From: Cloeon dipterum
Taxonomy: Eukaryota; Arthropoda; Insecta; Ephemeroptera; Baetidae
Reading direction: 5' to 3'
Assembly (NCBI RefSeq): GCF_949628265.1
Contig: NC_088789.1
Location: 1,984,001-2,048,000 of the forward strand
Length of the DNA stretch: 64,000 bases
Each line of letters begins with the position of its first letter. The stretch's first letter is position 1. Below the pieces are notes generated by a model. The model saw only the letters and a program-made list of their open reading frames with translations, was not told the DNA's origin and made no database searches. A program made the translations under genes and the position numbers. This document shows positions 1 to 64,000 of this stretch, one piece after another.

Positions 1-3000
1 AGACAATAGCGTCTCAAAGTTTGTAGCAAGTGTCTACAACAATAAGCTGTGCAATACCTACAAAAGACATGTATGTGTGCGCAACGGAAAATGAGACCGC
101 ATTTCATCATTTGTATGAGTGTTGATTGTGAGCTGGAGGGTTCAAGAGCAAATTTTATATATTCAAATCCACCAGTAGTTTCTTCCGATTTTAATGATCT
201 TGCGCTTTTTCTAGAATAATTTCTTTAGACTTGCTGAAAACAAAAATCAGTCCAGCCATTTTCCGTACAAACATCGGAAAATTTTTTTGGATTTAAATAA
301 AGTGGTTTTTCACGATTCTACGAAGATTGGCTAAATCGATTTTGGTTTTCAGCACGTCAAATGAAAACAAATTAAGAGAAGAATGTAGAGTGTCACAGCG
401 AAAGTGCCTTAAAATCGAAATTCTACGATGGCATCATTTGTTAATTGGAGGCTTCGAACACTTAAGGGCTGACCCAACTGGCGAATTGCGGTATTTATAG
501 AATTGGTTCACTTTCGTTTATAATCTTGATGAGGGTAGTTAGGGAAATTCTGTTGATTCAGCAGCTATGTTATCAGGAAGAAGTTTCAAGAGAGATCGAG
601 CTATGTGTTTTTGAGCTTAATTCTTGATTGCGCAAGCAGAGAGCCAGAACTTTGCGTCTGTTGAACACGTCAAAATTGAAAGCAATTGCTAAAGTTTCAA
701 AGCTGAAAAGTCATTACAATGTATATAAAGTTGGGAAATCGACAACGCGGAAGCGCATATTACATTTCTTCCTGCAAAGGACAATATCGTGTGTGCAATA
801 TTGCTAATGGCGTCGATTTCGCGGCACATTAAACTCATCAATCAAGGACTAATTCATTATATTGCATGCCCTTTATTATTAATATCGCGCGGCGTCGGCG
901 TTATCAACCCCCGACGCGCGCGTTCGTCGTCATTTTTCACGTGTTCGGTCAACACGTCATGACCGCGTTCGCAGGACGTTGGCCGAACACCAAAAATACG
1001 CGCCGCCAGGTGCGGTCGCGGTGAACAAAGTCCGCGGAAACCGATTCGGCTGTTCAAACAACGCAGCCGTTTGGCACGGGAGGCGGACGCTGGCTGCGCG
1101 CGGAATACACATCGTTCCATGGATAAATTAATTAAAGCGAATTCCACAGTAACTCGACTGGACTCTAAGCGAACGAAGACAATCAGACAAGACAGTAAAT
1201 TCCAGGCCCCTCCCAGTGAATGTGTGTGCTTAAGACCGCATCGAATCCCTTTTCTGTGGCGAAGGCCACCAAACACAAACTCATTTAACCCTTTTCCGGA
1301 GGCGAGGGATATATTGAGTGTCGCTCACTCACTCACTCACTGCCGGCTGGGGGTCGAACCAAGGCCCTTTTTGTGATCAGACGGGGTTGGATGGATTTTG
1401 CGTTATTTCTCTTCCTCTATCGGGGAGTCACGCCGCCCGATGTTTGACTGTTTGACAGGCAGCGAAGAGGAAGGCAGGTGCATCCGCGAATTTAATTAAT
1501 GACAGCTAGCGTACTCGATTTCGGGGGACCCTGTCTGTCGGTGCCCTCAGGTGCGATTTCGCCGATTTGCAATTCGCTCACGTGCCCCGGCTGTATTGAG
1601 TTTGTAAACACACTCGCGCTGCCTCGTGCATTTCTAATGAGGCTCTCGCGCAGTTTTTTTTCTGCGCGCGATGGATCGTCTGGCTTCTCAGCGAGAATCT
1701 TAATCGTAGGCGTGCGGTAGGAATTTTCCTGAAAATTGCAGACGGTCGCGCCCCGTGCCAAGGTATTTACGTGGGAAAATCGCGAGTAGAAAAGGGTTTG
1801 CGCTTTTGATTTTGCACTATCTCCGTTACAATTGACGGTCGTAAAACACGCTAGCTGGCAGACGAATAATCGATTTCGATCACTTGTTGAATGAAAAACT
1901 TCGTGACTTTGACCATTTAGGGAGATAATCAAACACGTAGTTGCTTCGTCAGGAAAGGAGGGGATTTATAAATGAAAATCTTTGCTTTCGTAACATAATA
2001 TGCAAATTACATATGATTATTATTCAAGTACGCATAGAAGAATATGATGAAATTGGAAGAGAAAAAAGGAGGTTGAAACTAAGAAATAGAAGATCTTACC
2101 CAATGCATTTTAATATGCACTTTTAGAATAAATAAACAATGTGAGTTTTTTCAAAGGGAGTTTAGGTTGAGTACTGCTGATGCCTATAGTTGGAAGAGTT
2201 GGAATTTCTAGATTATTATTTTGTCTGAGCGCCATTTTGCGTTTTGACATTAAATGAGCACGAATTATAAATTTTTAAGACTTTAGAGCCACACAAAAAA
2301 CAGTTTTTTGGAACCAAAACCATCTAAAATTGAATAGAAGTCGTTGAGAATCGCATTTGGACATCAAACACTTGTATTTTGTTCTTTTTATTTATTTTAT
2401 TTCATGTCGGTATCAAATGTCAGCACATTTGATGTTTATTTGACAACCTATAATAATAGATTATTAAGCCTTTGTTTTAATGGATTTCAGGCTTATGCGT
2501 AACTTAATTTGATTAAAAAATAATTGCAAAAATGTCTAACTTTTTGGATTAATCAAGCCACTATAATCAAGGAAAATATCGGCACTCTAGAGCTCATTTT
2601 ACACATGAAAAAACACCTTAAATCGTCTAAATTTTCTCAAAAACTGTCTTAGAATCATGTGAAAACCCGTGTCTTAAAATGTCGTCTTTTTCTTGGAAAT
2701 TCCCATCCCCACTGATGAGGTCTGAGAAGTCGAAACACGCTGCACCGCATAAATGGGAACGTGTGTGATGCGAATTTTTCTTCATCCATCCGTTTTTATC
2801 AGAGGAGCCAATTAAGAGTCTGGCATATATAAATGTATTCATCTTTCACCATGTAAATGTAAAGTGGAGCAATGTGACTCACAAAGAAGACACGTGGAGA
2901 TATATTTTACCATAAAAATTGAGATTCGAGAGTGTGATGGCTTTTTTCAACAATAATATGCAAAAGTTTTGAAAGCTCCAATGATTATTCTATTTTCACT

Positions 3001-5586
3001 ATAATTCCAAGAATGCCTCTATAAGACTCTGATCATAAACTCATTTATTCAATCCCGATGCCACATGAATGGGCCCCAATTTGCCGGAAAAATAAAACTT
3101 TATGACTCGGAATAAGTAAAGGTACGTAAGTAAACGTAATCCCTTGGATATAGCTAAAGTTATGGAGCCTGTGAAGCATCTGATCCCAATAAAAGCAACT
3201 TTTTGCCATCGTTTATCACTGATATATCATCAGAAACTTTCTAACAAGCTCTGAGAGTCTTGCAAATCAATTTTAATGTGATGCGGAGCGCCAATTTGCG
3301 TTGGAGATGAAGAAATGCGAGCAAGCTTCTGCGCGTTGATATTTTTTTCAGATTTATTTTCAGCATTAACAGGAAACATAGCAGAGCCACTGAATGTACT
3401 ATTATGTAAATGCGATTGTAAACAAAAATAAAAAATCGTGCATACTTTTGGTGGAAAGAAAATCGCACACGAATTTTCTTTGCTTCTATACGCGGGCTTA
3501 AACTTTTAAATCGCGTCGCTGGCAGTCCCGCATTTTTTTAAATTCAAGGCCAGTTCAACGCTATCCCATGATCGTAAATATCGGAACAAATGGGTCTGGC
3601 TAAAATAAACTGTCACGTGAACACATACGTGCTTCAGGTGCAATGGGTCGGTTAGAAGTTTTCAATTTACCTGATGCGCTTTAATAGCGGGCGCGCACGA
3701 ACAATCGCAATAATTGGGGCTCATTATCCGCGAGATTTATGAAAATGGCGCGAGTATACGGGCGCCACCGATCAAAACGAGCGTGCGACGCTGCAATAAT
3801 TATGCACATCTCATTGAACCACTCAGATAGATGCAAATGCCTGCACCAGACTCATTAACTTCATTTATATCGCCCATGTTGCGCAATTTCATGAATAGAT
3901 TTATGCGCATGCCGCCACCGTTCTTTTTTTCTGCGAGTTGTCACGCTTGATCTCTCTTAATTTGATTTGGAGCTTTCAGCTCGTCCGCCTCGGATAATTG
4001 TATTAATTCCCTGGGGAGCCGGCTTCCCTTTCGGACGTTCTCGGCCAGATGCTTTTTGCTTTTCCTGAAGGGTCTGTTTCGGTCCTAAGTTGTTCCACTT
4101 CTACTTTCCTTGCTTTTCGATTGTTTATTGATTTTTACGCATAAAAGACTCCTTTGAAAAAGTTTGCCGGCTTTAATTAAAATAAATAAAATTTCCAAAA
4201 CCTCCCTTCAGAAACAGAACAAACTTGAGAAGGGAAGGGCACATTTATTTTAACTCATCCTTTATGAAAAAATTCATTTTTAGAACCGAGAGGCTCTAAT
4301 TTTCTGCTTGATTAAAATTCTTCAAGCGTCTCTTTGATAATGACATTCCGCGCGGGGACATTGAGGATTCCGCCTGAAAAAGGCAATGCGGAATTTCTTT
4401 TGCGCATCGAGTATTGGTGCGAGAGATTTTAATAACGTGTCATTCTTGCGGAATCATTCGACAAAAGTTTTTTTTAGTGTTTAGCAAAATAAGTAGGGCA
4501 TCCGGGTCAAATAAACTTGTAGTTTGCAAATTGGCTTGTCTGCGTCGCTTGTCATTGACTGATTGCTCGGGCGAGCGGGCTGCCTGCTAATGGAACATCA
4601 GGGGTACAATTTCGCATGCACTCCTTTCCTGCAGCATCTCCCGTCTCCCGTCTCGTGTTCTGATAGAAACATTTCGTTTCCTTGAACAAAGAGACGGAGA
4701 GAAAGCCAATGTCTGACCTTTGGCATTGAACGAATTGCTCGTCGGGTAATTTTAAAGTTGCTGACTTTTTTTAAACATTGTCTCTTTGAATTTTGAAAGG
4801 CTCCGCAGACGTCACTTATTAAAAGTTTCCCTTTTCGTAAAACTTCACCTAATTTAGACAGTGATACGAATTAATTTTGTAAAAGTTTCCCGTCAGCGGA
4901 AATACGTGGCAGAAGCCGCGATAAAATTTAATTTCGCCCATATTTCTTTCTTCGGCTAAACGAGTAGTAAGCGCCTTTCAAACTTCCGTGAAAGGAGCAA
5001 CGCTTGGATTTGATATATGAGAGGAAAATTACGATTTTCCTCGGCACGTACGCCGCAAGGTACGCTGCGAGAGTAATTGTTTGGCACACACTTCACTTGA
5101 ACTTAAAAGATATACTGCGGTCCTGAGTTTCTCAACAAAAGGAATCCCGGCAATCTCTCCGCACCGCTTTTGGTCTCTGGCTTCTGACGCGACCCTTGTG
5201 AGAGAGAGTGTTTGTGGCACGCGCGCTCAACCTTTTTCTATCGCATCACCATTAAGAGATCGTAAATTTTCTGCAACATTTCGAGACTCGTAAAAGTGCA
5301 CGCCTGCCTCGTCGGCTTTAATTAAACAATGGGCCGTTTTGGCATTGTTACCGGTAGTAAAGGAAGTGTCGTCGAGTTCTAATTGGAAAAGGGTAATATG
5401 TGTATACATATATAACACATGCGAGAGCAGGGCTAACGAGCAAACAAAAGACACACACGGTATGTATAGCGGTAGCACGTTCAAGGATACGCAAATTGAG
5501 AAATGAATTTAGATGGCTTCCAAATTTAGACTCTTGCTCCGAAATGCTGTTCAGCGCGGAATTTTAAAGCAGCATTCCGCGTCGAG
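1..5586. other. Gene-free AT-rich DNA
   Basis: I found no supportable exon on either strand. Open frames here are short, have low-complexity translations and show no recognisable domain. A CpG-rich patch lies at about 880-1110 and a short CACT tandem run near 1320-1340. A dispersed repeat copy sits at 165-365. The stretch could be intergenic, or an intron of the minus-strand GPCR gene whose 3' exons are missing from the window. Confidence 0.6.
165..365 (+). repeat. Dispersed repeat family Rep5, copy 1
   Basis: This stretch resembles 45830-46012 in the same orientation. Shared blocks include a CCAGCCATT..CCGTA segment, a run of T after a TCGGA motif, and a CGATTTTGGTTTTCAGCAC-like end. Divergence is considerable, so this is an old interspersed repeat. 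No coding capacity is visible. Confidence 0.45.
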
Positions 5587-5973
5587 TTAAAGAGGATTGA
5601 TACAGCAGAAGCCTGGAAAACGCTTGTTCCCAATGCATGAATTCATCCCTTAGGATTCAGTTGAAGCCAAAATTGACCTGCATAGCAGTGTAAATATTTT
5701 AGAAGAGTGTCTGCAAATGGTGAGGACTGTCTCCTTACTTGAAATATTATTTTATTTCAAAACAAAACGTTTCCCTAAAAGACTGTTGGACAGATCTCGC
5801 CGAGAGGAATCAAAATCTGTCAAATGCTGGAAATTTTGGAGAAAATTTGATTTTTTTGAGTTTTTACTGCTGCAAGGTCCTTTTTTATCGTTACAAATTG
5901 TAGAATAAATTTTTTTATAAACTGCCTATTGCATCCACCAATTTTCATCTGTTGCCCTGTATCAATCCACTTT
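5587..5973 (+). repeat. Dispersed repeat Rep1, copy A
   Basis: About 390 bp, sharing blocks with 8186-8455 and 13464-13866 (both inverted) and with 18889-21230 (same orientation, interrupted). Diagnostic blocks in order are TTAAAGAGGATTG, CATCCCTTAGGATTCAG, GACTGTCTCC, TTGGACAGATCTCG, GGAAATTTTGGAGAAAAT and the end GCCCTGTATCAATCC. No ORF is conserved between copies, so it is a non-coding element such as a SINE, a MITE or a 3' fragment of a larger element. Confidence 0.7.
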
Positions 5974-8185
5974 GACGTTCTTTAAGATGCGCAGAAACAG
6001 AAACGAAAATAGATCCAAGAGAGGGAATTGCCTTTGTTTTTCAAGCCTTTGTCCTTACATACGACTGGAAAGAAATAATAGCGCGGCATCGTGCGTATTT
6101 TAGCGGAAACCCTTTACACAATGACTTTGGCGAAATTACTCCAAAAGCCAGCCTCTTTTTTATGTTGCCCTTTCTGGGTGGCTTAGGACCGAAATAAAAA
6201 AAAGCGTCGGGCCGTATATGAAGCGGCAAGAGTGAGCAAATAAAACGTGGCAATCAATCACCGAGGCGAATCAGTTTCACTCCCCCGCACACCACGCGGG
6301 ACAGACGCTGCGAAAGGGTGCCGCGGGGCAAAAAAAAAAAAAAAAAAATGGGCCGGCGATGAATGAATGGAAATAGGCGCAAGAAAACGTGCGTGTGCGC
6401 CTGATAAATGCCGGCGAGGCGTCTCTTGATGCGCGCCCTTTTGTTTGCTGAGCTGCACACGCGGATAAATAAGCGCAATAGATTAATCACGAGGGGGTTG
6501 TTGCGAGTGAGAGTCAATTTAATTAGCACAGTAGCCTCAAGGCCGGCTTAATTCATTAATTAATGGCACGCGCAATTTACTCTAGGAACGCGCAGAGGCT
6601 GATTGCGAAAAGGCGACACAATTCTGCAACGGCGCACAATTAATGGAGTTGCGAAGCGCTGCCGGTCGAGCTGCTGGGGTGCGGCTGCTTTATTGGGTTA
6701 GGGCTGCACGGTGCGAAGTTAAAGGGCTAACGCAATAAAGTCGCAAGGTGTAAAGCTGATGGTCTGTGTCGAACCAAGTCAATTTAGCCTAAATTCCTTT
6801 CACACCAAGCCAAAACAACGAATCAATAGCCCTATAGACACACACCTTCGCAGCAGGTGATGAAACGGCAGCTGCCTCGTGTTGGTCAATGATTTCGGAT
6901 TTTATGGGAAGTTAAATGGGCACGTTTTTATGAAAAAAAATAATCATTCACTGATAAAAATGCCATTCAAATTCATTGAAAAGGAATTAATCAAAATGAA
7001 CTGGTTTGTAATTGGACGTGCATGACGTCAATTCGTGAAATCGATCAGTCTCGGTCGCTATCATGAATGGAGACAAAAGGAAAATAATTGTTTGGGCGAA
7101 TGTTTCATACAAAGTGGAAAATGTCTCTCGAGAGAAATTAAATTAAAATGGAAAAGGGTGTGAAGATAAAGTTTTATTAAGTAAACCTTTTGAGCGTGGC
7201 AAATATTGACATTATGCCATCTGGTAGCGAGCGCTCTCTGCAGTCGAGCAGGTTTTAAAGTGCTTATCAAAAACACATTTTGTGACATGCTCGTTCATCT
7301 ATATGAAATTTCCGCGCCAGTTAATATCAAACTTGACTTTGCACCAAGCTAATTCCGGGAAAGCTTGAACTTTGCTTCCGTCGTCGTAGAAGTATGACAA
7401 ACTCGTGCTGACAGCAGCACGCTTTCGGCGTATTTTTCCAACTATAGCACACTCCCAGACACGCGAGTTGCGTAACCACGCAACCCTAAAGGGACACTAT
7501 TGAGGAGGAAAACCAAATCACGGACAGTAAGGAGAATGCGTCTCGTAAAACACTCGATTAATTTTTACAATTTGCGAGAAAAATCCGAAACTCAGTCGAG
7601 GGAAGTGGCTGAGGAGGTGTTAGTGCACGAGTCGGCGGCGTGACGATATTGCGATGGTAAGGTCTGGTTCAGTGAACCCATTTGGGGTAGGTAACGGGGC
7701 TGTACGGGGGTGAGTAGGCGAGAGTTAAGTAAGCGTGCAAATGGCCCCGAGACCAGCGCCCGTCTTTTTCCAATCTGAGCGCGCGCGAAACTCCCCGGAG
7801 ACGAGACCTTTGCCACGAGAAAGGCTCGGAATCACCCCCGCGCCATTAAGGTGGCGCAATTTTTGAACACCGCGCCCGTTTAGACACATTTCGTGCGGGA
7901 AATAAACGAGGCCGCCGCCGCCGCCGTCACTAGTGCAACAGGTCACACAGCAGATTTGACCCGTATCCAATCACCTGTGCGCTCGTTACGTAATTGCAGC
8001 CCTCGACGGGTAGTTTTTCAGGGACAGAAAATGGGCGAAGATGCTCCAATACAATCAGCAGCAGGCGAACAGGAAAAGAGGATTAATTTCCTCGGGCGCC
8101 GCCTTTTTTGGCTTCTCCCATTGTTGTTGGAAGGTATATTCGCTATACAACATTTTAGCCTAATTCACAAAATGCTAAAAGCGGA
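5974..8185. other. Gene-free spacer
   Basis: I see no supported gene. There is a 19-nt poly-A run near 6330-6348 and a CpG-rich stretch around 6250-6700. A frame at 7893-8192 opens with a GCC-repeat alanine run and looks like chance. Confidence 0.55.
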
Positions 8186-8455
8186 TGATTGATACAGGGT
8201 GATATTTGAAAATTATTTGAATTGGTGGATGCAACAAACAATCTGTTCTACAATTTGCAATAATAATAATAAAGGACCTTGCTCAAATTTTTCAAATTTT
8301 CTCCAAAATGTACCACATTTTCTAGGCAGATTTCGATTCCTTTCCAACAGCATATGCAACCTTTTAGGGAAACTCTTTGTTTTGAATTAAAATCAGATTT
8401 CAAATAAGGAGACAGTCTTCACTATTTCTGTCTGCCAACTTTGCAGACACTTTCA
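8186..8455 (-). repeat. Dispersed repeat Rep1, copy B
   Basis: Inverted relative to copy A. It starts at GATACAGGGT (the reverse complement of the family's GCCCTGTATC end), passes through ATTTTCTCCAAAA and GCAGATTTCGATTCC, and ends after GGAGACAGTC near 8420 with a more diverged tail. It lacks the distal TTAAAGAGG block and so appears truncated. The retrotransposon-like fragment at 8482-8577 starts about 26 bp beyond it. Confidence 0.65.
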
Positions 8456-8481
8456 TAAAAAAATTTACAGGGTGTTATTCT

Positions 8482-8577
8482 TTCAGGGTGGTGAAGTCGT
8501 GGAACGACCTGCCACCCGAGCTCAAGAATTGCACTGCGGCCGAGTTTTCCTCCTTGTGCAAAAAGCATCAGTGGTAA
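8482..8577 (+). pseudogene. Fragment of a non-LTR retrotransposon ORF C-terminus
   Basis: A 31-codon open stretch ending in TAA reads FRVVKSWNDLPPELKN followed by a short tail ending KKHQW. The pattern R-V-V-x-x-W-N-x-L-P-x-E is the usual C-terminal tail after the reverse transcriptase domain of many non-LTR retrotransposons. No reverse transcriptase catalytic motif is found upstream, so this is a 5'-truncated, dead remnant, which is how such elements commonly insert. The tract upstream resembles a 3' splice site (TTCTTTCAG), so a host exon containing this domain is a less likely alternative. Confidence 0.5.
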
Positions 8578-10648
8578 ATTTCTAGCGCTCGATAAGTGAT
8601 TTTTACTAATTTAATTGCAGATCAGTGTGACGAGAGATTACCTTGTTAATCGTAATAATTCTGATTTTCATATTTTTTTCTCTATGCTGAACCTATTTTA
8701 CGACAATACTTTCGTGACTTTCAATTGCAGTATATTTTGTTTTATTTTATAATTAAAATTGTTATTATATAGAGCTGGGTTTTTGGACTATTTGGAAATT
8801 CCGAGGCTGAAATGATGATGCAAGAGGAAGAATCAATTAACAGAGAGGAAACAATCAGTGTCAAGCGAAATCGTAATCCACTTTAGAGGTTCTGGTTCTT
8901 TCCTAAAAGCATCCCCTTCTTCTTCTTTTGTCAGATTAAATTTAATATCACGTTTCACCAATAAAAATTGGCTGGCAGCTTTATTAATCCGAGACTGGAA
9001 CATTCTTAAAATGGGTCTAAATCGAATAAAATTAACCGATGTGGAATATTCACATCTCTTGGTGAAAAAGCCGCACTTCATCATTTTCCAAAAACCAATA
9101 TAGTCAGTGAATTAATTTTTTAACCTCTACTTTTAACAGAGAATCTGTAGAAAATTTGGAAAATATCGTATATAGTCGATATACCTGTTAAGTTAGATCA
9201 AAATAAATTTATAATGCAGGCAAAGGTAAACATTTCGGCACTGTATTATTTATCCAATCGGAAAATGGCCAATGAAAATAAATTACATCAAATTCTAGCG
9301 GTTTTTGTTCTGGGAAAGCTGTAATCAAGCTAATGAATTTGACCAACGAGGTGTACATAGACACAAAACTTTCAGCGTATTTTCGCTTGCCTCATCAGCT
9401 GCGAATAGGGAAACGACTGTGCACTCTGTGCAGGTGGACACACACACACACGCAGGCCCGTTCACCCGCGCTGTCTGAAGGGTACTCTAGATTGAGACAC
9501 TCATTCATCACATCGACCGTCTGCTCTCGTCTGGCAGCGCAAAATTGTAATTTCGCCGGGACGACAACGCGTCTGCCGGCTGCATTATAGATCAAAACTC
9601 AATCGGCCAAGTTGCGCAATCACGCAACTTGCGCCAGGAATAAAAACGTGAAAGAAACGCAAGGTGGTGGGCCGAGGGCAAACACACTTAACTTTTCCAG
9701 TCGGCACAAATATGTCTCTTTCCGACTTTTAATTTCTGTTTTCATTCAAGGAGGGGGTGCACCACGCTGGAATGCTCACCTCGTAATTTAACGTAAACGT
9801 TTGTTCCTTCCCCTCCCTCCGCATGCAAATGAGGACGCCTAATGGACACGGGCATGCGAATCTAAAACTTGGCCCTCCGAAGGAAGTTAATTAAGGGGTG
9901 GATTTAGATTCGTTCACATAGAGGCGCGCGTGTGGTGCGATCCCCCATGATTTTTTTGGCATGGCCGTGACGCCGGGCAATCTCCAAGGACCATCACGTC
10001 GTAAAAGAAAAACGAAACCAACCCCCTTTCACCACCGGCGAAAAAATACATAATATAAAATATATATATGCCCGGCGACCGCAGAAATCTGCGTCGTCGA
10101 TGCATTTTCCAATAGCGTGGAACCCTTCTTGTCTAGCGCACTGAACATTCCCAAGCAAGTTGATCCGCGTCCACTTTTGTCCTTGCAACAAAGGCAGGGG
10201 ATGCGTGTTCATCAGACAGGCGAGAGGAAGCATACATCAGATTCTCAAGCGGCTTTTGATTGCAGAGATACAGTACAACACTAAACTACGCAGCAGGGAT
10301 TTAACTGATCGATTGTAATTGTTCGAAACGTTCCGTTTCAAACACGAAACGCGTAATATAAACACGAGTCGTATTGTGTCTTTGAAACTGACCCATGAGT
10401 GTAAACGGGGGGTTGCTTTGTTTGTTATTACACATACATTTTATTGTTTGCCTGATAAACCAACAACGTGTTAATGCTGATAAACTGCTGCGATTTAATC
10501 ATTCAATAGAGTTTCAAAACAAATGAAACAAAACAATAAAAGAGTTTTAGGTAATTTGAAATATTAAACTCTCCGCAATAACGGACATTTTTTATTTATC
10601 CATCGGGGAAAGTCATAATTTTTAGAGCAATTTTTGATATAAATTTCA
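8578..10648. other. Gene-free spacer
   Basis: No supported gene. It contains a short CA dinucleotide run near 9430-9450. Frames on both strands around 9333-9600 and 9914-10233 lack domains and plausible splice structure. Confidence 0.55.
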
Positions 10649-10983
10649 ACGTCTTTGACGTAGTTTCTAGGCACACTAATCGATTCTTGAAGGTCGACCA
10701 GAAGGTCTAATGCGACGTGCGAACTTTTTTCCCCGCCAAAACAATATGAATGCGAGAACTGCGGATGCGCCAGAGCTGGTTTGAGCACTTGCAGAGAGTG
10801 AATGACTTAGTCAGATCCAGCCAGCACTAACGCATGCGCAGTTCCCGCATTCATATTGTTTTGGTGGAAAAAAAGTTCGCACGTTGCGCTGGACTTTTTG
10901 ATCGGAAAAAATCCACTTTACCTAATTCGACCCTCAAAAATCGATTGGTGTGCTCAGAAACTTTGTCAGAGACGGTCTTTAAA
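10649..10983. repeat. Palindromic non-autonomous DNA element Rep2, copy 1
   Basis: A foldback element. The left arm begins ACGTCTTTGACG, continues with AATCGATTCTTGA and GCGACGTGCGAAC, and the right arm repeats these in inverted order, ending at GACGGTCTTTAAA. Arms are about 150 bp around a short centre that contains GAGCACTTGCAGAGAG. There is no ORF for a transposase. It belongs to a family with copies at 15475-15861, 49871-50239 and 59314-59462. This is typical of a MITE mobilised in trans. Confidence 0.75.
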
Positions 10984-13463
10984 GCGCAAAAAATCACAAT
11001 TGATGCAAAATCATGAGTCTTTGAATGAAATAAGACCAGCTTTTGTGTTTCAACTCGAGGTTTTTTATGTCTGCTTCTATATACAAAGAGTTAAATTAAA
11101 ATTTAATTACAAAGTGCACAACAAATTCTATTTTGTATTGTGCTACAAATGAGAATGGAGTAAAAAGAATTTCATTATATTTCATTTAGCTTGCTTTTCC
11201 CTTGAATTGCGCGAAAAACTACTGTGCTATAAACGCACCCTCGAGTGTCAACAACCTGTAAATTTAAAATTTGTGCCAGCTAGCTTCTTTCAAAAAGTTT
11301 AATTATTTATTCAGACGGTTCAAGAATCTTAATTATTCCTTCTGAGGAAAAGCGAGACGCAGTTTCTCACCGAGAACGCAAAACAAGGTAGAGATTCAGC
11401 CAACGATCGTGTGAGGCAGCAAACTTTTGATGAAACTTTGCAACGCGCGACGTGTTTAAGAGGAGGCGGCTTCCTCCGTCTTGATTTAATTTGACAAATA
11501 CTCTGAATTAGCTAAGATTTTGCCGTCGGCGTAAAAGCTGTGCTTTTTTGACTCTCGAAGGGAGGTGACTGCTCGCAGCGAAACAATTATGAGCGGTTAA
11601 AAGTTTAGATGATGAGGCGCAGAAAACGGCACACATTACAAAGGGGGCAAAAAAGTTGCTTCTCTCACCGAGGGCTGCCTCGCGTCTGCAGTTGACGAGA
11701 TGAATGGCCTGGTGATAAATTTCATCCCCTGTGAGCCCGCCGCCGAAGGGTTTTGTCGCGAAAAATGCAGCCTTACTGCTTATACATATATCATCGGCGC
11801 CAGGCAATTTTTCATCTTCGCACGGATATAATATGAAATTAGATACTTGTTATGCGCCTCTTTTCAATTTATATACCCTTGCGCGTGGCGCCTAATATAT
11901 AATATTCCCGAGTGTGCACGCCCCGGGCTTTATTTTCGACAAGTCAGCCAAGCGGAATCAAATTAACTCGGCAACTGTTGTGCTCTTGGCAGAAAGTTAT
12001 GTTACAGTGCAACATAATTTGGCGATAATGCAGCTTGGGGTGGGCGACGGGCCAATTTATTTGCACCCGACCGTCTTTCCGCCTTCCCAAAGAAAAAGCA
12101 GGGAGAAAGAAACTTTTTTCAAAGTTTGGCGATAAATTTTGCCGCCAGAAAAAAAAGGAATCCAAAAAGCCACTAAATAGATGATATGATCTCGCGTCTA
12201 CTCACGTCAGCAAAAAAGTGCCGGCTGCGGATGAATGTTAAATTTGCATCCAATATTATTCGCATGGGCAATACGGAGCTGGCGGGCTGCCACGAACGGG
12301 GCTATTGTCTTTGTCTGTCGGCCCAGGAAGTGGGTTCAGCCAAAACCGTAATTTTTGGGTAATGAAGCATTGAAGCCGGATAAATGAACCTACTAATTGC
12401 AGCAAAAAGCATTAGGTTGACCCTGTTGGAGACAAGTTCGCTGCAAATCCACGATCGTAAAGTTTCACAACTCGTGCGCGCAAAAAGCTTTTGGCTATCT
12501 CAGCAGGGTGTTGCGGGCAACTTTTAATCCGGCCACGTGGAAGCAGCCTTGATTTTCATTCCAAAACAATTTTCTCGGTGATGAAGAAATTTGCATGCCG
12601 AATTGCTTCTGTGAAAAGTCTGACACACTTCTGATGCAGCTCCTGAGTAATTTTCTTGAATAAATAACAAAGTATTGATTAACTAAGGATTCTGACGTTT
12701 TAATTAAAAATCTAACTGCCCAATAAAATTATTTCAGCATAGCGTAAACCAAACAAAAAAGAGCTCACCTGTTGTAAATTTTTAGCGTTTCCATGTTGTA
12801 TAAACTACGTCGCCCCAGGCGGCTAAATGAAGCTTTCGTATATTTTCTTTTTCCCTTGTTTGCATATTCGTGTATTTCGCTCGAAAAACGAGTGTAGCAA
12901 CAAAAAATTCAAATGCGCTCAAAGGCCTAGAAATCCCTGCGTGTAAAAGGCCAACAAAATTAAGTTTTTGCTATTTTTGCGTTCGGTCTTTTACGACTCC
13001 CAAAAGGCGAACTAACCCATTCACGTGAAAATATATGGGCGGCAACGAAAAGCACATGCCACTCTAGGATTTAAATTTGCTTCAAAAGAAAATTCGTATC
13101 AATTTAGCCTAATGCGAGCCATTAAAGAGCAATGAATAGTCGTGAAAGGCATTACCAATCTACAACACAATAAATTACACTTATCTTGCAGCCTTTACTT
13201 CTCACGGAAACAACTTGTGTACGAGTCCAAATCAATTCTTTAACTGATCCTGTCAACCTAGCATGTTATTTTGCAATTTTTCCAAATTATTTTTGGTGAA
13301 ACAAAAATTAGCATATTTGGCGAACTTCAGAGGATCATTTTTTATTTTCTTCTGGAAATACCGAGCTCCATAAAATATTCCATTTGGCAAACTGCGATAA
13401 TAAAAAGAAGCAAATAAAACGATATCAAATCAATAGGGGACACCGTCATGTGGGATGCTTTGG
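10984..13463. other. Gene-free spacer
   Basis: No supported coding exon. The minus-strand frame at 11508-11807 and the overlapping frames at 11914-12165 have no domain, no good splice sites and do not match GPCR TM4-TM7. The missing receptor exons are therefore not here. Confidence 0.5.
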
Positions 13464-13866
13464 AATGATACAGGGCGACAATTGGATATTATTTGAATTG
13501 TTCGATGCAATACGCAGTTGATCGATAAGCAATTTATTCTTCCATTTGCAATATGTAACATGTTCAAAAAAGGATTAAGCTACAGTAAAACTTTCAAATT
13601 TTATCCAAAGTTTTCAGCGCTTGACCACATTTTCTTGGCAGATTTCGATTCCTCTCGTCGAGATCTGTCCAGCAGCGTGTTTAGGGAAACTCTTTGTCGT
13701 GAAATAAAATCAGATTTCAAGTAAGGAGACAGTCCTCACCATTTGAAAAGACACTTTTCTAAAAAAATTAAAGACAATTTTGGCTTCAATTGAATCTTAA
13801 GGGATGATGTATTGGCAACTGGCAACAATCATTTCCAGGATTTTGCAGACTCAATCCTCTTTAAAA
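13464..13866 (-). repeat. Dispersed repeat Rep1, copy C
   Basis: Inverted copy running from GATACAGGGCGAC to CAATCCTCTTTAA. It keeps the GAGATCTGTCCA block, GGAGACAGTC and the terminal CTTAAGGGATGATG block. It lies in the GPCR intron that follows the TM3 exon, ending about 45 bp from that exon's splice donor. Confidence 0.7.
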
Positions 13867-13911
13867 AAATTGAGAAATCACTCTTTCGATAAAAAAAATC
13901 ATTTTTCCTAC

Positions 13912-16900
13912 CTGTTGGTAGACGAAGGGGTGGGAAAGGGCGAGCCAGCGTTCGGCGGCCATGACGAGGGCCACCATGCCGGAGCCGAGGCCGAAGACGC
14001 GCATCATGAGTCGCGCCGCGCAGTAGCCCTGGGTGGCGGTGAACCCTGGCGGCAGATAGAGTTGGGCGTGCATCAGCACCAGCATGCCCAGCAGCGCGAC
14101 CAAATCGTTTCCAGCTAGGCACCGCAACATCAGGTGGTGTTTGCTCGTGTTGCGACCCCAGCCCGGTCGCTTTTTCTCGCGCGACAGGATCACCAGAGCC
14201 GCGCCGTTGCCCACCTGCGCCGCACATGCAACAAAGAAAAACAACAGCATTAAATTAGGGTCAAGGGACTGGTCAAAAGTTTTATTTCACTTTCATTGCC
14301 ACTTTGATTAAATGGCCAAAGCGTCTAAAAACAGTCTAAATCCGTCTAAATTGACTCAAAATCTGTAGATATAAGTGCATGTTTTGCTTCGCTACTAGAA
14401 ATTTTCGCCACGGTTTCAATTTATAAGGAAATTTTTCACGCAAAAAGGGAATAAAAACGGTGCTCTCTTTGTCACCGTTTTCAGTGGATTGGCTGGGTCC
14501 TAATTCAGACGTCCCTTCAACCCTCCCCCTAACCACCCCTTTAACAATATTCCCAACTTTAACTTAAAAAAGTTAAATATTGCATTTTAAAATATTCTCT
14601 AATTTTTTTGCAATCTTCTGCACTTTGATTTTTTCACATTTTATTTATAGGAATGGTTGGAGGGTTGATTAAGGCTAAATGTATGTCTCAAAAAATCGTC
14701 AAACCCGAATTTTTTGCACCAAATAACAATTTAAAAATATTTGATTATTTCCCGAAGAAAACCGTCATACTTTCACAGCCCTCAGGAGATTTGGAAAATA
14801 GGATATATCTTGTACTCTATAAACAAATTTTCCAGCGTAACAAAACAAGATGAATAGATGTAGACACAACATAGGGCTTGTTTTGTTCATTTATGTAAAT
14901 ACGGCATGTGTGTACCTATAATGTTTTGAAATGTGACGCGTGTACTGCCAATATTTGCCTGACACATCGACAAATTTAGATTGATGTGCTGCCTTGCATA
15001 AAATTAGTGACAGCTATAGTCTTTATCACAACCGCTAATGTCTAGAGGGAGTGCAATTACAGTCCTAATCCCTGATGGTGGAATATAATGGAAAAATATT
15101 AAAAAACAGTCGCGCTTTTTAGGGCTGCACGCTCCTTTGAATCGCAGATGTCCCAGTCGAGCGGGCTGCACAACAATGGGGCTTTTATGCGGCCACAAAA
15201 GAAGTAAAGTTATCGATTTTGTTCTTTATGTGGAGAGCCGTGATTGAAATCTTACAGACATCCGTTTTTGATGTCAATAATTTACTCAGAAAAAGTAACA
15301 AACTGTTGAGAGCGGAGAAATTCAATGTTGCATACGTACAGCTAAAAATAACTCCCAGCTCTGAATGGATTTGCTGAAAGATGCTGAATCTTAAAAACTC
15401 ACATGGCGAGTCAAGATCTTGTTTTTTAATCCTGTTTTTGTGCAGATACGTGCAATATAGAACCCATTAGACTATTTAAAACCGTCTTTGACGAAGTTTC
15501 TGAGCATACCAATCGATTCTTGAGGGTCGAATTAGGTAAAGTGGATGTTTTTTCCCTCCAAAAAGTCCAGCGCGACGTGCGAACTTTTTTTCCCGCCAAA
15601 ACAACATGAATGCGACAACTGCGCATGCGCCAGTGCTCGCTGGATCTGACAAAGAAGTCATTCGTACAGCTGCGGTCTCTCTGCAAGTGCTCAAACCAGC
15701 TCTGACGCATGCGCAGTTCTCACGTTCATATTGTTTTAGCGGGAAAAAAAGTTCTTCATCACGCTGCACTTTATGGTCGGAAAAAATAGCCATTTTATTT
15801 AATTCGACCTTTAAGAATCGATTGGAGTGCTCAAACGCCGTCGTCAAAGACGGTCTTTAAATTCATTTTTTTTTTTTTAAAGAAATACCAGAGAGAAGCG
15901 TGGTGCATTTTAGTCGCGGAGGAGGATTCCTTAAGTACCTTGCTGCTAACAAATAATTATCCCTCGCTCCGTCAGTCAAAGTGAAACTATGGTGCTCTCG
16001 AAGCAAAAGTCCTTTTCCAGCAACATCGATCCTGTCCTGGCGTGTGCTTTAATTAAAACGGACGCTTCGTGCTGGGTGTAAACACGCAAATATGAGCATT
16101 TCATAAAATCGACACTTGACACTCGACCAGCAGCAAAGAACGCCACCTTTAATCAACGCGCAGCTCATGAGGGATAACTAGACGAAATCAAAATCAAAGA
16201 GTTTCAATCGTCGCCTGCTTTCAGCTAGCATATTTCGCAGCCAGGGCTTTTTCATTAGGCCCCGAGACTTCAAAGCTATTACATAGCACACGCGTTTTGT
16301 CTCTCTTTATACGAGCCCTTCAGTGGCGCACAAAATTGCGCCGCGATTTCGTTGTTTACCAAGTGAGCCGACCTGCACATACCTCCGGCGGCGTCTCTGT
16401 GTAATTTTCCACAGTGGCGAAAGGAGCTGCCGGTCAGCGCCATGCAGAATCCAATTCCGACACGGCAACACGAGTTCCGATGATCCAAATTGAATTTGCC
16501 CTCCGCGTTCCATAAGTGGAATGAGCCTTTGCAAAGCACCCCAGCATTATTATTCGCCGTGATTTCCTATGCAATGATTCCACGCGCGTATATCCACCAG
16601 GGATGGAAAGAATTTTATTATCGATCTGCTCTGCCGCACACTCCGCAGTCCCGACGCTTTTTTGTCAAACGAGCGACGCGAGAAGTGTTTATTAAGGCGG
16701 TTGAGCCCGCCGCGTTGATTAAGGCGGCCTAATTTGCAACACAAAAAGAATTTAACGAGCTTTGCCGCTTGATTTCCACCGTCAAAGGACAAAAAGTGGA
16801 TTGTCTGCTAAGTACGCACCCTTCATTTGCTCATGCCTCACCGTGAATCCCCAGCTGTCAACATTTATAATTCTGTGACGTTTTTGCGCTCGCATCGTAG

Positions 16901-18758
16901 CCTTTTTTTTGGGATTTTTGCCTCAAGTTAAAAATAGAAAAGTATATTAGGCAGTGAGGAAAAGGTTCAATTTACACTGAGAGGAGCGAATTTCATTCAA
17001 TCGGTCAATCGCATTTATTTGACAGCTCGTGTGTACCCGCCCTTTTTGAAAGAGGATATACAAAGGATTTATTCCACGAAGATGACTTTGTGGCTCAGCA
17101 GGATCTGATCATTTTTTATTATATCTTTTTTCTTCAAAATGCAATTTACAGAAATTGCATTCCTTTTTTCCTTTGGGTATTCATGAAAAATAATATCCTG
17201 GCGATCATTTCATATTTATTTATTGTTTCCAAATATTGTCCTAATTTTCGATGCATTTCAAGCCCCTTTCCATTGTTAGGTACAAAAAATATAGGTAAAA
17301 TCCAACAATCAAAGCGAAATTGCCTTATTTAAACGTGTCACTTGAGCCTGACTTGTCCTCTGCTCGTGGCAGTTTTATTACTTGCGCAATTCAAACTGCC
17401 AAAAAAGTAGCAGGCGAAATAACCTTTAAAAAAAACGCGTGTTTCCAACGACATCTTGAGCAATATGACATTATTGCAGCGTTAGGATGTTGACGCTTGT
17501 TAATAGCAAACTTAATCAGAGACCATAAATTATTCTAACGTCGGTCAAATGTAATTTACGCTTGCAGATGAGCTGAAGGTTTAATCAAATAGTTTCAAAG
17601 GTACATCTAACATATCCTCTGGCGGAATTCTCAAAACGGAAGTTTTAGCACGCCTCGTGTTTTTTTTCTCGCGAATTTTCAAACGCCTTTCAAACGTTTC
17701 GTTTGGAAAATTCTTTTCAAAGGGCTGTGCAAGCAGAAAGAGACGCATTTATAATAATATTTCCTCGGTAGGAAAATGCTGCCTGGCTACCATGTATTTC
17801 AGAGGAACCCAATTCTCAGAGAGGCGTGCTGTAGAGTGTGCCTCGTATTATTGAAATGAAAGGGGATATTACCGCGAGCGCGGATGGGAATAGAACAGCT
17901 TTGCAGCCGATTGGGAAGCACCTGAAGATGCGGCTCAATGATAAAAAAAATTACTGCCAATATTCGGTCAGGGTTTCCAGAAATTTTAGCTATAAATGGT
18001 GTTTTAATCAGGGTTTGCTAGTTTTGTAATGAGCAAAAGTGCATAATTTTTTATTAAAAAAAAACTGGAAAAAACACAAATTTTTGGGATTTTCCGCATT
18101 TTTTCTAAATTTATCCCCAAAAATGTGTAATACTGAATTTTGTGTTTATGTTTCGGAAAAATGCACATATTTGCAGAAAAACCCACAAAGACAGTGCGTT
18201 TTGCAATGCAGTGGGATTTTTTGCGGACTCTCCTGGTTTCAATTCACTTTTTTTGTACAAGTGCAATTAACTGATTAGATCTATCGGGGTCAAATGAAGT
18301 GACAAGTGCCAATATAGCATCAAACTCCCCAGATGCGCGGGGGCGACCGACAACTTTCTCATTCGATTTGCTTTTCATCGAGCAAAATGGATGTTGCACG
18401 CGCGCGCGTGTGAGTGTCAAACGCGAAGAATGAGCAACTTCCAACTGGGAGAAATGAGAAGTCTAAAAAAAATTCTCCACTGACTCGTCGGGAGCACGTC
18501 TCAAATTATGATGGATAGAACAGTAGTTGCAGCACAGCCAAAGCAGCTTAACAAAAAAGAAAAGCCGAAACTCACCACACCAAGGACGTAGCTGGCAGTG
18601 ATGATGGCCTGCATTGCCACCCCCAAATGTCTCCTGGGAGCGGCCGAGGGTGCGATGGACGCGAACTCGGTCGCATTTTCCAGTTGCTCCAAGAAACTGG
18701 TGGCGTTCAGCGTCCAGCGGACCTCTGCGGTCACATCGGGCAAAACCGAGCCGACCAT
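13912..18758 (-). CDS. Prostanoid-receptor-like class A GPCR (5' part: N-terminus to TM3)
   Basis: Two coding exons, 18758-18576 (61 codons) and 14214-13912 (101 codons), join in phase 0 across a 4.36-kb intron. The donor GTGTG|GTGAGT and acceptor GCGCAG|GTGGGC rebuild TM1 as ASYVLGV-VGNGAALVIL. The start is the first ATG after a 15-nt leader, in a GCAGCCACCATGG context. The N-terminus has two N-glycosylation sites (N18, N28) and no signal peptide. TM1 carries the GN motif, TM2 has N-D (D98), C126 is the expected extracellular-loop cysteine, and TM3 ends E149-R150-W151 then LALSHPFVYQQ. VGNG..L.ILS and ER-x-LALSHP closely resemble vertebrate prostacyclin/PGD2/PGE2-type receptors, so prostaglandin sensing through G proteins is inferred. 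The donor CAACAG|GTAGGA shows that the gene continues beyond 13912. No TM4-TM7 exon was recognised in 1-13911. Confidence 0.8.
14343..14672 (-). repeat. Dispersed repeat Rep3, copy 1
   Basis: Inverted partner of 26148-26463. Both share GACTCAAAATCTG, TTTTCGCCATGG-like, GGAATAAAAA, CACCGTTTTCAGTGGA, CAACCCTCCCCCTAACCACC and AATCTTCTGCACTTTGAT-like blocks. No conserved ORF. It lies in the large GPCR intron. Confidence 0.7.
15475..15861. repeat. Palindromic DNA element Rep2, copy 2
   Basis: The most complete copy of the foldback family: 387 bp bounded by TTTAAAACCGTCTTTGACG and its inverted counterpart CGTCAAAGACGGTCTTTAAA. Inner arm blocks GGGTCGAATTAGGTAAA, GCGACGTGCGAAC and GCGCATGCGCCAG are mirrored on the right. 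The centre contains AAGAAGTCATTCG. It is non-coding and sits inside the GPCR intron. Confidence 0.8.
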
Positions 18759-18888
18759 GGTGGCTGCTGCTTCCTGCAACAGAAACGAGACCGAATTGGA
18801 ATGAGGAGATTAATCTAATGAGAGAATTAGGCTCGAAGTTTTTCAAGACAAATATTTCCTCCGCGCGGTGCAAAAGAGTTCAACACTG

Positions 18889-21230
18889 TTTAAAGAGGAT
18901 GTATACTGTAAAATGCTTGTTGCCAATGCATGAAATGATCCCTTAGGATTCAGTTGAAGCCTAAATTGACCTAAAACTTCGAAAACATTGGCTGCAAGTA
19001 GTAAGTTCTGTCTCTTTTTTTAAAATCTTATTTTATTTCACAACAATGAGCTTTCCTAAACACGTTGTTGGACAGATCTCGACGAGAGGAATCGAAATCT
19101 GCTAAGAAAATGTGGTCAAGCGCTGGAAATTTTGGAGAAAATTAAAAATTTTTTTCTCTAGTAAGGTCATTTTTTTATGAGAAAATTTTTATTATTGCAT
19201 ACATAAATAAAAAGAGCAGTTATTTGCGAGATTGGAGGGCGATTGGACGCGATTTTTCAGCGTTGAAATTTTTAGATGGCTGTCATATTTGCTCAAAGTG
19301 CTTGTTAATAGATGGTGAAATTCCAAATTTGAAGCTCGGGAATGGGGGCGTTCCCTATTTTTTCGGTATCTAAAAATTACCCGAAAAATGAATTCAGTTA
19401 ATGAATGCTAAACTGCAACTCTTGACTGCGTTGAGTTATCACCTTGAAATTTTCACTGCCCAACCTAGTTTTTGATCCTGAACAACTTTTGCATTTACAA
19501 AAAATTCGCAGGTCGAAGGTCAAGGTCACCTTTTGCGACCTTTTTTTGAAAATTCAAAATTAAGGGATGATAGCCCCCTACAATTTTTTTGGGGTTCAGA
19601 GCTGAAATGTAGCCCATGAAATTCTGCACAAGCACACCAAGTTTCATAGGTGCAATCGCGATACTTTTGCTGCAATTCGAATTTCAAGTGTGAAAAACTG
19701 CTCGAGGCCGCTTGACCGCGCGTGCACTTTGAGCGGCGATTTCGCCTCGCGTTCGTGAAGTTGATGTTTTTCGCATTTCACTTGCTTAGAAACACCAGGA
19801 GGGCCTAGGGTAGACCAATGAAGTTTCAAATCGACCTTCAGGGTCTGTCCCTGACGTGACCCTGAGATAAAAAAATTCGAAAATTTCCAATTTCATCGAA
19901 CTTGGTGTCTTTTTATAGGTTTTCACCGATGTACAGCTCAAATATACAACCAAAACTGCCGAATGACAATCCTGAAACAGGTTCTTGAAATAATTGTGTT
20001 AGCAATTAATCCAGATGTGATGTGAGAAATGGTCAAAATTTTGAAATCTTAAATTTATGACAAGATACTTCTATTTTGCACACATATGTATGTTGTTGAT
20101 ATGTGTTGATGGTGTTTATAATAAGGGTCTTATGCTTAATGCTATGAAAAAATGTTATTAAATGATATAGCAAAAAAGCTACTTTTAAAATATATTTTTT
20201 TTGTTTCCTTCCTTTTTAAGTAAAGATTTTTAAACATGTGATTTATTTTTTATTGGTCTAAATAAATTTTTCAACTTTGTAAAAAAACGATCGGTAAATT
20301 TTAACACTCAATATGAACTTCGTGTGTACAAAACAGAAGAATCGTTTTAAAAATTAAGATTTCAAAATTTTGACCATTTCTCACATCACGTCTGGATTAA
20401 TTGCTACCACAATTATTTCAAGAACCTGTTTCAGGATTGTCATTCGGCAGTTTTGGTTGTATAATTGAGCTGTACATCGGTGAAAACCTATAAAAAGACA
20501 CCAAGTTCGATGAAATTGGAAATTTTCGAATTTTTTTATCTCAGGGTCACGTCAGGGACAGACCCTGAAGGTCGATTTGAAACTTCATTGGTCTACCCTA
20601 GGCCCTCCTGGTGTTTCTAAGCAAGTGAAATGCGAAAAACATCAACTTCACGAACGCGAGGCGAAATCGCCGCTCAAAGTGCACGCGCGGTCAAGCGGCC
20701 TCGAGCAGTTTTTCACACTTGAAATTCGAATTGCAGCAAAAGTATCGCGATTGCACCTATGAAACTTGGTGTGCTTGTGCAGAATTTCATGGGCTACATT
20801 TCAGCTCTGAACCCCAAAAAAATTGTAGGGGGCTATCATCCCTTAATTTTGAATTTTCAAAAAAAGGTCGCAAAAGGTGACCTTGACCTTCGACCTGCGA
20901 ATTTTTTGTAAATGCAAAAGTTGTTCAGGATCAAAAACTAGGTTGGGCAGTGAAAATTTCAAGGTGATAACTCAACGCAGTCAAGAGTTGCAGTTTAGCA
21001 TTCATTAACTGAATTCATTTTTCGGGTAATTTTTAGATACCGAAAAAATAGGGAACGCCCCCATTCCCGAGCTTCAAATTTGGAATTTCACCATCTATTA
21101 ACAAGCACTTTGAGCAAATATGACAGCCATCTAAAAATTTCAACGCTGAAAAATCGCGTCCAATCGCCCTCCAATCTCGCAAATAACTGCTCAAATAATT
21201 TTCAATTTTCGCCCTGAATCGATCCACTTT
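18889..21230 (+). repeat. Dispersed repeat Rep1, copy D (interrupted)
   Basis: The copy is split by the long palindrome at 19214-21192. The left part (18889-19213) carries TTAAAGAGGAT, GATCCCTTAGGATTCAG, TTGGACAGATCTCGACG and GGAAATTTTGGAGAAAAT. The right part (21193-21230) supplies the missing family end AAATAATTTTCAATTTTCG followed by CCCTG. Copy B (reverse complement) reads continuously across this point, so the palindrome inserted into an older Rep1 copy. Confidence 0.7.
19214..21192. mobile_element. Long-arm palindromic element (839-bp inverted arms, 301-bp spacer)
   Basis: The left arm 19214-20052 and right arm 20354-21192 are equal-length inverted copies. I saw only three single-base mismatches, all near the inner ends. 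Outer termini are GAGCAGTTATTTGCGAG and its reverse complement. The 301-bp spacer (20053-20353) is AT-rich and unrelated to the arms. The insertion interrupts a Rep1 repeat, and AAATAA occurs just outside both ends (19205-19210 and 21193-21198), compatible with a 6-bp or a degenerate 9-bp target-site duplication. No transposase ORF is present; the identical 61-codon frames in the two arms are mirror images. It is best explained as a recent foldback-type non-autonomous transposon, or a transposition-generated inverted duplication. The superfamily is not assigned. Confidence 0.8.
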
Positions 21231-24200
21231 AAAAGCCATGTCTGGCAAAACGAGAGCAAACAGAATGTAACTTTCAAAAAGCCATTCTGAGTGAGTCCTA
21301 ATGAGGAATGGGAAAAAATTATGAGCGCGCGTTAATGACCAAGTACTCAGCGTTTCATGGATAACTCTGGCTCTTTCATATATTATATTTGAAAAAATTT
21401 CATCGCTTTTCATTTTCAACTCTTTTCAATTTTAATTTTTGTTTATTCTTTAGATAATTTTGTCTGGATGACGCACTACATGGAGCAGATTTTCCCTGCA
21501 GAGCCGTGTTTTAAATCGATTTTCACGCAGGAGGTTGCCATTTTATTAATTTAAATATTTTTAGAAATTTTGCTTCTTGTATTTTACGTCAGCCGATGCA
21601 GATGGCAGGTGAAAGTGGGAATGACGTAAAAGAAAACGGTGTTTATTTTTCTTCAATGAAAACCGTCACAGTTTGGATAAGCCCGCCAAAAATATTTTCA
21701 GAGCTTTTGAACGAAAGGAAAATGTTTCAACTCGGTAATTACAACATGAATGATCACCAGAGTTGAATCGCAGCTTTAAGCTGTCCGATGCACAACTGTG
21801 GAAATCTCCACGGCATGCTGCGGGGAAGCGGCGCAAAAACCCGCCTGCTTGGAAATTGGAATGTCAGCTGCTTGTTTCCCCGACTCATCTTCGCTCTGAT
21901 ATTCCGGAGCAAACATGAACAAGAGCACGCGTCTGCGAGATGTGGGAAATAATTTTCAGGGAAAAACTCTTTCACCCCCATTTGCTAAATGCCGAGAGCA
22001 TTTCAGACAGGCAAGTTTTGCGAGAGTGAACGACAAAGGACGCTCTAACTGCTGATTCGCAACTTTAAAATATACGAGTTGTCAATCCAAAGTTTCGCTC
22101 TCCATTTCTCGCCACCGATTTGTGTATTTTTGTCCGCTTGTTCACTTTGTAATTACCATCCTGTCCTTTTCAAATTAATCTACCCCGCTGAGAGTTCCAA
22201 AATTGAATTGCACCGGGAGTTTCGGCGCTCGCTGCTCTCGTCTGCTCTCACCTTTAATATTATGCGTCGACACACAAGTTACTCTTGATGGGGGTCATTT
22301 TCTAAATTGCCTCCACGTACACGTACGCGTCAAATTCGCCAAAGAGAGGTGTGAATTATTACTCACTTAATGAGACACTCGCATTGCAAATTGTGTCCGC
22401 CCGCCTTTCCCGGAAAGTCGAAATTCTCCGGAAAACCAGGGATAATGATATTTTCATATTTCATCTGCAACTTTGATTAAAATGACAAACAAACATCTTT
22501 CTGCAGCTGCTACGTGCGCGCGGCTGGCTTTTCCATAAATTTCCACCAGCCAAATCACATTCCAGCGAATCGATAATAACATAGCGCAGGGGCAGATTTG
22601 ATGCCATCATGCGTGAGCCGATCGCAATCAAAGTGCAGGAGCAGCGAGTTCTTTCTTTGCAACTTTTTTCCGCATGTCAAGCAGCTTTTTCTCACTCTCA
22701 TATCATAAGAGTTTATGCGTTCAAATAGTTCTATTCGTGCTCTATGTGTGCTCGTGCGGAAAACGCATGAGGAATAAATGATGAACAAATAATGGTATTC
22801 TTCCTAAGGAGATTTCCTGCTCGACGGCGCGCGAGAGGAAGTGTTTGCAATACGTGCAGCTTAATTTAAAGTGCGCATTATGCCTCGCAAAGTCGTAAGC
22901 AAAGTAATTTAATTGCGCGTGCAGGCCTCGTTTCGCCGATAATTATGGGCAGGGATCGCACAGTTTGTGTGCGGTTGATGCATCACAATAAATAATAAAA
23001 CACACAATGAGAGTGACACCAAGCAGCGACGTATGTATATTGTTGTCGTTTGCCTGCAGTCGCCCGCGTTTATTGCAGCGTGCGATAAATTAGTCCTTGT
23101 GCAATTACTTTTTGTTACGCCAAGCTCTACAATTTAATCTTGAAACATTAGACTGGGGGAGGGAGAACGTGAGTCCAATTCGGAAATGCTGTTTAACAAA
23201 GACAAAAGGTTCCGCTTCAATTTTGGTTCAATCTATCGCAACACAAAAAACGTATTTTTGCAAAAAATCCGAGCAGGCTGCAACTTCATAACTCATGACT
23301 GTTTTTGCCTCAGGCCGACAGCGGAAAACTGGCAGAACAGGAATTTTTGCTGGTGTAAAAAATGCATGGAAGCCTTTGCTTCGTTGAGCCAAGCTAAAAT
23401 TTAGTTCCTGCAAAAGCCTTCAGTGCTGAGTTCTTGGTATTTCTCAAAGAATAGCGCTAAAATATCGGGCTAAACACGATGTCACATTTTGCAAAACATA
23501 AGGGTGGGAGTGGGAGGAAACGCTTAAAAAGCCCTTTACGTCAAGAATTCAGAGCAACTGAAAAGTGCATTAGGATTAAAATCAGGGCTGAGTATCTACC
23601 GGGGAATGTTTAAAAAATTTCAATTTTTCATGAACACCAAAAATGCGGGAGAAACTAGCTGCAAAAGCCGGATCCGCAAAAAAACAGCTTAATACCCATG
23701 CAGCTCTGGTTAAAATAATGTATGGCACGCCGTTTGAAATATTTGTGACCCTGATGGACACATGCCACACAACACAGTAAACTCTCCTGCATTGCAAAAC
23801 ACTACATCACAATTGATTTATTGGAACGACCGGGCAAACGGCACAATCAACGCCAAACTCTGCGTCTTCTCCGCCTTCTCATTCCATTAGTCGTTAAAAA
23901 TTATGGCTGGCCTACCTTGACATTTGTAATTAAATTACGTAGCAGTCTAAAACAGTTGGACAGAAAGGAAGAAATCTCTAGAATACATCACATCCTCTCC
24001 AACTTTGTGAATCGGACAGTTCGATTATAAATGTCAGTGACAATAACATTCATTCGGAGAAATTTGCGTCGCACTTTTCGTGCAGGCCCCAATTCAAACA
24101 CAATTTTATTCGCGCTCATATCGACGATGTGTGCCTCGATTGTCAACAAAAAACCGGTTTGAGAGGAATTCGCTCGCCGGGGTGTGTGCAAAATTCGATC

Positions 24201-24994
24201 ACGCTAAAAAGGAAGCCGGCAATCCGCGCCAACCAGCTCCCCGAAAATCCCACGGCCGCGCGATCGAGTAGTATATTACAATTGAATGAGCGCGCAAAAC
24301 GTACGTCGGTGTGTGTTGCGTTTCCAGCTGCTCACAAAAAACAAAAAAACAAACGTGACCCTCGAGAAGAGAGTGAACAAAACTCGTACATCTACGGCGA
24401 AGATTTCGATCTCTGTTTATGTTTTTCTGCCTTAGGCGTTATACTCATTTCTCACTCGCCAGATTGATAAATGTTTTTTTCTCTTGTTTTATGAAATCAA
24501 AATCGAACGCAGCGAGTTAGACCGGATTTGGTTCGGGCCGTCACTCACATTTTTGCAGCACACTTTGAAAATAAAATAGCACGAATCCGGATTGCCGCCG
24601 ATCCACGACAAAGTTGGAGCTTTATTGCAGCAGATCGCGCTGGAAATACACATCCAAAAGCTCGGCTTTGCAAAAAACTCGCACGTAACAGGCGTAAAAT
24701 AAACTGTATTCTGACACAACACACCCCTTTAGTAGTTGTATTTTGCCTAGTTTAGCGTGACCCGCATTTTTCTCCCCAAGGGGAGGCACGTACACATCAG
24801 TTTTCATAACTACATTTTATCGACGAACAGATTTACAAAAATAAATTAGTAGTCACCCGCGATGAGTTACGATTTTATTATTGCGTATATAAACGTCAAT
24901 TTGAAAGGACGCAGCCTGTCTCCGGGCGAGCCGAAAATAAATGATCTTGAGAAGAAAAACAACAGGTGGATCGAATCTCTTGTTTCGGACTCAC
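21231..24994. other. Presumed 5' intron of the GPCR gene; no gene seen
   Basis: 3.8 kb without a supported exon on either strand. It lies between the receptor's start-codon exon (acceptor at 18773/18774) and the candidate 5' non-coding exon ending at 24995, so it is probably intronic. Confidence 0.5.
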
Positions 24995-25240
24995 CTACAT
25001 GTCTCGCTGATCTGCTGCACTCCGGAGGCGTCGTCTTCGTCGTCGTGCGAGCTGGACACACTCGGAGGCGGCCGCACCGAAACTAAGCCAGCGCTCGCTC
25101 CGGAGGCGGCTCCAAAGGCCTCCGCCGGTCTGTCTTCGGGGGAGGGGAGGACCGCACCGCACAGCAGCGGCGAGCAAACGCTCGCTGCTCATCCCGTGCG
25201 TGCGCGCATTCACTCTACCGTACCGCGCGCGCGGCTCTGT
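24995..25240 (-). promoter_or_regulatory. Candidate 5' non-coding exon and promoter of the GPCR gene
   Basis: A GC- and CpG-rich island in AT-rich DNA ends, on the minus strand, in a consensus donor CATGTAG|GTGAGT at 24995. The receptor's start exon begins with an acceptor and only 15 nt of leader, so at least one upstream non-coding exon must exist on this strand. This island is the best candidate within 7 kb. I cannot place the transcription start. A TATAAA at 25242-25247 is in the plus-strand orientation and is not evidence for minus-strand initiation. Confidence 0.35.
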
Positions 25241-25502
25241 GTATAAATTATTATTAAGCTGCGGCATGAGAGCGAACAATTTTTGGATGAAATAGACTCA
25301 AAGACTCGCTGAGTTGGGCGATGTTTTGCGGTATTTCAAAAGGCTGCACCGGGAAAGTGCTCAGTGTGACACTCGCACACCGATCTGTGAATTATTCAAG
25401 GGTCTATGGTGTTTTGATGTGAAAGCGCAAACTAAGTGCTTCCGCGCGAATGAGCCGAAACACGGCACTTGTGTTTGAACGCACCGTGGCGTGGCCCTTT
25501 CG

Positions 25503-25876
25503 TTAATTAAAAAACTCGAGTGTTTTGTGTGGCTGGCTGAATATTACACATCGTTCCATTCATACGCGAATTCAAGCTTTTCCCAGCAAAAAGGCTGACT
25601 TCCACGCTGCGGTGGAATTCGCGTGCCATTATTTGCTTATTAATCACAGATTGAAAAAGTTCTCTTACTCTTAAAGGCCCTTCTTTACAAGTCTAATCTT
25701 TTGGAATAGCTAACATATGAATCCATTTTGCGCATAATATTCATGCAGAATCTAATTTTGGACTTCATATAATATACGTTTGTTGAATATTATTATTACT
25801 GAAACCTCAAATGGGAAATTTCATTTGCCATAAAATCTATTTGATTGAGCAACAGTTTTTTCAATCTATTAGGAAA
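25503..25876 (+). repeat. Dispersed repeat Rep4, copy 1
   Basis: Direct copy of 30278-30675. Shared blocks include TTAATTAAAAAACT, CACGCTGCGGT, GTCATTATTTGC-like, CATTTTGCGC and GAAACCTCAAAT followed by CATTTGCCATAAAATCT. Many small indels separate the two, so the duplication is not recent. Non-coding. Confidence 0.7.
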
Positions 25877-26147
25877 CGTGAATGGATTTTTGAGCGGTAG
25901 TTTTAGTGGCAGCATTTTAGAAAATTAAAAATAAATGTTTTAGTCGTTTTTCGGCTACAATTTTTTCATTTTTCCGATGTTCTTGCCTAACCGTCATTAT
26001 AAATTTCATTTTCTTGACGAGCAGAGATGCTCCAAAAGAACGTAAAAATATAAAAGTCACGATTTAAAATAGACATTGTTAAGCTAAATTCTACATTTAT
26101 CCTTTAAATGGAGGAGGGACTTAAGCATAAGTTATTCCAATTGCTCC

Positions 26148-26463
26148 CACAATCAACCCTTTAACCATTCCTATTAATGAAATTTGAAAAAAATCAAAGT
26201 GCAGAAGATTGCAAAAAAAATAGGGAATATTTAACTTTTTCAGTTAATGTTTGGAATAGTGTTGAAGGGGTGGTTAGGGGGAGGGTTGAAGGGACGTCTG
26301 AATTGGGACCCAGCCATTCCACTGAAAACGGTGACAAAGAAATCATCATTTTTATTCCCTTTTTGCATGAAAAATTTCCTTATAAATTAAAACCATGGCG
26401 AAAATTTCCACTAGCAAAAGCCAAATAATGCACTTAACTACAGATTTTGAGTCAATTTAGTCG
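26148..26463 (+). repeat. Dispersed repeat Rep3, copy 2
   Basis: Opposite orientation to the copy at 14343-14672, with long near-identical blocks around GGGGTGGTTAGGGGGAGGGT and GAAAACGGTGACAAAG. Non-coding. Confidence 0.7.
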
Positions 26464-28049
26464 GTTTTATTTTGGTGCAAATGAGCTGATTGGATGGTCC
26501 CTCAAACAGAAGCTCAGAAAAAAATAAATTCTAAATTTCACAGCCCTTGAGTGCTGCTGCAACGTGCAACTTCTTTTTACGGTACCATTGCATTGGTTGA
26601 GGGTGGAATAATTTCCTTGTTTTGCAGATTATAATAAGCTGCGTTATCAATATGGCAAATAAATATGATCAATCGATTCCAAGTTCATTCAACCATACGA
26701 CCATGCAACAATGGACCGCTCTCTGCGCGGAATGAAAAACAGAGGACGAGCAAAACACTCACACGCACAATAGGAGCAGTCAGCGCGCCCTTGAATCACG
26801 TGTCATCCACTTCTCAGCTTTCTTTTCTCTTCTGCTTGTCTGATCCGGTCAACCCTAAAGGGCATTTTGCTCTTGAAATGTGCGCGTAAAGCTGGCCTCG
26901 CAGCGCAAGCCACTTTTTTAGATCGGAAAAATTGTTTCTTCTTCTTTTATCAAACAAAGTCTCTTAACTTCACGACCCACGCACCGCTGAAAGCAAAATA
27001 TTTGTTTGATCGGCGCACAACTGAATTAGTTTTCCTTTGAACGGCTTTAAACTTTGATTAGAGCAAAATGTTGCAAAATAAAATGTACGTTGGGGTAATG
27101 GAATAAAAATATCTCTGCCTTGCACACACAGACTTTGGAATAAATCGCCAGAGCGTTAAATTGCTCTCTTTGCAGCTGGCTGGGGGCGAATTTATTTTTA
27201 GCACAAATCCTTGAGCATTTCCCGGAAAAGCTGCTGTGTCGTAGTAGAACCTTTTGACTTCCCCTATTAGAAATAAATCAATATCAAACAATGAGACGAG
27301 ATAATTGTTTATCCTAACCATAGCGCATATGATCTAATTATCGAAAACTTTTTTGTTTAGCTCTTTGAAAGAACCTCTTACCCGGTAAAAGCACTTTCAT
27401 TTCTTTCCAAATGAATTTATGTCTGTTTTGCAATGGTGCTGGAAAAGTGCCATCAAATAAGGCCATAATTCTTTTTCCAACAATGTAATTGCTTAAATTC
27501 GCACTCTAAGCCTGCGAACATTTCCTTTTTCCCCCAAAAAGCCCGGGGCGTGCTAAATTTAATCCATGCAGAGAGCCACTTTTGGCTGCAGCGCGCGCGA
27601 GGCAGCATACACCTTATGCTTTCATCGCGTTGTCACAACGGTCGTCGTATTTACCCCCAAAGCAAGTCGCAGAGATAACACCACGAGAGGAAATTACACG
27701 GATGTATATTAGAGGGAGGCTTTTGCGGAAACCCGAATGACATTTTGTCACAAAATACAGGCCAACGAGAAAAACACGTCTGGCCTGAAGCCAAAAAATA
27801 AGCAAAAATGGAAAAACTTTCTCAGAATTTTAGACGAAAAGAGGTGTAGCAATAAAAAGAAATATATTTTTCTCTTCTATATTAATTTACATCCAGAAGG
27901 GCAAACCAAATTGCTATTTTTATTTTTGCTTCTGGCCTGTGTAGAGAAAATATCTTGTTACGTAAAAAATACCATTTGCGGCTTCTGACTACAACGAAAG
28001 TATATTTTTCTAGATTTATCCAGGTTTCCCACCAGGATTGCTTTGCATG

Positions 28050-28390
28050 AAAGAAAAAATACATGAATCTGGACGAGTAGCTTGTGCCCTTTGAGCCATT
28101 CGGGCCTCCAGACGGACGCTTCGCGCCAGCACTTCGGGCAACTGTTCGCCGAGGCGACGAAATTGACCAAAAGACACAAATGTATGCGATGGCGCCGGCA
28201 AATCGTGAGACCTGAGGAAGGTGGTAAAAAATCGTCACCAAATGTGCTCGAAATTACTGAAAAAGCATTAAAAACCGGTCTGAGAGCGGATCTCAGGCTG
28301 CAGAGGGTCTTTAGGGTACCGCAGGTCAAAGCCCTGTTCAAGACGTGTCCGATGAGGTGCCGTGGTCGACGATTGGACTAGCGGCAGAAT
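28050..28390 (-). other. Unassigned segment with protein-like minus-strand frames
   Basis: This segment is richer in GC than its flanks. One minus-strand frame (about 28228-28016) reads SHTFVSFGQFRRLGEQLPEV and then an arginine/alanine-rich, coiled-coil-like run. Another (about 28382-28270) includes RLEQGFDLRYPKDPLQPEIR. The two are in different frames and could be neighbouring exons of a small gene divergent from the first Star-like gene, or a decayed one. I do not recognise a family, and no splice junction is convincing. Confidence 0.25.
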
Positions 28391-29016
28391 TTTAACAAAA
28401 ATAAAACCACGAGAACGTTACAAGTCAAGCAAAGTGAAAAATGGAACAAAATAATTTTAATAATAATGTATGAGCGCGAAAATACTGAAAATTGGTTTCC
28501 AGACCGGCGGCGGTCCTTCGCATGCGATTGAGTCGGTGAAAGCCTTAAATTTTGCTGCGTTTTGCGAATTTTCGATTGGTCACGATACCCTTACAGAGAA
28601 AGTGCAAAAAATCACGTTTTTCAAACTTCGACACAACATAATTTTCCGCCAAAATTCGCGACTTTGCCGATTTTTTTTACACGAAAAGCTAGGGGACGGG
28701 TTTAATCAAAGGACCTGATGAAAAAAGCCGGTAGGCTTTTGATGAGCTCTTGGGTCCCAAACAGATTGCCGCCTTCGGCTGCTTCAAAGGAACGAAAAGT
28801 CGCCAGTCGCCACACCAGCAGTATGAATTTTCGTGTATCTCAATTTAATTATTAAAGATATAATCACACACGTTGAATTTGGTGGAAAATGCACAACCGC
28901 GCGGTAAAAATTGTGTTGGAGTGTGCCCCATTTTTAAACAGGATGGAGGCCGACGTGCACGCGTTTCCTTTTTCCGTCGGGTTGCGTGTCGCACTCTCGA
29001 CAGTCACAGTGCAGCT

Positions 29017-32000
29017 ATGCAGAGGATGGCTTTGGCGCAGTTGCTGGCGAACGGAGTCTGCGTGGCCCTTTTAATGGGCCTCTACATAGCTCTTTCAAAC
29101 CTTAAAGACAATGTTGGCCGCCAAGAGAGCAATTTGCTGCGGGCCCGCAACCGGCTGGAGAGGCTGGAAGCGGTCTACTTGCAGAAAAGGCGGTCGGAGG
29201 CGGTCATGCAGTCACTCGAATCAAACGCCGGCTTCGGGGACGTCGTCGGTCTCGAAGGGCGCGTCAAGCGTCTCGAAATCCGCGTCGCGAACGCCCACGA
29301 GCTTCTTATCGGATTTATCTACACCCGAGCACCGCCAGGTATTGAAAACGCCGTGAATTACCATTCTCTCCTGATATTTTTTATGATATATATACGGAAT
29401 TTGATAGCGGTGCGCCACTATTACGTCTATCCCAGCAGCCTCGGTAAGCTTTGCACTCAGAGTCGAATTATTCATGTGGCTCGCAGTCGATGAATTGACG
29501 GCTCTGGACCAGGAGAGCGACAGGTTGACGCAACACATTAGGGAGAATCTATTCGTGTACCCTCCGCTGCCGATTCTGCAGACCACCCTTCTGGCCAGGG
29601 ACACGTCCCGTGGGGAAGTGGGTGCAGTGCTGCGGCATATTTTCCGTGATAAGGTAATTGCAGCCTACATATTCTGTCACGACAGGCAAACAAAACAAAC
29701 CAGCTCTGCAAAAGGAATTCGCACGTTTTGCATTAGGAGGAGCCTAATTAGCTCAACAAAAACGTGAGGAGAATAGGAAGAAAATGGTTTTCTATAATAC
29801 AAAGTGAGCTTTGTGCAAAAATATGGTTTACACAGATTCTTTGTGAAATTATAGAAAATGCAATATGGAGTTTTGGATCTTAGGTCAACAAATTAATGGT
29901 TTTATTAGGGGTCTCAGCCAGCCGGCAAATTTTTGGTCACGTGGGCCGCCACCGGTGTAAAATGGGCAAATATTAAAAAGAGCAGGAGAAAATATCTTGC
30001 GTTAAACTCTATTAAACTTCAAGTTTAAAACATTGTCAGCCGCCGCCTTAAATCTCGCGGCTGAGACCTCTAGGCTAAATATATTCTAAATATTAGTTTG
30101 CAGCTGCTTCAGCTCCTCAGGCCTCATTAACAGTAATTTATATTTGCAAAACAAATAAACCACCTATACAGAAGCCTGCAGATGTTTTTAAATTACTGGA
30201 CGTTGAAATCAATTGCACTTGAGCACTTGAGTGAGCGTAAATAAAAAAGACACCAATGAAAAAATTAGCCTTTTTGTTAATTAAAAAACTGGGTATGTTT
30301 TGAGTATTTTGCGTGGGTGGATGAATGTTACATATCGTTTCATTCATATGAATTCAAGATTTTCCCGGTAAAAAGGAAAGGCCAACTTCTAGTTAAGACA
30401 CCCACGCTGCGGTTGAAGTCGCGTGTCATTATTTGCTATTAATTATATTGAAAAAGTTTTCATACTCTTAAAAGCCTCATTATAAAAGTCTAATTTATCA
30501 TACAAAAGCAACCCATTCCATTTTGCGCCTAAATAACATCCATTCAGAATCTATTTTTGAACTTCAAAATATACGTCTGTTGAACATTATCAATGAAACC
30601 TCAAATTGGAAAATATTGCATTTCATTTGCCATAAAATCTTATTTGAATGAGCAGCAGTTTTTTCCATCTATTAGATATATTAGAAAAAGTGATGGAATA
30701 TTAGTTTTCAGCTGCTTCGGTTCTTTTGGCCTCATTAACAGTAATTATTTATATTTGAAAAACAAATATAACATCTACAGAAGCCTGCAGAAGTTTCTAA
30801 ATCACTGGACGTTGAAATCAATTGCACTTGAGCACTTGAGTGAGCGTAAATAAAAAAGATCCCAGTGAACAAATTCTGTTGAACCCCAACCACTCACCTC
30901 TCCTACGAAAATCACAAGCCCAAATTTACATCCCTCTTTAAAGTAGTGATTCCAAAAGAAGATAAGTCTTGCAATTCATATTACTGCCAATTTTTCACCA
31001 GAAAAACGGCCTTTTCATCGAGTGTGGCGCCCTCGACGGGCTGACCATGTCAAACACATTTTATTTTGAGCGTCTGTTGGGCTGGACAGGAGTTCTTATC
31101 GAGCCGGAGCCAAACAGCTTTAATGAGCTACTGCAGAGAAAGAGGAATGTCTTGTCAATACCGACTTGCCTCAGCAGATCAAGACATCCCCAATTAGTAA
31201 ACTTTCGATTGGAACGAACTGCGCCTATATTTTTTCGCCATTTTTCACGCAGGTCCCATTCACTTTTGGCTGGCACGCGTACTCCCGAATTGACACGCTG
31301 ACGCCGATGAGCGAGCACACAAACAACGTTCTGTGCATGCCGTTCTTTGCGATTTTGAAGGCCATTAACCGCACGGACATCGACCTGTTCAGCTTGGATA
31401 TTGAAGGACACGAGCTAGACGTTCTGAGGACCATCCCATGGGAAGAAGTTGACATAAAAGTATAAAAACAATTTTTTTATCTTTCTAATAAGAGTCCAAA
31501 TCGTGCAAATTTACGCTGTTATTAACCATTTATTTGAATTTTTATTTGATTTTAAATCTCAAAGAAGAAAACAAGTATATAAACGTCAATTTTAGATAAC
31601 ATAAAATATATGATATTCTTAATATGGGCAACGGAAATTGCCTCATTTTGCTATATATTATTTTTTAAATTCTGCTAAAAAGTAAATTTCCATTTTCTCA
31701 TAAAATATTTTGTATATTTGAAGCAAATATTAAGCCAAGAAAATGGATTTCATACTTTAAACTAGTTCGAAAGCAATTTCTTCTAAACATGTAATGGTAA
31801 AAAGTTTGAAAATAGTGATTTTCTGAATAATTTGTAAGTTTAATGTTTTCTAATTTAATTATAAATTAAAAAAACACTTCAACTAGCATTTTACAATCTA
31901 ACGATGAATAATTTGGAGGTCGTATTTTCTCTTTTATATGTAAAACGTTGAGCAAACGAATTAAATTGCGCTCTTTTAGGTCCTTATTGTGGAGCATTTT

Positions 32001-32153
32001 AACATCGCTGAGGGACAACAGGCACTCGAGGACTTCATGACGAGCAAGGGTTACGCTGTTTTCCCCAGCACTGCAGAGGAACGAATGAAAGGGCAGTGGG
32101 CGGAATTTGATGACATTTTTGTCAAAAAGGACGTCGGACTGAATGAGAGTTAA
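29017..32153 (+). CDS. Star-like type II membrane protein, FkbM-type methyltransferase fold (copy 1)
   Basis: Six exons: 29017-29338, 29408-29443, 29487-29653, 31002-31196, 31253-31459 and 31980-32153 (phases 1,1,0,0,0), giving 366 aa. A transmembrane segment at about residues 5-26 has a charged coiled-coil-like stalk after it (about 30-100), then a 12-codon micro-exon reading VRHYYVYPSSL. The C-terminal domain has the FkbM/Star signature: FIECGALDG (residues 180-188), GWTGVLIEPEP (202-212), FSLDIEGHELDVL (286-298), and a terminal strand ending IFVKK. Drosophila Star, the best-known relative, escorts EGF-receptor ligands through the secretory pathway; enzyme activity is unproven. The start M29017 gives the shortest N-terminus before the TM; in-frame ATGs upstream exist. 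Intron 3 (1.35 kb) contains repeats. AATAAA at 32253-32258 is a likely poly(A) signal. Confidence 0.83.
30093..30860 (+). repeat. Tandem repeat structure in intron 3 of Star-like copy 1
   Basis: A roughly 160-bp unit occurs at 30093-30250 and again at 30701-30860 in the same orientation (shared GCCTCATTAACAGTAATT, AGAAGCCTGCAGA and GACGTTGAAATCAATTGCAC). Between them lies Rep4 copy 2 (30278-30675). The order suggests a tandem duplication with a period of about 607 bp whose first Rep4 part has been lost or diverged. Confidence 0.65.
30278..30675 (+). repeat. Dispersed repeat Rep4, copy 2
   Basis: Direct copy of 25503-25876; see that entry for shared blocks. It lies inside intron 3 of the first Star-like gene. 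Confidence 0.7.
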
Positions 32154-35100
32154 AGCAACAAAAACCACGCGTGTGCACGAATCATCATTAATGCAGGAGA
32201 CCCGCCGGTGTTGGTGCCGCGTTCGCAGTTCACATACATGTGTGTGTCGGCAAATAAACTAACTTGCCAGCGCACAATGAGAAATTATATTAGCGAAACG
32301 AACAAGCGCCTGCCGAGAGTGCTTTCGCAGCCGGTGAGGCATGCGTGCCACGCCGGTTGCCTCACACTCGGCTATAGGACTGCTTTTTTATAGCGGAATC
32401 TGCACCCGCCGTCATTCTTGGACGATAGTGCTACAAACTAAATAGTCCCTATATATTATATATTCAGAGACACGCGTAGCTGAGCAACGCGCTTTCGCCC
32501 TGTGCAGATCCATGTCCCTATATTTTTTCCCATGTTAAATGAGTTTTCTTGACAAAATTGCTAAAGCCACTGCGTCTCAATTGGCGTCAAACGAAAGCGC
32601 ATGAGTTGATCTACAACATAAGTCGAAACCATGACCGCGGGAAATAAAACGATCGAGAAATTCGCGTTCGAAAAGTTTCTGGGAAGAAAGCTACAGCTGG
32701 AGCAGGCAACAGTAGAGACATCTAGTGAGATCAGATGCAGTCCGAGCAGTCACGTGACTCAATCCCTCTATCTCATTGGCCGAGAGCAGGCACGCACTGC
32801 TAGGAGGGAGTATGGAAAGGAGCCAGCAAAATACTCTTGGCCAATGAGATGGCGGGATTGAGTCACGTGACTGCTCGGACTATGTGTGCTTCACTGCTCT
32901 TGCTGTGCATGCGCAGATATCTCTACTGAAACCTGCTCCAGCTGTTTCGATCGCGAATTTCTCGGTTGTTTTATTTCCTGCGGTCATGGTTTCGACTTAT
33001 GTTGTAAATCAACTCGTGCGCTTTCGTTCGAAACAAATTGAGACGCGGATGGCTTTAGTAATTTTGACACAGAGCCGCAAACGAAATCTCATTTTAACAC
33101 AGGGATCTGCGCGGGGCGAATGCGCGTCGGTCCGCTAATCCGCGCGACTCTGAATATAAGAACTCTAATACTGCGAACGTGTGCGCTCGGTTGCGATTGA
33201 ACAATGAACATTAATTTCAGCGTTTATCTCCGTGCAGATGTGATATCTGCGAGTTTAAAAATAAAAAATACTACTCTGGCGGGCAAAAAAGTGTTTGAAG
33301 CAGACAGGCGACCTAACTCTCTTGTTCCAGAGGGCAGCGACTGCCATGGACGTTGCCGGCTAGCTGTAATTGACCGAAATGAAATCACGACTGACAGCTT
33401 TCCACGAGATGGGTTTTGCTGCTAGCGGCCAAACGTTAACTTGAAGAGTTGTGAAGGTTCCACGCGCGCTCGGCTTTAATTCCGCTCCTGTTCTTCTCTT
33501 CGGAAATCTAATAACACGCAAATTGCGGAAATTCACCGCACAGTTGAGCCTTGCCGCAGCAGTCAGCAGTGCTCGGCATGAATATTTTAACCATGCGCGC
33601 ACCGTCAAAAAAACCGGCCCCCGCGTGTCTAGCAACATCTTTTCATATTCATGAAACGACAGCGCAAGAGGACAAATTTAGCCATTTATTTCCCATCACA
33701 AGATGGGTTATGCAATAGAAATTTAGCAATTTCTCTTTAAATAATGCAGATTTTCTTCCAAAAAAACATATCAAAATTACAGAGCAAAATTAGTGTCAAA
33801 CAGTCTGACTTAAAACCTTAAAATATAACTTTTTATTCAATAATTTCTTTTTTTCCTCAAAGTTTCTGTCAGGGTTTTAAAAATAGATAGACCAATCAAT
33901 CAAAAAACTTAACAATGTAGAGCTAAAAACTGCCAGGGTAGCCTGAGTCGATTTAAAGGAAGCAATTTTTTGGCATATCTTGAAAGTCATGATAAAAATT
34001 CCACATTTTACGTTTGACTATCTTGAAAACAAGAAAGTGTATCAATATCTAAAAATTTTGCATGCTTATGATCATGCAACATTTTCCTCGTTCTCAAAGA
34101 AAAATAAAAAAGCATCTTCTGGCTATTCCAATTGTTAAGTTTAAAAATTTATTTGTTGAAAAATTAACCCTTTATATTAAGTATATTTACTAAACTGCAC
34201 TCAAAAGAAAGTTTGTTGACATTAAAGCCTTGGGGGGAATCAACGGTCAAACCATCTTGTATTATTTGAATGATTTTCAATCATGTAAAATTGTAACAAA
34301 GGAGAAATTTTATTTTAATCTTTCACTCTCAAGTTTGTCCCTTTTATATTCTGTAATTTTTTAAATCTCTTATTATTGATTAGAATGTTATGTACAAATT
34401 ATAGAACTTTGTCCGGCATTTTTTAAACCCTCTCAAATTACTTGAAGATCAGATAAAATTAATTAAGGTGAAACATCACATTAATTATATGCGATTAAAG
34501 CAGTTAAACAATCGTAAAATGATAATGAAATGACATAATTGACACAGCCATCCTTTTTACGACTGTAATTTTAAGAGTCAATTAAAAAATTCAGATCCAC
34601 CCATAAATTATAGGTAGTAAAACCTTAAAAAATTTGTGATGAATGTTTAAAAACTCATGGTGCGCGTGGCAGCACTCTCGCAGCTTTTAGAAATAATGGA
34701 GGCCCACATTCACATCCTTGTTCATGAATATTAAACGCATTAATTCGATTAAACTCCTCGTTATAAAAGCAATCAGCTTTTTGACATTAGAGTTGCAATG
34801 GTAATTCCCTGCGAAAACTCGACAAAGAATTTTCGCTAGAAATGTAAAGCGCAGGTGATAAAATTTTAATGGCGACACGACACCACTGCAGGGAAGATAA
34901 TTTACAAACTTTTCGTTGTGATTTAACCCCTGCAAGAAGGCTTAATTTGCATAAAATTAATCATAAATTGTCTCTGTAATTCACAAATTTATAAATTTTA
35001 GCCCAAGAATCTGCAAAGTTTAATTCAGATAAATTTTATTTTATCTTAAAATGGGTACAATAAATATTTGAATGGATGTAAAAACTTTAATATTGCTATA

Positions 35101-35415
35101 TTTATACTCTCTTGAAATCAAAAGAAGGAGAAACAAAGTTTTATTTTTATTTTAATACATATCATATCAAGTTAATTGTATAACAGACTTCCACATACGT
35201 CAATTTACGAGAGTCAAACTTCACATGATTTAAAACTTAAATAAGCAACAATTAAGTCCAACAGGGACACGCAATGACGCCACGGCAGCGATGTTTAATT
35301 TTGTCAGAGCACCGCTGTAGTGATAATAACCCCCACAGGAAACTTTACCTCCGCGCCTATACACTGAAGCAAACACAAAGCATTTCGCGTGGTAGTTTCT
35401 TCCTGAATGGAAATA
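32154..35415. other. Spacer between Star-like copies 1 and 2
   Basis: Contains the 3' UTR and poly(A) signal of copy 1 (AATAAA 32253-32258) and a palindromic element (32463-33154). From 33155 to about 35270 it is AT-rich DNA with no supported gene. A CpG-rich shoulder at 33300-33660 has no exon I can support. Confidence 0.55.
32463..33154. mobile_element. Palindromic MITE-like element, 692 bp, TATA target duplication
   Basis: The ends TTCAGAG and CTCTGAA are flanked on both sides by TATA (32459-32462 and 33155-33158). The arms (about 330 bp each) are imperfectly inverted across the whole element. Mirrored blocks include AACATAAGTCGAAACCATGA, GAGAAATTCGCG, GTCCGAGCAGTCACGTGACT and CTCATTGGCC. 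The centre lies near 32790-32830. There is no transposase ORF. The TA/TATA duplication suits Tc1/mariner- or PIF-like mobilisation, but the superfamily is not determined. Confidence 0.75.
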
Positions 35416-36662
35416 ATGACGGTCGTGTTGTTAACTATGTTGCGGCACAAGACGTTGTGGCTTCTCGTCGCGCTTGCTTGCTTTGTTGTTACCGTACAAT
35501 TGTGTTTGTGGATTTTCTTGATGCAGGTGCAGCTAGGCTTAATGAGTGCTGAAATTAGGGATCTCAGCTCAAACGTTCACCAGAGTAATGACTTTGTTCG
35601 GGATTACATGCACGCTTATGCAAGTTCACCAATAGATGATGATGGTTAGCTCTCTCTCATTTAAATAATTCATATTTTTACCATGAATTTCCATTTCAGT
35701 CAGATTTTTCTACACGTATCCGAAGTCTGAAGGTATACATTATTAGCGTTTCAAAATTATATCACGCAACAGTGCCAATATTTATTTTGCAGTTAAGAGT
35801 CTGAATAATCTTTCTCAAGAAGACCCACTGTTGATAAAACACATTAAAAAATATCTGCTCATTCGACCACCAAAGCATTTTAAACCAAGAATTTTTGATG
35901 ACGAATCCAAGGGGCAAGGCAAAAGAATAAGTGAACTGTTCAAACGTAAAGTAGATTTAATATCATTGTGAAAATACAACCGCATGCAAAATAAAAGCTT
36001 AAATGCGCAGACAGGGGGAATTTTCGTGGAATACGGTGCCGCAAATGGCCATTATGAATCAAACACGCTCTTCTTGGAGATGCGTTACAACTGGACGGGA
36101 CTTTTGATTGTACCCAACCCCTACAATTTTGGCCTGCGTTATAGAAGGCATCGCAACGCCTGGCTTTTGCCAGTGTGCATAAGCCTGAAAAAGAGCCCAA
36201 TGATGGTATATTCGTTCTGTTTAATGTGTTAACGGTATTAAATTGAGACAAAATAAAGGCCAAGTTTAATTTAGAGAGAGTATCGCCAGATGTAAACGTG
36301 CACTGTATGCCACTGTATTCAATCCTGAAAGCTTTCAATGCGACCAGCATCGACTTTTTTAGCTTGGACGCTCAGGGCAACGAGCTGGACGTTCTGAGAA
36401 CGCTGCCGTTTGATGGATTTGATATAAAGGTATTTTATTTAATCAATTTCGTACAGGAATGCTGATCAAACTCTATTTAAAATGATTTCCCGCATCCGCG
36501 CAGACTTTTTCCATAAATCTCTCCAACATCAACGGAAGCAAAGAGCACCTGCAACAGTTTATGACTTCAAAAGGTTACAATAAGCTACCGTCCACACCAG
36601 AATTAGAGAGGAATAATTCAAAATTGGCTCTTGAAGACTGTATTTTTGTCAAGAAAAAATAG
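35416..36662 (+). CDS. Star-like type II membrane protein (copy 2), degenerate cofactor site
   Basis: Six exons: 35416-35644, 35700-35732, 35793-35950, 36011-36205, 36259-36429 and 36504-36662 (phases 1,1,0,0,0; the fourth intron is only 53 bp), giving 314 aa. TM at about 13-35, a short stalk, micro-exon VRFFYTYPKSE, linker, then the FkbM-like domain. Close to copy 3 throughout, but several signature residues differ: FVEYGAANG (residues 145-153) instead of ECGA.DG, LLIVPNP (171-177) with V174 in place of the conserved Glu, and SLDAQGNEL (240-248) with Gln for the DxEG Glu. S-adenosylmethionine binding is therefore doubtful. Start 35416 is chosen because it aligns with copy 3 and has A at -3; ATG 35407 is 3 codons upstream. 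AATAAA at 36715-36720. Confidence 0.83.
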
Positions 36663-37371
36663 ACGGAATTGCAATGTTTAATAATGGCGGGTGATATCAT
36701 CATTAAGTCAACGAAATAAAATTTATCTTAGCCTAAAAAAATGTTGATAAATATTTTTATGTTGTATATTTACCAAAAAGTAGGTTTGTATACGAGAAGA
36801 GAAAGCTGCCCAAAATTTTTTGTTTGTTTCTGTAAAAGCGCTCGCCCACACAAACTGTTGATTTGTTTGCACATTGCAAAATTTTGGGTTGCAAAAGAAA
36901 GTTACCATATAATCGAGAGTTTATGGGCTAGCTTATTTAAAACCGTTTGGTTCATTGATAATGAAGCGTGTCTTTTTCCTCAGATAATTTTTTGCTTTGA
37001 CACAGTCAATCGAAGAGTGATATAAATATAAAATTGAGAAGAGCTAAAAATTTTAGGAAATTATTGATTAAATAGGCGCAAATGTTTATTAAGCTCCATT
37101 TCATTTTATTCTCTGCCATATCTTAAAATGTGTATCCACCTCAACTTATATTGTCGCCGTCCGTGCATCCATGAAGACACTTTCCTTTTAAATACACCCA
37201 AGAATAAAAACTGAAAAGCGTGAGATAAAATTTAACAGCAACACGCCAGCATGCCGTGCCGCGCGGTGACATTAAATTTTATCAAAATAAGAGATAACAA
37301 CCCCAGAAATAAATTTACCTCCAAGCAAACACAAAGCATTCAATGCAGCAGTCCCTCTCTGGACGGAAATA
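36663..37371. other. Spacer between Star-like copies 2 and 3
   Basis: About 700 bp holding the copy-2 3' UTR with AATAAA at 36715-36720 and the 5' region of copy 3. The leader just upstream of both start codons is itself similar (CAAACACAAAGCATT shared at about 35370 and 37326), so the duplication included the 5' UTR. Confidence 0.6.
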
Positions 37372-38601
37372 ATGAAAATCTTTTTCTTGTCAAAATTGAG
37401 ACAGAATACGTGGCTTCTCTTCGCACTAGTTTTCTTCGTTGTTGTGCCTCTGTGGTGGATTTTCTTGATGCAGGTCCGTCTCAGCTTAATGAGTGCAGAA
37501 ATTCGGGAACTCAGCTCAATTGTACGCCAGCGAAATTTCTTTGTTCGCGATTTCATGTTTGCTTATGGAAGTTCACCAATAGAGGATACTGGTTCGTTTT
37601 AATTTGTGTGAAAATAATTAAATCAAAAGACGCATTTCCAGAAGTAAGAGTGTTCTACACATATCCAACCTCTGAGGGTATTATTGCGTTTCAATAATTA
37701 TCACTATACGCAGCGATACCTAAATTCTTGCAGTTGAGAGACTCAAAAATCTCTCTCAAGAGGATCCATTGTTAATTCAGCACATTAAAAAAATTCTACT
37801 CATTCCACCGCCAAAGCATCCGCGACTTAGACCTGGAATTGCTGACGAATCCAGGGGGCAAAGCAAAAGGATAAGTGAATTATTTAAACATAAGGTGATT
37901 TTTTTAATCTGTGGAAGGAATATATTTAAATATGCAATTTTCAGAAAGGAGGGATTTTCGTGGAATGTGGTGCATCCGATGGCCATCACTTGTCGAACAC
38001 TCTGTACTTGGAGGCGAATTACAACTGGACGGGACTCTTGATTGAACCTGAGCCCCATAATTTCGGCCGGCTCTACAGATTTCATCGCAATGCCTGGCTT
38101 CTACCAGCATGCTTAAGTCTGAAAAAGTTTCCTATGATGGTATTAATTTTATTCAGTTCGGTTCTTTTGATTATTCTAAACGAGGAAAAGCGCAGGCAAA
38201 GTTCAATGCGATGAGAGAGTGGTCGAAAATCGACAGTTCGGGTATAAACGTGCACTGCGTGCCGTTGTATTCAATCCTGAAAGCTTTCAATGCGACCAGC
38301 ATCGACTTTTTCAGCTTGGACGTCGAGGGCAACGAGCTGGACGTTCTGAAAACGCTGCCATTTGATAAAGTGGATATAAAGGTATCACATAATTTGGAGA
38401 TTCACTGGCTGAAAGCTATTTATAATAGAATATATTACGCTCCCACAGACTTTTGCCATTGAATTCTCAAACATCAAAGAGGGCAAAGAACACCTGCGAC
38501 AGTTCATGATTTCAAAGGGTTACTACGAGCTGCCATCCACGCAAAAGGAGCGAAGTCATTTAAATTGGGCCCAAGAGGATTGCATATTTGTTAAGAAATA
38601 A
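37372..38601 (+). CDS. Star-like type II membrane protein, FkbM-type methyltransferase fold (copy 3)
   Basis: Six exons: 37372-37591, 37642-37677, 37734-37894, 37945-38139, 38196-38381 and 38449-38601 (phases 1,1,0,0,0; intron 4 is 56 bp), giving 316 aa. Hydrophobic anchor at about 13-33, 12-codon micro-exon EVRVFYTYPTSE, then LSQEDPLLIQHIKK and a basic stretch, then the domain with FVECGASDG (144-152), GLLIEPEP (168-175) and FSLDVEGNELDVL (243-255), so the signature positions lost in copy 2 are intact. The TM followed by a lumenal domain predicts a Golgi/ER type II protein. AATAAA overlaps the stop codon (38597-38602) and another lies at 38691-38696 inside a palindromic repeat. Confidence 0.85.
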
Positions 38602-40551
38602 ATAATCAGTGCTAATTGACTCCTATAAACGGGAAATAATATTATGAAATAGAGGCCGGCGACCAATAGAGGTTGTTTTCATGTTGAGAAAATAAAACCT
38701 CTTTTGTTTCAATTTCATCGTTTCGTTTCTCGACCAGTATGTACTTGATGACGTCAAAACTGGTCGAGAATCAAAACGACGAAATTGAAACAGCGAGGAT
38801 GAAGTCTGGTTTTATTTTTTCTCAAATATAATTATGTTTATACAAGCTATAAAACGACAACTGTTGCTTTGTCTGATTGCGAGGAAAATATATTGCTTGT
38901 GATCCTTCAATAAAATAGAGACATTTTTAATTAAATTTGTTCGCTCGCCTTATATAGATTTCTATGCAATGGGAGATATTTGAGCACTTTTCAGCACTAA
39001 AAGGGGGTTAATTTAATGATTTTCGCAACTTTCCGCTGCGGCTTTAAGCGTTTCAACCAAAGACCTGTCGATGCGGAAACATTTGGGCTCGAGCTCGTCT
39101 GAGGCCAATTTACCCCTATTTTATCCGCTCAGTGGTGGTGTTATTGGGCTCACAGGAATTTCAAGAAAAAAATTTAATTAATAAAAAGTATTTAAAAAGG
39201 GCCAGAAGCTGCCAAGGCTGTATGTCTATATTGGGCGGATGATAAATGTTAAGCGAAATATTTTGCTCTCAGATAGATAAAAAAAGATAAGATATAGTTG
39301 AATGATTTTGTGTCTACATGTTAGTTAGCAAGTATGTTGGGTTTTCATTATATACTGAACGAGAAGTGTAATATCTTAAAAATAGCGCGATATGACACGC
39401 GATCAACAGCTGCAACATTTCGCTTGATGCAACAGTGAACTGGTGTTCCCAAATGAACTCTAACCTTCATTTCAACGCAGTCTTAGAGTCGTATGTTCGG
39501 TTTCTGAATTCATCTTTAATTTCTCGTCGAGATGAGGCGACAAGGTTCTGAAAAAAAGATTTTGTTCATTAAAGGCGGAAGACAATTAGGCATAATATCA
39601 CATGACGACGATGGAAACTGCGATATGTGATATTGCGTTGATGCGACAATCAATACGCGCAGAGGATCATATTTTGCGTTCTATGATGGATACAGATTTC
39701 CACCATTCATATTTTGGAGCAAGATTGTAGAGACAGGATACAAGATACCCTTGGGTATTTTCTTCAGTTAATTATACCAAACAATTGGGCTAAAAGGGAA
39801 CGTCGGGATCTCTGTTTTTAGTAAACAACAATACAAATATTATGACGAAACACGTCATGAAGTGTGTTGACAAAGAATGGTATTATTTATGAAATAATAA
39901 TGTTATTTTTCTTAGTTTGGTTACTTCCCCCATTTTTTCCTGTAAATTTTGGAATTTTTACACGCATGCTTTGTTTTTCAAGTGAATTGATTTCCTCACT
40001 CAGTGACCCCGGGCACTAATCAGCAGCTGAGCACTTTTAATCATTATCACGCGATAAGCACACTTTGTCGATATTCTTGTCTCTCTCAAAATTAACAAAC
40101 ACCAGATGCTCACGGTTCTGGTTATAAAAAAACTATTGCATACGCGGTGCATCACACGAACGCAATATAAAAGGAGAATGCGCCTTGCACAATGTCCAAT
40201 GTCATTTTCCCCGCCGCGCAGCAGTGACGATGGTGTGACTCGTCCGCCGCGTATCGCTGCACATTTCATTAACTCGGCCAGCTGTCCGCGCCAGCGTGCG
40301 TTTCATTAATAGTATATAGTCAACCATCGTCCTTCTCTAGCGAGGGAAAGAAACAGTAGCAACAATAGAGGAGCAGCCTTCTTATTAATCGGCTGACCTT
40401 TCGAGAAGTGAATTTCAAGTGCTGGATTTTTCCTTTCGGTGTGCTCTTTGGTCTTGTCTTATCTCACGTGTGTGCCTGTGCCGTGATCTTGATCGGTAGC
40501 GAGTGAGGCGCAAAATCACGTCAGTCAGCGTTTGGACGGTGCGGCTGCACG
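38602..40551. other. Spacer between Star-like copy 3 and the acyltransferase gene
   Basis: Contains a 142-bp hairpin element (38684-38825). Beyond it is AT-rich DNA with no supported exon. The final 250 bp is the presumed promoter and 5' UTR of the acyltransferase gene. Confidence 0.55.
38684..38825. repeat. Small palindromic element with hairpin-forming arms
   Basis: The ends TTGAGAAAATAAAACC and GGTTTTATTTTTTCTCAA are inverted, and the inner arms GTTTCAATTTCATCG / CGACGAAATTGAAAC and TCTCGACCAGT / ACTGGTCGAGA pair around a roughly 20-nt loop containing TGACGTCA. It is a short MITE-like sequence. The left arm carries the AATAAA hexamer available to Star-like copy 3. Confidence 0.7.
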
Positions 40552-41519
40552 ATGGGGTGCCTCCTTCTCGCTCTTTTGGCCGTCGGCCTCTTTGCGGCCT
40601 GCAAACTCAGCGCCAAGGTCAATTATTACACGAGGTTCATCATCTTCATCATTAGTTCGGCCATCTCGGGCACAGTTTTCATTCCGTTGATGTTTTTCAA
40701 GCCGAGAGACAGCAGAAACGGACAGTAAGCACAATGCTTTCCAAAACTTAATTTATTTCTTGACTTTTAATTCATTTTTCAAAGATTGCCAGCGTGGCTG
40801 TTGCGTTGGTGCATGCGAATGATCGGAATCACCTACGAAGTCAAAGGAAAACAGAACATATTAAAAGACAGCGGCGCCGTTGTGCTGATGAACCACCAGA
40901 GTATTTTGGATTTAAACGGTTGGGTATCAAATTTTTTATAGTCTGTCAATAATGAATCATTTTTACAGTGCTTGCTTACATCTGGCCGGTGACGCCGAGA
41001 GGGTGCGTCATTTCCAAGAGGGAGGTGTTTTATCTGTGGCCGTTTGGCCTTGGAGCTTGGCTTTGGGGAACCGTCTTCATCGACAAACTCAATCCCGAAA
41101 CGTCGCAGAAGGACCTGAACGAGGCTGGCTCGCACATTACCACTTCTAAGGCGCGCATTTGCATGTTCCCCGAGGGCACGAGGCACAGGGGCGCGGAATT
41201 GCTACCCCTGAAGAAAGGCGCATTCCACCTGGCTCTGAACGCCCAGTGTCCCATTCAGCCGATACTTATCAACAATTATCATTTTCTCGATCACAAGACT
41301 CATCGGTTTGATTCAGGTAAACAAAATTAAAATTAAATAAATAAACACGTGTTAATGAGTTTATTATTTTTTGCACTTAAAGGACACACCATTATTCAAG
41401 TTCTGCCAGCCATCGAAACGAAAGGGCTCACAAAAGAGGACATGCCTGCGTTGATGGAAAAAGTGTACAACGCAATGAATGTAGGCTACAAAAAGCTTAA
41501 CGAGAAAACATCGTGGTAG
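40552..41519 (+). CDS. 1-acyl-sn-glycerol-3-phosphate acyltransferase (AGPAT1/2-like)
   Basis: Four exons, 40552-40724, 40785-40918, 40969-41316 and 41383-41519 (phases 2,1,1), giving 263 aa, a normal length for AGPAT1/2. It transfers an acyl chain from acyl-CoA to the sn-2 position of lysophosphatidic acid to give phosphatidic acid, the precursor of phospholipids and triacylglycerol, at the ER membrane. Two N-terminal hydrophobic segments (about residues 4-18 and 29-48) anchor it. Catalytic motif I is NHQSILD (H95, D100), the glycerophosphate-binding motif is FPEGTRHRG (169-177), and PFGLGAWLWGTVFIDK fits motif II. Ends in EKTSW. All introns are short (50-66 bp). The nearest AATAAA is 42085-42090. 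No feature appears missing. Confidence 0.94.
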
Positions 41520-42414
41520 AAAAAGTGATAGACAAAACAAATATTTTTTTTTTTTGCAAAAGAATTATTATTATAGTGAGGATGAGCTTTGAGCCAACAT
41601 TGTGTTCCTTTTTATCAAATTAAGAGTTTACTATGTGTGTGATATTTGTATTGTTTGTATAAAAATGCTCTTTAACACCGCCAGTAATATTTTTCATTTT
41701 TGCTTGCCGCAGACAAAGTCCCCATGCGGTTAGGAAAATACCACAAAGGATGAAAAATTAAAAATCATTGCTGACTTCAAAGAATTAAAATCTGCATTGC
41801 GTCCTCCTTTCTTTATATCATTTCCTCTGTCCTTCAAGAAACGCAGACCCGTTTCCCGCTTCTCCCATTGCTTCGCATTATCTTGTCATTTGTCATCACG
41901 CTCCTCCGCGACTGTAAAGTAGACCCCATTGTTCGCTCATTGAATATCCATGCGCGCTGTTCGCGCTAATTTTTTTTCAAAATCGCACCACCTGGCGGAT
42001 GCTGAGGGAAAGAAGCAAAAAATCAATACATTGCCAACATAACAATGATCTGATATTATCAAACACTTTATATTTGTGATAAAAAATAAATAAAATCTAG
42101 TTAACAACAATGAATTTAATTAAATCAACTGTAATAATTATTTCACTGTGAATTTAAAGCATTCTATGGATGACCAGAATAGCTGTTAATTATTCTTCAT
42201 GTTGGTGTCGCCGTGAGAGTCAATTTTTTCGCGCTTCTCTCTCCCCCTGATGCCCCTTTAAAATTGACGTTTGGACGCCATTACGAGAAGAGTCGGCCGG
42301 TCCGCCCTTTTCGGCGCTCGAGATTAGACAAATTTGGCCATTAAATGTACAAATTGGGCGTCGAAAAGGCAGTAAGTCTGTCTAGTAAACCCGGCTAGCT
42401 GTGTTCAGGCACAA
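41520..42414. other. Spacer and presumed promoter of the ZAD zinc-finger locus
   Basis: Carries the acyltransferase 3' UTR (a likely poly(A) signal AATAAA at 42085-42090) and the 5' flank and leader of the ZAD locus. No other exon seen. I do not identify a specific core-promoter motif. Confidence 0.5.
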
Positions 42415-43155
42415 ATGACGTCGAGCGTGACCGATTTGTGCCGCCTATGCGGCACAGACACCTTCAACATAGTGCGGCATCATATTTTTGAAGCCGAAAG
42501 CTTGGCTAAATGCATAGCCAAAAAGATCGCCGAATGCCTACCTGTGAACGTGAGTTTGCCGTCTTTTAGTTTGCAACTCAAATTCTTGATTGCTCTCGTC
42601 CTCAACAGGTCACACCGCAGGATCGGCTTCCTAAACACATGTGCGGCGAATGCGCGTACAAACTGGACCTGCTGAGCGAGTTCAGAGACAAAGCCGTCAA
42701 GACTGAGCATCTCCTCGAATCCCTGGTGGATGGGGTCAAGCCTGAGGTCAGTTGTTCGGATTCTCTGTGTTGATATCAGCTGTCTTTATTTACAAACAAC
42801 TCACGGGTCATCGTGTTCTATCATTTTTGCAGATATTAGAGAATGAAGAGCCTGACAATGACTTGGGAGCCGACGACGGCTTTCGGTCGGACAGTCCGGA
42901 TCAGCCAGAGCCGGAAGTGCTGATCAAAGAGGAGGATGCGGAACCACGTCCGGAGAGGAGACCCGTACGAAAGGCGGCTAGGAAGGTCGGAAGGCCGCGA
43001 GGCCGAAAGAGGAAACAGACTGAGATTGAGCCCGACACTGAGGAGGAGGTGGAATCCGAGGAGGCGCCCAAGAAGGCCGTTAAGAAGGAAGAAGCCCCTC
43101 CCAAGGTGTACAGGAAGCGCGGCCGCAAACCCAAGAATAACAAGGAGAGCCCAGG
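42415..43155 (+). CDS. Common 5' exons of a multi-isoform ZAD/C2H2 transcription factor locus
   Basis: Exons 42415-42549, 42609-42746 and 42833-43155 (phases 0,0, then 2) encode 198 residues plus GG of the next codon. Residues 9-85 form a ZAD, the zinc-coordinating dimerisation domain of arthropod C2H2 factors: cysteine pairs C9/C12 (CRLC) and C57/C60 (CGEC) with an intervening helix-rich stretch. Residues 92-198 are an acidic then basic linker with two AT-hook-like patches (VGRPRGRKRK 143-152, KRGRKPK 186-192) and a possible SUMO site at K123 (IKEE). No zinc finger is encoded here. The donor AGCCCAGG|GTGAGT at 43155 leaves phase 2, which matches the 3' splice site of all twelve downstream cassettes. 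I infer one shared N-terminus spliced to alternative DNA-binding ends, as in lola and mod(mdg4). Confidence 0.87.
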
Positions 43156-43656
43156 GTGAGTGGCCTAACTTACCTTCTGCCTGCCTAAATCTATGTTTAG
43201 TTTGTTTTTGTCCAACAATGAAGAAAGAGGTAGTCAGGGTTTTCAGCTCGGGATCACAACATTGACGAGCGTAGCTAGCTTTTAAATCTACACAGGACGA
43301 TCGGGTGGACGCAGCTGGAGGGAAAAAATTAATTAATTTTTAATTAAATATGCCTCCACCCTTTTGGTCCTGCGCTTCATTAAAGTGTCAGGGACTCCCT
43401 TCTTGTATGCAGATACATCCCAGCCTTAGAATATTAAAGATCTTAAATTTTTTATGGCATGAAGCTGCTTGCCAAAACTGAAAATTAAATTAAAAATCGG
43501 GCTGTGAATATTAATTAGTTTTTGGGGTTTATTAAATTTACATCAAATGCTACAAATCGAAAGAAACGATAAACTCGCTCGGCACGGTTTCGCTCAAAGA
43601 CAAAGGTGGCAGGAGTGTGCAGGCAAAATGAGCTGACCGGTGGCTTGTGCTTGCAG

Positions 43657-44176
43657 GTGGGAGCGGCCGTTCGTTTGCCACATGTGCGGCCGCAGCTACC
43701 GCAGCAGCAGCCACCTGAGCGGCCACTTTAAAGTGCACCTGCCACCCGAGTTCAAGTGCGAGTTCTGCGGCAAACAATTCGTGTACAAGCGCCACTTGGG
43801 CCAGCACGTGGAGCGCCACTTGGGCGTGACGCACCAGTGCGAGGTGTGCGGCACGCACTTCAGCCAGTCCAATTCGCTGTCCACGCACATGCGGACGCTG
43901 CACTCGCAGATCGAGAAGCCGCTAGCGTGTGTCGTGTGCCTGAAACGGTTCGGCCGAGGCGAGGACCTCAAGCGCCACATGCGAATTCACACGAACGAAA
44001 AGCCGTACGCGTGTAACCTGTGCCAGTGGAAGTTCACGCAGTCGAGTCAGCTGCGCACGCACAAGATGGGCAAACACGGCATTATGCCTCACATTTGCGA
44101 CCTCTGCGGCCAGGGATTCCGAAACAAGCCGCTCTTCCGACAGCACTGTAAAGAGGCGCACCACAAATACATCTGA
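43657..44176 (+). CDS. Alternative terminal exon V1: six C2H2 zinc fingers
   Basis: Begins after the acceptor TGCTTGCAG|G (phase 2; GG+G = Gly), then WERPFVC; 172 residues then TGA, for a predicted isoform of 371 aa with the common exons. Six C2H2 fingers start at FVCHMC, FKCEFC, HQCEVC, LACVVC, YACNLC and HICDLC. Linker TNEKPY precedes finger 5, and GIMPH joins fingers 5 and 6. Finger 5 (KFTQSSQLRTHK) is close to that of V3, suggesting related DNA contacts. No ZAD and no well-placed start codon of its own. Poly(A) signal AATAAA at 44291-44296. Confidence 0.87.
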
Positions 44177-44495
44177 AAGTGACCAATAATGATGTTGAGA
44201 GGATTTTGATATCCATTTTATATTTCAAACTAAGTGGACCATGTGTCAAAAATGTCAGTATCCTACAAACAAGCATTACCTAGTCGATTTAATAAAATAA
44301 CAATAAAATGTTTTGTAATTATCCTCTTTTATTTGATTTATTTTATTAATTTACCACGAAATTAATTTAGTCAAACTGCACTTAAAATTACAAATACCGC
44401 ACTTGAACCTATTTTCGTCGAATTATCTCGAGTGACACCTTCGGCTGGTCTAGAATATCCCCTCTGAAAAATTGCTTTGCCCTTTGTACGTTGAG

Positions 44496-45374
44496 TGACC
44501 AAAATCTAAAGCGAGCGCTGTTCGGCAGTGAGGAGGATCAGCATTGGGACTCGAGCTGGAAACGCTTCTTTCCTGACCTGGGCGCCACGCGCATTCGCAA
44601 CCGCAGCAGCAGCACCTCAGAGCGCAAGCCCCTGTCGAGAGATCCGGTGCCCATGACTTGCGACATTTGCGGAAAGACGTACGCTGGCGAGTTCAAGCTG
44701 CAGCGGCACCGCACGCGACACTTTGCGCCGGAAAAACCCGCAATATGCGAGGTAAAATGTTGCCGCCGTTAACCAAAATCAGCAATCCAGTTTTGATTAG
44801 AAATTTAAAATTAATTGATTGCTGTGTTCAAGTATTTGGGGAAAAAATAACCAATTCCGGTCCGAACCGCCAGGTCTGCGGCAAGGTGTGCATGGACAAG
44901 GGCAGCCTGCGGCAGCACCGCTTCATTCACCAGGACCGGCGGTACGAGTGCGACTTCTGCAAGCGGCGCTTTGTGATGAAAGGGGCCGTGCGCGAGCACG
45001 TGCGCACGCACCTCGAAGACCGCACTTTCATTTGCAAGGAGTGCGGCGCCGGCTTTAAAGTGGACCGAACGTTGCGCAGCCACATTCAGAACGTGCACAA
45101 AAACGTCAACAACGACCCGCAGACGTGCAAGCTGTGCGGATTGGTGTTGAACAACAAGCGCTGCCTGGAGAGGCACCTCCGCACGCACTCTGGCGAGCGG
45201 CCGTACGCGTGCGATCTGTGCGAGGCGCGCTACGGCTACCGGAACAGACTCGTTTCGCACAAGATGTCAGTGCACAAGATCATGCCGCACAACTGCAAAC
45301 ACTGCCCCATGGGCTTCAGAGTGCGCCGTGACCTCTTGGGGCACAGCCTTGAGGTGCACGGAATCCACGTGTGA
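44496..45374 (+). CDS. Alternative terminal cassette V2: seven C2H2 fingers in two exons
   Basis: Two exons, 44496-44751 and 44874-45374 (phase 0 between them, spliced ICE-VCGK). The acceptor ACGTTGAG|T is less canonical than the others, but the phase is again 2 (GG+T = Gly). A 53-residue acidic/basic lead-in (LFGSEEDQHWDSSWKRFFPD) precedes the first finger MTCDIC, which is unique among the twelve cassettes. Seven fingers follow the C2H2 spacing, with SGERPY before finger 6 and KIMPH before finger 7. Predicted isoform 450 aa. The intron inside finger 2 has a weak polypyrimidine tract (GAACCGCCAG), yet only its removal keeps the frame. AATAAA at 45497-45502. Confidence 0.78.
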
Positions 45375-45829
45375 AAATAAGGCTGATCGGCCGAGATTTT
45401 AAAACATTTTGCCATTGATCTAACAGAGATCTGTTGTAAATAACTCGCTATATCGACCTGAGTGTTACGATACTCAAGATTTTATCTCAGATTTAAAATA
45501 AAACTCCATAGTTTCTTCAAGAAACGTATTTATTTTGTATGCCTTCGTAAAATTCTAAAACAAGCAGAAAAACAGATTTTTTATTTGAAATAAATATTTA
45601 AAAAATATTATTAATAGAAATTTTCGTTTTATTACCATAGGAAAATTAACAAAAGGAAACGATAAAATGAATAAAAATGCTAAAACGTACCTCTAAAAGA
45701 ATTACAAAATAAATTTTTGTTTTTGTGGTGCAGAGGAAATTTTTCACAGTGACTTGGAGCAAATAAATATAAAGCTTTTTACAATCAATCCAATTCACCA
45801 GTTGCGTAAGCTCTGGGTATTTGAATCCA

Positions 45830-46012
45830 GTAATAGATGACGGCAGTGGTTTCTTTCGATTTTAAAGATTTAAGACTCACTGCGCATTCTATTTCTTAAA
45901 TTTTTGCTCTTGGCGAGCTGTAAACAGAAACAAGGCCAGCCATTCGCCGTAGAAACGTCGGATATGAATTTTTTTAAAATGGCTTGACTGATTTTGGTTT
46001 TCAGCACATTGG
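45830..46012 (+). repeat. Dispersed repeat Rep5, copy 2
   Basis: Resembles 165-365 in the same orientation (GGCCAGCCATTCGCCGTA, TTTTTTTAAAATGG-like, GATTTTGGTTTTCAGCAC). It lies between cassettes V2 and V3. Confidence 0.45.
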
Positions 46013-46181
46013 AAGGATTTAGTCTAAAATCATAGTACCTAAATAATCGAAAGAATGCGTTGGCGCTATATTTTGGCGGCTTACGCAACTTGTGAATTAT
46101 TTCTACCATGAATGTTCCGAATCAAAATTTGGGCGAGCAGCGGTATCAAAATATTAAAGGCGTTTGTGTCGGCGTTCGCAG

Positions 46182-46692
46182 GGTGTGCGACGTGTGCGGC
46201 AAGCTGTGCCGGACGGAGCGGCTGCTGCAGCGGCACCGCGTCACGCACTTCCCGCAGACGCACTCGGCGGTAGAGTGCGCGTTGTGCGGCGCCACGTTCC
46301 ACGGGCGCCGCTTTATCGAGTCTCACATGCGCGTGCACGACTTTTGCGCCGCCAAGTGGACGTGCGAGCTGTGCGGCGCCACGTTCAAGGGCAAGCAGGC
46401 GCTGCAGCGCCACCAGCGCGCCATCCACCTCAAGGACAAGAGCGACCACACTCCGTGTCCCGTGTGCCGTAAGCTGATGCCCGGCAAGTACCACATGCAG
46501 CGCCACATGAGAACGCACACAGGCGAAAAGCCGTACGCTTGCGATTTGTGCGAGTGGCGTTTCGCGCAGTCCAGCCAGCTGCGCACGCACAAGATCTTCA
46601 AGCACGGCGTCATGCCGCACACGTGCCGCCTTTGCAACGCCGGCTTAAGGTCCAAGGCAGCGCTCAACAAGCACAGAGAGCAGTTCCACTGA
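46182..46692 (+). CDS. Alternative terminal exon V3: six C2H2 zinc fingers
   Basis: Acceptor GCGTTCGCAG|G, phase 2 (Gly), then VCDVCGKLC; 169 residues to TGA, isoform 368 aa. Six fingers start at RVCDVC, VECALC, WTCELC, TPCPVC, YACDLC and HTCRLC. TGEKPY precedes finger 5 and GVMPH finger 6. Finger 5 contact helix (QSSQLRTHK) equals that of V1. An in-frame ATG at 46108 would allow a short independent protein, but the splice site and phase fit the shared pattern better. No canonical AATAAA within about 400 bp downstream; ATTAAA variants are present. Confidence 0.85.
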
Positions 46693-47779
46693 CATTAAAA
46701 ATTGTGATAGTTCGGTGTACTGAGATTTTTACAAACAATTTAATGAACACTACAAAAAAGCCAGTTGCTTGTGTTTCAAGCCACAAGTTGGAAACACCGT
46801 CAACTTGCAAGTTAATTGCTATTGGCACTAAATTATAACTTTACTGACTGAGCATTCCATGTTTATGGGAAAGGCTCTATAGATCTTGAAATTTAAATTT
46901 TTAAATTAAATTCAGCTACCTCTATAAACATAGAGCTTTTTTCTGCATCACTACAGAATACAGAAGTTTCCCTTGTTAATTTCAGGATTGCATTTAGTTA
47001 AAACCACCCGGTATATTTCAGCACTGATATATGTACCACTCAATTTTTACTAATTTCTTACGCATGAAATGCCATCTTTAAATTGTTTCCATTTTCCGGT
47101 GAAAATCTAAAATTTGCGGTCGGAGTAGTCAAAATTTCCTCTTCTGTGCGTTTTTTTTTTTATTTTAAATTGTCATTATTAGCTGCCTCAACTTCGCCAA
47201 TAATTTCTCTGACAATTTATCAAGTCGAGGTCATGAGCTAATAAGTAGAGAATTATTGAAAACTGTGGTGCAAGAAACTGATAAAAATGGAAAAAACGGG
47301 GCTTACCACTGCACTACATTTTTTTAAATGCGGGTATATTGCAATTCTAGCAAATTTATTGATGCTGAACTGTTTTGAACCTTTGGTTGGAGCCCTAATT
47401 TAAAAGCTAATTCCTGTTCCGTCTGAGGATTGAGAACAACTCGAAGCGTTCTGAACTTACCAAGGCATTGATTATGTTCATAAATCTGGAAACATTTTAG
47501 AGCACTATAATTTACATAATGTGATGGCTAACGATTTGCGTAATTAGTGAGTAAAAAATACAGGAATAATATAAGGTGGCATTTAAGTCGATATAATATT
47601 AACCATGAAATCTTTTAGAATCTAACTCTGCCCTGATTATTTTATGGTGCATGTAAGCGAATACAAAATATGAAAAAAATGTCTCGAGGTGACGGACATA
47701 TTGTATATTTTGACGGAAAGCAGGAAACGCAAATGGGGTCTAGAAGGAAGACACGTCTAATGGCCGTGTCTGTTCGCAG

Positions 47780-48392
47780 AAAGCGGGTGTGGGCGGCGTG
47801 CGACGTGTGCGACAAGTTGTTCCGCAAAGGGTCGAACCTGCGCGACCACCGCCTCAGCCACTTTCCCGAACTGCGCGCGTGCGTATGTGAATTGTGCGGC
47901 AAGACGTTCCAGGGGAGCCGCGGCCTCGACCAGCACCGCGCCATCCACTTTCCGCGCAAGTTCGCGTGCGACCTTTGCGGCAAAGCGTTCACGCGCAAGC
48001 CCAAGCTGACGGAGCACATGCGCGCGCACCTGCGCATCAAGTCGTTCCAGTGCGAGCACTGCGCGCGCTGCTTCACGCTCAACAACGGCCTCAAACGGCA
48101 CATCGCCAACGTCCACACCTGCAAAAAGAAGTCCTTCGAGTGCCCGCTGTGCGGCATCACGGTGTCCCGCAAGTGCCACCTCGAGCGCCACATGCTGACG
48201 CACACGGGCGAACGGCCCTACCCATGCGACCTCTGCGACATGAAGTTCACGCAGGATTGCATGCTCAAGAGCCACAAGATGAACGTGCACAAAATCATGC
48301 CCTACGCGTGCCGCTCGTGCGACGCCTCCTTTAAGATCAAGTTGGAACTGGTCGACCACTGCGTCGCAGCCCACAATTTATATACCATTTGA
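47780..48392 (+). CDS. Alternative terminal exon V4: seven C2H2 zinc fingers
   Basis: Acceptor CTGTTCGCAG|A, phase 2 (GG+A = Gly), then KRVWAACDVC; 203 residues to TGA, isoform 402 aa. Seven fingers: AACDVC, CVCELC, FACDLC, FQCEHC, FECPLC, YPCDLC and YACRSC. TGERPY lies before finger 6 and KIMPY before finger 7. The final residues are NLYTI. An in-frame ATG lies upstream at 47670, 37 codons before the acceptor, so an independent start cannot be excluded. AATAAA at 48485-48490. Confidence 0.86.
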
Positions 48393-48569
48393 ACGATAAA
48401 TAAGTGGATGAATTGACAAAAGCGTTTGATACTCTTAATTATAACAATGGCAAGACTGAACAAACGGCTATGTAAATACTAGTAAATAAATTGACATTCG
48501 AAAACAAAGTAATTTGCATTTATAAGGAAACGTTGGATTGGGAATCTCAAGTGGGAATTTAGCAAAAAC

Positions 48570-48960
48570 GAATCATGAGCGCCGGGGCCAGGTTGCGATC
48601 TGTGTTGGTTCCCGCCGGTCAGAAGTGAATATGGCGTCCAAATAATGGAGGCCAATCAGGAGACAGTCCAGCGGCCAATCAGACGCGTCAAAAAAGAGGC
48701 GTGCCGACCTAATAATTTCATTCCCGCGCATTTTGTTACATTTCCATTGGCCTGATGGGCCATCTAACGGTCGATCCGCCAATTACCTGGCTAATCAGCT
48801 GTTAGTAAAGAAATATTAACAAAAATATTCATTGTTCTGAAGGTATTTTCATGATAAATTTTCCAAGAAAATTTCATTTTACGTTTGAAACTCTCCCGCC
48901 GTACTCTACCAGACGTCATGTCTGATTGTCGCGTGAATCCGGCCCCCGTTGCCAAAAATT
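48570..48960. promoter_or_regulatory. Candidate internal promoter between V4 and V5
   Basis: A CpG-rich patch in otherwise AT-rich DNA. GGCCAATCAG occurs twice (about 48649 and 48673), an inverted CCAAT (CCATTGGCC) lies near 48748, and CGCCAATTA near 48778. A GAATATGGCGTCC box resembles YY1/Pho sites. Such clusters are typical of insect housekeeping-type promoters. Its place just upstream of V5 would suit a separate start site feeding trans-splicing or an alternative first exon. This is inference from motifs only. Confidence 0.35.
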
Positions 48961-49162
48961 TCAATGGAACTTGTTTTTAAAAGTCGGGCTTATTATTTAT
49001 TTTGACTTTTTCAGTTAAATTAACAGGCCTCAGATAAAAGTAATTAAAACAGGTGAAGAGCCGCATGAAAAAAACTGTCAAGCAGTCTGTGCTGAATGCA
49101 ACGCGTTCAAAACGGAGAGCAATGAGGCGACTGGTTAGTTGATGGTCACGCGTTGCTTTCAG

Positions 49163-49826
49163 GTGCCCGACGTCCGCCGAGAAGACGCGCGAGGCAAATA
49201 GCGAGGCGGGCGGCGGCGCCGAACCGGGCCTCAAGTGTCCGCACTGCGGCCTGGCGGCGGCCACGCGGGAGCAGCTGCAGCTGCACGTGCGCCAGGGCTG
49301 CTCGGCGTGCACGTTCATTTGCGAGTTGTGCGGCAAGCACGTGCGCAGCGTCAAGGCGCTCGTGCGCCACCGCATCGTGCACTTTCCGAAAACGCTCGAG
49401 TGCGACTTCTGCAAACGCACCTTCCATCACAAGGAAACCATCTCGAAGCACGTGCGCACGCACATGAACGTGCGGCCCTACCAGTGCACCTACTGCACCA
49501 AGAACTTCAAGCACGCCAACATCCTGAACGACCACATCAACGTCGTCCACATGGGCATTACCAAGGACGCGTTTCCGTGCGTCGCCTGCTCGCGCACCTT
49601 CTGCCGCCGCAGCCACCTCGAGCGCCACATGCGCGTGCACACGGGCGAACGCCCTTACGAATGCACCGTGTGCAACGCCAAGTTCGCGTCCAGCTACAAT
49701 ATGCGCGCGCACCGCGCCTCCGTGCACAAAATCATGCCACACGTGTGCTACGTCTGCCGGTTCGGCGCGCGCACGCGCCAGGCGCTCGCCGACCACTGCC
49801 TCGAGGCGCACGGCATGTATATTTGA
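49163..49826 (+). CDS. Alternative terminal exon V5: six C2H2 fingers plus a C2HC-like first finger
   Basis: Acceptor TTGCTTTCAG|G, phase 2 (Gly), then CPTSAEKTREANSEA, a 23-residue lead-in; 220 residues to TGA, isoform 419 aa. The first unit LKCPHC...LHVRQGC has Cys in place of the last His. Fingers start at FICELC, LECDFC, YQCTYC, FPCVAC, YECTVC and HVCYVC, with TGERPY and KIMPH at the usual places. No usable ATG precedes the fingers near the acceptor, which supports dependence on upstream exons. A Rep2 element starts 45 bp after the stop. Confidence 0.86.
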
Positions 49827-49870
49827 GCCTGGCGAAAAAAGTTGAAATTAAAACCAGTGACTGTTTTGGA

Positions 49871-50239
49871 GACTGTTTCTGTTTTCTGAGCACACCAACC
49901 GATTCTAGAGGGTCGAATTAGGTAAAGGGGATATTATTTCCGACCAAAGAGTCCTGCGCGACGTGCGAACTTTTTTTCCCGCCAAAACAATATGAATGCG
50001 AGAACTGCGCATGCGTCAGAGGGGGTTTGAGCACTTGCCTGGACGAATGGCTTCTTTGTCAGATCCCGCCAGCTCTGACGCATGCGCACTTCTCGCAATC
50101 AATTGTTTCGGCGGGAAAAAGTTCTACTTGTGCTACGCACGTCGCGCTGCACTTTCAGGTAGGAAAAAAACCATTTTACCTAATTCGACCCTCAAGAATC
50201 GATTGGTGCGCTCTGAACTTTGTCAAAGACGGTCTTTAA
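49871..50239. repeat. Palindromic DNA element Rep2, copy 3
   Basis: Inverted arms sharing GGGTCGAATTAGGTAAA, GCGACGTGCGAAC and GCGCATGCGTCAG with copies 1 and 2, and ending GACGGTCTTTAAC. The left terminus has diverged. It lies in the 3' flank of cassette V5. Confidence 0.75.
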
Positions 50240-51167
50240 CTGTTTTAAGCTTTTTCTTTAGATACAATGTTAATTTTAGAGCATTATGAGTAAATCAAGT
50301 CAAACTAAACATCTCATGGAAATATCAATAATTCACCAAAGAAGTCCTGAGATCAAAACTAGATGTTTCCATTGCTATATTGTAATTTTCATATAAGATT
50401 TTAACTTAAATCTGTAATATAAAGGGCACGAGAGGGCCAGATTTGATTTTTAGAAATTTAGTATACCTGTCGAATTGTATGGTCTAAAAATTTAAATTCA
50501 GCTGAGTAGACGTTGTGAATTTTGAACATCCTCTCAGCTTCTTCATGTTGAATATAAATGTGAAACAAATCATGATATTTTTCTAAAAAAGAAAGAAATC
50601 ATAATATGCTAAATAAAGCTGGAAAATCCTAAATAGATTGCATTTTCTGTTCTGTTGCGCAAGCAATACTAAGCTCTTGTTCTTCAATGAGAGCTAGGAT
50701 TCCCTGAATTTAATTTGGAATTTTTATATTGAAAATTACTGCCATTCAGGAGCCTGATAATATAATATTTTAAATTAAATTAATCCAAATACAAGCGATT
50801 AATTAATTAACTAAATGGGTTTCATAACGGTTTAAGAATTTAATTAGAAATTGTTTCAATAAAGGTGGGTGGTCAAGGTTAAAATTTTAATAAAAAATCT
50901 CGCGCTCTTTGATTGGACATCAGTTATTGTTTACTGCCTCCAAGGGCTCGGTACTTCTGCTTCTGGGAGATAAAAAAATGCGAAAGACTCACTATCAGCA
51001 GCTGAGTTTGTTATAATTAAAATCTGGAACAAACTGAGGCTATAATATTGCCCTCTCAGTTCTGACTTAAACAATAATTATTGTACTAACAAGCCAGCAT
51101 GCAATCGAAACGGGCGCCGCAGCAGCGTGAGAGAGAAGACGCTGACCACGCTTTGCTCTGTTGGCAG
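50240..51167. other. Intronic spacer between V5 and V6
   Basis: AT-rich and non-coding; no supported feature apart from the V6 acceptor region at its right end. Confidence 0.55.
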
Positions 51168-51828
51168 ATGGCAGTGCCCGCGATGCTGGCGCACGTTCAG
51201 CACGCGGAGTCTGCTGCGCGAGCACCAACTGGGCCACAAGTCGGGCGACGCGGCCGCGGCGGCCGGCAACGCCATGTGCGACGTGTGCGGCAAGCAGTTC
51301 TCGGCGCGGCGCCTCGTGCTGCAGCACCGGCGGGCGCACTTCGCGTCCGAGCGGCGCTACACGTGCCACTTCTGCGGCGTGGCCTACCTGCACAAGTACC
51401 AACTGCGCGACCACATGATGACGCACCTCGACCTGCGCACCTTCCAGTGCGAGGTGTGCGCCGAGACGTTCTCGCACCCGGCCAACCTGCGCCACCACTA
51501 CAAGCGCCACCACCTGGCGGCGCCGCTGCAGAAGCGCCACAAGTGTCCCTACTGTCCGAAGCGCTTCCAGGCGCCGGCGTCCGTGCGCCGCCACTTGGTC
51601 ACGCACACCGGCGAGCGGCCGTACGCGTGCACGCAGTGCGACAAGTATTACCAGCACGTGGACAAGCTCAACGACCACAACATGCGCGTGCACAAGCGCA
51701 TGCCCTACGTGTGTCCCGTCTGCGCGGCCGGCTTCCGGCTGCTCAAGGAGCTGGCCGTGCACTCGTACCAAGAGCACCAGGTGCAGACCGTCGACCTGCA
51801 GCGCGCCCGCACCACCAACGCTACCTAA
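51168..51828 (+). CDS. Alternative terminal exon V6: seven C2H2 zinc fingers
   Basis: Acceptor CTCTGTTGGCAG|A, phase 2 (Gly), then WQCPRCW; 219 residues to TAA, isoform 418 aa. First member of a related sub-cluster V6-V10 sharing a first finger with C-x-x-C-W, a finger 2-3 segment H-R-R-A-H-F-A-S-E-R-R-Y, and the last finger CPVC..GFRL.KEL. Fingers start at WQCPRC, AMCDVC, YTCHFC, FQCEVC, HKCPYC, YACTQC and YVCPVC. TGERPY precedes finger 6 and KRMPY finger 7. The tail is QTVDLQRARTTNAT. Third codon positions are extremely GC-rich. AATAAA at 52041-52046 is the nearest canonical signal. Confidence 0.88.
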
Positions 51829-53531
51829 AATCCAAACTATTCCGACCGCATTTATAAATAGGCATTTCAAATTAAAATACTGATAGCAGTAATTGACAGA
51901 ATTGCAGAATTTGACTTGCTTTTTTTATTTTCGCAACACAAATTATGGTCTATCAATGAGAATTTATTCCTGAGCACCACTCGAACATTACCTCATATTA
52001 TATGTCTAATTTCAAAGACGCTCATTGAAAAGAATTAAATAATAAAGTAGCAAGTAGTAATGATCGTGCCTGCAAATTAATTTTCTCTCACTGCATAATT
52101 TTACAAGCCAGTAAAAAATCTAACGACAAAGCTTATAGTCCTCTTTTAAAAACTGTTAATAATACTTTCACGTTCTGTATAATTTTATCTTTTGATAATT
52201 AGCTGTTTTAAGACTAAAAGACTGTTCCATGTTCACTGTGCCATATTTATGTGTTCCATGTGCCAAGCTTGACGCGATTTAAAATTGTATAAATTTAGAC
52301 TACGTAATACTTTCAATCTTGTCACGATGATGAAATTTGAATGCATTAAAAGCTAGTAATATTTATAAGAATGGAGATTTCAATGCGTAATTTTTTTTAA
52401 AAGGAACCCCGGTTACATTCCGCTCTAGCATGCATTTTTTTGCCTCAAATGTGTAGACTTCCATGAACAGTAACATTTCCGGGCTACGAAGTAGAACAGG
52501 TTTCCCATGTAAACAGGCCATTTGCATCCAATCGTGATGAAATTTGGAGACTAATCAATGCAATTTTTTGGCAATACATCAAAATTTTATAAAATTACGG
52601 AAAATAAAATAAAATATATTTATTTTTTAAATAAAAAAAATAAACTCTTAGAGACGCTTGTAGTCGCCTTTATGAAAAAATCTGAGAATTTTGGAAAGAG
52701 GATATGTCCCAGAAATCAATTCGTCTCATTAAAGGGATTAACCAAAAATCATCACGATTGAACCAAATTCGAATTTTGAAAGCAGTGCTAGATTGAAAAA
52801 TTTGAACTGGTGGCCCATGTAAACATCACAGAAGTGCGCCCATTTGAGGGGAAAAATTGCTTGTCTCAGCGGAAAGATCTTGAGGTTGACGCTTTGAGTA
52901 CGTATAGCAGACTGCAAAATTCGAACTGAAGCGATCGCTAGTTCAGTCATCAGATTGACACAGTGCATCAGCCTGGCTCCGTTTGCCTGCTTAATCCCCA
53001 AAAAGACAAATTGACCACATATTTTGTGAGAAATGACAAGCTGCTGCTGCCTTTCCAGTGCCAATTTCGTGATACTCCCTTAAACTACTCTATAGAACTG
53101 GCCAAGCTTAAGTTTCAGCTGCAAGACTGCGAACAAGCTCAGAAAATTAAATAATACGATTAGTGAACCGAACTTATGATATTATGCGTGAATAAAGTAT
53201 GTTTACTAACTGATATATTACAAATTTCTATTTAAATTAAGCTATACCGACTAAAAAAAACCTAGTTTGACTCAAAAAAAGGTCTGATAATACAATTATT
53301 AGCGAATATACCCACAAAATTGCTAAAAATTATTCTTATTAATTTAGAGCAAACCTTAACCTGGGATTTATAATTGACGGGACAGACTGGAATTTAATTT
53401 TAGTTTTAGAATATTATTGGGTATGGTGGTGTCTTAAGTAAGTCCTAACCCTAGTACAAATACATATTGCTTATAAGTATAAATGTGAAAGTACTGCCGA
53501 GCAGGGATTTGACGTTGAGCTCTGTTGGCAG
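51829..53531. other. Intronic spacer between V6 and V7, with a decayed ORF-like stretch
   Basis: 1.7 kb of AT-rich DNA. At about 52786-53154 the plus strand reads as protein-like sequence in one frame with two internal stops (see findings). Nothing else is supported. Confidence 0.5.
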
Positions 53532-54177
53532 ATGGAAGTGCCGCACGTGCTGGATGACCTTCGAGAGTAAGGAGGAACTGAAAGAGCACAAGAAGGTGCA
53601 CAAGACCTCGGAGGTCTCGGCGATGTGCGACATTTGCGCCCGCCAGTTCAAGACCAGGGAGGTCATGTACCAGCACCGGCGCTTGCACATCGCCTCGGAG
53701 CGCCGCTTCGCTTGCCACTTCTGCGGCATCGCGTTCCTGCACAAGTGCGTGCTGCGCAACCACATGCACGTGCACTTGGACAAAAGCTACCTGCAGTGCG
53801 AGTACTGCGCCGCGTCGTTCACGCACCCGCGCAGCCTCAGCCGCCACATCAACGACATGCACATCAGGGGCGCCCCGGAGAAGAAGTACGCGTGCACCTA
53901 CTGCACGCGCCGCTTCACCGCGCCCATCCACCTCGAGCGACACATGCGCACGCACACCGGCGAGAAGCCCTTCCCGTGCGAGCTCTGCGAGATGTCCTAC
54001 TCGCGCGAGGACAAGCTCAAGGAGCACAAGTACAAGGCGCACCAGCTCATGCCCTACACCTGCCCAGTGTGCAGCAAGGGCTTCCGCCTCGTAAAGGAGC
54101 TCGTCTCGCACTCGTTTGAGCTGCACGGCGTCCACGCGTACGACATGTCGCGAAAACGCATCATTACCAAGCCTTAG
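53532..54177 (+). CDS. Alternative terminal exon V7: seven C2H2 zinc fingers
   Basis: Acceptor CTCTGTTGGCAG|A, phase 2 (Gly), then WKCRTCW; 214 residues to TAG, isoform 413 aa. Fingers start at WKCRTC, AMCDIC, FACHFC, LQCEYC, YACTYC, FPCELC and YTCPVC. TGEKPF precedes finger 6 and QLMPY finger 7. Its last two fingers and tail (AYDMSRKRIITKP) are nearly those of V8, its closest relative, but recognition-helix residues in fingers 1-4 differ. No ZAD. Independent initiation from in-frame upstream ATG is possible but lacks support. Confidence 0.88.
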
Positions 54178-54728
54178 AGACTCGAGTGAATAATACGTCG
54201 ACAAAGTGATGTTGATTTTTGTTTCTTTTCTAAAAACGGCGGGAAAATGGTGACATCTCTTTACTGTAAAGCGCACAGAATAAGCTGAGAGATTTTTAAA
54301 TTTTAGTTAACCTAAAACTACAAACTTTTGTTTTTTAAATCTTTTATTATTGAACACTAGTAACTTAATTTTTTAACTCGAGATTGATCCTGAAGCACGT
54401 GAGCAACGCAGCCAACTGCAAATTAGAAATAAGATATTATGTATACTCTCGCATGAAACTGCACACGCTCTTGCCAACTAAGTATTTACAAAAATATGTA
54501 AAGCTGGACAGAAAGGAAGTCCGCTTAACTGATTTGCCATAACATATATTTGTACAATTTTTTAATTTTAATCCGCCCCCAGAAGGCGCGGTATTGTAAC
54601 AAAGGAACACTCGCAAACATTCCACTCGCGCACTGTTGACTAACTAACTCGATTCAGTTATAATTTGCCACACGATTGATTGAATTCACATTGACTAACT
54701 GTGCTGTGCCATTCAGCTCTGTTAGCAG

Positions 54729-55377
54729 ATGGCAGTGCAGGACGTGCTGGAACACGTTTCCCACAAAGGGCGCGCGCGATTACCACAGCCAGCAGCAGCA
54801 CTCGGACACGCGGCTGACGGCCATGTGCGAAATCTGCTCGAAAGAGTTCAAAACTCGCGAGGCGCTGCGCTACCACCGGCGGCTGCACATCGACTCGGAG
54901 CGCCGCTTCGTCTGCAACTTCTGCGGCATCCGCTTCGTGTTCAAGCACCAGCTGCGCGACCACATGTACGTGCACCTGAACGTGCGCGACCACCAGTGCG
55001 AGTTCTGCGCGGCGCTCTTCTCGCACCCGCACAGTCTGCGCAAGCACATCCAGTACCACCACGGCAAGGGCCGGCCCGAGCGCAAGTACGCGTGCACCTA
55101 CTGCCACAAGACGTTCCCGGCGCCCACGCACCTCGAGCGCCACGTGCGCACGCACACCGGCGAGAAGCCGTTCCCGTGCGGCCACTGCGAGCTCAGCTAC
55201 TCGCGCGAGGACAAGCTCAAGGAGCACCAGCTCAAGGCGCACCAGCTCATGCCCTACGTGTGTCCCGTGTGCAGCGCCGGCTTCCGCCTCGTCAAGGAAC
55301 TGGTCACGCACTCGTTCGAGATGCACCAGGTGCACGCGTACGATATGTCGCGCAAAAGGATCACCACCAAAGATTGA
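54729..55377 (+). CDS. Alternative terminal exon V8: seven C2H2 zinc fingers
   Basis: Acceptor CTCTGTTAGCAG|A, phase 2 (Gly), then WQCRTCW; 215 residues to TGA, isoform 414 aa. Fingers start at WQCRTC, AMCEIC, FVCNFC, HQCEFC, YACTYC, FPCGHC and YVCPVC. TGEKPF and QLMPY linkers. Tail AYDMSRKRITTKD. Finger 1 has an H-x4-H end. Sister of V7 (shared finger 6 helix SREDKLKEH), separated from it by 551 bp. Confidence 0.88.
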
Positions 55378-55733
55378 GAGCCCTGAATGTCATTTTGCTG
55401 CCATATTTCAGTATTCGAGCTGGAACTTTATTTTTAATTTTATTGAAAAATTATTTCAAATAGTGGGAAAATACCCTGTTAATACCTAAAAGCACAAAAA
55501 TCGATGCTATTTTATTTATCAACCCGACTCTTGTAATGATTTGCTTGCTTTTGCAGCAAATTCACGATTTTACTGCTTTAATTTTGCCAGCTAATGTGAT
55601 TTTTTTAATTCTTATTTGTGTTTTAGTGTGCCATTTCCGCCAAAATTATTATAAACCTCAAAAGCAAGAGGTTGTAAAGCCTAGTGACAAATTTGCACAG
55701 AAATTTAACCGCGTGTGATGCCTCTGTTGGCAG

Positions 55734-56397
55734 ATGGCAATGCAACAAGTGCTGGGAATTGTTCGGAACGCGCGGCCTGCTGGTCGCGCACCGCAAGCAG
55801 CAGCACCAGATGGAGCGCCGCGAACCGCTGACCGCCATGTGCGAGATCTGCTCGAAAACGTTCAAAAACCGGTCGCAGCTGCGCGTGCACTTCCGGCTGC
55901 ACCTCGACTCGCAGCGCGTGCACAAGTGCGACTTCTGCGGCATCACGTTCATGTTCAAGAACCAAATGCAGAACCACATTTACGTGCACCTCGGCGCCAA
56001 GGAGCACCAGTGCGAGTTCTGCGCGCGCACCTTCGCCCACCCCGCCAGCCTGCGGCGCCACGTGCGCTTCCACCACCTGAACAAGCGGCCGGAGAAGAAG
56101 CACGCGTGCCACTTGTGTCCGAAGCGGTTCACCGACCTGTTGCCCCTGCAGAGGCACATCCGCATTCACACCGGGGAGCGGCCGTTCGCCTGCGAGATCT
56201 GCGACTCGCGTTTCTCGCGCGACGACAAGCTGCGCGAGCACCAGTTGCGACACCACGACGTGATGCCGCAGCGCTGCGTCATGTGCGGCGCCGGCTTCCG
56301 ACTGGTGCGCGAGCTGGTCGCCCATTCCTTCGAGGTGCACAAGGCCCACCTGTACGACCTGTCGCGGCAGAAGCAGCGCCTCGTCACCCGGCCGTGA
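55734..56397 (+). CDS. Alternative terminal exon V9: seven C2H2 zinc fingers
   Basis: Acceptor CTCTGTTGGCAG|A, phase 2 (Gly), then WQCNKCW; 220 residues to TGA, isoform 419 aa. Fingers start at WQCNKC, AMCEIC, HKCDFC, HQCEFC, HACHLC, FACEIC and QRCVMC. TGERPF precedes finger 6 and DVMPQ finger 7. Finger 5 helix TDLLPLQRH differs markedly from the APxxLxRH of V7, V8 and V10. Tail HLYDLSRQKQRLVTRP. AATAAA occurs about 17 nt after the stop. Confidence 0.88.
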
Positions 56398-57603
56398 AAC
56401 CCGGCAAAAACAAAAATAAAGTGCTGACGAATTGTGAACAAAATAATGAAAGTATTAATTTTAGCTGGTTAGGTTTTACTTTGGACAGTAACTTTTTGTA
56501 TAGCTTTTTACTCGAGTTTTATTGAAACGACGCTCTCTGATTGTGAGATACAATAAAGTAGCATTTCTTTTCAAGTAAAATTGTTAATTTTTTATTAAAT
56601 GGACGCAACCAAACCGTGGTGAAATCAGCTGGTGGTGTAAAATTTCAGCAGATCCTACTGAGTAGTTTTTATTCTGTATTTTCTATTTTTGAGGCCTACC
56701 ATCCCATAATTTTTTTTAGAAATTTGATTATATTAGGGTTCTGAACGGTAAATAAATCAGCAATTGGTGAAGAACAAATTAAGCAAATAAAATAAACGGT
56801 CCTCTCTAGACTTGGATATGAAAAAGGGAGTGATCCAAATTTTAAATAATATCATTGAAATTCAATCTAGGGCATTGAAAACATGAAAGGGCTTTAAACG
56901 AGGGTAATTTTTTTAAATTACTGCATTCTTGCTAGGCTTAATAGCTTGATTGTAAATTAATCAATGAGAACATTGAAAAGAGAAGCAATATTTTATAGTT
57001 ATTGGGCAATTTTTTAATTATATAAATTAGCAAAACATCGTTGCTTCTTCCCTAAAATTTTGCAGTGTTCCAAAAATGCCGGCTTTTTAAAGATAATTTT
57101 GACCAAGCCGGATTAGCAAAAATTAAAAGTAAAGCAAATAAAATAAAATAATTGAAGCATAAAATAGACACTTACCTTGAATTTTAAAATTAAAAATTGG
57201 GTCAATACAAAAAAATAAAATCTTAACGCAGTGTTTCAAAGGCATTTAACAACCTTTTTTAGCCATAAATCCAAACCAATTAAAAAAAAACATTTATACC
57301 GCCAAAAATTGCCTGGTTTTGACAACCCTGGCTTAAAACTGCTGGTCAAATTTTGGAATATTGAAATTTTTTAATTCCTGCACTTCCCTTGCAATTTATC
57401 TCGACATTAAAATAAAAATTAATTTAAACTTTCAATTTGCATTGCATACTATCAAAAATTGGGTTAAAAAATCGATTCCGTTAGTAAAGGACTCGGTACA
57501 GTCTCATATTTGAAGCATTTTGCGTAAAAATAAACGGCAAAAGCAGCAGCAACCGCAGACACACTGCCTGTATGACTGATGCGTGGGTCCGCTCTGTTAG
57601 CAG
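56398..57603. other. Intronic spacer between V9 and V10
   Basis: 1.2 kb of AT-rich DNA. I see no exon, repeat or promoter-like patch apart from the V9 3' UTR at its left end. Confidence 0.55.
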
Positions 57604-58261
57604 ATGGCAGTGCTTCAGGTGCTGGTTGATTTTTCCGACGCGCCGCCAGCTGGCCCAGCACCGGCAGCAGGAGCACCAGAAACGCGGCGAGGCGGACGGC
57701 ACCGAGACGACCGCCATTTGCGACGTCTGCGGCAAGGAGGTGCGCTTCCTCACGCAGCACCGGCGGGCGCACTTCGCGTCCGAGCGGCGCTACCAGTGCC
57801 ACTTCTGTGGCATCTCGTACCTCTACAAGTGTCTGCTGCGCGACCACATGATGACGCACCTCGACGGACCGGCTTTCCAGTGCGAGATCTGCGCCATGAC
57901 GTTCACGCACCGCGCCAACCTGCGCATGCACAACATCCGCAAGCACATGCAGGTGCCGGTCGAGAAGAAGCACCTCTGTCCGCACTGTCCGAAGCGCTTC
58001 CGCGCGCCCAACCTGCTCAACCGCCACCTGCTGACGCACACGGGCGAGAAGCCGTGCGTGTGCCACGTGTGCGGCAAGGCGTACCAGCGCGAGCACCAGC
58101 TGCAGTACCACCAGATCAAGAAGCACCAGCTCATGCCGCACAACTGCCCCGTGTGCGGCCAAGGCTTCCGTTACCAGAAGGAGCTGATCGCGCACTCGGT
58201 GCAGGCGCACCAGACCTACGTCGTCGACAAGTCGCGCCCCAGGCACACGCTCCTGCCCTAA
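57604..58261 (+). CDS. Alternative terminal exon V10: seven zinc fingers, finger 2 shortened
   Basis: Acceptor CTCTGTTAGCAG|A, phase 2 (Gly), then WQCFRCW; 218 residues to TAA, isoform 417 aa. Fingers start at WQCFRC, AICDVC, YQCHFC, FQCEIC, HLCPHC, CVCHVC and HNCPVC. Finger 2 is CDVCGKEVRFLTQHRRAH, with nine instead of twelve residues between Cys2 and His1, so its recognition helix is cut and DNA contact by this finger is unlikely. TGEKPC and QLMPH linkers. Closest to V6 in fingers 2-3 (HRRAHFASERRY, RDHMMTHLD). Tail VVDKSRPRHTLLP. Confidence 0.87.
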
Positions 58262-59313
58262 ACACCGCGCTCTCAATGTTAGCAAAATATTTCGTTTTTA
58301 TTCAAAACTGCAGATTGAATGTCAGAATTTTAACGAAGGATTAGGATTATATATTTGATTTTTTTAATTTTTTTGGGCTAATCCATTTAGAGAAAAATTG
58401 TTCATAGTCTGGAAATAAAAGGCGCGGACATAATTTGCAGGAACAGTGAGCGTTTTTTTTAATTTCGAACTCTAATTGTATATAATCACTTTCCATTACA
58501 TTTTATCAAATTAAGGGAGAGGCATTGCAGGCAACAGACCATTTTGAGTAATTAGGAAAATCTATAATGGCTACAAAATTTCTCATAATTTAGAACACCC
58601 AGCAAACTATTAGACTGTTTGTTTCTAATCAATGCTGGAATTATTTGGGAAATCGAAGGTTAGCTATATTTTTTATAATTTATTCTCAAATTTATCATGT
58701 TGCTTGACAAGGAGAGTTTTTTGCCTGTGATTTTGTATTATAGTTAGCAAATAGATAAATTTCGGGATTATAAAAAGATCTGAACTAAAACACTAAGCTA
58801 AAATAAGTATACCCCTCTAATTTTAATTGCATTTGATTTCAAATTTCTAACGAACAAGTTTTTAGATTTATTTAACTCTAATTTTTTGATGAACTCTAAA
58901 ACAGTTGTTGAGTCATTAACTTAATTTTGTAATGAGTATGCCAGCATATTTAGAAAATGAAAAAACCCAAAGCAAAGAGTGAATTCACTTACAAAAGACT
59001 TATTCATGACTATTTATCATTTGCAACTTGTTGGTAAACTACTGAGTACCACAGTTAATTCGAAGAGTTTTATACCTTATCTCGTACCGTAATTTAGACA
59101 CAGTCGCAACGACGACTATTTTGCGCCCAATTCCTGTCGAAATGCGTTAAAACCTATCAACTATTGTGATAAAATTTTGTAAAAAAATGGATCAATCGCA
59201 AAATGAATTTTTATTGTACTTTTTAAAGACACATAAACGGGTGCAAAAGAGAGAAAATTACGAATATTAATAAAAAAAAAAAACAATCGACATATTTCAC
59301 CTCTACTAAATTA
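58262..59313. other. Intronic spacer between V10 and the Rep2 relic
   Basis: About 1 kb of AT-rich DNA without a supported feature. Confidence 0.55.
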
Positions 59314-59462
59314 TTTAAAGACCGTCTTTGGCGTAGTTTCTGAGCACACCAATCGTCGCGCTGCACTTTTTGGTCGGAAAAACCTCATTTTTACCTAATT
59401 CGACCCTGAAGAATCGATTGGTTTGCTCAGAAACATGGTCAATGAAGATCGATTGCTTTAAA
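59314..59462. repeat. Palindromic DNA element Rep2, copy 4 (internally deleted)
   Basis: 149 bp starting TTTAAAGACCGTCTTTGGCG and ending GATTGCTTTAAA. The right arm is largely kept (ACCTAATTCGACCCTGAAG), but most of the left arm and the whole centre are missing. It lies 30 bp upstream of an in-frame ATG for cassette V11. Confidence 0.7.
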
Positions 59463-59686
59463 TTCAATTTTTATTAAAAGAAATCGTGATAAATGTCCAA
59501 TAAAAAGAATTTAAGAAAATATTTTGACATCCCCGCTAACTCATCACATTCATCCTTTTTGTTTGCGATGACGAGTCGAATTAAAGCTGCTTCAACCCAA
59601 AAACGTTGCCAAAGAGTGAGTTGGGAGAGCGAGCAGAAGAACCGCCACTTGTGCCGTGCTAAATTGCCGCCCTGGTCGTGTTGCAG

Positions 59687-60680
59687 GCGCCGCTATGGGT
59701 GCTGCGGGCGGCGTTTCGCGTCGCAGCAGGCGCTGCGGCGGCACGCGTGCACGACGCTGCGGATGCTGACGTGCGACTTCTGCGGCCAGATGTACACCTC
59801 GCTCGAGGCCATCCGACGGCACGTACGGCGGCAGCACCTGCTGGCGCACGCGTGCCAGGCGTGCGCGGCGCGGTTCGAAAGCGCCAAGGGCCTGGAGCGC
59901 CACCGGCTGACCTGCCTGCCCGCCAGCTGTCCGCAGTGCCAGCAGAGCTTCCCGAGCGCGGCCGCCGTCGAGCGTCACGTGCGCTCGACGCACGAGGCGC
60001 GCTTCGTGTGCCGCTTCTGCGGCAAGCGCTTCGCGCTGCGCACCAAGCTGACGGACCACGAGCGCTCGCACACCAACGAGCGGCCGTTCGAGTGCGCGCT
60101 GTGCCCGGACAAGGCGTTCACCTCCAAGGCCTACCTGCTGGCGCACATGAAGCAGAAGCACGTGAAGCGCGAGGAGAGTCTCAGCTGCGACGTGTGCCTC
60201 AAGACGTTCGCCTCCATCAAGGGCCTGCGCAGCCACCGCGTCACGCACTTCGACGAGCTGAAGAAGTTCGTCTGCCGCATCTGCAAGGCCGCCTTCCACG
60301 CCCGGCACAACCTGGCCTCGCACCACCTGGTGCACACCGGCGAGAAGGCCTTCAGCTGCGAAGAGTGCGGAGCGCCGTTCACCCGCCGCTCCAGCCTCAA
60401 GGCGCACGTCAGCTTCAAACACAGCAAGGAGCTGGCCAGCCACGTGTGTCCCGAGTGCGGAAAGCGCTTCCCGCAGACGTCGCACCTCAAGAGGCACCTG
60501 CTCACGCACACCGGCGAGCGCAGCCACCTCTGCGACCTGTGCGGCAAGAGCTTCTCGCAGGTGGCGCATCTGCACACGCACAAGCGCCTCAGGCACAAGG
60601 TGCTGCCCTACGAGTGCGGCGTGTGCGGCCGACAGTTCAAATTGAAAACGGACTTGCTCACCCACATGGGCGAGCATTGA
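59687..60680 (+). CDS. Alternative terminal exon V11: about twelve zinc fingers
   Basis: Acceptor GTCGTGTTGCAG|G, phase 2 (Gly), then RRYGCCGRRFASQQALRRH, a degenerate first unit; 330 residues to TGA, isoform 529 aa. Eleven further units start at LTCDFC, HACQAC (ends H-x3-C), ASCPQC, FVCRFC, FECALC, LSCDVC, FVCRIC, FSCEEC, HVCPEC, HLCDLC and YECGVC. TGERSH precedes the penultimate and KVLPY the last finger, the family arrangement. The frame stays open upstream through the acceptor to ATG 59493 (65 more codons), so a ZAD-less independent product is possible. Nearly twice as many fingers as V1-V10 suggests a longer binding site. Confidence 0.85.
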
Positions 60681-61840
60681 TTGTGTAAACTCTGTATTCA
60701 TTTTAATTTTGCCATTTTGTGAAACTTGTAACGAGACTTAAATTTAAGCATAGTTTGCTTGCGAAACTCAGCCATCGATCTTCATGAATAAAATCAATAA
60801 AAAGTTGAATAAAGCAAATAGAGCATTTTTACGTATTTTAAATTAAAACACACATTTAAAACATGCAAGTTCCAAGTTTTTCCCATAATTTTTAAATTTT
60901 GATTTGTAATAAAATATGTATTTAATTCACATTGACACTTTCTTTTAATAATCGAAAACCTTTTCAGCTCCTGCAGCGATCCAGAGAGTATTTCAGTCAC
61001 AGGGAAATTTAAAATTTACTTTTGTCTATCACAGATAAAGCTTATTCTTTGTGATGCAATTCTAAGACATAGTTTACCTCACAGAATACAGAAGAAACTC
61101 AATCAATGCATAAATATGTCTTCCTCTTTGTGGTCTGTAAAATCATCCACAAAGTCATAGAAAAGCTTACGAGTGTTTAGAAAAAATGATAAATATAAAA
61201 TATTCATTTTTTTTAAATTTAAGTGTCACTGCTAACTTCACATTGCAAATCAAATCAACAATACATCGTTATAGGCTGTTTAACTTTGTTCCACATTACT
61301 AAAGAGAAACTCGCAGAATTTTAAAGGGGATGTAATCAGTTACAGAATATTAAAAATAAAAAAATAAAATAACAACTGATACTAGTAATCGACTCAGATT
61401 GCATTTTTCATTGACAAAATCACCATCGACGCAACCCATAACATGCGCCTCATCATTTTATTTTCCACCCATTCCTTTAAATATAAAAATTAAAATCTTT
61501 CGATTAAATTTCCTGCCAAAGTATTGAAGCGTTTAAAAGAACTAACAATTACTAGTTTATTTTCTTAACACCAAAGAAATTAATATTTATGAGTTTGAGT
61601 TATTCTAACTTGATAATGTATCGAATATTCAACAGTATTATTTATAAATAAAAAATTTGGTTTTGACAAAATGTATTTTTCCTATTAAAGGTAGTTTATA
61701 TTTTTATTTTTGATCTAAATTAGGATTTTTTCACAAAGTAGATTTGAGTGATTTGCCTGATTTGTGGCGTGGCGGAGGTAGCGCTCTGCACGCAGCACAC
61801 CCTGATACACTGGGCGTTAACGCGTGCGTGGCTGTTGCAG
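60681..61840. other. Intronic spacer between V11 and V12
   Basis: 1.16 kb of AT-rich DNA including the V11 3' UTR (AATAAA near 60787-60797). No supported exon. Confidence 0.55.
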
Positions 61841-63038
61841 AGGCGACGTCGACAAGGAAGAGAAGGAGGCGGCGGTGCAGCCGGCCGAGGTGGATCGGCT
61901 CGAGGCGCTGGACGCGCTGACGTGCGACGCGTGCTTCAAGCCATTCCACACGCTGCCCGACCTGAAGCGCCACTTGCGTTCGCACGCGAAGCGCATCACG
62001 AAGCGGCCGACGCCGTGCCCGTACTGCCGGCAGCGGTTCGCGCTGCGCTGCGTGGAGCGGCGGGTGCACATCGAGCGGTGCCACCCGCCGCGCTTCAAGT
62101 GCGACGACTGCGAGTACGTGGCGCGCTCGCTCGGCGACCTCGAGGAGCACTTCAAGGCGCAGCACGCCGTGCAGGTGCGCGTGCGCCGCGAGTTCTTCTG
62201 CGACCTGTGCCCGGGCCGCAAGGCGTACCTGAAGCGCCGCAGCATGCGCGAGCACTTCCAGCGACGCCACCTCAAGCTGAACGTGTGCCAGCACTGCGGG
62301 CGCGCGCACGGCAGCCCGGCGGCGCTGCTGGTGCACGAGCGGCTGCACACCGGCGAGCGGCCGTACGTGTGCGAGATGTGCGGCCGCGCCTACCACAACG
62401 CGTCCAGCCTCAACATGCACAAGCACTCGTACCACCGCGGCGACGCCAACCGCCGCGCCCCGCAGGACCGGCTCGTGTGCCAGCTGTGCCAGGAGCGCTT
62501 CCTCACGCTGGAGGCGGTGCGCGAGCACCTCGAGTCGGTGCACGGCGTCATGCGCGGCGACTCGGCGCGCGAGCGCGGCTTCGAGTGCGAGGTGTGCCAC
62601 AAGCGGTTCACCGCGCTGCAGACGATGCGCGACCACATGCTGCTGCACCGCGGCGAGCGGCCGCACGAGTGCCACATCTGCAACAAGCGCTTCACCACGC
62701 GCAGCGTGCGCAACAAGCACGTCCTCGTGGTGCACCAGGGCATCGACGAGCGCCGCTTCGCCTGCTCGGCGTGCGGCAAGCGCTTCGTCAACCGCCACAA
62801 GCTGACCGTGCACGAGCGGCTGCACACCGGCGAGCGGCCCTTCACCTGCGAGGTCTGCGGCAAGACCTACACCAACGCCAGCCGCGTCAAGGAGCACAAG
62901 ATGGCCGTGCACAAGATCATGCCCTACAAGTGCGACAAGTGTCCCAAGGAGTTCAAGGTCGGCTCGGAGCTGCGACTCCATCAGCTGGTGCACGCGCAGC
63001 TGCCGCAACCGCCGCCCCCGCAGCCGGTGCAAATGTGA
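61841..63038 (+). CDS. Alternative terminal exon V12: about twelve C2H2 zinc fingers
   Basis: Acceptor TGGCTGTTGCAG|A, phase 2 (Gly), then GDVDKEEKEAAVQPAEVDRL, an acidic lead-in; 398 residues to TGA, isoform 597 aa, the longest. Units start at LTCDAC, TPCPYC (extended His spacing), FKCDDC, FFCDLC, NVCQHC, YVCEMC, LVCQLC, FECEVC, HECHIC, FACSAC, FTCEVC and YKCDKC. TGERPF precedes the penultimate and KIMPY the last finger. The tail is a Pro/Gln-rich QLPQPPPPQPVQM. Very GC-rich. AATAAA at 63187-63192. Its acceptor lies 18.7 kb from the common donor at 43155, the longest splice in the locus. Confidence 0.87.
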
Positions 63039-64000
63039 ACATTGACGAGATTTGATCCCTCTGTACTTATATAGGATTAATTTTGAGTAATGCATTATAA
63101 CATGTATCTCTTTCTCTCTTTTATCAAAGCCTACATTTTCTCTCTCCTTATTTCATGTAAATTTATAAAATCGTTTTAATCGTACAAATAAAAATATGGT
63201 ACTATTTACGCCTCAAGTTCCGAAGTTTTTGTTGGTAAGGAAGCAATGGAGACTTTAACTCTTGCATATTAGTAGTCGTTAGACAGGTGTGATTCAAACC
63301 AATAAAAATTTAGATTTTTCGCTGTTTTCAAATAGCTATGGAATAATTAAACGCGTTTTCTTCACCCTGGACTGTTTTAACATGCTATACAATGTATAAT
63401 GTGACAGTAAAAGGTCGTTTTCCATTTTTCAGTATTAATTATAATCTCGAAATTTTATGGAGCAGTTTTGTAAAAGTTGTATGGAAAGCAAATGATGAGA
63501 ATATAAATGTAGGACATGTTGCTCGCAAAAAGCTGGGTTTTTTCTTCAGTCTCACGAGTCTAAATTAGACAACAACTATTGAGTGACAGGGTTCCCCTTT
63601 AACGGATAGATTTCTATTTCATTTTATTCAAAAATGTTTTTATTAATGAAAAAATGAAGTTTTTACAACAAATATACACGAAGGAATTATGGATTGAAAA
63701 AGCAGAAAATTATTACAAAATGACGCTCTTTTCTTTTCTTAAAATTTTGCAAATTAGAAACTCATTTGGTGTGTGGGAAAATACATTCACGCTACTCATA
63801 AATCCAAAAATCCCATTGATTAGGCAGCAGTAGCCGGCCATCCACGCATTAGATCCATTGGTAATTGTCTTCTTTCAGCTATTTATTGTTTTGGAAAGCA
63901 ATAATGCACATTTTTGCGTGCAACTAAAACCCCATTTAAATAAGAGCTGACTCAATTTTGACAATAAAAATCTTCTGAATGTAATTATAAGAAAAATTTT
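63039..64000. other. 3' flank of the ZAD locus
   Basis: V12 3' UTR with AATAAA at 63187-63192, then AT-rich DNA. I see no further zinc-finger cassette before the end of the window. Confidence 0.6.

Follow-up and report, generated by a model that had tools for sequence, protein, structure and literature searches.

A putative complex transcription factor gene of Cloeon dipterum with one ZAD head and at least 13 alternative zinc-finger ends

The locus that opens at position 42415 of the 64,000-nucleotide stretch of Cloeon dipterum DNA analyzed here (the window; NC_088789.1, positions 1,984,001 to 2,048,000) is very probably one complex transcription factor gene, in which a ZAD head would be spliced to one of at least 13 alternative C2H2 3′ cassettes in a lola-like manner. 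Three constant exons would supply a dimerizing ZAD and a charged, presumably AT-hook-like linker, and each cassette would contribute a private set of C2H2 fingers and its own stop. A shared ZAD N-terminus with alternative finger ends had been proposed in the initial annotation of this DNA, and it is the reading that best fits the constant joining phase, the homology bounded by the acceptors, the tight gaps between cassettes, and the existence of a second locus.

The constant ZAD head

The head consists of three exons on the forward strand. Exon 1 (42415..42549) carries the start codon and the first half of the ZAD, including the LCRLC zinc ligands, and ends in a phase-0 donor. Exon 2 (42609..42746), which is in phase 0 at both ends, carries the second half with the MCGEC zinc ligands, and exon 3 (42833..43155) encodes an acidic and basic linker and ends in the phase-2 donor AGG|GTGAGT. 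The three exons with one ZAD and the phase-2 donor at 43155 that the initial annotation had described were thereby borne out, both in their coordinates and in the GG|GTGAGT junction. Within the linker, GRPRGRKRK and KRGRKPK are segments that we take to be AT-hook-like, and IKEE presumably represents a SUMO-consensus-like site. When donor 43155 is left unspliced, read-through meets an immediate TGA, which may provide a built-in short form made of the ZAD and linker.

The ZAD of the head is complete, matching the Pfam zf-AD profile at 45.7 bits (cut-off, 28) over residues 8 to 83 and profile positions 1 to 74 of 75. When the head was scanned against Pfam at E values up to 0.1, zf-AD alone was returned, with no BTB domain. 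Searches with the zf-AD family and with the head itself as the query found no ZAD in the locus region other than that of the head, in agreement with the earlier statement that no cassette possesses its own; the family search is weak for ZADs split by introns, and the single-ZAD point therefore rests on the head-as-query search. Because the family search missed the head of the second locus, its list of 16 ZAD matches is incomplete. Isoforms built on this one domain would be expected to dimerize with one another.

The cassettes and their joining phase

Twelve cassettes follow the head on the same strand within the window. Cassette 1 (43657..44176) comprises a phase-2 acceptor, C2H2 fingers, and a stop. 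Cassette 2 (44496..45374) opens at a weak acceptor (ttgag) 320 bases past the cassette 1 stop and is divided into two exons, 44496-44750 and 44874-45374. Cassettes 3 (46182..46692), 4 (47780..48392), and 5 (49163..49826) are followed by five cassettes that share the acceptor motif CTCTGTTRGCAG, namely, cassettes 6 (51168..51828), 7 (53532..54177), 8 (54729..55377), 9 (55734..56397, opening 357 bases past the cassette 8 stop), and 10 (57604..58261), and then by cassettes 11 (59687..60680) and 12 (61841..63038); cassettes 5 and 12, like the others, run from a phase-2 acceptor in an open frame to the stop. Position 63038, which had been given as the end of the locus, reflects the limit of the window; a 13th cassette on the same strand lies past it (L009:1010-1913 and 2491-2847), with L009:1010 corresponding to window-equivalent position 64010. 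The earlier count of at least twelve factors thus stands as a many-tail reading, and the number of possible factors rises to at least 13.

All 12 acceptors in the window were confirmed at the positions first listed, each preceded by AG and each in phase 2, and joining them to the head gave an open frame with a single stop in 12/12 cases. The description of twelve stop-ended cassettes accordingly holds, with the amendment that cassette 2 requires an internal intron. With GG as the last two bases of the head, each join encodes glycine (GGN), and a new cassette therefore needs a phase-2 acceptor alone. The head donor would be spliced to each of the acceptors.

A phase-blind acceptor scan placed the best AG in phase 2 in 13/13 cassettes, with the 12 in the window falling at the positions of the initial annotation. 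Among putative C2H2 exons at other ZAD loci, used as controls, phase 2 was obtained in 8 of 22, with 8 in phase 0 and 6 in phase 1 (Fisher P = 1.9e-4; P = 1.3e-3 with the related cassettes 6 to 10 counted once). The scan looks before the first finger, in the open frame, and its acceptor model is a consensus that was not trained on this genome. Its end point was the full finger pattern for the 13 cassettes and for the refetched windows of the second locus and a shorter Cys pattern for the 28-window scan described below. Control exons carried at least two regex-defined fingers, and were deduplicated by their first 50 residues; of the 17 loci scanned, 10 supplied such exons and 7 supplied none. 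Depth was uneven, with about 3 kb each at L004, L005, L007, and L008.

The boundaries of homology coincide with the acceptors in cassettes 6 to 10. Mean DNA identity among these five was 0.20 to 0.35 in the upstream bins, 0.95 at positions −12 to −1, and 0.79 and 0.68 in the bins at the start of the exon; identity leaps from background within the last 12 bases of the intron and runs on into the exon. The 16-base motif occurs five times in the 190-Mb genome, always at the acceptors of these cassettes, and its reversed control occurs 0 times. The duplicating unit would be the cassette, not the whole gene.

Joined isoforms contain 6 to 10 C2H2 fingers each (non-overlapping regex matches; 12/12 isoforms), and Pfam C2H2 matches were obtained in all three cassettes submitted (1, 8, and 12). 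The sets of recognition residues are distinct in 13/13 cassettes, which would be expected to direct the isoforms to distinct DNA targets. The cassettes have diverged to 24 to 66% protein identity. Values of dN/dS were 0.54 to 0.98 in the 9 cassette pairs computed, under extreme codon bias, and weakly support coding constraint. Rfam gave 0 matches at the gathering score, and a COX1 search gave one weak, broken match and no mitochondrial copy.

A second locus and other ZAD loci

The head-as-query search revealed, about 100 kb downstream, a paralogous three-exon ZAD head whose exon phases equal those of the first and whose donor, GG|GTGAGT at C4:2146207, is identical to that of the first locus. 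Behind it lie 29 C2H2 ORFs, grouped from the matches listed, and this locus would represent another gene built on this plan. The top acceptor was in phase 2 in 25 of the 29 ORFs, the exceptions being L056, L062, L083, and L087. This number combines 17 ORFs from a first scan of 28 windows (17 phase 2, 6 phase 0, 4 phase 1, and 1 without a candidate), 7 of the 8 windows in which the ORF start had been missed and which were refetched from further downstream, and the first cassette (L053). All cassettes found at both loci lie on the strand of their head, at the second locus among the matches listed.

No comparable array turned up in the sequence read around other ZAD loci or among the C2H2 matches listed; in the sequence read, C2H2 ORFs numbered at most five per stretch, the maximum falling in a 10-kb stretch (L041). 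A third relative of the ZAD, at C4:28352408, was considered as a further array, and the 3.3 kb read there looks like an ordinary gene. A Drosophila lola BTB query gave 61 matches to BTB exons in this genome, the best at 60% identity. One BTB candidate, at 33.1 Mb of C3 (L012 and L092-L095), was considered as a lola positive control and appears to be a mixed cluster that includes an additional BTB-like exon; its top sites were in phases 0, 2, 0, and 2 in the four windows read. Because this candidate is mixed and its phases vary, the phase comparison stands without a positive control from a known locus.

Alternative readings and known systems

Several observations count against the main reading. 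The cassette acceptors obtain low consensus scores, with those of cassettes 2, 7, 10, and 12 below zero; cassettes 3, 4, 10, and 11 have upstream in-frame ATGs; four of the 29 second-locus ORFs have a top site outside phase 2; the dN/dS values lend constraint weak support; and no AATAAA or ATTAAA occurs between cassette 7 or cassette 8 and the next acceptor (one TATAAA follows cassette 8). Within 350 bases past the stops, 10 of the 12 cassettes have such a hexamer, which is not above shuffles (mean, 8.1; P = 0.19). It is rather unlikely, in our estimate, that the cassettes are transcribed from internal promoters of their own and joined in trans to a head RNA made apart from them, the mode of Drosophila mod(mdg4) and lola; trans-splicing at loci of this type is documented in insects (PMC4667647; PMC11426971). 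The weak acceptors and the special motif common to five of them would suit such a mechanism, as would the intron between the head and cassette 1 (43156..43656), where six AATAAA/ATTAAA hexamers were counted versus 1.1 expected from shuffles (P = 0.001) and which could end head transcripts early. The corresponding intron of the second locus holds 5 versus 2.7 expected (P = 0.11), and many poly(A)-like hexamers precede the distal cassettes. However, the placement of every tail found on the head strand would make splicing in cis enough, gaps of just 320 to 357 bases leave scant room for promoters, and a search for a Dscam-like docking site found no complement of 7 or more bases to the cassette 6-10 acceptor motif near the head (42200-43657).

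A mixed locus, in which most cassettes are fed by the head but some (3, 4, 10, 11, or 13, the last being richer in AT) are genes of their own or nonfunctional exons, seems a little less probable still. In-frame ATGs, which would permit independent starts, are absent upstream of 8 of the 12 cassettes and present for cassettes 3 (one, at 46108), 4 (four), 10 (one), and 11 (two). Cassette 13 has a lower GC3 in its first exon (0.68, versus 0.85 to 0.97 in 11 of the 13 cassettes) and is, together with cassette 12, the most divergent (24 to 33% protein identity). However, the top-scoring acceptor is in phase 2 in all of these doubtful cassettes, and the shared exons themselves have a GC3 of 0.66.

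Tandem C2H2 paralogues are common and descriptions of ZAD genes usually treat them as separate, which, with the ATGs at 4 of 12 cassettes, would speak for clustered, mutually independent zinc-finger genes that have lost the ZAD, kept private and possibly noncoding 5′ exons, and owe their phase to one ancestral intron. A strict scan for the private 5′ coding exons that would have favored this model (ATG to GTRAG, phase 2) detected none in 11 of the 12 gaps, and the single candidate in the remaining gap spans a trivial 2 bases. This result and the controlled phase scan rule the model out as the main reading, and it is highly improbable given that the 320- and 357-base gaps must also fit the preceding 3′ UTR, that phase-2 acceptors persist despite the divergence of the cassettes, and that both heads retain the phase-2 GG|GTGAGT donor.

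The reading of one ZAD head with many alternative tails has partial precedents. In Drosophila lola, C2H2 fingers are reported in 17 of 20 isoforms (PMC11426971), and by that account the two systems share constant 5′ exons with a dimerization domain and many alternative, mostly C2H2, 3′ ends. They differ in that the head is a BTB in lola and a ZAD here, and in that the present genome has two such putative loci. Drosophila mod(mdg4), for which at least 31 isoforms are described (PMC4667647), likewise combines a head that stays constant with many alternative tails; unlike the present locus, it has a BTB head, mostly FLYWCH tails, and some tails on the opposite strand. The mosquito ZAD-ZNF gene cucoid resembles this locus in its alternative last exons and has three isoforms differing at the 3′ end, the maternal one being the shortest, whereas the available description contains no full zinc-finger cassette array (PMC9810180; PMC6783274). 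Ordinary ZAD-ZNF genes, reported to number over 90 in Drosophila, follow a ZAD-plus-C2H2 plan (PMC5081699; PMC9810180) and have a ZAD each, whereas here a single ZAD serves many finger sets. A complete N-terminal zf-AD with C2H2 fingers C-terminal to it in 12/12 joined isoforms places the locus in the ZAD-ZNF family. By sequence anatomy, its constant head, many stop-ended tails, and single joining phase give it a lola/mod(mdg4)-type architecture, and the lack of a BTB domain in the head sets it outside the lola and mod(mdg4) gene families. The ZAD version had been thought not to be a standard described architecture, and we met none in the open-licence literature searched.

We tentatively suggest that a separate ZAD-based head-and-tail class of transcription factors may have arisen in this lineage, with two linked loci and up to about 42 tails. 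Cassette duplication would then replace gene duplication in zinc-finger expansion, GG|GTGAGT would make each join a glycine and each splice failure a ZAD-only product, and tails might be mixed in ZAD dimers or joined in trans. Keeping a single dimerization domain and multiplying the DNA-binding tails alone would be a different route to diversity, one that, if true, obliges every product to use a common partner-choice domain. The use of both BTB, in lola and mod(mdg4), and ZAD as heads suggests that a head with many tails is a recurrent solution, and a small stretch of DNA with two such loci could yield dozens of related gene regulators.

A probable shared head and its zinc-finger cassettes

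The window was placed on a 36.4-Mb contig (C4:1984001-2048000) of the 190-Mb genome, with an open reading frame upstream of the head that ends at ~41519 and that we take, from its motifs, to be an acyltransferase-like gene, and another past cassette 13 that is presumably a DEAD-box helicase-like gene. The head comprises three plus-strand exons (42415-42549, 42609-42746 and 42833-43155), joined to one another in phase 0 and ending in a phase-2 donor, GG|GTGAGT. Its 198-residue product contains a complete zf-AD (residues 8-83; 45.7 bits; E 7.8e-12), and a Pfam scan found no BTB in it. Against solved structures, the head gave weak matches to just two chains, CG2712 (6fp5; E 0.39) and LD15650p (7pok; E 0.9). 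The remainder beyond the ZAD is an acidic/basic linker with what we assume to be AT-hook-like and SUMO-like motifs. If the donor at 43155 is left unused, the frame reads GGG TGA and stops at once; every head-cassette join carries a glycine, because GGN encodes glycine with any first cassette base.

The initial annotation had placed at least twelve alternative zinc-finger ends behind this donor. In line with this, all twelve acceptors (43657-61841) proved to be AG sites in phase 2, and all 12 head-cassette joins stay open until one single stop, with cassette 2 requiring one internal intron. A thirteenth cassette lies past the window edge, with two exons; it opens in phase 2 at tatttcacag|G (position 1010 of the separately fetched stretch L009, window-equivalent 64010), and its stop ends at L009:2847. 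Predicted base-contact residues differ across all 13 cassettes, as counted with a regular expression that takes a few overlapping matches twice.

GC3 was 0.85-0.97 in 11 of the 13 cassettes, versus 0.66 in the head, the exceptions being the second exon of cassette 2 (0.57) and the first exon of cassette 13 (0.68). Several cassettes between 43657 and 63038 are overlain by long out-of-frame open reading frames. Perhaps biased gene conversion acts among the tandem copies. Minus-strand open reading frames at 46149-46322, 55626-55979 and 57484-57789, opposite cassettes 3, 9 and 10 and with two to three C2H2 matches each, were interpreted as mirror readings of these cassettes. An element at 49884-50217, whose 52-base inverted ends are 85% complementary and which also contains nested inverted repeats, is a putative MITE-like insertion between cassettes, and a likeness of it was seen by eye near 59320-59440.

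Phase and sequence at the cassette acceptors

To compare phase constancy with chance, all AG sites in the open frame ahead of the first finger were scored blind to phase against a general acceptor consensus. The top-scoring acceptor was in phase 2 in 13/13 cassettes and coincided exactly with the annotated position in all 12 window cassettes, whereas the 22 control C2H2 exons, drawn from the genome's other ZAD loci, gave 8, 6 and 8 top sites in phases 0, 1 and 2 (13/13 versus 8/22 for phase 2; Fisher P = 1.9e-4, or 1.3e-3 with cassettes 6-10 counted as one). Counting against this reading, the cassette acceptors score low on this consensus (highest 3.3, 4/13 negative), while controls reach 9.2.

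The alternative that the cassettes are private genes with their own 5' coding exons is opposed by their spacing, as the distance from one stop to the next opening is 320 bases between cassettes 1 and 2 and 357 bases between cassettes 8 and 9. A strict scan of the 12 gaps for exons running from an ATG to a phase-2 GTRAG donor, which leaves room for non-coding first exons, other donors and starts within a cassette, found no private 5' coding exon in 11 of them; the sole candidate, ahead of cassette 4, is two bases long. Between the acceptor and the stop upstream of it, the frame contains no ATG in 8/12 cassettes (1, 2, 5, 6, 7, 8, 9 and 12) and at least one in 4/12 (3, 4, 10 and 11).

Mean pairwise DNA identity among cassettes 6-10, measured in 12-base bins around the acceptor, was 0.20-0.35 in each bin from -120 to -13, rose to 0.95 at -12 to -1, and then fell to 0.79 at 0 to 11, 0.68 in the following bin and 0.46-0.57 deeper. 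Homology therefore begins just ahead of the splice site and not in an upstream exon or promoter. The element kept at these acceptors is CTCTGTTRGCAG|ATGG; CTCTGTTRGCAGATGG stands at 51156-51171, 53520-53535, 54717-54732, 55722-55737 and 57592-57607 and is unique to these sites in the genome, CTCTGTTRGCAGRTGG has five genome occurrences, every one at this locus, and the reversed pattern has none. The intronic acceptor bases of cassettes 6-10 are thus better conserved than the coding sequence after them, which suggests a regulated splice choice. The remaining cassettes show a weaker likeness in the -12 to -1 bin (0.52 versus 0.24-0.31 elsewhere). No complementary docking site of at least 7 bases was found near the head.

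AATAAA or ATTAAA lies within 350 bases of 10/12 cassette stops, no more than in shuffles; cassettes 7 and 8 have neither ahead of the next acceptor and may use poly(A)-like sites further downstream. The intron behind the head (43156-43656) holds six such hexamers versus 1.1 in shuffles (P = 0.001, a post hoc observation), which could point to transcripts that end early and give a ZAD-only form, or to an aid to trans-splicing.

A second array and other related loci

Genome searches that used cassette 8 and the ZAD as queries unexpectedly revealed a second array. Its head (C4:2144524-2146207) has the same three-exon layout and phase-2 donor, GG|GTGAGT, and is paralogous to the first, with 59% and 64% identity in its two ZAD exons and a partly kept linker (EPEVLIKEE, KRGRKPK). 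The intron behind this head holds five AATAAA/ATTAAA hexamers versus 2.7 in shuffles (P = 0.11). Behind the head on the same strand, to ~C4:2216442, 29 C2H2 open reading frames were grouped among the matches listed, and in their starts, the part that was read, the top acceptor was in phase 2 in 25/29. The exceptions are L056, where the AG within the preceding stop codon scores highest and a phase-2 site comes next; L062, with phase 1 at 1.3 and phase 2 at 1.0 and 0.3; L087, with phase 1 at 2.0 and a phase-2 site at 0.0 matching the phase-2 sites of L086 and L088; and L083, whose top site is in phase 0 and which is possibly the second exon of the cassette before it. Pooling both loci gave phase 2 in 38/42 versus 8/22 controls, with a P value of ~1e-5 that overstates independence because many cassettes are related.

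No such array was seen at other ZAD loci among the matches listed, in the stretches read (several of ~3 kb). A third relative of the head, at C4:28352408-28359744 (59% and 69% identity per exon), looks from 3.3 kb read like an ordinary multi-exon ZAD gene and is a candidate ancestral form. A one-strand cluster of C2H2 open reading frames lies at C5:29261363-29300247, with no zf-AD near it among the matches listed.

Relation to known loci and proposed mechanism

In the excerpts of the sources cited here, lola has a BTB head and 20 isoforms (PMC11426971) and mod(mdg4) a BTB head and at least 31 (PMC4667647), both partly trans-spliced, while the ZAD-ZNF gene cucoid has three isoforms, which differ at their 3' ends (PMC9810180, PMC6783274). 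The excerpt of PMC10547256, which deals with the evolution of metazoan zinc fingers, refers to ZAD-ZNFs and not to such a locus, and no ZAD-based head-and-tail locus was found among the titles and abstract starts listed, a set with few subscription papers and no database annotations. The logic of the locus, a constant head with many tails, is like that of lola; it is not lola, because its head lacks a BTB, and the protein class of its products is ZAD-ZNF. What appears new is the ZAD in place of the BTB, the head-and-tail kind of locus being already known.

From the anatomy of this one genome, we consider it very likely that the head is common to several cassettes, and hold views on the number of cassettes used, and on cis versus trans splicing, with less confidence. 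One pre-mRNA, or a head RNA together with tail RNAs, would be the template of splicing; the one donor would be joined to any one of many cassettes, with the message end set by 3' processing after the chosen cassette. All products would then have one ZAD in common and differ in their fingers. ZAD dimerisation is documented, and a preference for homodimers is mentioned as unpublished data, in the excerpt of PMC5081699. With a common ZAD and varied fingers, both homodimers and heterodimers among the isoforms would therefore be expected.
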